DNA from: Candidatus Sulfopaludibacter sp. SbA3
Lineage (GTDB): Bacteria > Acidobacteriota > Vicinamibacteria > Vicinamibacterales > UBA2999
Direction: 5' to 3'
Assembly: GCA_945876205.1 (NCBI GenBank)
Contig: CAMCNL010000004.1
Span: 1-44,502 of the forward strand
Length of the DNA stretch: 44,502 nucleotides
Under the pieces are notes generated by a model. It was not told the origin of the DNA. It saw only the letters and a list, made by a program, of their open reading frames with translations, and searched no databases. A program made the translations under genes and the position numbers. Below, piece after piece: positions 1 through 44,502 of the stretch (its first letter is position 1; each line of letters begins with the position of its first letter).

Positions 1-35
1 AGGGGACGCGCGTATACTTATCAGACCTGTTACCA

Positions 36-41
36 TATAAT
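36..41 (+). promoter_or_regulatory. -10 promoter element (TATAAT)
   Basis: A perfect TATAAT lies in an unusually AT-rich stretch about 55 bases before the small gene starting at 96. I see no good -35 hexamer 16-18 bases upstream, so the promoter call rests on the -10 alone. Confidence 0.35.
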
Positions 42-95
42 ACGATTACGTCACGTTAGTTTAACGTTTGTGCGTTGCGCCAAAGGAGAGTGGCC

Positions 96-377
96 ATGGG
101 CGGTCGGAGCAAGAAGGTGCCGAGGAACTTCAAAGGCATGCTGCAGTCGGATGTTCCGCAAGGTCGCAATGGAAAGCACAAGAAGATTGTGACCAGGATT
201 CTGTCCGATCTCGATCAGGTGGACGACGGCGTCGCGCTCAAGGTGCCGTTGGCACAATTGACAGACAGCAAGGAAAAGGTACGGTCGGCGTTGAATCGTG
301 CGACCCGGAAAAGCGGACGCAATGTGGCCACGGCCAGCGATGGCGCCTTCCTGTATGTGTGGAATGAAGCACCGTAG
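96..377 (+). CDS. Small basic protein of unknown function
   Basis: A 93-residue protein starting at the ATG at 96, chosen because AAAGGAGAG lies just upstream; an earlier in-frame TTG at 75 has no such site. It is rich in Lys and Arg, especially in the first 35 residues, with no signal peptide or membrane segment, so it is probably cytoplasmic. The middle contains a segment ALKVPLAQLTDSKEKVRSAL that reads like a helix-forming module, and the C-terminus ends in a short hydrophobic strand (FLYVWNE). I do not recognise the family. The basic charge would suit nucleic-acid binding, but that is only inference. It stands alone: the next sequence downstream is decayed. Confidence 0.6.
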   Translation: MGGRSKKVPRNFKGMLQSDVPQGRNGKHKKIVTRILSDLDQVDDGVALKVPLAQLTDSKEKVRSALNRATRKSGRNVATASDGAFLYVWNEAP

Positions 378-469
378 ACGACGATAGCTGCCGACTCGCC
401 TTCCATCACGCCGCCGGGCTTCCGCAGCCCGAGCTTTTCCTTCAACCACGTGCACTGTTCCGTCTGGCC

Positions 470-661
470 ATGGTGACGCTGACCAACGTCGCGCATCTCA
501 TACAGCGTCGCTTCGCCAGCGACGTCTGCTCCGTCTATCTGCTCGAGCCAGACCGCAGCAACCTGGTGCTGGCCGGCAAGGAGCTGGCCCCGATCGTCGG
601 CGAGAGCGCATCCGATCTCGGCATCTGTGGGAAGGGGAGAGAGGGGGCGTCAGGGTCGTAG
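470..661 (+). pseudogene. Remnant of a GAF domain, PtsP-like
   Basis: The reading frame encodes TLTNVAHLIQRRFASDVCSVYLLEPD followed by NLVLAGKELAPIVGE. This matches the start of the GAF domain of nitrogen-PTS enzyme I (PtsP), where a conserved CSVYLL strand is followed by LVL and a glycine-rich turn. Only about 45 residues look like the family. The sequence then runs into unrelated residues and a stop, and the phosphohistidine and PEP-binding domains of PtsP are absent. The frame is open upstream to about 428 without a convincing start. I read it as a decayed fragment. The 180 bases after it (662-842) hold nothing I can identify. Confidence 0.5.
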
Positions 662-842
662 AACCGACCTGCGTTAACCTGTGGGAGGCCGCTAATGCTT
701 CCTATGAGCCTGTTCCAGCGAGATGCCAGAGCGCATGCGTGCCACGACCGTCTGAAATCGAGTGGAGGCTTGGACTTGAGCGGGATTGAAGTTTTGCGGA
801 ATCCACACATCCGCTTCACTAAACAGGCTGAATCCTTCAGCG

Positions 843-1123
843 ATGCACGTCGCCAGCGTGCTCCGCGGGCATGCCAGCGACCAGGTCGTGGCGCGCGGGC
901 ACGACAAGCTGAGCACGTTCGGGTTGCTGCCGAACGCCTCGGTGGCCGAGGTGCGCGGATACATTCAGCAACTCACGGCGCTTGGCTGTTGCGGCTGACC
1001 GACGATGCCTATGCCGTGCTCGCGCTGACGGCGAAGGGCCTGGGACTGCTCAAGGACGAACACATCCGCGGGCATGGTTCGCAGCCGGACACGGCCACCG
1101 AGCCCTCCAAATCCACGCTGTGA
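843..1123 (+). pseudogene. recQ: Frameshifted fragment of RecQ helicase, RQC domain
   Basis: Two overlapping frames together give a recognisable RecQ C-terminal (RQC, winged-helix) segment. The first (from 843) reads SVLRG, then GHDKLSTFGLL and VRGYIQQLTALG. After a one-base shift near 985 the second continues LLRLTDDAYAVLALTAKGLG and ends at 1123. The order GHD-LSTFG, YI-QL, LTxKG is the RQC pattern. The helicase core (Walker A, DEAH) and HRDC domains are missing. The fragment cannot make a working RecQ and is best called a pseudogene. A functional copy elsewhere would be expected. Confidence 0.65.
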
Positions 1124-1173
1124 CGCATCGAGGATCGGAGCTGGACACGGTGGGCGCCGATAACATCAGCACG

Positions 1174-1596
1174 ATGAGAGGCGAGGTCACAGCGCCCGGC
1201 GTGGCCGCGCGGCCGCTCGTCCCTGGTATCCGCTTGATGCAGGCGGTACTGGGACTGGCCTGCTTCGGCATTGGCGCGGTCGGTGCAGTCGTTCCCGGCC
1301 TCCCGACGACCGTGTTCCTGCTCGGCGGCTCGTACTTTCTGACCCGCAGTTGTCCGGCGCTCGAGCGACGGCTTCGACGGAGTCCGATGTTCATGCCGTA
1401 CGCGGTCTTCCTCGACGGGACGACGCCGCTGCCTCCGCAGGCGCGCCGTGCGGCGATCGCCGCCATGTGGACGTCGATTGTCGCGAGCGCGGCGCTCCTG
1501 GCATGGCGCGGCGCAGCCCCCTTCGCCCTTGGAGCCCTCGTCGCAGCCGGCCTGGTAGGCACGGGAGTCATCCTGCGCTTCCGTCGGCGTTCCTAG
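1174..1596 (+). CDS. DUF454 (YbaN-like) inner-membrane protein
   Basis: A 140-residue membrane protein starting at the ATG at 1174; the frame is open further upstream but that part overlaps the recQ remnant and looks non-coding. The first hydrophobic segment contains the family pattern GxxGxxxPGLPTT followed by FLLGGSYFLTRSCP, typical of DUF454. A central basic loop (ERRLRRSP) precedes two more hydrophobic stretches near residues 95-132, and the tail is RFRRRS, so three to four membrane helices are likely. The family has no established biochemical role; E. coli YbaN is the reference member. It stands alone, 198 bases before the sensor kinase gene on the same strand. Confidence 0.75.
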   Translation: MRGEVTAPGVAARPLVPGIRLMQAVLGLACFGIGAVGAVVPGLPTTVFLLGGSYFLTRSCPALERRLRRSPMFMPYAVFLDGTTPLPPQARRAAIAAMWTSIVASAALLAWRGAAPFALGALVAAGLVGTGVILRFRRRS

Positions 1597-1753
1597 CGAT
1601 TCCCTCGACCGGCGCACGTGGCCAGGTTTCAGCGGAAATCAGCTTGTGCGTTCACGCGGTAAGACAATCCGGTTTCGGAGATTGTCTACCGCAGTGAACT
1701 CCGTCGTGCCCGTTGTCCGCAGGTGAGGGAAGGTGTCGAAGTTCGCGCGGCGA

Positions 1754-1759
1754 TATAAT
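1754..1759 (+). promoter_or_regulatory. -10 element for the hybrid sensor kinase
   Basis: TATAAT lies 36 bases before the chosen TTG start at 1795. The sequence at -35 spacing (AGGTGT) is a poor match. The position would give a leader of about 30 bases containing the GAGGAAG ribosome-binding site. Confidence 0.4.
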
Positions 1760-1794
1760 TGCCATCCTTCTCCTTCTCCAACCGAGGAAGATCT

Positions 1795-3789
1795 TTGTCC
1801 GACCTTCAACCTGATGACCGCGCCAGCCACGCGCAGGCGGCCAACGATCGCGACCGGTTCTTCGCGCTCGCCCTCGATCTCTTCTGCGTCGCCGATTTCA
1901 CGGGTTGCTTCCGGCGCGTCAATCCGGCTTTTGCCGAGCTGCTCGGATGGACCGCCGAGGAGCTGTGCGGCCGCCCGTTCCTCGATTTTGTCCATCCCGA
2001 CGATCGCGCCGCCACGATCGCGGAAATCAACTCGCTGTCCGCGGGCGACGTCACGGTGCGCTTCCGCAATCGCTACCGCTGCAAGGACGACTCGTGGCGC
2101 TGGTTGTCGTGGAGTGCGCAGCCCGTCGTCTCCGATGGATTGATCTACGCCGTCGCGCGCGACATCACCGCGCTGCGCGAGGCGGAGGAATCGCTCCGCG
2201 CGAAGGAGGCCGAGTTGCTCGCGTTGAACACCAACCTCGACGCCCTGGTCGCCGAGCGAACCTGCCAGCTCCGCGCCAGCGAAAAGCGATTCGAGAGCCT
2301 GGTCGAATTCGCCCCGGATGCCCTGGTGATGACGAACCCGCAAGGCGCGATCGTGCTCGTGAATCGTCAGGCGGAGGTGCTGTTCGGGTGGCCGCGGGCG
2401 GAGTTGGTTGGTCAGCCCGTGGAGGTGCTCATGCCCGGGGACTCTCGGCAGGACCACCCCTCGCTGCGCGAACGTTACCTGCACAGCGCCGTCCCTCGCG
2501 CCATGGGAGGCACGCGATCGAACCTGCGCGCCGTGCGCAAGGACGGCACGGAATTGTTCGTGGACATCAGCCTCAGCCCGATCGCGTCGGCCGATGGCCT
2601 GCTGGTCGCCGCGGCTGTACGCGACGTGACCGAGCGCCGCCAGCTCGAAGCCCAGTTGCAGCAGAGCCGCAAGATGGAGAGCATCGGCCGCCTGGCGGGG
2701 GGCATCGCGCACGACTTCAATAACCTGCTGACCGTGATCCTCGGGACGGTTGGTCTCGCGCTGGATGGCCTCAGGGAGCAGGATCCGCTTCACGCCGACA
2801 TGATGCGCGTTTACGCGGTGGGCGAACGCGCCGCGGTGCTGACCCGGCAGCTCTTGGCGTTCAGCCGCAAGCAGATCATGCAGCCCAAGCCGCTCAGTCT
2901 CGACACAGTGGTCGCTGACATGCTCGGCATGCTCGATCGCCTGCTCGGCGCCGACATCCGGATCGTGTTCGCGCCATCGCCGCGCCCTGGTGTCGTGATG
3001 GCCGATCCGGGGCAGGTGGAGCAGGTCATCATGAACCTGGTCGTCAACGCCCGGGACGCGATGCCTGGCGGCGGCACGCTGACGATCGCAACGGCTGAGG
3101 TCGTGCTGGATGCGGCGTGCGCCGCTGAACTCGCCGTTCCCCAGGGCCCCTACGTGATGGTCGTCGTCAGCGACACGGGCATCGGGATGGACGAGGCGAC
3201 CCGCGGGCAGATCTTCGAGCCGTTCTTCACCACGAAGCCGCCGGGACAGGGCACGGGGCTCGGGCTCTCGACGGTGCACGGTATCGTCAACCAGAGCGGC
3301 GGTGCCATCCACGTGGAGAGTGAGGTTGGCCGGGGCACTACGTTCAAGGTCTATCTACCCAGGATCGAGGGCACGAGTCCCGCCGCGGAGGCGCGCTCGG
3401 TTCAGCCGGCGTCCATCGCGCGCGGCGGCGAATCGGTGCTGGTTGTCGAGGACGACGGCGGTGTACGCGACTTCGCCGTGCGATGCCTCAAGGCGGCCGG
3501 CTACGCGGTCCGCGCCGCGGCGAGTGGCGAGGAGGCCCTCCAGGTAATCGCGTTGGGAGCGCCGCCGGACGTGCTGCTCACCGACGTGATCATGCCGGGC
3601 CTGAGCGGGGCCGAGCTGGCCCGGCAGGTGCTGGCGGCCAGGCCGGATACCACGGTGGTGTTCACGTCGGGCTACACCGACGACGCGATCGTTCACCACG
3701 GCGTGCTCGCGGAAGGGACGCACTTCCTGGGCAAGCCGTACACGGCCGGGGAGCTGACCCGCGTGTTGCGCGCCGCGATCGAGGCGTGA
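1795..3789 (+). CDS. PAS-PAS hybrid sensor histidine kinase with receiver domain
   Basis: A 664-residue protein starting at TTG 1795, which follows GAGGAAG at good spacing; a TTG at 1759 in the same frame has no ribosome-binding site. Order: PAS (about 20-125, with FVHPDDR), a short coiled coil (about 128-165), a second PAS (about 165-285), the HisKA phosphoacceptor in GGIAHDFNNLL (His306), then the ATPase N, G1, F and G2 boxes (MNLVVNARDAM, DTGIGMD, FEPFFTTK, GTGLGLSTVHG) and a C-terminal receiver with phosphoacceptor Asp597 in LLTDVIMPG. No membrane segment is present, so it should sense a cytoplasmic signal through its PAS domains. The architecture resembles FixL/CckA-type kinases. No response regulator with an output domain lies nearby, so phosphate probably passes to a distant partner. 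Confidence 0.9.
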   Translation: MSDLQPDDRASHAQAANDRDRFFALALDLFCVADFTGCFRRVNPAFAELLGWTAEELCGRPFLDFVHPDDRAATIAEINSLSAGDVTVRFRNRYRCKDDSWRWLSWSAQPVVSDGLIYAVARDITALREAEESLRAKEAELLALNTNLDALVAERTCQLRASEKRFESLVEFAPDALVMTNPQGAIVLVNRQAEVLFGWPRAELVGQPVEVLMPGDSRQDHPSLRERYLHSAVPRAMGGTRSNLRAVRKDGTELFVDISLSPIASADGLLVAAAVRDVTERRQLEAQLQQSRKMESIGRLAGGIAHDFNNLLTVILGTVGLALDGLREQDPLHADMMRVYAVGERAAVLTRQLLAFSRKQIMQPKPLSLDTVVADMLGMLDRLLGADIRIVFAPSPRPGVVMADPGQVEQVIMNLVVNARDAMPGGGTLTIATAEVVLDAACAAELAVPQGPYVMVVVSDTGIGMDEATRGQIFEPFFTTKPPGQGTGLGLSTVHGIVNQSGGAIHVESEVGRGTTFKVYLPRIEGTSPAAEARSVQPASIARGGESVLVVEDDGGVRDFAVRCLKAAGYAVRAAASGEEALQVIALGAPPDVLLTDVIMPGLSGAELARQVLAARPDTTVVFTSGYTDDAIVHHGVLAEGTHFLGKPYTAGELTRVLRAAIEA

Positions 3790-3812
3790 GGCGCGCGCCG
3801 CGTCCACTCACA

Positions 3813-3997
3813 AGCAACACGTCGGATTCAGGCAAATGGTCCCGCAGGCGCGTCGTGCGCCCATCCTGACGTACATCAAACACCACGCACACCGGACACC
3901 ACGTACAGATGCCCCTCGTTACGCTCGACCACGTCTCGCTCGCTTACGGATACCTGCCCCTGCTCGACGATGCGAGCGTGGAGATTGAGGCGGGTGA
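3813..3997 (+). repeat. Direct repeat copy A flanking the toxin-antitoxin island
   Basis: About 185 bases matching 5767-5952 with roughly 11 substitutions and one single-base gap. The repeat spans the intergenic DNA upstream of the ABC-F gene and its first 29 codons. The match ends abruptly after GAGGCGGGTGA. Confidence 0.9.
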
Positions 3998-4064
3998 TCT
4001 CGCGGAGCACGCTCACCATGCTCGCCAGGCGCCTGATGGCGCCTGGCAGCGGGCGGGGTCCTGA
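3909..4064 (+). pseudogene. Truncated 5' copy of the downstream ABC-F gene
   Basis: The ORF starts with the same 29 residues as the intact ABC-F protein at 5864 (it begins MPLVTLDHVSLAYGY), then leaves the homology at codon 30 and ends 51 codons in. It breaks before Walker A, so it cannot be an ATPase. All four base differences from the intact copy in the shared coding part (codons 3, 4, 12 and 17) are third-position and silent. Confidence 0.85.
4025..4046 (-). terminator. Hairpin after vapC
   Basis: A perfect 9-bp stem (CCAGGCGCC / GGCGCCTGG) with a TGAT loop lies 23 bases beyond the vapC stop. No T-tract follows on the minus strand, so it may stop transcription only with help, or protect the 3' end. 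Confidence 0.45.
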
Positions 4065-4068
4065 CGCG

Positions 4069-4446
4069 CTATGTCAGATGGAGGTGGAGGCCAGGAATAT
4101 CGCGAAAGTCGCCGTGATTGAGCGTCCAGAGGCTGGCGTCCTGCGTCAGGGCGCAGGCGGCGATGGCAATGTCCAGCTCACGGCCCCGCGGTCGCCTCAC
4201 CTGTCGATACACATCCGCCGCCACCCGCGCCTCCAGTTCCCCGAAGCCGGTGACGGCGTCCGGTCCCAGGAGCGCCGCCTCGAGGGCGAGTTCCTCATCG
4301 ATTCTGGGCCCGCGCCGCCATTCATACAGCACCAGCGACGACACGCCCAGGCGGATACCATCGGCGACGATGCCCCGGAGCGTCGGCAGCGAACGGCGTG
4401 GCCCCGTCAGCGCGTCGATCAGGACCGATGTGTCCAGGTGAATCAC
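4069..4446 (-). CDS. vapC: VapC-type PIN-domain ribonuclease toxin
   Basis: A 125-residue PIN-domain protein. The acidic active-site residues can be seen: Asp5 in LDTS, Glu42 in YEWRRG, Asp92 in ELDIAIAA, and the C-terminal NHGDF with Asp113. PIN toxins cut RNA using Mg2+ or Mn2+ held by these acids; family members attack tRNA or rRNA, but the target here is unknown. It starts at GTG, and the start overlaps the vapB stop (GTGA), the usual coupling of antitoxin and toxin. All key acids are present, so the toxin is probably active. The pair lies inside the island bounded by the 185-bp direct repeat. Confidence 0.88.
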   Translation of the reverse strand: MIHLDTSVLIDALTGPRRSLPTLRGIVADGIRLGVSSLVLYEWRRGPRIDEELALEAALLGPDAVTGFGELEARVAADVYRQVRRPRGRELDIAIAACALTQDASLWTLNHGDFRDIPGLHLHLT

Positions 4447-4718
4447 GCCGATCGCCGTCCTCCGCCTCGACGGGCGCGACGAACCTCCGCCAGCTCCCGC
4501 TCCACCGCCGCGCGAGGACGCGTGGGCGGCGTACTCAACACCGCGTCGATCGAGCGCAACATGCGGCGCCGTTCCTCCTCGCTGAGGCGGCCGGCTCTGG
4601 AACCGTACTCGCGAATGGCCTCCCGCACGACGGCACTGCGGGGTTTGGCCAGTCGCTGCGCTGCCAGATTGAGCGCCGCCACTGTCTCGTCATCGAGGGT
4701 AAACGTCATCTTCACCAT
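4443..4718 (-). CDS. vapB: VapB-type ribbon-helix-helix antitoxin
   Basis: A 91-residue protein. The N-terminus (MTFTLDDETVAALNLAAQRL then SAVVREAIREYG) is a ribbon-helix-helix DNA-binding fold: a short beta strand and two helices. The C-terminal half is charged and Pro/Arg-rich, the usual toxin-binding tail. I prefer the ATG at 4718 (MVKMTF); 4709 is possible. The longer frame from 4736 would put the start inside the operator-like palindrome. It lies upstream of and overlaps vapC. VapB proteins neutralise VapC and, with it, repress their own promoter; the half-sites at 4714-4748 fit that. Confidence 0.82.
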   Translation of the reverse strand: MVKMTFTLDDETVAALNLAAQRLAKPRSAVVREAIREYGSRAGRLSEEERRRMLRSIDAVLSTPPTRPRAAVERELAEVRRARRGGGRRSA

Positions 4719-4748
4719 ACTTCGCCAGATTACCATATCGAGTATGGT
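4714..4748. promoter_or_regulatory. Operator-like palindrome of the vapBC operon
   Basis: Three copies of one half-site: ACCATA at 4714-4719 and 4732-4737, and its complement TATGGT at 4743-4748. The last two form a perfect palindrome around TCGAG. They lie over and just upstream of the vapB start, where ribbon-helix-helix antitoxins normally bind to repress their operon. Confidence 0.5.
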
Positions 4749-4837
4749 TACCCGTGCGGTGGACAGGACCGAGCGTGTGAATCGTCCGGGGGCCCTGCTG
4801 CCGGAGTTGAGGCGCCCCGTGAATATTTCACCAAGGC

Positions 4838-4843
4838 TATAAT
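4838..4843 (+). promoter_or_regulatory. -10 element next to the mntA start
   Basis: TATAAT ends six bases before the GTG start codon of mntA at 4850. Transcription would begin at or next to the start codon, so the message may be leaderless. No Shine-Dalgarno sequence precedes the GTG. No good -35 is visible at standard spacing. Confidence 0.45.
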
Positions 4844-4849
4844 CGGGCC

Positions 4850-5266
4850 GTGACCGCCCTTCACCCCGCGCTCGCCGACGCGCTCGCCGCCGCGCTCGCG
4901 ACAGAGCCAGGCGTCCGCCTGGCCGTGCTGTTCGGATCCGCGGCCCGTGGCGATGCCCACTCGGGCAGCGATTTGGATGTCGGGGTGCTCGGCCCGCAGG
5001 CGGGCGACCTGCCGTCGCTCACGGTCAGACTCGAGCGAGCCACCGGTCGTCCCGTCGATGTCATAGCACTGACCGACGCTCCACCACTGTTACGATTCGA
5101 GATCGCGCGAGATGGCTGGGTCCTCGCCGAGAGACAACCGCATCTGTGGAGCGACTTCAAAGCGCGCGCGATGGTGGATTGGTGGGACTGGGCACCGATC
5201 GCTCGACGCTTCCACGCCGCAGCCGCGTCACGTCTTCGCGAGCAGGTGGACCGTGGTCCGTCGTGA
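4850..5266 (+). CDS. mntA: MntA-type nucleotidyltransferase antitoxin
   Basis: A 138-residue minimal nucleotidyltransferase. The signature GSAARGDAHSGSDLDV holds the nucleotide-binding GS (29-30) and metal-binding Asp41 and Asp43; a third acid, Asp70, lies in RPVDVIAL. In known MntA/HepT pairs this enzyme inactivates the HEPN toxin by adding AMP groups to a tyrosine near its active site. Its start is GTG 4850, and its last 14 bases overlap hepT, so the two are translationally coupled. The residues after about 105 are extra compared with the shortest MNT proteins and rich in Trp and Arg. It lies divergent from vapBC, about 130 bases away, inside the repeat-bounded island. Confidence 0.85.
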   Translation: MTALHPALADALAAALATEPGVRLAVLFGSAARGDAHSGSDLDVGVLGPQAGDLPSLTVRLERATGRPVDVIALTDAPPLLRFEIARDGWVLAERQPHLWSDFKARAMVDWWDWAPIARRFHAAAASRLREQVDRGPS

Positions 5267-5672
5267 CGTCGCGGGCGCGCGCGTCGCACGGGCGACGGCC
5301 TGGTTAGACGACGCCAGCCGGCTTCTCGACCAACCGGCCGATGTCTTCGTGGCAGCCACCAAGGACCGCGACCTGGCCCTCTTCTATTTGTTTCTCGCCA
5401 TTCAGGAGTGCATCGATCTGTCCGCACACTGGGTGGCAGATGCCGGCTGGGGTGCCCCCGACGACGCAGGCTCGACGTTCGATGTGCTCGCAGAGCGCCA
5501 CGCCATCGACCGTGAGCTCGCGGACGGCCTCCGCCTGGCGGCCGGTCTTCGGAACCGTATCGCCCACGGCTATGCCATGCTCGACTACCGCCGCGTGCAG
5601 ACCGAGTCCCAGGCAGGCGTTCCTGCGTTGCGGCGCTTCCTCGCGGCCGTCGCTCGCGAAGCCGGGCTGTAG
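5253..5672 (+). CDS. hepT: HepT-type HEPN ribonuclease toxin (DUF86)
   Basis: A 139-residue all-alpha protein starting at GTG 5253, inside the end of mntA. It carries the HEPN RNase motif as RNRIAHGY (Arg100, His105, Tyr107). Arg and His are the catalytic pair in this family, and the tyrosine is where MntA attaches AMP in characterised systems. The order antitoxin MntA then toxin HepT is one of the known layouts. The active-site residues are intact. After the stop there is an 8-bp inverted repeat (5716-5723 with 5741-5748) and then the second copy of the direct repeat. Confidence 0.87.
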   Translation: MVRRDVAGARVARATAWLDDASRLLDQPADVFVAATKDRDLALFYLFLAIQECIDLSAHWVADAGWGAPDDAGSTFDVLAERHAIDRELADGLRLAAGLRNRIAHGYAMLDYRRVQTESQAGVPALRRFLAAVAREAGL

Positions 5673-5766
5673 CCGTTCGGCCCCCCGCAGCACGCATCGG
5701 CGTACAAACAAGCTTCATCACCTACGACGCCTTCGTGCGCAGGTGATGCGTGCGTCGAGGAATTTA

Positions 5767-5952
5767 CGCAACACGCCGGATTTAGGCATGATGATCCTGC
5801 AGGCGCGTCGTGCGCCCATCCTGACGTACACCAAACACCACGCACACCGGACACCACGCACAGATGCCCCTTGTCACGCTCGACCACGTCTCGCTCGCCT
5901 ACGGATACCTGCCACTGCTCGACGATGCGAGCGTGGAGATTGAGGCGGGTGA
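5767..5952 (+). repeat. Direct repeat copy B at the intact ABC-F gene
   Basis: The partner of 3813-3997. It covers the upstream region of the ABC-F gene and its codons 1-29, and here the gene continues intact. The DNA between the two copies (about 3998-5766) holds exactly the two toxin-antitoxin modules. Confidence 0.9.
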
Positions 5953-7711
5953 GCGCATCTGCATCATCGGCCGCAACGGTACCGGCAAGTCCACCCTGCT
6001 GCAGATCGTCGGCGGCGACGTGAAGCCCGATGAGGGCCGCGTCTGGAGGCAGCCGGCGTTACGCATCGGACGGCTCGCGCAGGATGCGCCGCTCGAGGAC
6101 ACGCGCCCGGTGTTCGACGTCGTCTCCGAAGGTCTGCCTGACCTTGGCGATGACGAGTGGCAGCGCGACTCGCGCGTGGGCCGGGTGCTGTCGCGCCTTG
6201 ACCTGCCCACCGAGGCCAGCGTGGCCACGTTATCCGGCGGATGGCGGCGTCGGGTGCTCCTGGCCCGCGCGCTGGTGGGAGAGCCTGACGTCCTCCTGCT
6301 GGACGAGCCGACCAATCATCTCGATATCGAGTCGATGACCTGGCTCGAGACGTTTCTCATCGACTACTCGGGCGCGATCATGTTCGTCTCGCACGACCGT
6401 GTCTTCCTCCAGCGCGTCGCCACGCGCATCGTCGAGCTCGATCGCGGCCACCTGACGTCGTGGCCGGGTGATTACGCGGCGTTCGTGCGCAACAAGGAAG
6501 CGGCGCTGGCGACCGAGGCGGTGCAGAACGCGAAGTTCGACAAGAAGCTCGCAGAAGAAGAAGCGTGGCTGCGCCAGGGGATCAAGGCCCGGCGCACACG
6601 CGACGAGGGCCGCGTGCGCGCGCTGCTGTCGATGCGGAACGACCGGGCGGGCCGCCGGGAGCAGGCGGGTACCGTGCGCCTGCAGGCGGACGCCGGCGAG
6701 CGCTCAGGTCAGATGGTGATCGAAGCCAAGGGCGTGTCCAAGGCGTTCGGTTCCAAGGTGGTCTTTTCCAATGCGAGCGTACGCGTGATGCGCGGGGATC
6801 GCGTTGGCCTGATCGGACCGAACGGATCGGGAAAGACGACGATGCTGCGGATGCTGATTGGCGAGCTCGAGCCAGACTCCGGCGAGTGGCGGCTGGGCGC
6901 CAACGTGCAGATCGCGTACTACGATCAGCAGCGCGAGCAGCTCGATCCCGAGCGGACCGTGTTCGACACGATTGCCGATGGGCACGACATGGTCACTGTC
7001 AACGGGCAGGAGCAGCACGTCCACGGGTACCTGGCCAACTTCCTCTTTCCGCCCGAGCGCGCGGCATCGCCGGTCAAGGCGCTGTCGGGAGGCGAGCGCA
7101 ACCGCCTGCTGCTGGCGCGCCTCTTCACGCGGCCGGCAAACCTCCTGGTGCTCGACGAGCCGACCAACGATCTCGACATCGAGACGCTCGAGCTGCTCGA
7201 AGCGTTGCTCACCGAGTGGCCGGGGACGCTCCTCCTCGTCAGCCACGACCGCGCCTTCATCGATCACGTCGTGACGAGCACCCTCGTCTTCGAAGCCGAG
7301 GGACACGTACACGAGTACGTCGGCGGATACACCGACTGGATGCGGCAGAAGCGGCACCCGAAGCCGAAGAAGGCCGAGGCGCCAAACCGAGAACCCCGAA
7401 CCGGGAACGTCGAACCAGGAACCAGGAAGCCGGAACCAGGAAGGGCGAGCCGCGTTGACGCGGCTCGCGCTGCGAGCGCTGCGAGCAAGCTGTCCTACAA
7501 GGAACAGAAGGAGCTCGAGAAGTTGCCGGCGCGGATCGAAGGGCTCGAGGCGGAACAGGAGCAACTCAACGCCGCCGTCGCATCACCAGGGTTCTACAAG
7601 GAAGGCGCCGAGACGATCCACCAGACGCTCGCGCGATTGGAGCAGATCCAGGAGGCGCTCCTCGACGCGTACGCCCGCTGGGACGAGCTCGATTCCCGCT
7701 CCAAGGGCTAG
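5864..7711 (+). CDS. ABC-F family ATPase, Uup-like
   Basis: A 615-residue soluble protein with two ABC ATPase domains and no membrane part. Domain 1 has Walker A GRNGTGKST (36-44), signature LSGGWRRR and Walker B LLLDEPTNHLD. A charged linker helix follows. Domain 2 has GPNGSGKTT, LSGGERNR and LVLDEPTNDLD. The C-terminal 80 residues form a Uup-type coiled coil (EQKELEKLPARIEGLE). ABC-F proteins act on ribosomes, and Uup also affects DNA repair intermediates. Between domain 2 and the coiled coil is a linker encoded by nine 7-base repeats. The start ATG at 5864 matches the family N-terminus; the upstream region is duplicated at 3813-3908. Confidence 0.92.
   Translation: MPLVTLDHVSLAYGYLPLLDDASVEIEAGERICIIGRNGTGKSTLLQIVGGDVKPDEGRVWRQPALRIGRLAQDAPLEDTRPVFDVVSEGLPDLGDDEWQRDSRVGRVLSRLDLPTEASVATLSGGWRRRVLLARALVGEPDVLLLDEPTNHLDIESMTWLETFLIDYSGAIMFVSHDRVFLQRVATRIVELDRGHLTSWPGDYAAFVRNKEAALATEAVQNAKFDKKLAEEEAWLRQGIKARRTRDEGRVRALLSMRNDRAGRREQAGTVRLQADAGERSGQMVIEAKGVSKAFGSKVVFSNASVRVMRGDRVGLIGPNGSGKTTMLRMLIGELEPDSGEWRLGANVQIAYYDQQREQLDPERTVFDTIADGHDMVTVNGQEQHVHGYLANFLFPPERAASPVKALSGGERNRLLLARLFTRPANLLVLDEPTNDLDIETLELLEALLTEWPGTLLLVSHDRAFIDHVVTSTLVFEAEGHVHEYVGGYTDWMRQKRHPKPKKAEAPNREPRTGNVEPGTRKPEPGRASRVDAARAASAASKLSYKEQKELEKLPARIEGLEAEQEQLNAAVASPGFYKEGAETIHQTLARLEQIQEALLDAYARWDELDSRSKG
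7386..7448 (+). repeat. Nine 7-bp repeats inside the ABC-F gene
   Basis: Nine consecutive heptamers close to ACCAGGA, 63 bases or exactly 21 codons, so the frame is kept. At protein level they give three seven-residue repeats (REPRTGN, VEPGTRK, PEPGRAS). The same heptamer occurs outside genes at 34161-34194. Confidence 0.8.
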
Positions 7712-7714
7712 CTC

Positions 7715-8869
7715 CTAGTTGGGCCGCAGGTTGTTCTTGCCTGACAGTTCCACGCAGTTATAGGGAACGAATGGCTCGTTCGAGCGCAGCATCACGTCGG
7801 AGCCCGTGTACGGAGTCTTGAGGTACAGCGAATCCTCGGCCGTATAGGCACGCGTCAACGTCGTCCCGTTCGGATCGACCGAGAAGCGCTCGATGACGTG
7901 CATCTGATCGCTGTGCATCAGCCCCACGATCGGGATCAGCACACTTGGCGCGAAGCCAATCGTGTCGACGACGAGCACATCGCCATCCCATCTGCCGGTG
8001 GAGTGTCCCGCGGTTGTCGGCGCGATCGTCCTGGGATGCACGGCGTTCATGTGAATCGTGCGCACGAAGTCCATGTACCCGTACTGCAGGGTGATGTCGC
8101 CGTCCTTCTGGACGATGTCGTTGACGTGCTGATCGTGCGTCCACCCGAAGAGAATGTTCGCCGGATTGCACTTGATCGCGGGGTCGTCGAAGCGCTGGTC
8201 GTACTTTTGCGCGGCGAGCTCGCCGGCCGCCGTTGGCTCGGGTCGTCCACCCGGGCCACCCGGGCCACCCGGGCCACCCGGGCCGCCCGGCCCGCCACGC
8301 GCCGGCGCGCCGGGTCCGCCTGGCCGGCCGCCTCCGGGCCCGCCCGGTCGGCCACGGCCCGGCCCGAACTGTGCCACCCAGGGCCCTCTCAAATTGGGGC
8401 GGCCGTCCGCCAGGCGCGCCTGTCGCGGCCCCGCCTCGCCCGCACGCGCGATGGACGGCGGACGAGAAGAGGGCAGCTTCGTCACGTCGTCATTGCGGCC
8501 GATTTCTACGCCGTCGTCCCGGACGAAGGACGTCAGCATGCAGACATTTGCTTCGCGGCGCGCGGGCGCACCCTTGACCGTGATCTTCCGGCCCGCCGTG
8601 AACAGGTCGAGCGTCCAGCCGAGTCGAGTCAGGGACGTTCGCGAGGCGAGCTCGCAACGCCAGGGGACCATCGCGCCATCCGCACCGCGGACGTCGACGT
8701 ACACATACGCGTGCGGGTTCACGAATTCAAATTTGGTGACGGCGCCATCGAGCACCACGGTCTTCTCGAGGTCGAAGTGCGGCGCCGCCGAATGGTGTGC
8801 GCCCGCGGGCGCCGCGAAGCTGCCGACCAGCGTCGCCACGGCGATGGCACCTCGGAGAGCCTGTTTCAT
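7715..8869 (-). CDS. Exported fusion of DUF6152 and its partner domain
   Basis: A 384-residue exported protein. The ATG at 8869 is preceded by GAGGAGGATC. Signal peptide 1-24 ends in PAGA, directly followed by His25-His26. Residues 25-125 are a DUF6152 domain with the conserved NPH (51-53) and DV. A flexible linker (about 130-210) rich in Gly and Pro includes collagen-like GGP repeats. The C-terminal 170 residues resemble the separate partner proteins near other DUF6152 genes (GRWDGDVLVVDTIGF, MHSDQMHVIERF). The function is unknown. The fusion is direct evidence that the two families work together. It follows an SDR gene by 11 bases; the SDR stop codon lies in its ribosome-binding region, so the two are probably one operon. 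Confidence 0.8.
   Translation of the reverse strand: MKQALRGAIAVATLVGSFAAPAGAHHSAAPHFDLEKTVVLDGAVTKFEFVNPHAYVYVDVRGADGAMVPWRCELASRTSLTRLGWTLDLFTAGRKITVKGAPARREANVCMLTSFVRDDGVEIGRNDDVTKLPSSRPPSIARAGEAGPRQARLADGRPNLRGPWVAQFGPGRGRPGGPGGGRPGGPGAPARGGPGGPGGPGGPGGPGGRPEPTAAGELAAQKYDQRFDDPAIKCNPANILFGWTHDQHVNDIVQKDGDITLQYGYMDFVRTIHMNAVHPRTIAPTTAGHSTGRWDGDVLVVDTIGFAPSVLIPIVGLMHSDQMHVIERFSVDPNGTTLTRAYTAEDSLYLKTPYTGSDVMLRSNEPFVPYNCVELSGKNNLRPN
8247..8291. repeat. Five 9-bp repeats coding a Gly-Gly-Pro tract
   Basis: Four perfect CCACCCGGG units and a fifth variant (CCGCCCGGC) encode repeated Gly-Gly-Pro triplets in the linker of the DUF6152 fusion. Such a tract can change length by slippage without breaking the frame. 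Confidence 0.8.
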
Positions 8870-8880
8870 CACGATCCTCC

Positions 8881-9651
8881 TCATGTGGCGGTCTCACCGC
8901 CGTCGACGATCAGGTTATGCCCGAGCAGGAACGTCGCGGGCGTCGTGGCGAGAAATACCACGGCCCGCGCGATCTCGTCCGGACGTCCGAGGCGCCCCGC
9001 CGGAATCTTCTCGATCCGTGACGCCCGCTGGGCGCCGGTGAGGGTGGCGAGGATGAATTCGGTCTCGGTCGTGCCAGGGCTGACGGCGTTCACCACGATC
9101 CCGGACCCGGCCAGCTCCACCGCCATCGCGCGGGTCAGGTACAGCAGCGCCGCTTTGCTCATCCCGTAGAGGGATGCGTTGGTGTCGGTCACCGTGCCGA
9201 GCTGGCTGGCGACGTTGATGATGCGTCCGCTGCCGCGCGCGCGCATGTGGGCCGAGGCTGCCTGGGCGGCCAGCATCGGCGCGCGCAGGTTCACCGCCAT
9301 CAGCTGATCGAAGTCGTCCGCGCTGAACTCGCCAAACGGCTTCCTGATCCGCACGCCCGCATTGTTCACGAGGATGTCGAGTCGCCCGTGCTGGTCGATC
9401 GCTCGGTCGACCATCGCCGCCGGCACGTCGGGCCGCGACAGGTCGAGGGTGGTGCGGCTGACACGCGCCGAAGGGCACCGCTCGACGCACGCTCCCGCCA
9501 CCTGCGCGAGTTCCTCCTCGCTCCCGTCAGCGGCCAGGTGCAGCGAGGCCCCCTCATCGGCCAGTGCGAGCGCGATGGCCCGTCCAAGCCCCCGGGACGC
9601 GCCGGTCACAAGCGCCACCTGCCCGTCGAGCGCGCGTCGAGACGTGTCCAT
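8881..9651 (-). CDS. SDR-family oxidoreductase, FabG-like
   Basis: A 256-residue classical short-chain dehydrogenase/reductase starting at the ATG at 9651. It has the cofactor loop TGASRGLG (16-23), NNAG (96-99) and the catalytic Ser149, Tyr162 and Lys166 in YGMSK; SPG follows the active site as usual. The C-terminus LLGHNLIVDGGETAT is typical of FabG-like 3-oxoacyl or polyol reductases. The substrate cannot be told. A basic or hydrophobic residue at the adenine-ribose position (HLAADGS after beta-2) leaves NAD versus NADP open. It is the first gene of a likely two-gene operon with the DUF6152 fusion and is divergent from the exported MBL-fold gene 110 bases away. Confidence 0.88.
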   Translation of the reverse strand: MDTSRRALDGQVALVTGASRGLGRAIALALADEGASLHLAADGSEEELAQVAGACVERCPSARVSRTTLDLSRPDVPAAMVDRAIDQHGRLDILVNNAGVRIRKPFGEFSADDFDQLMAVNLRAPMLAAQAASAHMRARGSGRIINVASQLGTVTDTNASLYGMSKAALLYLTRAMAVELAGSGIVVNAVSPGTTETEFILATLTGAQRASRIEKIPAGRLGRPDEIARAVVFLATTPATFLLGHNLIVDGGETAT

Positions 9652-9761
9652 GGCAGGACAGTGTAGCGTTCTCAACAGAAAACGGCTGGCTCCCAAAGGG
9701 GGCGTAGCGTAGTAGAACTACGGTCGCTTGAAACGCCGCGAGTCGCGGCAGAGAGGTCCCT

Positions 9762-10661
9762 ATGATTCGGCTCGTGTCTATTTGCGTGCTCGTGTTGTGC
9801 TCGATCGTCCCGAGCGCGGCGGCTCAGACCTGCCAGGCCGGTCCGGTGGCCGTCCAGATCCTGGGATCCGGCGGGCCCAGGGTGAACGCCGATCGCGCGT
9901 CGGCCAGCTATCTGCTCTGGCTCGGCGGCCGTGCGCGGATCCTCGTTGATGCAGGTGGCGGCGCGTACCTCCGCTTTGGACAGAGCGGCGCCAACCTGGA
10001 CGATCTGTCGCTCGTCGCGCTCAGCCACCTCCACCCCGACCACGTCTCCGATCTGCCTGCGCTCTTCTGGTCGATCGACCAGGCCCGGAAGGACCCCCCG
10101 CTGCCTGTGTCCGGTCCCTCCGGAAACGATCTCGTGCCGGGCACCGACACGTTCCTCAAGGTGCTCCTGGATCAGACCAACGGCGCGTTTCGCGTGCTCG
10201 GGGGGATGGTGGGCGGAACCGGCCGCGGCGTCCCGCTCGCGGTGACGGTGACTGACGTGAAGAAGAGCGTGCCCTCGACGGTGTTCACCCGCGACGGGAT
10301 CACCGTCACCGCCATTGGCATTCCGCACGGCGACATCCCGGCCCTGGCGTACCGGGTGCAGGCGCAGAACAAGTCGATCGTGTTCAGCACCGACCAGAAC
10401 GGTACGAATCCCACGTTCGTCGATTTTGCCCGCGGCGCGGATGTGCTGGTGATGCACATGGCGATCGCCGCCGGCGGCACCAGCCCTCTTCACGCGGCCC
10501 CGGCGGTTCTCGGCCGCATCGCGCAAGACGCGCACGTCGGGCGGCTCATCGTCAGCCACATCGGCCAGTACGACCTGGATGCGGCCGTCGCGGATGTGAA
10601 GAAGGCATACACGGGGCCGCTCACCGTCGGGGCGGACCTGCAGTGCACGCCCGTGCCGTGA
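9762..10661 (+). CDS. Exported metallo-beta-lactamase-fold hydrolase
   Basis: A 299-residue protein with a signal peptide (about 1-21, ending AAAQ) and an MBL fold. The metal motif is HLHPDHVSD (His89, His91, Asp93, His94). Further likely ligands are the His in IPHGD, the Asp in FSTDQNG and the His in VSHIG. The overall pattern resembles the RNase Z/arylsulfatase-like branch rather than true beta-lactamases, and the export signal argues against tRNA processing. The substrate is unknown. The ATG at 9762 follows GAGAGGTCCCT. It stands alone, with 130 bases before the TonB receptor on the same strand. Confidence 0.8.
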   Translation: MIRLVSICVLVLCSIVPSAAAQTCQAGPVAVQILGSGGPRVNADRASASYLLWLGGRARILVDAGGGAYLRFGQSGANLDDLSLVALSHLHPDHVSDLPALFWSIDQARKDPPLPVSGPSGNDLVPGTDTFLKVLLDQTNGAFRVLGGMVGGTGRGVPLAVTVTDVKKSVPSTVFTRDGITVTAIGIPHGDIPALAYRVQAQNKSIVFSTDQNGTNPTFVDFARGADVLVMHMAIAAGGTSPLHAAPAVLGRIAQDAHVGRLIVSHIGQYDLDAAVADVKKAYTGPLTVGADLQCTPVP

Positions 10662-10791
10662 GCGGGGGGGTGGGCGACGAGATCGACTCACTCACGCGTG
10701 GGCCGCAGTAACGCTGGACACGGAAACCCCTGGCGCGTAGCATCAGCCCCAACTCGACCATATCGACCACACACACGTTGGAGGGGGGCAC

Positions 10792-13758
10792 ATGAAGGGT
10801 TCCCGGCTCGCAGGGCTCATCGCGGTCGTCATCCTTACATCCTGGGCGGGTGAGGCCCGCGCGCAAGTCAGCAGTATTACCGGCGTCGCGCGTGACACCT
10901 CCGGAGCGGTGCTCCCGGGTGTGACGGTCGAAGCCGCCAGTCCGGCGTTGATCGAGAAAGTCCGCAGCGCCATCACCGATGCGGACGGGCTGTATCGAAT
11001 CGTCGACCTGCGTCCCGGCGAGTACACCGTGACCTTCACCCTCGCGGGCTTCAACACGTTCAAGCGTGACGTCTTCACCTTGCCGGCGAATTTCATCGCG
11101 ACTGTCAACGCGGAGATGAACGTCGGCGCCCTTGAAGAGACGATCACGGTGACCGGGCAGGCGCCAGTCGTCGACATCCAGAGCACGCGCCAACAGACGC
11201 AGTTTCAGCGCGAGACGATCGAAGCGCTTCCGACCACCGGTCGCCTCACGGGATTGTCCCAGGTCATTCCCGGCACCACCCTGATCCAGGCGGCGCAGCA
11301 CAGCGTGGGCGGCGTCAATGACTCGGGGCAGTTCACCTTCTCGCTGCACGGTGCGCCGATGGCGGAACCAGTGGTCGACGGCATGAGTCAGGTGATTGGC
11401 ATTACCAACGGCGTGTTCGTCTTCAACCAGGCCACCTTCGCCGAAGTGGTGATCGAGACCAGCGGCGTCGGCGCCGATCGCGACACCGGCGGCATGCAGC
11501 TCAATGTCATCCAACGCGACGGCGGCAACCGGTTTTCGGGCGGCCTCGGCTTCAGCTACTCCGGTCCGTCCCTCGAGTCCGACAACGTCACCCCCGAGTT
11601 GCAGGCCCGCGGCCTGACGAGCGCCAATATCGGCGGGCTCAAGAAGTATCGCGACATCACGCCGTCGGTTGGCGGACCGATCGTCCGGGACCGGCTCTGG
11701 TTTTTCGCGGCCGCCCGCGACGGCGTCAACCAGCAGCTCCAGCAGGGCAACTACTACAACAAGCTGCAGGCGACGACCCCGTTGTTCTACGAGCCCGACC
11801 TGAGCCGTCCGGCCGCGACCAACCAGTACTCGCACGACGTCACCGCGCGGCTGACGTGGCAGGCCGCGCGGAATCACAAGTTCGTCATGGCGGTGACGCA
11901 TCAGCCGAACTGCAATTGCCTGTTCAGCCTGCTGACCCTCTCGCCGCCATCGGCGCCGGAAGCCACCGGCGAGCACCACTACAACCCACAGGTGCACGGC
12001 AACGCCTCCTGGAAGTACACGGCAAGCAACCGGGTCCTCGTCGAGGGGACGATGCAGGTGCTCAACCACATCCAGCAGACCAAGCGCGTGCCCGGCACGG
12101 GCAACGCGATCCAGGTCACGGACACCGGCACCAATTATCGCTACGGCTCGCGCGGCTTGAACCTCGGCACGAGCTCTTACCTCTACATCCCACGCGCGGT
12201 CTACGAGCCGGGCGTCAACCTGTCCTATGTGACGGGGTCACATAGCTTCAAGTCAGGTTTCCTCGTGCGCCGCTTCACCACCGGCGACGTCAGCAGGAAC
12301 ACCGACGGAAACCACCAGATCAACCAGGGGATGACCTACACATTCCGGAATCGTGTCCCGACCAACGTCACGATCTGGGCGGTGCCGTTCGTCTGGGAAG
12401 AGAAAGGGCAGGACACGTCCGCGTTCGTGCAGGATCAGTGGACGCTCGGGCGCACCACGCTGAACCTCGGCGTGCGCTACAACGAGGTCAACAACAGTAC
12501 CGGCGGATATACGCTGGCCGCGGGCCCGTTCGTGCCCGAGCGTCAGATCGCCGAGGTGAAGAACACGCCGCATTGGCGCAACCTCAATCCGCGCGTCGGC
12601 GTGGCCTACGATCTGTTCGGCACGGGCAGGACGGCGTTGAAGGCATCAATCGGCCGCTATACCGGCCAGGTGCGGTCGACCAACATGGCGGCGGCGGCTG
12701 TCTCGGTCTCGCCCAGCACCAATCGCTCATGGACCGACGCCAACGGCAACTACGTTCCCGACTGCAATCTCAGGCTCCCGGCCGCCAACGGTGAGTGTGG
12801 CCCGTGGAGCAACCTCGCGTTCGGCACCAACCTCGTGCCGTCGCGCAATGCGCCTGATGCGGTCACCGGTTTCAACGGCCAGGACTTCACCTGGCAGGGC
12901 TCCGTCTCGGTGCAGCACGAACTGCGGCCCGGCATGGCGGTGAACCTCGGTTACTTCCGGACGTCGTACGGCAACTTCCAGGCGACGAGGAACCTGGCGG
13001 TGAACCCCGCGACCGACTACAACGAGTTCTGCTTCACCGCGCCCACGGATTCGCGGCTGGTGAACAGCGGCCAACGCCTGTGCGGACTCTATGACCTCAA
13101 GCCGGCGAAGTTCGGGCTGGTGGATAACCTGGTGACGCAGCAGTCGAACTTCGGCGATCGGACTCAGGTCTACAACGGCGTTGACCTGACGCTGAACGCC
13201 CGGTTTGCGCGAGGTGGGCAGTTCTCCGGCGGCCTCAGCCTCGGCCGAACGGTGCTCGACAACTGCGCGGTGGTCAATTCACCGCAGGACGCGCGTCCGG
13301 ACTTCTGCAACACCGTTCCGCCCTGGTCGGCCGGGTCGCAGGTGAAATTCATGGCGATCTATCCGTTGCCCTACGATCTGCAGACCAGCGTCATCTACCA
13401 GAATTTCTCCGGCATCGAGAACAACCCGACGATTACGTTGACCAACGCGCAGATTGCTCCGTCGCTTGGACGCAACCTGGCCTCGTGCGGCGCCGCAGCC
13501 GTGTGCAATCAATCGGTCAGCATCGATCTGGCTCCCCCCGGCACGATGTATGAGCCGCGGATCCAGCAGGTGGACGTGCGCTTGAGCCGGCTCTTCCGCT
13601 TCAGCCGCTACCGGCTCCGCGGCAACTTCGACGTGGCCAACCTGTTCAACGTGAACGACGTGCTGAGCCTGCAGCGCCAGTACGGTCCGACCTACCTCAA
13701 CGCCGTCCAAATCATGGGCGGACGCTTGATGAAGGTCGGCTTCCAGTTCGATTTCTGA
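10792..13758 (+). CDS. TonB-dependent receptor 1, Oar-like
   Basis: A 988-residue outer-membrane protein. Signal peptide 1-24 (ends ARA-Q); a carboxypeptidase-regulatory-like beta domain (about 27-110, with DTSGAVLPGVTVEA and LRPGEYTVTF); a stretch ETITVTG that resembles a TonB box; a plug (about 120-240); and a long beta barrel ending in QFDF, the aromatic C-terminus recognised by the barrel-assembly machinery. Such receptors import ligands too large or scarce for porins, using TonB energy. No SusD-like lipoprotein is adjacent. It carries the cysteine pattern shared by all four receptors here (NCNC; PDC with NGECG). GGAGGGGG precedes the ATG at 10792. No downstream gene is coupled; REP-like repeats follow the stop. 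Confidence 0.9.
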   Translation: MKGSRLAGLIAVVILTSWAGEARAQVSSITGVARDTSGAVLPGVTVEAASPALIEKVRSAITDADGLYRIVDLRPGEYTVTFTLAGFNTFKRDVFTLPANFIATVNAEMNVGALEETITVTGQAPVVDIQSTRQQTQFQRETIEALPTTGRLTGLSQVIPGTTLIQAAQHSVGGVNDSGQFTFSLHGAPMAEPVVDGMSQVIGITNGVFVFNQATFAEVVIETSGVGADRDTGGMQLNVIQRDGGNRFSGGLGFSYSGPSLESDNVTPELQARGLTSANIGGLKKYRDITPSVGGPIVRDRLWFFAAARDGVNQQLQQGNYYNKLQATTPLFYEPDLSRPAATNQYSHDVTARLTWQAARNHKFVMAVTHQPNCNCLFSLLTLSPPSAPEATGEHHYNPQVHGNASWKYTASNRVLVEGTMQVLNHIQQTKRVPGTGNAIQVTDTGTNYRYGSRGLNLGTSSYLYIPRAVYEPGVNLSYVTGSHSFKSGFLVRRFTTGDVSRNTDGNHQINQGMTYTFRNRVPTNVTIWAVPFVWEEKGQDTSAFVQDQWTLGRTTLNLGVRYNEVNNSTGGYTLAAGPFVPERQIAEVKNTPHWRNLNPRVGVAYDLFGTGRTALKASIGRYTGQVRSTNMAAAAVSVSPSTNRSWTDANGNYVPDCNLRLPAANGECGPWSNLAFGTNLVPSRNAPDAVTGFNGQDFTWQGSVSVQHELRPGMAVNLGYFRTSYGNFQATRNLAVNPATDYNEFCFTAPTDSRLVNSGQRLCGLYDLKPAKFGLVDNLVTQQSNFGDRTQVYNGVDLTLNARFARGGQFSGGLSLGRTVLDNCAVVNSPQDARPDFCNTVPPWSAGSQVKFMAIYPLPYDLQTSVIYQNFSGIENNPTITLTNAQIAPSLGRNLASCGAAAVCNQSVSIDLAPPGTMYEPRIQQVDVRLSRLFRFSRYRLRGNFDVANLFNVNDVLSLQRQYGPTYLNAVQIMGGRLMKVGFQFDF

Positions 13759-13825
13759 TGGTCGCGTGGCCTGAGGGTCGCTTGGCCTGAGGGTCGCGTG
13801 GCCTGAAGGCCACGCGCTACAGACG
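13759..13825. repeat. REP-like element 1 with three 16-bp direct units
   Basis: Three units of GGGTCGCGTGGCCTGA or near variants run head to tail directly after the TonB receptor stop. The last unit pairs with its complement to form a perfect 10-bp stem (13795-13804 with 13807-13816), followed by CGCTACAG. It probably also acts as a 3' hairpin for the receptor mRNA. Confidence 0.75.
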
Positions 13826-13865
13826 ATTGGGATGCCCCAGGCGATTGGTTTTGCCGCGTGGTGCG

Positions 13866-13900
13866 GCTGTAGCGCGCACCCTTCAGGGTGCGCGGCGACC
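13866..13900. repeat. REP-like element 2
   Basis: CTGTAG is followed by a 10-bp stem CGCGCACCCT / AGGGTGCGCG with a two-base loop (13873-13894). It is the same design as element 1 in the opposite orientation, with CCTTCAGG at the tip. Confidence 0.75.
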
Positions 13901-13989
13901 GGCCGAGCCCTTTCCCCATCGAACCGCCCGGTTTTGTCACATCGAGCTGGTCGTGCCCGCAGCTCAACAAGGTCGTTGGGCGGGCCTGA

Positions 13990-13995
13990 TAGAAT
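13990..13995 (+). promoter_or_regulatory. -10 element next to the YbiT-like gene start
   Basis: TAGAAT ends five bases before the GTG at 14001. Either transcription starts at the codon itself (leaderless), or the AAGGAG touching the GTG serves as a badly spaced ribosome-binding site on a message from an earlier promoter. Confidence 0.3.
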
Positions 13996-14000
13996 AAGGA

Positions 14001-15599
14001 GTGATTTCTGTCAGCGGTGTGTCCATGCGTTACGGCTCGAAGAACCTCTTCGAGGACGTGTCGACGACCTTTCAAGCCGGCCGGCGCTATGGCCTGACGG
14101 GGCCAAATGGCTCCGGCAAATCGACGTTCATGAAGCTGCTGACGGGCGAGATCGACGCCCAGCGCGGCACGGTCACCCGACCCTCGAAGCTCGGCGTCCT
14201 GCGCCAGGATCATTTCGAGTTCGACAGCTTCCGCGTCATCGACACCGTCATCATGGGCAACCAGCGGCTCTGGAAGGCGCTGGCCGAGCGGGACGCGCTC
14301 TACGCCAAGGCCGACATGTCCAACGAAGACGGCATGCGCCTCGGCGAGCTCGAGGGGATCGTCGGTGAAGAGGACGGCTACTCGGCCGAAAGCGACGCGG
14401 CCGTGCTGCTTCAGGGCCTCGACATCCCTGACGCGCTGCACGAGCGGATGATGTCTGAGCTGCAGGGCGGACAGAAAGTGCGCGTGCTGCTCGCACAGGC
14501 GCTCTACGGCCAGCCCCAGGCACTGCTCCTCGACGAGCCGACCAACCACCTGGACCTCGACTCGATCCACTGGCTCCAGCAGTTTCTCAGCCGCTACGAA
14601 GGCACGCTGATCGTCATCTCGCACGATCGCCACTTTCTCAACGGCATCTGCACGCACATCGCCGACATCGACTACGAGACGATCATCACCTACACCGGCG
14701 GCTACGACGACATGGTGATGGCGAAGACGCAGATCCGCTCGACCATCGAATCCGGCAACGTGCAGCGCGAGAAGAAGATCGCGCAGCTCAACGACTTTAT
14801 CGCGCGCTTCGGCGCCGGCACGCGCGCCAGCCAGGTCACCTCTCGCCGCAAGGAAGTCGAGCGGCTGCAGACGACGGAGCTGGCGCGATCGAATATTCAG
14901 CGGCCGTTCATCAAGTTCCAGATGAAGCGGCCGTCGGGCAAAGTCGTGCTCGAGGCCGAGGGGCTCGCCAAGGCGTTCGGCGACACGAAGGTGATCTCGG
15001 GCTTCGGCGCGATCGTCAACCGCGGCGACAGGGTCGTGCTGGTCGGACGAAACGGCGCCGGCAAGACGACGCTGCTCAAGGCGCTGATGGCCGACGCGCC
15101 CGACATGCCCGCCTCACCGGAGGATCTCGACGCCGGCAAGATGCGCTGGGGCCACGAAGTCTCGATCGGCTACTTCCCGCAGGACCAGACCGGAGAGATC
15201 AAGAAGGGAATGACCGTCGTCGACTGGCTGCACCAGTTCGATCCCGACGCCGCGCGCCAGGAGATCCACGGGCTGCTCGGTCAGATGCTGTTCAGCGGGG
15301 AAGAAGGCTACAAGCCAACCGACGCGCTCTCAGGCGGCGAGACGGCGCGGCTGCTCTTCTGCCGGATCATGTTGCAGAAGCCCAACGTCCTCGTGTTCGA
15401 CGAGCCGACCAACCACCTCGACCTCGAATCGATCAACGCGCTGAACGTGGCGCTGCAGAAGTACGAGGGCACCGTCTTCCTCGTGACCCACGATCAGGAT
15501 CTGCTCGAGGAAGTCGGTACCCGCGTGTGGCAGTTCGATCACGGACGCATCACCGACTTCCGCGGCACCTACGAGGAGCTTGCGGGAACGGTGGCGTAG
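14001..15599 (+). CDS. ybiT: ABC-F family ATPase, YbiT-like
   Basis: A 532-residue soluble protein with two ABC domains. Domain 1: Walker A GPNGSGKST, signature SELQGGQKVR, Walker B LLLDEPTNHLD. The linker contains EKKIAQLNDFIARFGAG and the SRRKEVERL helix. Domain 2: GRNGAGKTT, LSGGETAR, LVFDEPTNHLD. The N-terminus lines up with E. coli YbiT, which supports the GTG start at 14001. ABC-F proteins bind the ribosomal E site and help stalled or starting ribosomes; YbiT is one of the four E. coli types. The signature of domain 1 (LQGGQ rather than LSGGQ) is slightly changed. The Uup-like gene at 5864 is a second, distinct ABC-F member. Confidence 0.9.
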   Translation: MISVSGVSMRYGSKNLFEDVSTTFQAGRRYGLTGPNGSGKSTFMKLLTGEIDAQRGTVTRPSKLGVLRQDHFEFDSFRVIDTVIMGNQRLWKALAERDALYAKADMSNEDGMRLGELEGIVGEEDGYSAESDAAVLLQGLDIPDALHERMMSELQGGQKVRVLLAQALYGQPQALLLDEPTNHLDLDSIHWLQQFLSRYEGTLIVISHDRHFLNGICTHIADIDYETIITYTGGYDDMVMAKTQIRSTIESGNVQREKKIAQLNDFIARFGAGTRASQVTSRRKEVERLQTTELARSNIQRPFIKFQMKRPSGKVVLEAEGLAKAFGDTKVISGFGAIVNRGDRVVLVGRNGAGKTTLLKALMADAPDMPASPEDLDAGKMRWGHEVSIGYFPQDQTGEIKKGMTVVDWLHQFDPDAARQEIHGLLGQMLFSGEEGYKPTDALSGGETARLLFCRIMLQKPNVLVFDEPTNHLDLESINALNVALQKYEGTVFLVTHDQDLLEEVGTRVWQFDHGRITDFRGTYEELAGTVA

Positions 15600-15618
15600 C
15601 GGAACCCGGAACCCTCTT

Positions 15619-16248
15619 TTACTGCCTCTGCACTTCGAACGCGTCGACGTGCACGTCGAGCACGTGGTTGACGCGCACACCCGCGAACCCGTCGGTCCCG
15701 GCGGTGAGCCCACTCTTCGGCGTCGTGTGCACGACGGTGCCGTTCACGACATATTGAATGTTGGCGCCGACGCGCACCTCGAGGTTGTTGGTCGACTTGC
15801 CGTCAGCGCCCGGCTTGCGGATGGCGGCGTGCGGCGTATCCCCCTGAATGTCCTCCACCTTCTCCCCGTTGCGCAGCTTGATCAGGTAGGTGCCGTCCTG
15901 CGCGACGAGGAAGTAGATGTACTTCTGCGCCGCCCCCTCGAGCGCCTGTCCACCCACGATCAGCCCGTAGTAGTTCGTGTGGCCGCTGGGCTTCATCAGG
16001 TTGAAGGTCGCCTTGACCGTGTAGTTGCCGGAGGCGCGGTTGGCCGGGTTCCAGAACACGCCCGCCGGGCCGCCCGTGACGTGGAAGCCCTTGCCCATCG
16101 TCATGACCTTGAGGTCCGGGACGTTGTCTGGGTCTGACGCGTTCTGACTGCGATCGACGCGGACCTGCCAGCCGGCAGGGGCCTGGGCCGCGACGTGAGC
16201 GACCAATGACATCAATACGAAGAACGAGATGAGTAAGGATCGAAGCAT
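15619..16248 (-). CDS. Secreted lectin-like beta-sandwich protein
   Basis: A 209-residue exported protein with signal peptide 1-21 (ends HVAA-Q). The rest is beta-rich with NYTVKATFNLMKPSG, YYGLIVGG, YIYFLVAQDG, NNLEVRVG and FAGVRVNHVLDVHVDAFEV. This order (strand, aromatic strand, and a GFAGVRV strand followed by FDxFEV-like) is that of concanavalin-like domains found in DUF1080 (3-keto-disaccharide hydrolase-like) proteins. I see no clear catalytic residues, so binding is as likely as hydrolysis. It is divergent from the DUF6152 gene at 16314, sharing a 65-base spacer. Its 3' end faces the YbiT-like gene, 19 bases away. Confidence 0.7.
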   Translation of the reverse strand: MLRSLLISFFVLMSLVAHVAAQAPAGWQVRVDRSQNASDPDNVPDLKVMTMGKGFHVTGGPAGVFWNPANRASGNYTVKATFNLMKPSGHTNYYGLIVGGQALEGAAQKYIYFLVAQDGTYLIKLRNGEKVEDIQGDTPHAAIRKPGADGKSTNNLEVRVGANIQYVVNGTVVHTTPKSGLTAGTDGFAGVRVNHVLDVHVDAFEVQRQ

Positions 16249-16313
16249 CGTTATTAGTCTCCTGCTGTGAGAATATATCAGGCCGTCGGCAGAACGCAGC
16301 CAGGAGGCAGCCC

Positions 16314-16685
16314 ATGCGGGAAGCAGCAGTGGCCGCGTTGATCGCGGCGGGATTGGCGTTGGGGAGTGCCGGGCCGGCAGCGGCGCATCACTCGCACGCC
16401 ATGTTCGACATGACGAAGGAAGTGACGATTACGGGGACGGTCACGAACTACTCGTACCGAAACCCGCACGTCTTCCTGCATCTGGACGTCAAGGACCAGA
16501 AGGGCGAGGTCACCTCCTGGGCCGTCGAGATGTCGAACATCTCGAACATGCAGAGTCGCGGGATCTACCTGTCGACCTTCAAGCCCGGTGACGTCATCAC
16601 CGTGAAGATCAATCCGCTCAGAGACGGCCGGCTTGGCGGCAACTACACGTCGGTCACCGCGGCTGATGGAAAGCTCTACCAGTGA
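16314..16685 (+). CDS. Exported DUF6152 protein
   Basis: A 123-residue protein. Signal peptide 1-24 ends GPAAA, directly followed by His-His (HHSHAMFD). The domain shows the family landmarks: VTITGTVTNY, RNPHVFLHLDV, W-x-V-E-M, KPGDVITV and a final DG-x-L strand. The domain is beta-rich and periplasmic or surface-exposed; its function is unknown. It has an extra His at mature position 4. A ribosome-binding site AGGAGG precedes the ATG at 16314. The stop overlaps the start of the partner gene (GTGA), so both are made together. Confidence 0.82.
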   Translation: MREAAVAALIAAGLALGSAGPAAAHHSHAMFDMTKEVTITGTVTNYSYRNPHVFLHLDVKDQKGEVTSWAVEMSNISNMQSRGIYLSTFKPGDVITVKINPLRDGRLGGNYTSVTAADGKLYQ

Positions 16686-17722
16686 GGGCCGCCACCTGCG
16701 CGCTCGCCCTCAGCCTGGCCGTCGCGGCGCCGGCCGTCGCGCAAACCACGCTCTTCACGACCGACGACTACCGCAAGGACCAGGCGCGCTGGACCGATCC
16801 GGCGTATTTCGTCTTCAACACCGCGCGGCAGCTCACCGACATGCAGGTCGAGAACCGCTTCGGGCAGAAGGGAACCGGCGCCGACAAGTTCGCCCTCAAG
16901 AGTCCCTATCCCTTCAAGACGTCCGACGAGCACTACCAGGCGTGGCTGAAGAAGGCGAACGGCGGCACGACGCACACCCTCGCCACGCTGCCGAACTGGG
17001 ACGGCGTCTGGTCGGTGCGCTCGGGATGGCTCGACAGCAACGACATCCAGGCGAGCACGATGGCCGCGGCGCTGACGCCCACCTACCGCGAGTACTACGT
17101 GCAGCAGGCCAAGGCCGAGGCGGAAGGCCGCCACTGGTGGGCGGCGTCATTCTGCCTGCCCGACGGCTTCATTCGCGGCGTCTCGCGGAGCCCGCAGCAG
17201 TTCGTGATCCGCCCGAATCAGATCGTGATGCTGACCGACACCCTCGTCTCGACGCAGGTGCGCTGGGTGCACATGGACAAGGGCCATCAGACCCCCGAGC
17301 GGCAGTTCCCGCAGTGGCTCGGCGAGTCGATCGGCTTCTGGGACGGCAACGCCCTCGTCATCCACACCAACCAGATCAGGCAGTGGAATGCCAGCCACTC
17401 GCTCTTCGAGTGGAGCGACCAGCTGACGTCGGTGGAGCGCTACGAGCGCGTCGGGAATGAGATCGTCGCGGAAATCACCCTCTACGACCCGGTGGCGTTT
17501 CTCTATCCGCTGCACGCGGCGCTGCGGTTCACGCCGAACGCCAACGACCGCATGGTCTACAGCACGTGCACCGACACCAACGGTCCCTCGAGCAATATCC
17601 ACGTCAGGGCCGACGGCGTCACCGACGAGCGGGTGCCCGGAGATCCCGGTTATTGGGACCCGAACGACCCCCGTCCGTGGGCTGCGCACTATGCGATTGG
17701 CGAGCGCCGAACCGCGAAGTAA
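16682..17722 (+). CDS. Exported DUF6152-partner protein, long form
   Basis: A 346-residue protein beginning at GTG 16682, overlapping the previous stop by four bases. Signal peptide 1-20 (ends AVAQ). The core shows the partner pattern: LPNWDGVWSV, an exposed Cys in FCLPDG, then LGESIGFWDGNALVIHTN, LTSVERYERVG and EITLYDPVAF. Compared with the short partners it has an N-terminal extension of about 80 residues. No enzyme motif is visible. The gene pair (DUF6152 then partner) is the same arrangement seen at 30476/30087, 40927/40545 and 42310/42726 and as a fusion at 7715-8869. The function is unknown; it probably acts in the periplasm. Confidence 0.75.
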   Translation: MRAATCALALSLAVAAPAVAQTTLFTTDDYRKDQARWTDPAYFVFNTARQLTDMQVENRFGQKGTGADKFALKSPYPFKTSDEHYQAWLKKANGGTTHTLATLPNWDGVWSVRSGWLDSNDIQASTMAAALTPTYREYYVQQAKAEAEGRHWWAASFCLPDGFIRGVSRSPQQFVIRPNQIVMLTDTLVSTQVRWVHMDKGHQTPERQFPQWLGESIGFWDGNALVIHTNQIRQWNASHSLFEWSDQLTSVERYERVGNEIVAEITLYDPVAFLYPLHAALRFTPNANDRMVYSTCTDTNGPSSNIHVRADGVTDERVPGDPGYWDPNDPRPWAAHYAIGERRTAK

Positions 17723-17728
17723 ACCCCA

Positions 17729-17734
17729 TATAAT
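17729..17734 (+). promoter_or_regulatory. -10 element before the second partner gene
   Basis: TATAAT lies 28 bases before the ATG at 17763, with AAGGAGG (17746-17752) in between. This would allow the third gene of the run to be transcribed separately from the first two. Confidence 0.45.
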
Positions 17735-17762
17735 GCGCCTTGCCCAAGGAGGCGAGAGACAT

Positions 17763-18455
17763 ATGAGAGTCGCACTTACGACCGTGCTGCTGCTGACGAT
17801 CGCATATTCGCCGAACACGATTGAGGCGCAGTCGGCCGCGGCGCCGAAGTTGAACGGCATCTGGAACCGCGTGCGCGGCACCAACACCGAGCTGGCGCTG
17901 AACAAGCGCGCCATCGGGCTCCGTGACGCGATCGACGAGCCGCTGGCCGGCATGTATGACTGCCTTCCGGCCACCGTCCCGCACATCCTCGGCGACCCCT
18001 ACAACTTTCAGTTCGAGCAGAAGGCCGATCGCGTGATCCAGACCTTCGAGAAGGACGCCGTGGTCCGGACCATCTGGCTCGAGGGGCACGGCCACCATGC
18101 CGCCACGCCGAATGATTTCGCGCTGCAGGGATACTCGACCGGCCGCTACGAAAACGGGCAACTGGTGGTGACCACCTCGAAGTTCACCTTTGACGCCGGC
18201 GGCCTCGAAGATAAGCCACCGATGGTGCCGTCATCGACGAGAAAAAAGGTGACCGAGCGGTATTCGATGAAGGGCGATCACCTGATGGTCGAGGCGACCA
18301 TCGAGGATCCGATGTTCCTCCTGGAGCCGGCGAAATTCACGTTCGAGTTTCAGCCGACCAAGGACGCGCTGGTCGAGTGGCCGGAGTGCGATTCCGAACA
18401 GGCCAGCGAAGTCCTCAATTACATTCCTGACGATCAAAAGAAGTACGGCCGTTAG
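17763..18455 (+). CDS. Exported DUF6152-partner protein, divergent form
   Basis: A 230-residue protein; the ATG at 17763 follows AAGGAGG. Signal peptide about 1-22 (ends IEAQ). After LNGIWN come YDCLPATVP, PYNFQFEQ, VVRTIWLEG, GYSTGRYENGQLVVTTSKF, KKVTERYSMKGD and VEATIEDPMFL, which follow the same order of landmarks as the other partner proteins though with low identity. It ends DDQKKYGR. The next gene, 23 bases on, is a DUF6152 protein, so the pair order is reversed here. No catalytic motif is seen; the function is unknown. Confidence 0.72.
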   Translation: MRVALTTVLLLTIAYSPNTIEAQSAAAPKLNGIWNRVRGTNTELALNKRAIGLRDAIDEPLAGMYDCLPATVPHILGDPYNFQFEQKADRVIQTFEKDAVVRTIWLEGHGHHAATPNDFALQGYSTGRYENGQLVVTTSKFTFDAGGLEDKPPMVPSSTRKKVTERYSMKGDHLMVEATIEDPMFLLEPAKFTFEFQPTKDALVEWPECDSEQASEVLNYIPDDQKKYGR

Positions 18456-18478
18456 AGCCGACGCGAGGAGCCATTCTT

Positions 18479-18910
18479 ATGAAACGCAATCTCTCCGTGC
18501 TCGTCACGGCCATCGCGATCGCGGCCGGCATCCAGTGGTTCATCATTCCGGCCGACGCGCATCACGCCGAGGCGCCCTTCTATGACATGGAGCGGACCGT
18601 CGAGATCCGCGGCGTGGTCACCAAGTGGGCGTTCAAGAACCCGCATCCGTTCCTCTATGTCGACGTCACCGACGACAAGGGCGCGAAGACCGAGTGGACC
18701 ATCGAGTTCGTCGGTGCGGTGCGCCTGGCGAAGATTGGCTGGTCGCCGAAGACGTTCACGCCGGGAGAAATCGTGACGGTCAATGGCCATCCGTCACGGG
18801 CGGCCGACACGCACGGTATCAGCAGCGGCACCGTCGCGCGGGCCGACGGCAAAGTTATCCCCGGATCGGGGCGAGGCAGCAACACGCCCGAAGCGGTGTC
18901 CGGGCGGTAA
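18479..18910 (+). CDS. Exported DUF6152 protein
   Basis: A 143-residue protein. Signal peptide 1-27 ends PADA, directly followed by His-His (HHAEAPFYD). Family landmarks: VEIRGVVTKW, KNPHPFLYVDV, W-T-I-E-F and TPGEIVTV. It contains the RLAKIGW segment shared with the fusion at 7715-8869 (TRLGW). The C-terminal 25 residues are Gly/Ser-rich and likely disordered. CGAGGAG precedes the ATG. It pairs with the partner gene ending 23 bases upstream. A small hairpin (18915-18933) and a second inverted repeat follow the stop. Confidence 0.8.
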   Translation: MKRNLSVLVTAIAIAAGIQWFIIPADAHHAEAPFYDMERTVEIRGVVTKWAFKNPHPFLYVDVTDDKGAKTEWTIEFVGAVRLAKIGWSPKTFTPGEIVTVNGHPSRAADTHGISSGTVARADGKVIPGSGRGSNTPEAVSGR

Positions 18911-19131
18911 ACCGCTCCACAGTTGAGGTGGAGGGGTAAGCGATCTTTTTCCGCTTATCCCTCGCCACCCACCCAAAAGCTCCCTCCGCCTCTAGACCCT
19001 CCGCGACCGATCTCGGCCGATCTCGCAGATTTGCTCGATATTCCTGCACTTCAGGTGATGGTTCACCTCTTGCCTCCCCGTGAGGTCGTGAAACGTATGA
19101 GCGTGAAGCCTTCAGAACCGCAGGAGTTCCC

Positions 19132-19821
19132 ATGTCGTTGAAGTCGCCCAGATTACTCGCTGCCTTTGGCGTCATCTGCCTGGCCGTATTGATCGTGTCC
19201 TGCGGCCAGCAGGCTAATTCGCCTACCGGTCCCTCGACCCTCGGTTCCTCGGCCATCGGTTCCTCGATCAGCGTCCAGCCCGCGGTGACCGAATACTGGG
19301 TCACCTTGTCGGACGAAGCGCCCGCAGGACCGATGGATGATGCCCCGGGGCCTGTTGTGCCCCCGCCGCCGCCGCCGCCGCCCGGATCCGGCCCGACGCC
19401 GTGGCCCCCGGGCCCGCCACCGCTGGCCGCGCCTCTCGTGCCGGTGCCGACGTCGCCGAACACGCACTTCCGCGTGAGCGTCAGGGTCGACCCCGACCGC
19501 GTGCCGTACAGCGGCGTGCCGGTGCCCCTCTTCAGCTGCAGGGACAACCAGCACACCTGGTACTACGACCAGAAACTCTCGGCCGATACCGGCATCGGCG
19601 TGACGTTGACCGAACGTGAAAACTTCTTTGACGGACGGTTCACCAGCAAGAACGGCACGACCATCCGCATCGAAGGTAACAACGGCGCCATCCTCCACAC
19701 GCGGTGGTGCAGTGCCTACCCGATTCCGCACTACGCGCAGACCCGCTTCAAGGGTAAGGACGATAACGGCGAAGCGATCATCCTCAGCGGACCGTGGGTC
19801 CAGTTGTTGTCGCCGCTCTAA
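19132..19821 (+). CDS. Lipoprotein with poly-proline linker
   Basis: A 229-residue protein with a lipoprotein signal peptide: a hydrophobic stretch ending in LIVSC, so Cys24 would carry the lipid. A Ser/Thr-rich spacer, a run of eight prolines and a further Pro-rich stretch (about 75-105) form a stiff tether. The C-terminal 120 residues are a globular, probably beta-rich domain with two cysteines (FSCRDNQH and RWCSAY) and many aromatics. I do not recognise the domain. The linker should hold it away from the membrane. The ATG at 19132 is preceded by CAGGAG. A strong hairpin lies just after the stop; the upstream 221 bases hold only small hairpins (19053-19068). Confidence 0.75.
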   Translation: MSLKSPRLLAAFGVICLAVLIVSCGQQANSPTGPSTLGSSAIGSSISVQPAVTEYWVTLSDEAPAGPMDDAPGPVVPPPPPPPPGSGPTPWPPGPPPLAAPLVPVPTSPNTHFRVSVRVDPDRVPYSGVPVPLFSCRDNQHTWYYDQKLSADTGIGVTLTERENFFDGRFTSKNGTTIRIEGNNGAILHTRWCSAYPIPHYAQTRFKGKDDNGEAIILSGPWVQLLSPL

Positions 19822-19831
19822 ACACGCTCCG

Positions 19832-19864
19832 GCGAGCGGCGGTGCCACCTGCACCGCCGCTCGC
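19832..19864 (+). terminator. Strong hairpin after the lipoprotein gene
   Basis: A perfect 13-bp stem (GCGAGCGGCGGTG and its complement) with a seven-base loop starts 10 bases after the stop. There is no T-tract, so it may work as an mRNA 3' end or a non-classical terminator. Confidence 0.55.
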
Positions 19865-19972
19865 ATGTACGCAACCGGCGCGTGGCGACAAAGGCCCAGG
19901 TTAATGACATTCCATCTGACGAATACAGCAGAGGCTGCAGAGTTGGATCGCAGGTTGCTCATTCCAGTTCGT

Positions 19973-20836
19973 ATGAGTTTCCGAGCTCTCCCACAGACCC
20001 TTGCGATTGTCGCCTTGACAGTTCTTTTCACCGTTACCGCCGCGCAGGCCGCTATCACCCGCGTCGAGCAGAACGATAAGAACATCGTTTATAGCGGTAA
20101 CTGGTACTCCAATGAGAACGGCGCCAACAGCGGCGGCACCGCACAGCTGACCAACACGCGCGGCGCCCGGGTGTCGATTACCTTTACTGGCACGGGCATA
20201 TCGTGGATTGGGGTCAAGGATGCCTGGGCTGGCCTGGCGACCGTCTACCTCGACGGGACGATGACCGTCGTCAACACCTACGGCAATGGCGGATACCAGC
20301 GCGCGCTCTTCAGCGCGAACAGTCTTTCATCAGGCCCGCACACGCTGTCGATCGAGGTCACGCACGAGCGCGGCCCCGGCACCGACGGGTCGTGGGTGTG
20401 GATCGACGCGTTCGACATCGAGAATGGCGAACCGGTGCCCGGCGGAGTCTCGGCCAGAGCCGGCCGCGTCGAAGAGAACAACCCGTCGCTGGTCTACGTC
20501 GGCCGCTGGTACGCGAACACCAACCCGGCGCACAGCGGCGGCTATGCCACGCTGGCGATGAACGCCGGATCGACGATGACCATCAACTTCAACGGTACCG
20601 GCATCACCTGGCTGGCCTACCGCGACGAGTGGTCGGGCATCGCCAGGGTCTACGTCGACGGGCTGGAGAAGAGCACGATCGATAACTACCTCTCGCCGGC
20701 GGCGCAGCGCGTCGTCTACAGCCTCGGCGGGCTCCCGTCGGGCAGCCATTCGCTGACGATCGAAATCACGGGCACGCACAACCAGAGCTCGAGGGGATCC
20801 TGGGTGTGGCTCGACGCGTTTGATGTCACGCAGTAG
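19973..20836 (+). CDS. Secreted protein with two tandem beta-sandwich domains
   Basis: A 287-residue protein starting at ATG 19973, where a clean signal peptide begins (ends AAQAA). Two repeats of about 115 residues follow. Each starts RVE-N, then a Y-GxWY strand, a SGGxAxL strand, FTGTGI/FNGTGI with SWIG/TWLA, a VYLDG/VYVDG strand, GPHTLSIEVT/GSHSLTIEIT and ends SWVWIDAFDI/SWVWLDAFDV. This is a galactose-binding-like (carbohydrate-binding module) layout, known mostly as an add-on to glycosidases; here no catalytic domain is attached. It may bind polysaccharide outside the cell. An in-frame ATG at 19904 would spoil the signal peptide. Confidence 0.72.
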   Translation: MSFRALPQTLAIVALTVLFTVTAAQAAITRVEQNDKNIVYSGNWYSNENGANSGGTAQLTNTRGARVSITFTGTGISWIGVKDAWAGLATVYLDGTMTVVNTYGNGGYQRALFSANSLSSGPHTLSIEVTHERGPGTDGSWVWIDAFDIENGEPVPGGVSARAGRVEENNPSLVYVGRWYANTNPAHSGGYATLAMNAGSTMTINFNGTGITWLAYRDEWSGIARVYVDGLEKSTIDNYLSPAAQRVVYSLGGLPSGSHSLTIEITGTHNQSSRGSWVWLDAFDVTQ

Positions 20837-20839
20837 ACG

Positions 20840-20857
20840 GTCCGGCTGAAGCCGGAC
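20840..20857. terminator. Shared hairpin between convergent genes, REP-like element 3
   Basis: A 7-bp stem GTCCGGC / GCCGGAC with a TGAA loop fits exactly between the stops of the two convergent genes (20836 and 20859). Read on the minus strand it carries GTAGTG and the CTTCAG tip seen in the two REP-like elements near 13.8 kb. Confidence 0.6.
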
Positions 20858-20858
20858 A

Positions 20859-22088
20859 CTACCTACGAGCGTCAACGAGGCGCTTGGCCTTCAGCTCCCA
20901 CCGCGGAAGGGAGCCTGGAGGCACCGCGCGCGTGGGGATGCGGACGGCCAGCCGTTCGCGCAGCGCCAGCGCCAGACCGGCGGCGATCTCCTCGCCAGCC
21001 TCGACCTCCACCGTCAGCTCCTCCATCGCACCATCCCGCGTCCGCACGATTCGAAACTCTTCGATCTCGAACGTCCGCACGATGGCTTCAATCGCGGACG
21101 GGAACACATTGACGCCTCTCAGGATGACGAGGTCATCGGTGCGCCCGGTGATGCCGCCGGGGAAGGTGAGAAATCTCCGCCCGCAGCGGCACGCACGCGT
21201 GCCGACGGCGACGATGTCTCCCGTGCGGTAGCGGATGACCGGCCAGCCGGCGCGTCCAAGGTTCGTGATCACGAGCTCGCCAGCCGCACCAGCCTCGCAT
21301 GGCCGTCCCGTCACCGGATCGAGCACTTCGCCGATGAACTCCGCCTCGTTGAGGTGAATTCCCTCGCGCGCCTCGCACGAAAACCCGTAGGCGCCCACCT
21401 CGGTGCCTCCCGCATGATCGAAGGCCCGCGCGCCCCATGACTCTTCGATCCGCGCCCGCACCGACGGAATCGAGGCGCCAGGCTCGCCGGCGTGAATACT
21501 GACCCGAATCGAACCGTCACGAATCGGGATGCCCTCCGCGCGTGCCACCTCCGCCAGGTGCAGCGCATAGGTCGGCGTGCACATCAGCACGGTCGCTTCG
21601 CTGTTGTGAATGAGCTGCAGCCGTCCCTTCGAGTCGAGGCCACCGCCAGGAATCGTCAGCGCGCCGAGGCGCCGTGCGGCGGCGTAGGCGCTCCAGAAGC
21701 CGATGAACGGGCCGAATGAGAATGCGAAGAAGATGCGGTCGCGCGCCGTGACGCCGGCGGCGGCGTAGACGTACTGCCAGCACTCGGTCCACCACTTCCA
21801 GCTCTCGTCCGTGTCGAGGACCCCGAGTGGCCGTCCCGTCGTCCCTGACGTCTGGTGATACGTCACGTAGTGCTCGCGCGGATAGGTGGCGAGATTCGCC
21901 ACGTCGGACTTGGCCGTGAAGGGGAGCGCGTGGAATTCATCCCACGAAAGGGGCAGCGTGAGGCCGCCGAACTTGCGGCGGTAGAAAGCGTTTGTCGGGA
22001 GGATGCGCGCAAGCAGGTCGTTGAGCCTTGCGAGCTGGTGGTCGCGAACGACGTCAGGCGCCGCCGCCTCGATGTCGGGACGGTACAT
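20859..22088 (-). CDS. Phenylacetate-CoA ligase family adenylating enzyme
   Basis: A 409-residue AMP-forming acyl-CoA synthetase of the PaaK type. The P-loop is HQTSGTTGRPLG (about 78-89); later motifs are HAGGTEVG, YRTGD and the C-terminal LPRWELKAKRL with the catalytic lysine region. A CRCGRR motif with FPGGITGRTDD corresponds to the PaaK hinge (GRxDD). The enzyme would activate an aromatic or related acid as AMP ester and then CoA thioester; the exact acid cannot be read. The start at 22088 is preceded by octamer repeats rather than a ribosome-binding site. It lies downstream of the HD-domain gene on the same strand. Confidence 0.85.
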   Translation of the reverse strand: MYRPDIEAAAPDVVRDHQLARLNDLLARILPTNAFYRRKFGGLTLPLSWDEFHALPFTAKSDVANLATYPREHYVTYHQTSGTTGRPLGVLDTDESWKWWTECWQYVYAAAGVTARDRIFFAFSFGPFIGFWSAYAAARRLGALTIPGGGLDSKGRLQLIHNSEATVLMCTPTYALHLAEVARAEGIPIRDGSIRVSIHAGEPGASIPSVRARIEESWGARAFDHAGGTEVGAYGFSCEAREGIHLNEAEFIGEVLDPVTGRPCEAGAAGELVITNLGRAGWPVIRYRTGDIVAVGTRACRCGRRFLTFPGGITGRTDDLVILRGVNVFPSAIEAIVRTFEIEEFRIVRTRDGAMEELTVEVEAGEEIAAGLALALRERLAVRIPTRAVPPGSLPRWELKAKRLVDARR

Positions 22089-22092
22089 GGTT

Positions 22093-22186
22093 GGTAGGTG
22101 GCTGGGTGGCTAGGTGGCTCGGTTGCTAGGGTAACTCACCCCAGCCACCGAGCTACCCAGCTACCCAGCTACCGAGCTACCGAGCC
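22093..22186. repeat. Inverted array of 8-bp repeats, locus 1
   Basis: The left arm (22093-22130) is a run of octamers close to CTGGGTGG. The right arm (22143-22186) has five octamers that read CTSGGTRG on the other strand. The two arms can pair into a long imperfect hairpin. The array occupies the 5' leader of the PaaK-like gene and reaches into the end of the HD-domain gene. Confidence 0.85.
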
Positions 22187-22922
22187 CGAGAACGTCGCTG
22201 ATGAAGATTTCCGCGAGGCGGGTTTCGTAGCGGCCGTGCTCAACGCCTGTGCGCAGGAGCTTGACGGCATCTCTTGGCGTGAAATTTTCTGGCTTGTAGG
22301 CGCGCTCGGGGCCTTCGGAGACCATCGCATCGTAATCGTCCGCGATCGTGATGAGGTTGATCTCGCGGGCCCACCAGCATCCGAGCTGGCCGTTGCGGTT
22401 GGTCTGGTAGTCCTCGCCGTGACGCCGCGCCACCGTGGAGATGAACGGGTTGCTCAGTTCCTCGCGGCCCGCATCCTTGAGCCGATCGATCATGCACGGC
22501 CCCTTGCGGCAATGAACGTCCCGGACGATCTCCAGCAGCTTCTGCTCGTGGCTTCTCAGGTCCCGGTTCTTCAGCAGGTCGAGAAACGGCGCGCAGTCCT
22601 CATGTTGCTTGCCAAGGTCGTGGAGTAGCGCCGCCAGCATGATGTCGCGCACGGTGATCCGCAGCGCCTTGAGTCCCATGTCGCCGAGCGCCGCACGTCG
22701 ATTGACCCGCAGTGCGAGCTCGCCGGCGAGCTTCATCACCCGCAAATCCGGACAGTAGCCGCGTAAAAAGTACGTGGCCGTGTATGGTGTTCCGTCGACG
22801 ACGACCTTCTGTTCGCCGGCGTAGCGCAAGAAAATCTCGTCTGCAAGCGCATCAATATCGACGTCTGTCTGAATGAAATCAGGGAAATCGCTGCGTCGTC
22901 GTGTGTAAGTCGCTGCGCCCAT
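22161..22922 (-). CDS. HD-domain phosphohydrolase-like protein
   Basis: A 253-residue cytoplasmic protein. The core carries ALLHDLGKQHED (His101, Asp102), then VARRHGED and IADDYDAMVSEG, which correspond in order to the HD metal-binding residues and the late DxxDAxxS helix of HD-GYP proteins. The GYP triplet itself is not visible. A phosphodiesterase or nucleotidase role is likely; cyclic di-GMP as substrate is only a guess. The last eight or so residues and the stop codon come from the octamer repeat array, so the original C-terminus may have been replaced. It is divergent from the DctP gene, with 50 bases between starts. Confidence 0.72.
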   Translation of the reverse strand: MGAATYTRRRSDFPDFIQTDVDIDALADEIFLRYAGEQKVVVDGTPYTATYFLRGYCPDLRVMKLAGELALRVNRRAALGDMGLKALRITVRDIMLAALLHDLGKQHEDCAPFLDLLKNRDLRSHEQKLLEIVRDVHCRKGPCMIDRLKDAGREELSNPFISTVARRHGEDYQTNRNGQLGCWWAREINLITIADDYDAMVSEGPERAYKPENFTPRDAVKLLRTGVEHGRYETRLAEIFISDVLGLGSSVAG

Positions 22923-22972
22923 CTATAGTCGTGGCGTTCCAGAATCGTGCCAAGCTGATGTAGGCTGTCGCT

Positions 22973-24007
22973 ATGTCGAGACGCACCTTCCTCAAGACCT
23001 CGGCGCTGGCCGGCGCCGGCCTCGCCAGTGGACTGGTGCCCGCACGTGTGGACGCCGCTCAGCAGAACCCGGCGGGTGGCGCGGTCAGGCGTCCGATCCG
23101 CATCCTGATGGGCGGATACGGCCCGGCTTCGAACGGGTTCAGCCTCGCCATCAAGAGGGTCGGCGATCGTCTCGAGGCGAAGTTCCCCGGCCAGATCGAG
23201 GTCAAGTACGTCTACAACATCCTCGATCTCGGCTACCGCGCCGACGACATCCTCTGGCTCGTCGAGCAGGGCGTGCTCGGGCTCGGTTATCAGTCCAGCA
23301 GCTACTTCACCGAGCGCGTCCCTGACCTTGGCGTCGCCGACCTCCCGTTCATCTTTCCCGACATCGCCACGGCGCGGCGAGCCATGGACGGCGAGCTCGG
23401 GCAGGTGATGACCTCGAAGATCGAATCGGAGATGAATTACCGGATCCTCGGCTACTTCGAGAACGGCTTTCGCCATATCTCGAACCGCCTCAGGCCGATA
23501 CATGTCCCGTCGGACATGAAGGGGATGAAGACGCGCGTGCTCCCCAGCAAGATCCAGGAGCGAACGTTCCAGTTGCTGGGCGCCGACCCGAAGATCATGG
23601 ATCTGTCCGAGGCGATCGCGGCCGTCAAGGCCGGAACACTCGACGCCCAGGAGAACCCCTTCGCGAACACCGTGGGGTACGGTGTTCACCAGTACCACAA
23701 GTTCCACTCGGCGACGAATCACTTCTATCTCTCGCGTCCGATCTTCCTGCACCGGCAGTCGTTCGACGCGTTGCCGCGGCCGATCCAGGAAGAATTCCGT
23801 GCCGCCGTGCACGATGCCATCGCCTATCAGCGCGACCTGCACGTCAAGGAAGAAGAGGACGCGATGGTCGAAATCCGCAAGTCCGGCGGCACCATCGTTG
23901 AGCTCACGCCCGAGGAGCACAAGGCCTTCGTGACCGCCGTGACGCCGATCTACGGCGAGACGCGCGCACAGTTTGGCGCGAAGCTGCTCTCCCTGGTCAA
24001 TCTCTAA
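22973..24007 (+). CDS. Tat-exported TRAP transporter substrate-binding protein (DctP)
   Basis: A 344-residue protein with a twin-arginine signal (SRRTFLKTSALAGAG, cleavage near DAAQ). The body has the DctP pattern: FPGQIEVKYV, a helix DDILWLVEQGVLGLGY, LPFIF, GYFENGFRHISN with the substrate-binding Arg expected in IRxMKTRVLPS-like sequence (MKGMKTRV), and LDAQENPFANT. TRAP binding proteins capture organic acids in the periplasm and pass them to DctQM permeases. No DctQ or DctM gene is in the window, so it is an orphan or uses a permease encoded elsewhere. Its stop overlaps the 3' end of ada by four bases (convergent). Confidence 0.85.
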   Translation: MSRRTFLKTSALAGAGLASGLVPARVDAAQQNPAGGAVRRPIRILMGGYGPASNGFSLAIKRVGDRLEAKFPGQIEVKYVYNILDLGYRADDILWLVEQGVLGLGYQSSSYFTERVPDLGVADLPFIFPDIATARRAMDGELGQVMTSKIESEMNYRILGYFENGFRHISNRLRPIHVPSDMKGMKTRVLPSKIQERTFQLLGADPKIMDLSEAIAAVKAGTLDAQENPFANTVGYGVHQYHKFHSATNHFYLSRPIFLHRQSFDALPRPIQEEFRAAVHDAIAYQRDLHVKEEEDAMVEIRKSGGTIVELTPEEHKAFVTAVTPIYGETRAQFGAKLLSLVNL

Positions 24008-25086
24008 AGCTCACCAGGTCGTCGCTCGAGCGCCAGGAGCCAGTGCTTCCGCCACAGGCCGCCGCCGTATCCTCCGAGCTTTCCATCGCTGTTCACCACC
24101 CGGTGACACGGGATGAGGATCGAGATGCGATTGAGGCCGTTGGCGCGCCCGACGGCGCGCTGCCCGCCGGGTGACTCCACCCGTTCCGCGAGCTGCGCGT
24201 ACGAGATCGTCTCTCCGTAAGGAATTCGTACCAGCTCACGCCAGACGCGCTCTTCGAACGGCGTGCCGCGGAACACCATCGGCACGGTGAAGTCGGTGAG
24301 GCGTCCCGCGAAGTACTGCTCCAGCTCCCGGCGCGTATGCGTCAGGTGGGCGTGCTCGCCCGGCACGAGCGGCTGGTGCAGGAGCTTGCCCAGTCTGGTG
24401 ATCTGCGCCTCGAGCATCCGTCGATCGGTGAACTCCAGCAGGCACAACCCCTCGTCGGTCGCGCCGAGCATGATCGGCCCGAGCGGACTGTCGATGACCG
24501 TTGTCGCGATGGACGAGACCTGTTCACTCAATCCTGGTGTGGTGCCGAACGTCCGCGTAAACGCGTCGCGGAAACCGCTGTGCGACTCCCACCCCGTGCC
24601 AAGCGCCACATCGTCGAGCGCGTCGCCGGCGCGCAGTTGCCGAAGCGCGCCCTGCAGCCGGCGGCCGCGGCAATAGGCGTGGAACGTCATGCCGTAGTGC
24701 TCGAGGAAGTATCGCCTCGCGCGGGCGGGCTCGACGCCCAGCCGCCGCAGGTCCTCGTCGTGCAGCCGCTGGTTCGGCTCGGCATCGACCGTCTGGAGAA
24801 GCAGCTTGACCCACTCAGGCGCGGCGCCTGGCGGCAACATCGGGTCGCATCGCCGGCAGGGACGGTAGCCCGCAAACAGCGCCTCGCGCACGCCTGGGAA
24901 GAATTCGACGTTGGCCGGCAGCGGCTTTCGGGCGCGGCACGACGGCCGGCAGAAGATGCCAGTCGTCCTGACGCCGGTGATGAAGATGCCGTCGTAGGCC
25001 GCATCGCTTCCAAGAAACGCGCGCTCCATTTCGGGGCGGGCGGGAAGCGGAGCGGTGAACAGCGTGGGCTCGGTCATGGCAATCAT
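24004..25086 (-). CDS. ada: Ada: methylated-DNA-cysteine methyltransferase and regulator
   Basis: A 360-residue protein from the ATG at 25086 (25077 also possible). The N-domain has the zinc site CRPSC (Cys46, Cys50) and CRRC (Cys77, Cys80); the first cysteine takes methyl groups from phosphotriesters. An AraC-type helix-turn-helix follows (about 100-180, LHDEDLRRLGV and ALGTGWESHSGF), then the MGMT domain with PCHRVV (Cys327 accepts methyl from O6-methylguanine) and the GLNRISIL helix. It repairs alkylated DNA and switches on the adaptive response. All acceptor residues are intact. It is convergent with the TRAP gene. No alkB or alkA lies next to it. Confidence 0.92.
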   Translation of the reverse strand: MIAMTEPTLFTAPLPARPEMERAFLGSDAAYDGIFITGVRTTGIFCRPSCRARKPLPANVEFFPGVREALFAGYRPCRRCDPMLPPGAAPEWVKLLLQTVDAEPNQRLHDEDLRRLGVEPARARRYFLEHYGMTFHAYCRGRRLQGALRQLRAGDALDDVALGTGWESHSGFRDAFTRTFGTTPGLSEQVSSIATTVIDSPLGPIMLGATDEGLCLLEFTDRRMLEAQITRLGKLLHQPLVPGEHAHLTHTRRELEQYFAGRLTDFTVPMVFRGTPFEERVWRELVRIPYGETISYAQLAERVESPGGQRAVGRANGLNRISILIPCHRVVNSDGKLGGYGGGLWRKHWLLALERRPGEL

Positions 25087-25222
25087 GGGCTCACGGTAAC
25101 GTGCCGCCGCGCGACGCCGCCACCGGAGAATCGACATCGAATTCTGGCCGACGATCAGAGCCGGCTCATCAATTTCATGGCGGGCACGGACCACGAATTG
25201 CAACTGAACGGGCGGAGGTCAC

Positions 25223-25447
25223 ATGTCCGCACGCAAAATAATCGGCTTGGTGCTCGTGGTGGTCGGGATCGTCGCGCTCGTCTGGGGTGGTGTGTTCTGG
25301 ACGAATGAGAAGACCGTGCTCGACGCGGGCCCCCTGCAGGTCACCACGTCCGATCGCGACGGTGTTCGCGTGCCGCCAATCGTTGGCGGCCTGGTTCTCG
25401 TCGGCGGCATCCTGCTGCTGGTTGTGCCCGAGAAACGCCGCGCGTAG
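25223..25447 (+). CDS. Small two-helix membrane protein (DUF3185-like)
   Basis: A 74-residue protein with two hydrophobic helices (about 7-25 and 52-69) separated by a polar loop with KTVLDAGPLQVTTSD. The N-terminal GLVLVVVGIVALVWGG and the PPIVGGLVLVGGILLLV segment resemble DUF3185-type small membrane proteins. The tail is PEKRRA. Its role is unknown. GGAGGTCAC precedes the ATG at 25223. It is convergent with the receptor gene at 25462. Confidence 0.7.
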   Translation: MSARKIIGLVLVVVGIVALVWGGVFWTNEKTVLDAGPLQVTTSDRDGVRVPPIVGGLVLVGGILLLVVPEKRRA

Positions 25448-25461
25448 GAAGTTGACAACTG

Positions 25462-28400
25462 TTAGAAGTCGAACTGCGCGCCGATCCTCAGCAGACGGCC
25501 GCTCAGGATCTGCGTTGCGTCCCTCCACGCCGGACCATACGTAATGTTCTCGTTGATCACGTTGCTCGCGTTGAGCAGGTTGTAGACGTCGAGGCTGGGC
25601 CTGAGGCGGCGGTTGCCACCGAGACCGAACACGCGTGAGAACCGCAGGTCCACCTGCTGCAACCTCGGCTCGAACATCGTCTGCGGCGCAATCAACTCCA
25701 CCGTGCGATTCGCGTTGCACGTCGCCGCGGTGCCGCAGTCGGAGAGATTGCGGCCGAGTGACGGGGCGATCGCCGCGTTGCCGACGACGTAGCTGGCCGT
25801 GATCGGGATGCCCGAGCTGTTCTGGTAGATCACGCTGGTCGAGATGTCCCATGGCAGCGGATAGACCACGAGGAACTTGACCTGCGAACCCGCCGCCCAC
25901 GGCGGGGTCACCTTGCAGAAGCCCGGCCGCGCGTCCTGCGGTGAATCGACCACCAGGCAGTTGTCCGTGACCGTGCGGCCCATGCTCAGACCTCCCGACA
26001 CGATGCCGCCCTGGCCGAACCGCGCGTTGGTCGTCACGTCGAAGCCGTTGTAGACGCGGCTCAATTGACCGACGTCAGACGACGACACCGGCCGCGCGAG
26101 GTTCTCTGTCTGGCCGAAGAGCGCCGGCCTGACGTCGTAGAACCCGGTGAGCACCTGGCCGCTCGTCGGCAACCGCGGATCGGTTGGGGCGGTGACCCTG
26201 AACGGCGCGAAGTCCGCCGGCGTCACGCGCAGGTTGTCGTTGACCAGCAGGCACGTCACGGTGTTGGTGAGGCCGCTGCCGCCGCACGTGCCGCCGTACG
26301 ACGTGCGGTAGTAACCGACGGTCAGCCCGATGCCCGGCCGCAGCTCGTGCTGCAGGGAGATCGAGCTCTGCCAGTTGCCGTACTGCGCGTTGAAACCATT
26401 CAGCGCATCGTCGGAATAGCGTGTCGCGCCTCGGACCTGGCCGAAGGCCAGGTTCGACCACGGCCCGCACTCGCCGTTGGCGACCGGGTTGGTGAGCGTG
26501 CAGTCGGGGATGAAGTTCCTGTTGTTGTCGGCCCACGTCCGCGTGGTCGTGCGGACAAGGTTGTTCGCCGGGTTACCCGTGGCCACCTTGATGATCTCGG
26601 GATACTGGCCGAGCGAGAACTTCAGCGCCGTCTTGCCGTTGCCGAAGAGATCGTAGGCCGCGCCAAGCCGCGGGTTGAGATTGCGGTAGTGCGGCACTTC
26701 CTTCATCGGCGCGAGGCGCCGTTCTGGCACGAAGAAGCCCGCGCCGAGGATCTGCTCGGGCGTCGACGCATTGATGTCGTTGAAGCGAACGCCCAGGTTG
26801 AGCGTGAGCCTCCTGAACACGGTCCACTGGTCCTGTACGAAGAACGCGGTGTCCCACAGCGTTTCCTGGAACGCCCAGGGTGCGTCGCTGAGCGTGAGCT
26901 GGTTCGGCACGCCGTTGTTGAAGCGGTAGGCGACGCCCAGGCCATTCAAGTACTTGTCGAAGTTCAGCTTGGGATTGCCCTGGCTGGTTCTCCGCAGGTT
27001 GAAGCCGGTCTTGAAGCTGTGTGAGCCGGTGACGTACGAGATCGCGAAACGCTCCTGGTACTGCCGGCGCGGCACCCGGCGCGTGGCGTTCACGTTGCCG
27101 TAGGTCAGCGCCAGGCCCTGGTCGACGATCCGGATGTCCTTCTCGCTGCCCTCCTGCGTGCCGTCGAGCCCGCCGGCGCGGGTATCGTGCTGGTCGAGAT
27201 TCTGTGCGGAAATGCCGGCTTCGAGCAGCACGCGATTGCTGATCGGGCTCGTCCATGACAGTGCCGGGTTGTAGTTGGGCACGTATGCGTGTTCGCCCGC
27301 CGCTTCCGGCGTCACGCGGCCGCCGGTCAACAGGTTGAAGACGCAGTTGCAGTTGTTCTGGAACGAGCTCGAGAACGAGAACTTGTTCTTCTGCGTGGCC
27401 TGCAGCGTGAGGCGGACGCTGACGTCCTTGGAGTAGTCGTTGGTGGATGCGGGGCGGCTGAGGTCAGGCGCGTACGAGTAATTGCCCTCGGACTGTTTCG
27501 CCTTGTTCCAGTAGACGCCGTCGGCGAACTGCTGCGTCACGCCTTCGCGCGCGGCGAGGAAGAACCATAGCTTGTTCTGCCGGATGGGACCGCCGATGCC
27601 CGCACCGGTATCCCTGAACTTCTTCAGCGAGCCGACGCGATTGGGGTCGAGGTGGCGAGCCAGCAGCTCGGGGGTGATGTTGCTCGTCGCCAGGTCGGGT
27701 CCAGAATACGCCGCCGTCGCGACGCCGGAGAACACGTTGCCGCCATCCTTGGGCACCATGTTGATCTGCATGCCGCCGCTGTCGCGATCGGCGCCAACGC
27801 CGCTCGTCTCGACGACGACTTCCTGGATGCCAAGCTGGTTGTAGACGAACACGCCCTGCGTGGAATTCGGGAGCTGTTGATTCATCCCGTCCACGTACGG
27901 CTGCGCCTCGGGGCCGCCGTGCACGCTGTAGCGCGTCTGCGTGCGGTCGCTCGTGCCGCCGACGCCGCGGTTGAACTCCTGGGTGAGCGTCGCGCCGGGA
28001 AGAATGTCGGAGAGCACCGTCAGGCGTCCGGCGCCGGGCAGCGCCTCGATGGTGGCTTTTTCAAACTGCACCTGCGACGTCGAGCTCTGGACGTCGACGG
28101 TCGGCGCCTGTCCCGACACCGTCACCGTCTCTTCGAGCGAACCCACCGCGAGGTCGGCGTTCAACGTCGCGGCGAACGCGGCCTGCAGCTCGAAGCCGTC
28201 GCGCTTCAACGTTCTGAAGCCGGGCAGCGTGAACGTGATGGTGTAGCCGCCGGGACGCAGATCGACGATGCGATAGAGGCCCTGGCTGTCGGTGACCGCC
28301 GAGCGGACGCCCTCGATGAGCGCCGGACTGGCCGCTTCAACCGTGACGCCCGGGAGCACGGCTCCAGAGGTATCCCGCACGACACCGCTGATGCTGCTTT

Positions 28401-29268
28401 GCGCCCACGCCGCGGACGGCAGAAGCAGGATCAGGCAGGTGAGCGCGAGACGCGTGAGTTTCTGGACGTCCATCTGTTGTGCTCTTTTCTTCATGTAGCC
28501 CTCGAGGCTGAAAGAACCGGGACCGGCGGCGGATAGGAACAGAAACAGGAAGCAATAGAGGATTGCCGCTTCCTGGTTGGGTTCAATGAAGCTTCCCCAG
28601 AAGCCGTCCGGGGCGTGGTTGAGAAAGTAGGCGAACGCCATCTCGCCGGAGAGCAGGAAGGCCAGTGGACGGGTGAAGAGCCCGACTGCGAGCAGCGGAC
28701 CGCCGACGCATTCGAGCGTGCCGGCCAGTGCGCGCAGCGAGAAGAGCGCGACCGGGGTGTCGCCGAAGAATTTCTCGATGCCGTGCGGCAAGAATAGAAA
28801 TCCTGCCGTGATCCGCAGTACGCCGAGCGCCTGGGGCGCCCAGGGGAGCTGCTTCGCCGCGGCGGCCGCGTTCCGCAGCGCATCGACGCTCCAGGGCCCA
28901 GGGCCGGCGGCGAACATGTAGGTGAAGAACAGCGCCGGCAGCAGCAGAGGATCGGTCGGTCCGCGTCCCCAGATCCGCTGACCGATGCCCAGGTAGATGT
29001 CCTGGCCGGCGAAGGCTTCCCGCAACGGACCAGCCATCCAGACCATCACGTAGAGCGGCGCCAGCACCGCGCAGACCGAGCGCGTGAAGAGGCCGAGCAT
29101 CAGCAGGATGCCGCCGGGCAATGCCAGCAGCTTGACGAGACCGTGGAGCGAGGCCGTCGGCACCGGCGTGAAGGCGTCGGGAAAGCCGAAGACCTGCTCC
29201 ATCCCGTGACGCAGGACGAGGAGTCCTACGACGATCCGCGCGAGACTTTGCAGACGCGGCGCCCACAT
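25462..29268 (-). CDS. DoxX membrane protein joined in frame to TonB-dependent receptor 2
   Basis: One open frame of 1268 codons. Residues 1-258 are two DoxX-type four-helix units (first with RHGMEQVFGF, second with PHGIEKFFGD). Residues 259 onward are a complete TonB receptor with its own signal peptide (MDVQKLTRLALTCLILLLP, ends AWAQ), a carboxypeptidase-like domain, plug, and barrel ending QFDF. No stop separates them. In the sister cassette (38845-39705 and 35757-38696) the same parts are two genes, so either the DoxX stop was lost or the receptor starts internally at 28494 or 28473. A single chain would need a signal peptide after inner-membrane helices. The ATG at 29268 directly follows the stop of the partner gene. 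Confidence 0.82.
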   Translation of the reverse strand: MWAPRLQSLARIVVGLLVLRHGMEQVFGFPDAFTPVPTASLHGLVKLLALPGGILLMLGLFTRSVCAVLAPLYVMVWMAGPLREAFAGQDIYLGIGQRIWGRGPTDPLLLPALFFTYMFAAGPGPWSVDALRNAAAAAKQLPWAPQALGVLRITAGFLFLPHGIEKFFGDTPVALFSLRALAGTLECVGGPLLAVGLFTRPLAFLLSGEMAFAYFLNHAPDGFWGSFIEPNQEAAILYCFLFLFLSAAGPGSFSLEGYMKKRAQQMDVQKLTRLALTCLILLLPSAAWAQSSISGVVRDTSGAVLPGVTVEAASPALIEGVRSAVTDSQGLYRIVDLRPGGYTITFTLPGFRTLKRDGFELQAAFAATLNADLAVGSLEETVTVSGQAPTVDVQSSTSQVQFEKATIEALPGAGRLTVLSDILPGATLTQEFNRGVGGTSDRTQTRYSVHGGPEAQPYVDGMNQQLPNSTQGVFVYNQLGIQEVVVETSGVGADRDSGGMQINMVPKDGGNVFSGVATAAYSGPDLATSNITPELLARHLDPNRVGSLKKFRDTGAGIGGPIRQNKLWFFLAAREGVTQQFADGVYWNKAKQSEGNYSYAPDLSRPASTNDYSKDVSVRLTLQATQKNKFSFSSSFQNNCNCVFNLLTGGRVTPEAAGEHAYVPNYNPALSWTSPISNRVLLEAGISAQNLDQHDTRAGGLDGTQEGSEKDIRIVDQGLALTYGNVNATRRVPRRQYQERFAISYVTGSHSFKTGFNLRRTSQGNPKLNFDKYLNGLGVAYRFNNGVPNQLTLSDAPWAFQETLWDTAFFVQDQWTVFRRLTLNLGVRFNDINASTPEQILGAGFFVPERRLAPMKEVPHYRNLNPRLGAAYDLFGNGKTALKFSLGQYPEIIKVATGNPANNLVRTTTRTWADNNRNFIPDCTLTNPVANGECGPWSNLAFGQVRGATRYSDDALNGFNAQYGNWQSSISLQHELRPGIGLTVGYYRTSYGGTCGGSGLTNTVTCLLVNDNLRVTPADFAPFRVTAPTDPRLPTSGQVLTGFYDVRPALFGQTENLARPVSSSDVGQLSRVYNGFDVTTNARFGQGGIVSGGLSMGRTVTDNCLVVDSPQDARPGFCKVTPPWAAGSQVKFLVVYPLPWDISTSVIYQNSSGIPITASYVVGNAAIAPSLGRNLSDCGTAATCNANRTVELIAPQTMFEPRLQQVDLRFSRVFGLGGNRRLRPSLDVYNLLNASNVINENITYGPAWRDATQILSGRLLRIGAQFDF
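28473..28494 (-). other. Probable internal start of TonB receptor 2
   Basis: Two in-frame ATGs (28494, MKKRAQQ; 28473, MDVQKL) lie just before the receptor's signal peptide. GAGGG stands about five bases before the first. Starting at 28494 gives a receptor of about 1010 residues with a normal Lys/Arg-rich signal peptide, similar to the other three receptors. Confidence 0.5.
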
Positions 29269-30087
29269 CTACTTGGCCGTCGTCTGGCTGGAGATGTCCT
29301 TGGTGTAGGCCTGCGCTTCCGACGCCGCGGGGATCATTTCCATCAGATCCACGTTGGCCGGTACCAATCGGAGCGGCAGCTTGTTTCGCGCGAGCCACGG
29401 CTTCGTGTAGACCTTCTGGTCGTCGATGGTGACCGTGAGCTCCAACATGTTCTGGCTGACACGCCGGTAGCGCTCTTCGACGCGCAGATCGGTGCTGTGC
29501 GGGCTGCCCGAGTTGTCGATCCAGGTGCGATCGTCCAGCCCGATCGTCTGGACGACGAAGGTGGCGTCGTCTTCCCAGCGTCCGACCGAGTAGCCGTACC
29601 AGCGCGGGTCGGGATCGGTGGGGAGCGCGCGTCCATCGGTCCAGATGACGCGCCATCGCTTCTCGAACATGTAGAGCATGACGACCTGCGTCGGCGTCTG
29701 GAACATCTGCACCGGACGCAGCTCGAAGGTCAGCAGCCGCGGGAATCCCGATGGATCACCAAGGGTCGACAGCGGATCGTTGATCTCGGCCACTGGTGCC
29801 GATCGCGGTCCGTTTCCCGGCTTGAACTTCTTCGCCATCTCGAGGCCGAGCGGCGTAAACGGCGCTTGCGCCGCGGCGCGCTCGTCGGCCTGTCCCGATC
29901 CGCCGATGCCGGCGCCACCGGCGTCCCAGGTGCCGGTGAGGTCGCGCGTGGGAGCGGGCCCGCTCGGCGGCGTCTTGAGCTCCTCATTGCTCAGCCCGGC
30001 GTAATTCCACGTCTGCGCGCCACTGACCGAAGAGAACGTCAGGACGGCCGCGCAGGCCACGAGCGACACGACGAAATGCTTGTGCAT
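29269..30087 (-). CDS. Exported DUF6152-partner protein, cassette I
   Basis: A 272-residue protein from the ATG at 30087 (GAGG about eight bases upstream; 30093 also possible). Signal peptide about 1-24 (ends VSGAQ). It starts TWNYAGLSNEELK and has DLTGTWDAGGAG, GDPSGFPRLL, WRVIWTDGR, DPDPRWYGYSVGRWEDD, DDRTWIDNSG, PHSTDLRVEERYRR and LELTVTIDD. It is clearly the paralog of 39721-40545. No enzyme motif is known; the strongly conserved W-x-IW-DGR and PHS-ERY blocks may form a ligand or metal site. The next gene (DoxX-receptor) begins directly after its stop, which implies coupled translation. Confidence 0.8.
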   Translation of the reverse strand: MHKHFVVSLVACAAVLTFSSVSGAQTWNYAGLSNEELKTPPSGPAPTRDLTGTWDAGGAGIGGSGQADERAAAQAPFTPLGLEMAKKFKPGNGPRSAPVAEINDPLSTLGDPSGFPRLLTFELRPVQMFQTPTQVVMLYMFEKRWRVIWTDGRALPTDPDPRWYGYSVGRWEDDATFVVQTIGLDDRTWIDNSGSPHSTDLRVEERYRRVSQNMLELTVTIDDQKVYTKPWLARNKLPLRLVPANVDLMEMIPAASEAQAYTKDISSQTTAK

Positions 30088-30104
30088 AGACATCCTCGCC
30101 GCCG

Positions 30105-30476
30105 CTACTTCAGGATCTCGCCGCTGGGGAGCGTGACGCTTCGGATGCGGCCCACCGCCGCGCCGCTCTTCACCGGCTGCAGCAGGACCGTGACCTCGTC
30201 GCCGGCCTTGAACGACGTCCGCTTCCAGCCTCGCTTCGACATGTCCGTGGGATTGCCGGCCTCGACCGCCCAGGTCTTGACCGCGCCGCTGGCGTCCTTC
30301 ACGTCGAACTTGAGGAAGCAGTGAGGGTTGAACCACGTCCACTCCGTGACAATGCCTTTCAGCGTCACTTCGGTCGCGGTATCGAATGTCGCCGCGCCAT
30401 GGTGCGCGACCAGCGGCGCCGATGACGCCAGCACGCAGACCACGGCAGACACCACGCCCAAGAGTCTCTTTCCCAC
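30105..30476 (-). CDS. Exported DUF6152 protein, cassette I
   Basis: A 123-residue protein starting at GTG 30476 after GGAGGTCC. Signal peptide about 1-21 ends PLVA, directly followed by His-His (HHGAATFD). Landmarks: VTLKGIVTEW, FNPHCFLKFDV, W-A-V-E, SKRGWKRTSFKAGDEVTV and a final SGEILK. It is close in sequence to the cassette II copy at 40553. It stands 17 bases before the partner gene and 152 bases after the receptor 3 stop, with octamer repeats between. Confidence 0.83.
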   Translation of the reverse strand: MGKRLLGVVSAVVCVLASSAPLVAHHGAATFDTATEVTLKGIVTEWTWFNPHCFLKFDVKDASGAVKTWAVEAGNPTDMSKRGWKRTSFKAGDEVTVLLQPVKSGAAVGRIRSVTLPSGEILK

Positions 30477-30550
30477 AGCTGGACCTCCCAAGAAATAAAT
30501 GATGCGAGAGCTTACCGCGGCTGAGTCTGGCTGGAGAGGGACTTTTTGGG

Positions 30551-30615
30551 CTGGGTAGCTGGGTAGCTGGGGTTTGCCCCTAGCCACCCAGCCACCTAGC
30601 GATTCAGCTACCGAT
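30551..30615. repeat. Inverted array of 8-bp repeats, locus 2
   Basis: CTGGGTAG repeated twice and a partial third on the plus strand face CTGAATCG, CTAGGTGG and CTGGGTGG on the minus strand. It is the same octamer and the same inverted layout as at 22093, lying between receptor 3 and the DUF6152 gene. Confidence 0.8.
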
Positions 30616-30628
30616 TGTGAGCGGCCCC

Positions 30629-33619
30629 CTAAAAGTCGAACTGGGCTCCCACGCGCAGCAGACGTCCATTGATGATCTGCGTGACATCCTGCCAGGACGG
30701 ACCGTATGCCGTGTTCATGGCGAGGACGCTGGCGGCGTTCAGCAGGTTGTAGAGATCGAGGTTCGCGCGAAGCCGCTTCGAGCCGCCGAGCGTGAACGTC
30801 CGCGAGAAGCGCAGGTCGATCTGCTGGTGGCGCGGCTCGAACATCGACAGGTTCGGGATCAGGTTGATCGTCCGGTTGGCGTTGCACGTTGCCGCGGCCA
30901 GCGCGCAGTCCGACAGGTTGCGTCCGAGTGACGGCGCGATCGCCGCGTTGCTGGCCACGAAGGTCGCCGCGACCGGGATGCCGGGGCTGTTCTGGTACAC
31001 CAGGCTGGTCTGGATCTCCCACGGCAGCGGGTAGACCGCGAGGAACTTCACGTCGGTCGCCGACGACCACGGCGGCGCCACTTCGCAGAACCCTTCACGC
31101 GCGGCCTCCGGTGAATCCACCACCAGGCAGTTGTTGGTCACGGTGCGTCCCACGCTCACGCCGCCCGAGAGCTGGCCGCCGCGTCCGAAGCGGCCGGTCA
31201 TCGTCGCGTCGACGCCGTTGTAGACGCGGGTGAGCGCGCCGCCGAAATCGGATGACGGTCGAACGAGGTTGTCGACCTGGCCGAACAGGTTGTTGCGCAG
31301 GTCGTAGAGACCGCACAGCCGGTTGCCGCCGCCGCCGGGCAGGCGGCTGTCAGCAGGTGCGGTGATGCAGTACGGATCGTGATCCGCAGGGGTGATCCGC
31401 AGGTTGTCGGTGACGTAGAGGCTGGTCTCCGCGCCGGGGATGCCGCTGCCGCCGCCGTCGCCGCCGTACCAGGTACGGAAGTAGCCGACGTTCACGCCAA
31501 GACCCTCGCGCAGCTGGTGCTGGATGGAAACGGCGCTCTGCCAGTTGTGGTACTGCCGGTTGAATCCCTCGAGCAGCCCGGGCTCGAAGTTGGTGCCCCG
31601 CACCCGGCCGAACGTGAGGTCCGACCACGCGCCGCACTCGCCGTTGGCGACGGTGTTTCTCAGCTCGCAGTCGGGGACGAAGTTGCGATTGGTATCGGTC
31701 CACGTCCGCGTCGTGGTGCGCGTGAGCGCGCTCGCCGGGTTGCCGGTCACCGTGCGGATGATGTCGGGATAGTGGCCGAGCGAGACCTTGAGCGCCGTTC
31801 TGCCGTTGCCGAAGAGGTCGTAGGCGGCGCCGACGCGCGGGCTCAGGTTCTGGTAGTGGGGCACGTTGCTCAGCGGCGCGAAGCGGCGCTCGGGCACGAA
31901 CTTGCCGGCCGCCAGCACCTGCTCCGGCGTTGACCCCGAGGCGTCATTGAAGCGCGCGCCGAGGTTGAGCGTCAGGCGGCGGATCGTCCACTGATCCTGC
32001 GCAAAGAGCGCGATGTCCCTCGTCGTCTCCTCGAAGTTCCACGGCGCATCGAGCAGCGTCAACTGGTTGGGCACGCCGTTGTTGAAGCGGTAGTTCACCG
32101 CGGTGCCGTGCATGCCCGCGTCGTGACCGAGCTCGTCGATGTTGCCGATGGTGGTGTGCCGGTAGTTGACGCCCACCTTGAACTGGTGCGTGCCGGTGAC
32201 GTAGGACATGGCGACGCGCGCCTGGTTCTGGCGGCGGGGCAGCGTGCGCGTGGCGACGTTGCCGTAGGTCAGGTTGAGCGCCTGGTCGGTGATCCGGTAG
32301 GACGTTTCATCCCAGCCGGGCTCGCGGATGTCGTTCTGGTTGTTGTTCTGCGTGCTCTCGCCCGCCTCGAACAGCAGGCGGTTGGTGGCCGGGTGCGTCC
32401 AGTTGAGGGCGCCGGTGTAGTTCGGGTTGTACTGATGCGGCCCGCCCGCTTCCGGCGTCAGCCGCGTGCCGGTCGTCAACAGGTTGAACCGGCAGTTGCA
32501 GTTCGGCTGGTGCGACGTCGCCAGCACGATCTTGTGCGTGGCGGCGGCTTGCCAGGTCAGGCGGACGGTGAGGTCTCTGGTGAAATCGTCGGTGTTCACG
32601 CGGCGGCTGAAGTCGGGCTCGTAGAGGAGCGAGGCCGGTTGCTTGAGCTTGTTCCACTGCGTGCCGTCGACGTACTGCTGGTTCACGCCTTCGCGCGCCG
32701 ACGCGTAGAACCACATCTTGCTCTGCTTGATCGGGCCGCCGAACGCCACGCCGGTCTCGCGGAACTTCTTGAGCGAGCCGACACGGTCCGGGTTCAGCTT
32801 CCTGGCGATCAGCGCGTCGGTGATGTTCTTCGTCTCCATCGCCGAGTTCGAGAACGCGAACAGGCCGGTGCCGGAGAACACGTTGCCGCCGTCGCGCGGC
32901 ACCATCTTCAACTGGGTGCCGCCGAAATCGGCTTCCGCATCGCCGCCGAAGCCGGCGACGACTTCCTGGATATTGAGCTGGCTGAAGACGAACACGCCGA
33001 TGGTGATGCCGGGGATCTGCTGATTGATGCCGTCGACAACCGGCTGCGCTTCAGGAGCGCCATGCACGCTGAAGCGGGTCTGTGTGCGGTCGTTGCCGCC
33101 GGCGCTGCGTTCGGCCGACGAGGTCAGGCTCGCGCCTGGAATGATCGCGTTCAGCAGCGCCAGGCGGCCGGTGCCCGGCAGCGCTTCGATGGTCTCGCGC
33201 TGAAACTGTGTCTGCGAGCCGGAGTTGCGAATGTCGACGACCGGCGCCTCGCCCGAGACGGTGACCGTCTCTTCGAGGGCGCCGACCGTCAGGTCGGCAT
33301 TCACCGTGGCCGTGAACTGCGCCTGCAGCTCGATGCCGTCGCGCTTCAAGGTGTTGAAGCCGGGCAGCGTGAACGTCACGGTGTACGGGCCGGGCCGCAG
33401 ATCGACGATGCGATAGAGCCCCTGGGCGTCGGTCACCGCGGACCGGGAACCCTCGATCAGCGCCGGGCTGCTCGCTTCAACGGTCACGCCCGGCAGCACG
33501 CCGCCCGACGTGTCTTTGACAAGCCCGGAGATGCTGCTCTGCGCCGACGCGGCGGCCGGTACCAGCAGGAGCAGCGACGCAATCACGACCACGGCGCGCG
33601 CGAGTCTCTGTACGCCCAT
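30629..33619 (-). CDS. TonB-dependent receptor 3, Oar-like
   Basis: A 996-residue receptor; GAGGGTGATCG precedes the ATG at 33619. Signal peptide 1-26 (ends ASAQ), carboxypeptidase-regulatory-like domain (about 28-112, DTSGGVLPGVTVEA), TonB-box-like ETVTVSG, plug (about 125-245) and barrel ending QFDF. It shares the cysteine marks HQPNCNC, PDCEL with NGECG and LCGLYDL with the other receptors. It begins 34 bases after the VOC gene stop, so both are probably co-transcribed. Its closest relative in the window by eye is receptor 2, which ends the same cassette. Ligand unknown. Confidence 0.9.
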   Translation of the reverse strand: MGVQRLARAVVVIASLLLLVPAAASAQSSISGLVKDTSGGVLPGVTVEASSPALIEGSRSAVTDAQGLYRIVDLRPGPYTVTFTLPGFNTLKRDGIELQAQFTATVNADLTVGALEETVTVSGEAPVVDIRNSGSQTQFQRETIEALPGTGRLALLNAIIPGASLTSSAERSAGGNDRTQTRFSVHGAPEAQPVVDGINQQIPGITIGVFVFSQLNIQEVVAGFGGDAEADFGGTQLKMVPRDGGNVFSGTGLFAFSNSAMETKNITDALIARKLNPDRVGSLKKFRETGVAFGGPIKQSKMWFYASAREGVNQQYVDGTQWNKLKQPASLLYEPDFSRRVNTDDFTRDLTVRLTWQAAATHKIVLATSHQPNCNCRFNLLTTGTRLTPEAGGPHQYNPNYTGALNWTHPATNRLLFEAGESTQNNNQNDIREPGWDETSYRITDQALNLTYGNVATRTLPRRQNQARVAMSYVTGTHQFKVGVNYRHTTIGNIDELGHDAGMHGTAVNYRFNNGVPNQLTLLDAPWNFEETTRDIALFAQDQWTIRRLTLNLGARFNDASGSTPEQVLAAGKFVPERRFAPLSNVPHYQNLSPRVGAAYDLFGNGRTALKVSLGHYPDIIRTVTGNPASALTRTTTRTWTDTNRNFVPDCELRNTVANGECGAWSDLTFGRVRGTNFEPGLLEGFNRQYHNWQSAVSIQHQLREGLGVNVGYFRTWYGGDGGGSGIPGAETSLYVTDNLRITPADHDPYCITAPADSRLPGGGGNRLCGLYDLRNNLFGQVDNLVRPSSDFGGALTRVYNGVDATMTGRFGRGGQLSGGVSVGRTVTNNCLVVDSPEAAREGFCEVAPPWSSATDVKFLAVYPLPWEIQTSLVYQNSPGIPVAATFVASNAAIAPSLGRNLSDCALAAATCNANRTINLIPNLSMFEPRHQQIDLRFSRTFTLGGSKRLRANLDLYNLLNAASVLAMNTAYGPSWQDVTQIINGRLLRVGAQFDF

Positions 33620-33653
33620 CGATCACCCTCGTTTCAAGCAACGGAAGTTGTTT

Positions 33654-34145
33654 CTATTTCCAGTCGTCGGTGGCTTTTCGAAGCTTCCCCGCGGGAGGCT
33701 GCTCGCTGAGTTCGATCCGCCCGCCGGTGATTGGATCGGTAATGTTGGCGAGGATTCCGCCAGTGAATGCGCTCGGGGCGCCAGGCTCGGACACGGTGAG
33801 GCCGCGCTCGCGATACGACGCGACCGCCGCCTTGATGTCGGGCACTTCGATGCCCCAGTGGTTGAGACCCGCGGGCCGCTGCGCGTTGGCCTGCTGCAAC
33901 TCGAGGAAGGTGTCGCGGCTGACCTGGATGTAGGCCGATTGCAGCTCGCCCTGCGGATTGGTGTTCCTGACGACCTCGCGAAAGCCCATCTTGTCGCCGT
34001 ACCACTTCAGGGCGTCGTTGATGTTGGCCACGCTGACCGCGACATGATTCAGCCGGCCGATCGTTTTCGGCTGCGTCTGCGCGACGCCGATCTGCACCGC
34101 TGTTCCAACGAGGATCCCTGCGACGAACAAGACCAGACCACGCAT
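33654..34145 (-). CDS. Exported VOC-superfamily protein (glyoxalase/dioxygenase fold)
   Basis: A 163-residue protein with a signal peptide (about 1-22, ends GVAQ) and a single VOC domain. The four metal-ligand positions are present: His34 in NHVAV, Glu82 in FLELQ, His96 in NHWGIEV and Glu145 in RIELSEQ. VOC enzymes bind a metal and act on small carbonyl, epoxide or catechol compounds, usually in the cytoplasm; export to the periplasm is unusual. AAGGAGCG precedes the ATG at 34145. It lies directly upstream of TonB receptor 3. Confidence 0.82.
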   Translation of the reverse strand: MRGLVLFVAGILVGTAVQIGVAQTQPKTIGRLNHVAVSVANINDALKWYGDKMGFREVVRNTNPQGELQSAYIQVSRDTFLELQQANAQRPAGLNHWGIEVPDIKAAVASYRERGLTVSEPGAPSAFTGGILANITDPITGGRIELSEQPPAGKLRKATDDWK

Positions 34146-34160
34146 GTGACGCTCCTTTTT

Positions 34161-34194
34161 GGTTTCTGATTCCTGGTTCCTGGTTCCAAGTTCC
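34161..34194. repeat. 7-bp repeat tract upstream of the VOC gene
   Basis: On the minus strand the tract reads GGAACTT, GGAACCA, GGAACCA, GGAATCA, then GAAACC. It is the same heptamer that forms the coding tract at 7386-7448. It lies in the leader of the VOC gene. The rest of 34195-34359 holds no feature I can name. Confidence 0.75.
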
Positions 34195-34359
34195 TTACTT
34201 GAAGGCCTCTTTGACGGCCAGGGTTGCCGGGGGTAGGTGGAAGGGAACCCGGGCTGCTTATATCACCCGGGGGGGTGGAGAGCAATATCAGATCTTGAAT
34301 CGGGCGCTGCGGGGTCGAGGGGTGGGCTCCAGGCTTTTCCGAAGCCTGGAGCCCAAAGC

Positions 34360-35514
34360 CTATTTCGGCGGCGTCGACGGCGCGGGCTTGTTGAATCGGG
34401 CGGCGGCGATGGGCGTGTTGGCTTGTGCGTCGGTCAGCTCGAAACTCGAACGCCCGTTGAGCCACGCCACCGTCCACTTGAACGGAAGCTTCACGCCCGC
34501 CAGGTCGCGGTAGTCGCTGTAGTCCACGCGCTGGACGATGCGGCCTACCGGCGAGGTCCCCCAGTGGATCATGCGCGTCAGCAGGCCCGTCTCCTTGTCG
34601 AAGCACAGCGTGGCCGTGCCGTTGCCCGCGATCGTCCCCTGCAGGACATTCACTTCTTTTCCGTCGATCTCGGTCGGGTAGCCGACGCGGATGTTGGTGA
34701 GTGCCTGCTTGAGCCGCGCCGGGAAGAACGCGAGCACTTCGAGCTTCGCGCCTTCGAGATCCGTGCCGGTCAACGGCAGCATTGGCAGCGGCCTATCGGT
34801 GGGGGGCGCCGCGAGCCATCCAGCCGTGGGGGTGATGACGGTGGTGGTGTCTCCCGACAGCGTGTGCAAGATCGTCGTTCGCTGCGGCAGCGGGGTCGCG
34901 TAGATTTCCACGGGCGCCTTGTCGGCATCGGAGAACCCGAGGGAGAGGCCCTTGGCGGTCAGGCTGGTGAGCGCTGCGGTGCGCTGCGCGCCGCCGGAGG
35001 CCTGGATGTACTTCTCGAACACCTGATCGGGGGTCGGCTGTCCCGGCGCCTGCACGATCGGCTCGCCCGGCTCCTCGGGAGGCGGGCTGCTGTACAGGAG
35101 GTCAATGCTTGGCATGACGGTCGGACGCGAGTTGCCGCGATGACAGGTGAAGCAAGTGACCACCTGCCGTCCGCCGAAGTTGGCCATGTTGATGGCGTTC
35201 ATCATCAACACCATCCGGCGCGTCTGCCGCTTGAGCGCGTTGTCGTCAGCGTACTTCGCCCAGTCACCACCGCTGTCCTCGGTATGGCAATCAGTGCAGT
35301 TGAGGCCCGTCGCCGCGGAAAAAACTCCCATCGTGCCCATGAACTGGTCGGCCGGGATGCCCTTGAGGACCTGGATGTTCTTGAAGGCCTCCTCCGACAT
35401 CTGCGGCCGCTCGCCGGCGGGCGCCGCCTGTCCGGAGACCGTCACGGTGAAGAGCCACGCGGCCGCCATGGTGGCCATGGCCGCAAGGATTGGTCGTTTT
35501 GATCGCATCTGCAT
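34360..35514 (-). CDS. Exported two-heme cytochrome c, reaction-centre cytochrome family
   Basis: A 384-residue protein from the ATG at 35514 (AGGA eight bases upstream). Signal peptide about 1-29. Two heme sites, CTDCH (Cys73, Cys76) and CFTCH (Cys121, Cys124), lie in a region resembling the photosynthetic reaction-centre cytochrome c subunit (methionine-rich helix MVLMMNAINMANFGG, then HRGNSRP). That family normally has four hemes; here only two CxxCH are present. From about residue 150 a separate domain (VFEKYIQASGGAQR onward) looks like a LolA-type beta fold. No photosynthesis genes are present, so it is more likely a periplasmic electron carrier. It is downstream of TonB receptor 4. Confidence 0.82.
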   Translation of the reverse strand: MQMRSKRPILAAMATMAAAWLFTVTVSGQAAPAGERPQMSEEAFKNIQVLKGIPADQFMGTMGVFSAATGLNCTDCHTEDSGGDWAKYADDNALKRQTRRMVLMMNAINMANFGGRQVVTCFTCHRGNSRPTVMPSIDLLYSSPPPEEPGEPIVQAPGQPTPDQVFEKYIQASGGAQRTAALTSLTAKGLSLGFSDADKAPVEIYATPLPQRTTILHTLSGDTTTVITPTAGWLAAPPTDRPLPMLPLTGTDLEGAKLEVLAFFPARLKQALTNIRVGYPTEIDGKEVNVLQGTIAGNGTATLCFDKETGLLTRMIHWGTSPVGRIVQRVDYSDYRDLAGVKLPFKWTVAWLNGRSSFELTDAQANTPIAAARFNKPAPSTPPK

Positions 35515-35557
35515 TGCGGAAATCCTGATATGAAGAGAAGGAGACGTCAAGCCCTAG

Positions 35558-35594
35558 TTTGGTAGCTGGGTGGCTCGGTCGCCATGTAGCTGGG
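35558..35594. repeat. 8-bp repeat tract, locus 3
   Basis: GGTAG, CTGGGTGG, CTCGGTCG, CCATGTAG and CTGGG follow each other with an 8-base period. It is the same unit as loci 1 and 2, here without a clear inverted arm. It lies between receptor 4 and the cytochrome gene. I see nothing else in 35595-35756. Confidence 0.75.
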
Positions 35595-35756
35595 AAAAGT
35601 ACTTAGCGGACGCTCAAGCAGGCCAGCAAATCTGGCAAGGCGCATATCTTTTGGCAGTAACTCACTCCTACGCGAGGAAGCCCGGCGAACGAGAGGCGCG
35701 CCGGGCTACCGGTTCTATTCAGCGATCGAAAAGTCTGTGCTCTTGACACCAGTTGA

Positions 35757-38696
35757 TCAGAAGTCGAACTGGCCCGTGAACCGCAGCATCCGTCCGCCCA
35801 TTACCAAGCTCACTTCCCGCCAGGTGTTGCCGAACCGAGTATTTTCCTGCAGAACGGCGTCTTCGTTGAACACGTTGTAGAGATCGGCGTTCGCTGTCAG
35901 GCGGGCGCCTCCAACACGGAAGATTCGGCTCAGGCGCACATCTATCTGCTGCAACCGTGGCTCGAACAGCGTCTGCGGCGCGACGATGTCCTTCGTGACG
36001 CTCCGCGCTCCGCCCGCGAGGCTACGGCCAAGCGACCGAGCCACGTCCGCGTTGCTCACGACCGTGCTGGCGGTGTACGAAATACCGGGATTGTTCTGGT
36101 ACACGGCGCTCGTTCGCAGGTTCCACGGTAACGGATAAACGATCAGGAACTTGACCTGCGTCCCAGCGGACCATGGCGGTGTGACTTTACAGAATTCATC
36201 GCGCGCCGTTTCCGGTGAGTCCACCACCAGACAGTTGTCGAGGACCGTGCGTCCCACGCTGACGCCTCCCTGGAACTGGCCGCCGGCTAGGAACCGCCCG
36301 TTCAACGTGACATCGACTCCGTTGTACACCTGGCGTTGATCGCCGTAGTGCGACGACTGCGTAACCAGATTGTCAACCAGGCCGAACTTCGCGGCCCGGA
36401 GGTCGTAGAAGCCGCACAGCTGCTCGCCGCTGGTCGGCAGCCGTGAATCCACTGGCGCGGCGATGCAGTACGGATCGTAGTCGGCCGGCGTGACCGCCAG
36501 GTTGTCGGTTGCAAGGAAGCCGCCGTACCAGGTGCGGAAATATCCGACGTTCAGCCCCATCCCGGGCAGTAGCTGGTGCTGCACCGACGCGGAGGCTTGC
36601 CAGTTATAGGCTTGCTTGTTGAAGCCCCCCAACGCATCGTCGGCATAGCGCGTCGTCACTTCTCGCGCCTTGCCGAACCCGAGGTCGTTCCACGGGCCGC
36701 ATTCACCCTGCGCCGCCGGATTGCGCAGATCGCAATCGGGCACGTAGTTGCTGTTGACGTCATTCCACGACCGGCTGGTGGTGAGCGACATGTTGGCGGC
36801 GGGATTCGAGACGGGGGCGATTTCGACCCCGACGTACCGTCCAATCGACGCCTTCACGGCCGTCCGCCCATCGCCGAACAGGTTGTAGGCGGCGCCGACG
36901 CGCGGGTTAAGGCTGCGGAACAGCGGGTTGTTCTTCGTCGCGGCAACCGTGCGCTCGGGCACGAACGGACCGGGCGGTAGCACCTGTTCGGGCGTGGATC
37001 CCTTCCACTCGGAGTAGCGCACGCCCAGGTTCAGGGTCATACGGTTGATGGTCCACTGATCCTGCGCGAACAGCCCGGTGTCGAGGACGCTGCCGCGGAG
37101 GCCGTGCGGCACGGCCCAGATGGTGACCGTTTCGGGCACGCCGTTGCGGAACGTGTACGAGCGGCCCTGGTTGATCTGGTTTGGATCGGTGAAGCGTCCG
37201 GGCCCCGGGTCGGCAAACTCGCTGAGGTTTATCCCCGCCTTGAGGTTGTGCGCACCCGTGAGGTACGACACCGCGAACTTCTGGTGGTACTGCTTGACGG
37301 GGTTGACCGTATAACTGCCGGTCTGGGTCAGGTTGAGCGCGCGCGAGTTATAGAGCCGGTTCAGGCCGATATCGGTGATCGAAATATCGTCGAGGTCTAC
37401 TTCCAACTGACGCTTGGTGTGATTGGTGGCGATCTGCGCGGAGCCGGCCGCCTCGAACAACAGCTTTGACGTCGCGGGCGACGTCCAGGTCGCCATCGGA
37501 ATATACAGTGGGCTGTAGGTATGCTGCCCGACCGCTTCCGGCGCGGTCAGCACCGCGGGTTCCACCAGCATGTAAAAACAGGTGCAGTTCTTCTGCACCG
37601 AAAGCAGGCCGGCGAAGCGGTTCTTCGGGCTCGCTTGCCAGGTGACACGGGCAGTGATATCCCGGAAGCGCTCTTTGGTGAACGCCGGGCGGCTCTCGTC
37701 GGGCGTGTAGACCATCGAGCCCTGCGTCTTGTTGTAGAAGTTGCCGGTCTGATACTGGCCGGTGCCGCTGATGCGCGATGCCGTATAGAACCAGAGCTTG
37801 TCGCGCAGGATCCGGCCGCCGATGCCGCCGCCCACGTCGAAGGACTCTTTCAGTCCGCCCGACTGCTGCAGCTGCCTCGAGAGCCCGCGGGCGCGGAGCT
37901 GATCCGAGAGGTTGTCGGCCTGCATCGCCCCGGTCACATGGGTCGCGCTGAACGTGCCGGAGAACTTGTTGCCGCCGTCCTTGTACACGTAGTTCAGCAC
38001 CGAGCCGCCGCTGAACGATTCGGCCGAACCAGCGCCGGTTTCCACCACGACTTCCTGGATGGCGTGCGTATTGAAGCTGTAGATGGTGCGGCCGCCCAGC
38101 AGGACCTGATACATCCCGTCCACGGACTGATCCACCGTGGGTCCGCCGTGGATGCTGAAAGCGCCGCGCTCACCCTGGATGCCGCCGACATCGTGGTCCG
38201 ACGGCCGGGTCACGGTCGCGCCCGGAAGGATCGCCGCCCATGAGGCCATGCGCCGGTTCACCGGAATCGCCTGCAGCGTCTCTTCGGTGATCTGGGTTTG
38301 CTGCCGGACGTTCACGACGTCGACGACCGGCGGCGCGCCACTGACGGTAATGGTCTCCTCGACCGAGCCGACCGCCAGGTCGGCGTTCACGGTCGCGGTG
38401 AATGCCGCCTGCAGTTCCACCGCGTCGCGGCGCAGCGACTGGAAGCCCGCGAGGCTGAACGTCAATGAGTAGGTACCGGGGCGGAGGTCGACGAACCGGT
38501 AGCGGCCTTCCTCGTTGGTGATCGCCACCCGATTGCCCTCGATGAGCGCCGGGCTCGTGGCTTCAACGGTGACGCCAGGCAGGATGCCGCTCGACGTGTC
38601 GCGCACTACGCCGGTGATAGCACTTTGCGCCCATCCAACGGCGGGCAGGAACACGACGCACGCCAGGACCACTCCAAGAATGCGATGAATCTTCAT
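35757..38696 (-). CDS. TonB-dependent receptor 4, Oar-like
   Basis: A 979-residue receptor; GAGAGGAACC precedes the ATG at 38696. Signal peptide 1-23 (ends GWAQ), carboxypeptidase-regulatory-like domain (about 25-108, DTSSGILPGVTVEA), TonB-box-like ETITVSG, plug and barrel ending QFDF. It is more diverged than the other three: the NCNC mark is NCTC here, and GGSVLNYVYKDGGN replaces the GGMQLN form seen in receptor 1. It is the last gene of cassette II, 148 bases after the DoxX gene. Ligand unknown. Confidence 0.9.
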   Translation of the reverse strand: MKIHRILGVVLACVVFLPAVGWAQSAITGVVRDTSSGILPGVTVEATSPALIEGNRVAITNEEGRYRFVDLRPGTYSLTFSLAGFQSLRRDAVELQAAFTATVNADLAVGSVEETITVSGAPPVVDVVNVRQQTQITEETLQAIPVNRRMASWAAILPGATVTRPSDHDVGGIQGERGAFSIHGGPTVDQSVDGMYQVLLGGRTIYSFNTHAIQEVVVETGAGSAESFSGGSVLNYVYKDGGNKFSGTFSATHVTGAMQADNLSDQLRARGLSRQLQQSGGLKESFDVGGGIGGRILRDKLWFYTASRISGTGQYQTGNFYNKTQGSMVYTPDESRPAFTKERFRDITARVTWQASPKNRFAGLLSVQKNCTCFYMLVEPAVLTAPEAVGQHTYSPLYIPMATWTSPATSKLLFEAAGSAQIATNHTKRQLEVDLDDISITDIGLNRLYNSRALNLTQTGSYTVNPVKQYHQKFAVSYLTGAHNLKAGINLSEFADPGPGRFTDPNQINQGRSYTFRNGVPETVTIWAVPHGLRGSVLDTGLFAQDQWTINRMTLNLGVRYSEWKGSTPEQVLPPGPFVPERTVAATKNNPLFRSLNPRVGAAYNLFGDGRTAVKASIGRYVGVEIAPVSNPAANMSLTTSRSWNDVNSNYVPDCDLRNPAAQGECGPWNDLGFGKAREVTTRYADDALGGFNKQAYNWQASASVQHQLLPGMGLNVGYFRTWYGGFLATDNLAVTPADYDPYCIAAPVDSRLPTSGEQLCGFYDLRAAKFGLVDNLVTQSSHYGDQRQVYNGVDVTLNGRFLAGGQFQGGVSVGRTVLDNCLVVDSPETARDEFCKVTPPWSAGTQVKFLIVYPLPWNLRTSAVYQNNPGISYTASTVVSNADVARSLGRSLAGGARSVTKDIVAPQTLFEPRLQQIDVRLSRIFRVGGARLTANADLYNVFNEDAVLQENTRFGNTWREVSLVMGGRMLRFTGQFDF

Positions 38697-38844
38697 CGGT
38701 TGGTTCCTCTCGTGATTAGGTGACAGGGGATTGACGCCGTACTCTGAGTAGTCGCTGACAGCGGAGGAACAGCGGGAGATCTATACCATATCTCCCCGCG
38801 GCCCGGCCGCTGTACTTCGGCTCCCGACCATCCAGCTATCCCAC

Positions 38845-39705
38845 TTACACCAACGTCGGTGCCGGCGCCGGGACGGGGGTGACGCGTCCGCGCCGCGATT
38901 GCACGAGGCGATCGAGGCTGAAAGGACCCGGCCCGGCGGCCCAGAAAAACAGATACAAGAAGCAGAAGAGAATCGCGGCTTCCTGGTTCGGTTCGCGGAA
39001 GCTTCCCCAGAACCCTTCGGGCGCGTGGCTGATGAAGTAGGCAAAGGCCATCTCACCCGAGAGCAGGAAAGCCAGCGGACGCGTGAACAGGCCGAGCATG
39101 ATCATCGGCCCGCCTAACATCTCGAGCACCATCGCCAGCGCTCGCAACGACGTCAGATCCAGCGTCGGCGCAATCTTGCCGCTTCCGTGAAAGATGAAAA
39201 GAAACCCGGCGACGATGCGCAGGACCGTCAGCGAATACGCGGCCCATCGGGGGTGAGACACCGCGCCCGCATCCCGCTTCAGCCACCGGTCGAGGCTCAA
39301 GGGTCCTGGTCCAGTGAGCGACAGGTAGACAAAGAACAACGCCGGCAGCACGAGGTGATCGGTCGGCGCCCCGCGCGAACCAAACAGCCGGCTCCCCTCG
39401 AGCAGGTACTCGGGCAGCGGCTCGACGAGCCAGTACAGCAGGTGTGCGACGCCGAGTAGCAGCGCGACCGGCCGTGTAAACAGGCCGAGCATGATCAGCA
39501 AGCCGCCCGGAAAGCAGAGCAACTTGAGCGCACCGAACGGGGAGGCGGCTTGAACATCGAGCCAGGAGCCCGGAAACCCAAGCACCTGCTCCATGCCGTG
39601 GCGAAATACGAGGAAGCCGAAAATGATCCGGGCGAGGCTTTGAAGCTCGGGCGTCCATCGCGACGGGATGGACGCCGCCATCGCCGCGCCCGGTGACTTG
39701 ATCAT
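38845..39705 (-). CDS. Double DoxX-type membrane protein, cassette II
   Basis: A 286-residue inner-membrane protein made of two DoxX-like four-helix units. Unit 1 has IIFGFLVFRHGMEQVLGFP and LLIMLGLFTRPVALLLG; unit 2 has IVAGFLFIFHGSGKI, MIMLGLFTRPLAFLLSGEMAFAYF and EPNQEAAILF. The C-terminus (RRGRVTPVPAPAPTLV) ends in a stop, unlike the sister copy at 25462-29268. DoxX proteins are linked to quinone or thiol redox chemistry in some bacteria, but most have no known role. Start 39705 (MIKSPG) or 39681 (MAASIPSRW); no strong ribosome-binding site is seen, and it starts 15 bases after the partner stop, so coupling is likely. Confidence 0.85.
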   Translation of the reverse strand: MIKSPGAAMAASIPSRWTPELQSLARIIFGFLVFRHGMEQVLGFPGSWLDVQAASPFGALKLLCFPGGLLIMLGLFTRPVALLLGVAHLLYWLVEPLPEYLLEGSRLFGSRGAPTDHLVLPALFFVYLSLTGPGPLSLDRWLKRDAGAVSHPRWAAYSLTVLRIVAGFLFIFHGSGKIAPTLDLTSLRALAMVLEMLGGPMIMLGLFTRPLAFLLSGEMAFAYFISHAPEGFWGSFREPNQEAAILFCFLYLFFWAAGPGPFSLDRLVQSRRGRVTPVPAPAPTLV

Positions 39706-39720
39706 CGGAAGGAGTCGGAG

Positions 39721-40545
39721 TTACGGCGTCCGGGTCTGGTCGGCGACGTCGGTCTTGAATTCCCTGACTTCGGAGGCGGCGTAGACCTGTTCGAGGAAAT
39801 CCGTACCATCGGGCAGCCGCTTCAACGGCAGCCGGTCGCGTGATTGAAACGGCCTGGTGTAGACCTTCGGGTCGTCGATGGTGACGGTCAACTCGAGCAC
39901 GTTCATCCCAGTCCGGTGATACCGCTCCTGCACGCGCATGGCGTCACTGTGCGGGTAGCCACCGCTGTCGATCCAGGTTCGATCGGTCATGCCAACGGTA
40001 TCCACGACGAACGTGGTGTTGTCTTCCCAGCGCCCGACGGAGTAGCCGAACCATCGCGGATCAGGATCCTCCGGCAGCTTCCGGCCGTCGGTCCAGATGA
40101 TGCGCCAGGTCTGGTTGAACGAGTACATGATCAGAACCGCCTTCGGTGTCTGGACGATTCGGATCGGCCGGAACTCGTAGTTGACAATCCGGGGGAAGCC
40201 CGAAGGATCCCCCTGCGTCGTCAGCGGATCGTTGCCGTCGTAGACCTTCGCTGAATACGGGCCGTGCCCCGGCCGGTTTCGCGACACCATCTGCTGACCG
40301 AGCGGCGTGAGCGGTGGCGTGTTCCTGCCGGTAAAGTAATTGTCGCCACCGGCGATCCCCGCGCCGCCCGGATCCCATTCACCGGTCAGGTCGCGTTGCG
40401 GCGCCGGCCCGCCAGCGGCGATCGCTGCGAATGCGTCGTTGCTCAATCCGGGAAAACCCCAGGTCTGCGCCATGGCGCGGGGTGCGCAGATCGCCAGCGT
40501 CGTCACGATCGTGGCGGCGACCGTCAGTCGCGTGCGCATAGTCAT
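39721..40545 (-). CDS. Exported DUF6152-partner protein, cassette II
   Basis: A 274-residue protein from ATG 40545. Signal peptide about 1-26 (ends AMAQ). It has the same block order as 29269-30087: TWGFPGLSNDAF, DLTGEWDPGGAGI, GDPSGFPRIV, WRIIWTDGR, DPDPRWFGYSVGRWEDN, DRTWIDSGG, PHSDAMRVQERYHR, LELTVTIDD. It starts seven bases after the DUF6152 stop and ends 15 bases before the DoxX start, so the three form one operon. Function unknown; the many conserved aromatic and acidic residues suggest a binding site rather than a structural protein. Confidence 0.82.
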   Translation of the reverse strand: MTMRTRLTVAATIVTTLAICAPRAMAQTWGFPGLSNDAFAAIAAGGPAPQRDLTGEWDPGGAGIAGGDNYFTGRNTPPLTPLGQQMVSRNRPGHGPYSAKVYDGNDPLTTQGDPSGFPRIVNYEFRPIRIVQTPKAVLIMYSFNQTWRIIWTDGRKLPEDPDPRWFGYSVGRWEDNTTFVVDTVGMTDRTWIDSGGYPHSDAMRVQERYHRTGMNVLELTVTIDDPKVYTRPFQSRDRLPLKRLPDGTDFLEQVYAASEVREFKTDVADQTRTP

Positions 40546-40552
40546 CGTTCCT

Positions 40553-40927
40553 TTACTGGAGCTTGGTGCCGTCAGCCAGCATCACGTTCTTGATCATGCC
40601 GACCGGCGCACCGCTTTTGGCGGGCTGGATCAAGATGGTCACGGCATCGCCCGCGGCGAACGAGCGCCGCGACCAGCCGCGTTTCGACACGTCCGCGACA
40701 TTGCTGGTCGCCACCGCCCAGTTCCGGACGGTACCGTCAGCGTCTTTGACGTCGACTCTGAGAATGCAATGTGGATTCGACCAGGTCCATTCCGTGACCG
40801 TTCCCTTGACCGTGATCTCGTTCTCGGTGTCGAAGGTCGCGGCGCCGTGGTGCGCCAGCATAACGCCGGGCTGCGACAGGAACAGAATCCCAGCAACGAC
40901 AAGCGCGCTCATCAGCGTCTTACGCAC
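40553..40927 (-). CDS. Exported DUF6152 protein, cassette II
   Basis: A 124-residue protein. Signal peptide about 1-25 ends VMLA, directly followed by His-His (HHGAATFD). Landmarks: ITVKGTVTEW, SNPHCILRVDV, W-A-V-A, SKRGWSRRSF and a final DGTKLQ. It is the close paralog of 30105-30476, sharing the NPHC variant with a cysteine after the conserved His. The ATG at 40927 follows GGAGGT. It stands 37 bases after the NHL gene stop. Confidence 0.83.
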   Translation of the reverse strand: MRKTLMSALVVAGILFLSQPGVMLAHHGAATFDTENEITVKGTVTEWTWSNPHCILRVDVKDADGTVRNWAVATSNVADVSKRGWSRRSFAAGDAVTILIQPAKSGAPVGMIKNVMLADGTKLQ

Positions 40928-40964
40928 AGACCACCTCCATGGCGCGCATTATCCACCTAAGGGG

Positions 40965-42155
40965 CTACCGTTCCAATACGAATTTCTGCACCCGCCCGGC
41001 CCCGCCAACCTCACCGACGTAGAGGTTGCCTTGAGAGTCGACGGCAATTCCATTGGGAGTGTAAAACTCGCCGGCCATGCGACCTTTGTGGCCGACCGAG
41101 CCGACGATGGCGCCGTCGTCGCGCCGCAGGATCCAGACCACGCCGTTGGTGCCATCCGATACGAACATGTACTTCTGCTTCGGATCGTGCGAGAACGCCA
41201 CATCAAATACCCGCTCGCCGCCGCCCGCCGCCGCGCGGTACAGGAAGAACTCCTTGACGAACTTGCCCTGCGTCGTAAACACCTGGATGCTGTCGCCGCC
41301 GCGATTGCAGAAATACACCAGTCTGTCCACGGAGATCTTCACGCAGTGGCTGGTCGGGGTGAAGTGCGTGCGGGGCGGGCCGGCCGGATCGAATTCCGCC
41401 ACCGGATCGTTGTCGATCTCGCTGAGCGAAACACCATGGCCGCCCCAGCCGCGCTTGAATGCACCGCTGGCCAGGTCGTACACCAGGATGCGCTTGTTCA
41501 ACTGTGCGTCATCGACGAAGAGCTCGCCTGTCTCGGCATCGATCGTCGGATTGGTAGGTCCACGCAGAAGATAGTCGGTCTGCTGGTTGTTCGGCTTCTG
41601 CTGACTGGCGGGTACGACCGGGCCGCGGCGACCGAATTCGCGAAGAAACGTGCCGTCGGGTGTGAACTGCAAGAGGGTGTCGCCTGCGTCGTTACCTCCA
41701 ACCCAGACGTTGCCCTCTTTGTCGAGCGCCAGAGCGCGGACTCGTCTTTGGTACATCGGCTTGCCGCCGGGCAGGTATCCGTCTTTCTTGCCCCACGCGT
41801 ACACGACCTCGCCGGCCTGGTCAAACGCCATCACGGTCGGCGGGGTTCTGCAGCATAAGGCAGCGGGCGGATTCTGCTCCAGGCCCGCCTCTGCCTTGGT
41901 GATCTCTTCGCCGCGCGTGATGATCCAGACGCGATCTTGTTTATCGACCGCGACGCGGGGAATATCCTTCATCAGCCAGTTGTTTGGCAGCGGCTTCGGC
42001 CAGTAGGGGTCGACCTTGTAGCGCGGCACGGGCACGTCGCCTTCTCCGCTTTGCGCCTGCCCGGGTGAAGACACACCCAGGGCGACGACGGCAGCCAGAT
42101 AGGTCAAGCCAAGCACCGCCCGTTTCCTCGCGCGTTTCTGAGAATCGGTTCCCAT
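40965..42155 (-). CDS. Exported NHL-repeat beta-propeller protein
   Basis: A 396-residue protein; AGAGGAGGC precedes the ATG at 42155. Signal peptide about 1-35 (ends GQAQ). The rest is a propeller with repeated blades such as VRALALDKEGNVWVGG, NPTIDAETGELFVDD, VFDVAFSHDPKQKYMFVSD and PNGIAVDSQGNLYVGEV. A CCRTPP motif and a CNRGGDSIQVF blade give possible disulfides. The family resembles SMP-30/NHL and peptidyl-amidating-lyase propellers, but I see no full set of their metal ligands, so an enzyme activity is not assured. It leads the long minus-strand run and is divergent from the DUF6152 gene at 42310. Confidence 0.8.
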   Translation of the reverse strand: MGTDSQKRARKRAVLGLTYLAAVVALGVSSPGQAQSGEGDVPVPRYKVDPYWPKPLPNNWLMKDIPRVAVDKQDRVWIITRGEEITKAEAGLEQNPPAALCCRTPPTVMAFDQAGEVVYAWGKKDGYLPGGKPMYQRRVRALALDKEGNVWVGGNDAGDTLLQFTPDGTFLREFGRRGPVVPASQQKPNNQQTDYLLRGPTNPTIDAETGELFVDDAQLNKRILVYDLASGAFKRGWGGHGVSLSEIDNDPVAEFDPAGPPRTHFTPTSHCVKISVDRLVYFCNRGGDSIQVFTTQGKFVKEFFLYRAAAGGGERVFDVAFSHDPKQKYMFVSDGTNGVVWILRRDDGAIVGSVGHKGRMAGEFYTPNGIAVDSQGNLYVGEVGGAGRVQKFVLER

Positions 42156-42309
42156 GCTGCCTCCTCTAAGTAGTGTTGCCGTGGGCGGATTCTACACACT
42201 TCTCTCGGCCGCGAGGGATGTCTCTGAGGCATTGGCGCAGTCAGCCGCCAGGATGGTAAACTCCGCGTCGATTCTCGCGATCCAGAGTCCCGTTCTGGAG
42301 GTTTTAACA

Positions 42310-42696
42310 ATGAGACAGCACTCCCTGGCCTTCATCCTCTCGGCTGTCGGTCTCGTTGCGACTGCGCCACCAGCGTTCTCCCATCACGGCACCGCTGCCT
42401 ACGACACCACGAAAACGGTGACCGTGAGCGGCACGGTCACGGAATTCAGATTTGCGAACCCCCACGTCCTGCTTTTCCTGGAATCGAAAGACGAGGCCGG
42501 CAACGTCACGCGCTGGGTCGGGGAGCGCGGCGGTCCGAACTCGATGGCGCGGAATGCGGGTTGGACGAGTAAGACCATCAAGCCGGGAGATCAGGTGACG
42601 ATCACCGGCCGTGCTGCCAAGAACGGGACGCCTACCATGGCCATCTCCAAAATCATCCTGAACGGCGCGGAATTGTCCATGGGCGGTAACGACTGA
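42310..42696 (+). CDS. Exported DUF6152 protein
   Basis: A 128-residue protein with ATG 42310, preceded by GGAGG. Signal peptide about 1-24 ends PAFS, directly followed by His-His (HHGTAAYD). Landmarks: VTVSGTVTEF, ANPHVLLFLES, SMARNAGWTSKTIKPGDQVTI and GTPTMAISKI. It is the most diverged of the six copies: the DV after NPH is replaced by ES. It stands 29 bases before its partner gene on the same strand and is divergent from the NHL gene. Confidence 0.82.
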   Translation: MRQHSLAFILSAVGLVATAPPAFSHHGTAAYDTTKTVTVSGTVTEFRFANPHVLLFLESKDEAGNVTRWVGERGGPNSMARNAGWTSKTIKPGDQVTITGRAAKNGTPTMAISKIILNGAELSMGGND

Positions 42697-42725
42697 CGCG
42701 CCCTCCGGGGCGCAGGAGCTCGAAC

Positions 42726-43478
42726 ATGCGACACCACTTACCCGTGCCTCTCTGTGTGCTGCTGACACTGGCTCTCGGGGCAGTCGCTTCCCAAGCCCAG
42801 ACGGTCGCGTCGAGGCCGAACCTCTCTGGCCTGTGGCAGCCAGTCGGAAGCTACACCTTCGACCCGGCTGATCCGCGCGGCGCGCGTGCCGCCGATCTCG
42901 AGAGATACCCGATGACGCCCTGGGGCCTCGAGAAATTCAAGGCCAACAAACCCGCACACGGAGACGCACAGAGCGAGACGTCGAACGACCCGACCAATAA
43001 GTGTTTTCCGCCAGGCGCGCCGCGTTCCTATGTGACGCCCTATCCGGTGGAGTTCGTGGAGAGCCCCACCAGGCTGGCGATGCTGTTTGAATACGATGTC
43101 GTGTACCGGACGGTTTACCTCGACGGTCGAGGTCATCCAAAGGACGCGGAGACGACGTGGATGGGGCACTCCATCGGCAAGTGGGAGGGCAACACGCTCG
43201 TCGTGCACACGACCGGATTCAATGGCAAGGGCTGGCTCGATCGGGTTGGGCACCCGTACTCGGAGCAGCTCGAGCTAACCGAGCGCTTCCGGCTCGTGGA
43301 CAAGGAAACGCTGCAGCTGGACCTCACCTTTCACGATCCGAAAACCTATACCCGTGACTGGACGGGACAGAAGATCTTCAAGCTGAAACCCACGTGGGAA
43401 CTGAAGGAATACGTCTGCGAGGACAATTACACCTTCGACGAGTTCCAGGCCGAGACCGGCGTGAAGTTCGTCCAATAA
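42726..43478 (+). CDS. Exported DUF6152-partner protein
   Basis: A 250-residue protein. Signal peptide about 1-24 (ends SQAQ). Blocks: NLSGLWQPVGS, KCFPPGAPR, PYPVEFVESPTRLAMLFEY, RTVYLDGRGHP, GHSIGKWEGNTLVVHTTGF, GWLDRVGHPYSEQLELTERF and LDLTFHDPKTYT. It shows the longer consensus of the partner family, including the Cys-Pro block and the GHSIGKWEG core seen also in the fusion at 7715. No catalytic motif is known. The stop lies one base from the end of the convergent amidohydrolase gene. Confidence 0.8.
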   Translation: MRHHLPVPLCVLLTLALGAVASQAQTVASRPNLSGLWQPVGSYTFDPADPRGARAADLERYPMTPWGLEKFKANKPAHGDAQSETSNDPTNKCFPPGAPRSYVTPYPVEFVESPTRLAMLFEYDVVYRTVYLDGRGHPKDAETTWMGHSIGKWEGNTLVVHTTGFNGKGWLDRVGHPYSEQLELTERFRLVDKETLQLDLTFHDPKTYTRDWTGQKIFKLKPTWELKEYVCEDNYTFDEFQAETGVKFVQ

Positions 43479-43479
43479 C

Positions 43480-44502
43480 TCAGATTCGCAGCAAGCGGGC
43501 CGCCGTTCCGCCGAGGATCGCTTCCTTGTCGGCATCACTCAGATGCGGCGAACGGAGCACGATGTCCAGGGTGTCGGGCCAGCCGGCGTTGACATTGCTC
43601 GAGGCAATGTCTGTCCCGTAGACGACCTGGTTGACGCCAACCTCGGCGACCAGGTGCCGCAGGCCCTCGTCCGAAAACACCATCGTGTCGACCAGGATCT
43701 GCTGCTTGAAATATTCGCCCGGCTTCTTCGTGTTGGCGCAGGGTCCCCGCCCGCAGGCGGCTTCCGTCCGTCCTAAGTACGAGGGTAGATAGCCGCCAGC
43801 GTGAGCCGCGCAGATCCTCACTCCCGGGAAGCGATCCAGCGTTCCCTCGACGATCAGATGCGACAACGCGATGGTCGTTTCCAGGGGATTGCCGATGGTG
43901 TTGCCGAGGGAGCCTTTTGAGCCCTCCCAGAAGCCCGGTCGCAGCGCATTCTCCGCACCATTGGGATGCATGAATACGACGATACCCATGTCCTGGACCT
44001 TGGCCCAGAAGGGATAGAACTTGGGATCCGAGAGCCTCGCACCATCCACGTGGCCGCCGATTGAGGCGCCCTTCAACCCGAGCTGGTTGACGGCGTAATC
44101 CAGCTGCTGCACCGCAAGGTCGGGATGCTGGAGCGAGGGGGAGCTCAGGCCGACGAAACGATCCGGATGCGACTTGCAGAAGGTGGCGACATATTCATCC
44201 TGGGTTCGGACAATACGAGTCGCCAGGTCACGATCGGCCGCATACCACCAGTAGCCCATGCTGAAGCCGTTCGTGCTCAGGACCTGCACATCGATGCCCC
44301 GCTGGTCCATCGGGCGGAGACGCTCCGAAACCAGGGGTTCCTGGTTGGTGGCCACCTTCGCCGCAAAAGGGGTGCCTCGGACGACATCGACGACGGGCGG
44401 AACGAAGTAGCTATGCGCGTGCAGGTCCACCACTCGTATGCGCCGGCCTCCGATCGACACCTGGCGTCGTACGATCGGAGCGGCTGGCGCCTGTGCGGCG
44501 CC
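43480..44502 (-). CDS. Amidohydrolase-2 (ACMSD-like) metalloenzyme, 5' end missing
   Basis: The frame stays open to the window edge (340 codons seen), and the upstream residues AAQAPAAPIV look like the end of a signal peptide, so the real start lies outside; the GTG at 44460 is probably internal. Metal-site motifs of the ACMSD-like family are present: DLHAHSY (His-x-His), VFMHPNGA, CAAHAGGYLPSYLGR and the late Asp in YGTDIA. The family decarboxylates or hydrolyses aromatic-derived acids with a zinc or manganese ion; the substrate here is unknown. Export would be unusual for the family. It is convergent with the last partner gene. Confidence 0.85.
   Translation of the reverse strand, partial: GAAQAPAAPIVRRQVSIGGRRIRVVDLHAHSYFVPPVVDVVRGTPFAAKVATNQEPLVSERLRPMDQRGIDVQVLSTNGFSMGYWWYAADRDLATRIVRTQDEYVATFCKSHPDRFVGLSSPSLQHPDLAVQQLDYAVNQLGLKGASIGGHVDGARLSDPKFYPFWAKVQDMGIVVFMHPNGAENALRPGFWEGSKGSLGNTIGNPLETTIALSHLIVEGTLDRFPGVRICAAHAGGYLPSYLGRTEAACGRGPCANTKKPGEYFKQQILVDTMVFSDEGLRHLVAEVGVNQVVYGTDIASSNVNAGWPDTLDIVLRSPHLSDADKEAILGGTAARLLRI

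Follow-up and report, generated by a model that had tools for sequence, protein, structure and literature searches.

The copper histidine brace of lytic polysaccharide monooxygenases (LPMO) and CopC is built on a common principle, in which a histidine exposed by signal peptide cleavage is joined by a second histidine. CusF, a small periplasmic OB-fold copper protein, binds Cu(I)/Ag(I) via His, Met and Trp residues inside its barrel, and an N-terminal His is no part of that site. Signal strapping has yielded the N-terminal-histidine metalloproteins DUF4198, DUF6702, Ang-1 and Ang-2, and for families found by such logic, experiments show binding of Ni or Cu (PMC12537917). Two of these, DUF4198 and DUF6702, bind metal but have little or no oxidase or peroxidase activity, and their second conserved His is His18 in DUF4198 and His28 and His32 in DUF6702. 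The same study held side-chain coordination by residues 1 and 2 together to be unlikely, and DUF6152 is absent from the families that it lists (PMC12537917).

DUF6152 resembles DUF4198, DUF6702, Ang-1 and Ang-2 in being predicted to be secreted, with a His at the predicted mature N-terminus and a conserved His downstream; those families, too, had no known function before they were studied. Unlike them, it has an invariant His2 after His1, a histidine triad in every member read and a calycin-like partner; moreover, those families are beta-sandwich/Ig-like or permease-fused, whereas the predicted fold of DUF6152 is an OB fold. The predicted fold also differs from that of CopC and from the Ig/FnIII-like beta-sandwich of LPMO. 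CusF is likewise a small periplasmic OB fold, but its Met-rich Cu(I) site is not found in DUF6152, where the invariant residues are His only. A Pfam screen of 67 DUF6152 members, with E values up to 1, gave no profile match to LPMO, CopC, CusF, DUF4198 or DUF6702 among the first 25 families listed. Our literature search found no metal, spectroscopic or N-terminal sequencing data for DUF6152, and no link between this OB fold and the histidine brace.

In this study, we examine the DUF6152 genes of a window of 44,502 nucleotides from Candidatus Sulfopaludibacter sp. SbA3 (contig CAMCNL010000004.1), together with their relatives in the same and other genomes. Beyond the Pfam entry, which carries no function, we describe a His-His (HH) and Asn-Pro-His (NPH) triad, a predicted OB fold, a partner protein (here called X) and expansions of the family.

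DUF6152 loci and the histidine triad

The six DUF6152 copies of the window score 80-102 bits against PF19649, for which the curated Pfam cut-off is 27 bits. On the minus strand, the copy at 40553-40927 (mature chain predicted from 40852, His1-His2 codons 40847-40852) is followed directly downstream by a secreted, calycin-like X without a Pfam match (39721-40545), then by a DoxX-family membrane protein (38845-39705) and, as the last gene of this DUF6152-X-DoxX-barrel run, by an Oar/TonB-receptor-like CarboxypepD_reg outer-membrane protein (35757-38696). A further minus-strand copy, at 30105-30491 (predicted mature chain from 30404, His1-His2 codons 30399-30404), lies upstream of an X gene (29269-30093) and of a single open frame that encodes both a DoxX domain and a CarboxypepD_reg/OMP_b-brl_4 outer-membrane barrel (25462-29268). 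This copy had been read within an open frame of 30105-31070; its true start lies near 30443-30491.

On the plus strand, the copy at 16314-16685 (predicted mature chain from 16386, His1-His2 codons 16386-16391) has a stop that is overlapped by the start of its X gene (16682-17722), and the same run holds a second X gene (17763-18455) and the copy at 18479-18910 (predicted mature chain from 18560, His1-His2 codons 18560-18565). The plus-strand copy at 42310-42696 (predicted mature chain from 42382, His1-His2 codons 42382-42387) had been given a start at 42154, which is probably too early, the most likely start being near 42310; its X (42726-43478) was the one chosen for structure prediction. The sixth copy, on the minus strand, had been reported at 7715-8869. 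It is indeed a DUF6152 protein, but it extends over 7715-8884 and is a natural fusion of a signal peptide, DUF6152 (predicted mature from 8797), a Gly/Pro-rich linker and an X domain.

The preliminary description of this DNA had pointed out that HH directly follows an A-x-A-like site in these proteins. All six window copies match PF19649 and carry HH immediately behind PAGA, PAAA, PADA, PLVA, VMLA or PAFS, and in all six the NPH motif that holds the further His ends at residue 28 or 29. The pattern reaches well beyond the window. A profile search of the window's genome returned 69 DUF6152 genes, all above the curated cut-off, and HH stands right behind Ala (67), Ser (1) or Gly (1) in every one of them. 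We also aligned 252 distinct members from Acidobacteriota and Gammaproteobacteria (effective number 119, median identity 36%), and a signal-peptidase-like site directly precedes HH in all 252. The second His that a brace calls for is conserved as well, at residue 27-30 in 69/69 genome copies and 252/252 aligned members. Exactly three columns of the alignment are invariant: H1, H2 and H28. A|HH and NPH are also retained by the members that have diverged most (32-44 bits), and a subgroup beginning with HHGW keeps all three His with no X nearby. The diversity of the 67-row alignment precluded a contig scan, and the 11-row subset used in its place favors the HHSFxAEFD subtype; conservation claims therefore draw chiefly on searching genomes with the profile.

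In a secreted family whose sequences have diverged this far, three His as the sole invariant residues point most naturally to a metal site at the mature N-terminus, and we consider this putative site well supported by inference. The preliminary description had likened it to the sites of LPMO and CopC. The likeness holds in principle only, as the predicted fold is not shared and neither profile is among the Pfam matches listed, while the metal-site idea itself gains from the sole invariance of the triad and from the covariation described below.

Up to about 120 DUF6152 copies are found per genome, with 60-120 in amplified genomes. As a side observation, 69-120 copies in 3-4 Mb would mean, by our estimate, that roughly 2-4 percent of the genes of some bacteria belong to this family.

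Predicted cleavage before His1 and predicted fold

A free N-terminal His depends on where the signal peptide is cut. The alignment shows a canonical c-region before HH, with Pro at -4, Ala, Val or Leu at -3 and Ala at -1, and among 253 N-termini the (-3,-1) rule holds directly before His1 (site 0) in 245. It also holds for a rival site after residue 5 (+5) in 216/253, since most members have small residues at positions 3 and 5, and a cut there would remove HH. This legal alternative is one ground for supposing that the three His have nothing to do with metal: HH could be lost with the signal peptide, or the three residues could lend stability to the fold or offer partners a surface to dock on. 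Two further points favor such a reading: a simple brace does not account for the invariance of His2, and the N-terminal arm is modelled with lower confidence. We regard it as improbable. HH is 100% invariant, and if it were cut off it would be expected to vary as freely as the remainder of the signal peptide does; the canonical pattern stands before HH; and in 94% of members a wide gap separates the +5 site from the hydrophobic core. The median distance from the core is 6 residues to site 0 and 11 to the +5 site; in another secreted family encoded at these loci, the A-x-A|Q sites likewise lie 6 residues from the core. As to docking, the HHGW subgroup retains the triad without X nearby, so that docking to X is not the reason there, and we dropped the proposal that X docking requires HH.

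We prefer the distance comparison because both of our home-made cleavage-site matrices are weak, one being derived from 17 training sequences and both being affected by the Gln after the partner family's site. A crude matrix trained on the other secreted family picked site 0 most often (132/253), though not overwhelmingly. A simple rule scan did not tell site 0 apart from Ala-rich positions further upstream, and it gave no downstream site only since charged residues and His are barred from its c-region. On the sequence pattern, signal peptidase I probably cuts DUF6152 directly before His1.

The AlphaFold model of the 40553-40927 copy is a confident OB-fold (pLDDT 94.6). Its PDB matches include OB-folds, and OB-fold Pfam families match DUF6152 members weakly. 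Structure prediction had been suggested as a check on whether the three His meet: the model places His28 where strand 2 begins, but its first ten residues, which hold His1 and His2, have a mean pLDDT of only 78 versus 95-98 elsewhere. Covariation restricted to variable columns couples residues 7 and 6 with residue 30, beside His28, above all shuffles; the rank of the F7-I30 coupling ranges from 1 to 101 across 60% subsamples. These couplings suggest that the N-terminal arm packs near His28. DCA scores among H1, H2 and H28 themselves were discarded as an artefact of invariant columns, and a PDB sequence match to an adhesion protein, like the Usher matches, covered beta-strand stretches only and was treated as chance.

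Partner X and other neighbors

A same-strand X gene lies within 3 kb of 57 of the 69 DUF6152 genes, 53 of these at a distance of 300 bp or less or fused, as compared to 2/286 among control genes. Natural fusions occur among these loci, and the pairing recurs in other genomes. Neither Pfam nor NCBIfam has a sequence family that matches X. Foldseek aligns its predicted structure with CRABP/CRBP/FABP (E 1.6e-4, probability 1.0), and its N-terminal part carries a lipocalin-like D-L-x-G-x-W motif. Predicted fold and motif are like those of calycins and intracellular lipid-binding proteins, from which X differs in being longer and having two conserved Cys. On the predicted structure, X resembles the fatty-acid/retinol-binding proteins (calycin-like).

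Other neighbors bear on a second alternative, namely that DUF6152, much like CopC, DUF4198 or DUF6702, carries or sequesters metal without any catalysis and passes it on to a membrane protein, for instance DUF6644; X would have been added later, and the expansion would reflect uptake of metal-ligand complexes through outer-membrane barrels. In five single-copy genomes (G225, G241, G179, G579 and G518), each of the eight DUF6644 genes is found no more than about 2 kb from the sole DUF6152 gene, and divergent DUF6152 members have a DUF6644-like membrane-protein neighbor and no X in 6/6 cases; this simpler DUF6152 and DUF6644 arrangement may be ancestral. Barrels adjoin X and are enriched nearby, at 20/142 versus 3/100 in controls, and binding with little or no oxidase or peroxidase activity has its precedent in DUF4198 and DUF6702 (PMC12537917). 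Against a carrier, no plausible demand of metal homeostasis would call for 60-120 copies per genome, and Cu/Ni transporters are not among the top neighbor families of DUF6152 loci. DUF6644 is colinear with CopD (PF05425) and HemJ over conserved His and Lys, but hhalign probability is below 3%, the CopD and HemJ alignments being shallow; a relationship to either was not confirmed, as the profile similarity is not significant. We consider a carrier possible, though distinctly the weaker candidate.

A model for the DUF6152-X pair

The explanation that we favor, at somewhat better than even odds, is that DUF6152 is an exported OB-fold metal protein, probably for copper, with X as its hydrophobic-ligand partner. 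The protein would be exported and cut by signal peptidase I immediately before His1, leaving a free N-terminal His on a five-stranded OB barrel whose short N-terminal arm lies near the start of strand 2. The amine and imidazole of His1 would then chelate a transition metal, most likely Cu(II), together with His28 in a brace-like three-nitrogen site, and His2 may be an alternative or second-shell ligand. Points against the model are the lower confidence of the first ten residues, the varying rank of the F7-I30 coupling, the rival site after residue 5, the invariance of His2, which a standard brace leaves unexplained, and the top neighbor families, among which no classical copper genes appear. 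The adjacent or fused X would bind a hydrophobic small molecule, often beside an outer-membrane importer. The periplasm would be the site of action, and the unit has been amplified tens of times in the way of an uptake or catabolic module, as expected if the pairs are specialized for many ligands. The copy number inclines us slightly, and speculatively, to think of an oxidative role linked to the ligand rather than of bulk metal homeostasis. The bolder proposal of a new class of periplasmic copper-dependent oxidative enzymes, in which an OB-fold metal subunit and a calycin substrate-binding subunit act in 60-120 versions per genome against diverse hydrophobic natural products, seems to us rather unlikely.

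Views of copper enzymology have shifted through N-terminal-histidine metal proteins, further families of which are still coming to light one by one. DUF6152 is a very large unnamed family with an invariant three-His signature and a previously unrecognized partner protein, and its sequences make it a strong candidate for a metalloprotein of a new kind, with copper as the probable metal. What were hypothetical proteins would become a module with directly testable chemistry, which may offer a handle on the use of metals and hydrophobic compounds by abundant uncultured Acidobacteriota.

Three invariant histidines in the predicted mature chain of DUF6152

The preliminary description of this DNA had noted that the six window DUF6152 proteins carry His-His immediately behind the signal peptide, plus another His within Asn-Pro-His; reading the whole genome bore out the three histidines at 69/69 loci, and the observation is correct and understated. 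The six proteins score 80-102 bits against PF19649, the Pfam model of DUF6152 (cut-off 27), and searching the complete 4.06 Mb genome of the window with that model returned 69 loci, every one above cut-off. Numbered from the predicted mature chain, His occupies position 1 in 69/69 and position 2 in 69/69, a third His falls at residue 27-30 in 69/69, mostly within Asn-Pro-His, and residue -1 is Ala in 67, Ser in 1 and Gly in 1. Among 67 aligned genome copies, which share 21-64% identity with the first sequence, H1, H2 and H28 are the sole invariant columns. With acidobacterial and gammaproteobacterial relatives included, the set grew to 252 distinct sequences (median identity 36%, effective number 119), in which these three stand at 100%, followed by P27 (99%), N26 (95.5%) and W45 (92%); part of the relatives' loci were retrieved with a pattern itself containing HHS, and in the family-profile searches HH was not strictly required yet adds to the profile score. 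Six very divergent members (32-44 bits) from a class-wide gammaproteobacterial search carry both A/HHGW (slash, predicted cleavage) and NPH, so the triad persists in sequences that have retained little else.

Upstream of HH lies a Sec-type signal peptide with a hydrophobic core, Pro at -4 (60%), Ala, Val or Leu at -3 and Ala at -1 (93%). Cleavage directly before His1 is legal in 245/253 members, and a rival cleavage after residue 5, H-H-(S/A/G)-x-(A/S)/, is legal in 216/253. The A-x-A/Q sites of partner X, a secreted family encoded beside or fused to DUF6152 at the same loci, served as a yardstick for the distance between hydrophobic core and site. The median distance was 6 for the yardstick, 6 for the site before His1 and 11 for the later site, and 94% of the later sites lay at a distance of at least 9, versus 21% in the yardstick. 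It would also be difficult to account for invariant residues in a signal peptide that is thrown away, and by these sequence comparisons the signal peptidase cut likely falls before His1. In one divergent DUF6152 (L272:5968-6318) the start, RREFVQL, resembles a twin-arginine signal; in that case the protein would be expected to be exported already folded and perhaps loaded with metal.

Predicted fold and proposed placement of the N-terminal arm

An AlphaFold2 model of the mature protein of window 40556-40852, built with the 67-row alignment (mean pLDDT 94.6, pTM 0.86), orders its elements as strands 13-23, 29-36 and 42-49, helix 52-57, and strands 70-78 and 84-92, a layout predicted to be an OB-fold. 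Foldseek against the PDB returned generic OB folds (LysRS anticodon-binding domains, PriB, SSB) at probability 1.0 with no E-value below 0.001, the Pfam matches listed besides DUF6152 were only weak OB-fold nucleic-acid ones, and PDB sequence searches with DUF6152 found no convincing relative. The likeness to lytic polysaccharide monooxygenases and CopC drawn earlier does not extend to membership, as DUF6152 belongs to neither family by predicted fold and by profile among the Pfam matches listed.

In the model His28 sits at the turn leading into strand 2, and residues 1-10 average pLDDT 78. Direct-coupling analysis of the variable columns of 267 sequences recovered the expected strand ladders (32-46, 34-44, 37-43; 71-90, 75-85, 77-83; 14-74, 19-69), and also coupled residue 7 to 30 (z 4.8, rank 4 of 3599) and 6 to 30 (z 4.0), while the top coupling in 20 shuffles of the arm was at most 3.9. 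These couplings would place the N-terminal arm beside His28, which makes a shared site plausible.

Pairing with partner X and the gene neighbourhood

Every window DUF6152 has a gene of the unnamed family X adjacent or fused (X at window 7715-8539, 16682-17722, 17763-18455, 29269-30093, 39721-40545 and 42726-43478). Across the window genome a same-strand X lies within 3 kb of 57/69 DUF6152 genes, 53 of them closer than 300 bp or fused; some of the other 12 stand at contig ends. In twenty control pieces of 20 kb, 2 of the 286 genes were X, and a single-query search found 90 X matches in the genome, from which we estimate that 1-2% of random genes would have a close same-strand X. Pairing recurs in four other high-copy genomes, where it was seen for 16/17, 12/13, 16/18 and 9/11 of the DUF6152 copies that were read; one of these genomes has six DUF6152-X fusions. 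X also occurs unpaired, as two X genes at L240:4666-6399 have no DUF6152 gene in their 20-kb piece.

X is a large secreted family, about 90 or more copies in the window genome, with a predicted calycin fold. None of 59 members had a meaningful Pfam match, and NCBIfam gave nothing useful. By Foldseek, its AlphaFold model (pLDDT 88.7, pTM 0.85) is similar to the cellular binding proteins for retinoic acid, retinol and fatty acids (E 1.6e-4, probability 1.0, TM normalised to the target about 0.55-0.62), and we take X to be a secreted calycin-like barrel, a candidate holder of a hydrophobic molecule. Across all loci, X signal peptides mostly appear cut before Gln (Gln at +1 in 83% of sites inferred by unsupervised fit), which would allow a pyroglutamate N-terminus.

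CarboxypepD_reg outer-membrane barrels (Oar/TonB-receptor-like) number 20 among 142 neighbour genes, whereas 100 control genes include 3. The 142 also comprise 10 metallo-beta-lactamase-fold proteins, along with propellers, cytochromes (c-type and multihaem), esterases, amidohydrolases and a tannase-like protein. The order DUF6152, X, DoxX, outer-membrane barrel is found at two window places. DoxX and barrel are separate genes at 35757-39705, but at 25462-29268 no stop codon divides them and they form a single open frame, either a fusion or a sequencing error. The DoxX protein at 38845-39705 scores 37 bits against HvfX, a copper-binding RiPP maturation family (cut-off 80), probably general DoxX similarity.

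Copy number ranges from 0 to at least 69 within the window's own family and, gammaproteobacteria included, reaches 76, 98 and 120 in genomes of 2.9, 3.7 and 3.5 Mb (G299, G303 and G302; loci L164-L193), an extreme paralogue expansion. A metagenome-assembled genome labelled Acidimicrobiia (G304) has 67 copies (L156, L194-L200, record VFYY01000049.1); the label looks wrong, because its contig coordinates are identical to those of G681, placed in the window's own family.

DUF6644 and the proposed metal site

The divergent members from the gammaproteobacterial search lack X and adjoin a four-transmembrane protein related to DUF6644 (PF20349). DUF6644 proteins adjoin DUF6152 in low-copy genomes, often as tandem pairs (L017:4419-5452, L269:5046-5507, L273:2762-3226, L275:7884-8860, L276:7036-7497), and in five single-copy genomes (G225, G241, G179, G579, G518) 8/8 DUF6644 genes are found at most about 2 kb from the sole DUF6152. 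One His, one Lys and one Arg are invariant in DUF6644, which suggests a haem- or metal-binding membrane protein; its layout is reminiscent of CopD, but the profile comparison was not significant.

We infer that DUF6152 binds a metal. The earlier proposal of an undescribed histidine-brace metal protein is a good hypothesis, now strengthened though unproven; the brace geometry is speculative, as are copper as the metal and oxidative action on ligands bound by X. The signal-strapping study found, for DUF4198, DUF6702 and two anglerase families, that N-terminal-His signatures can predict real metal sites, and the families it lists do not include DUF6152 (PMC12537917). That study regards binding of one metal by the side chains of both residues 1 and 2 as unlikely (PMC12537917), and His2 therefore requires a separate explanation: chelation via the amine, amide and His2, a second-shell role, or contact with a partner are possible. 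The literature searched yielded no paper mentioning DUF6152 or DUF6644 and none combining a histidine brace with an OB-fold. If the hypothesis is true, DUF6152 would bring to the N-terminal-histidine metal proteins a new variant built on an OB-fold, with a two-protein organisation that is unusual.
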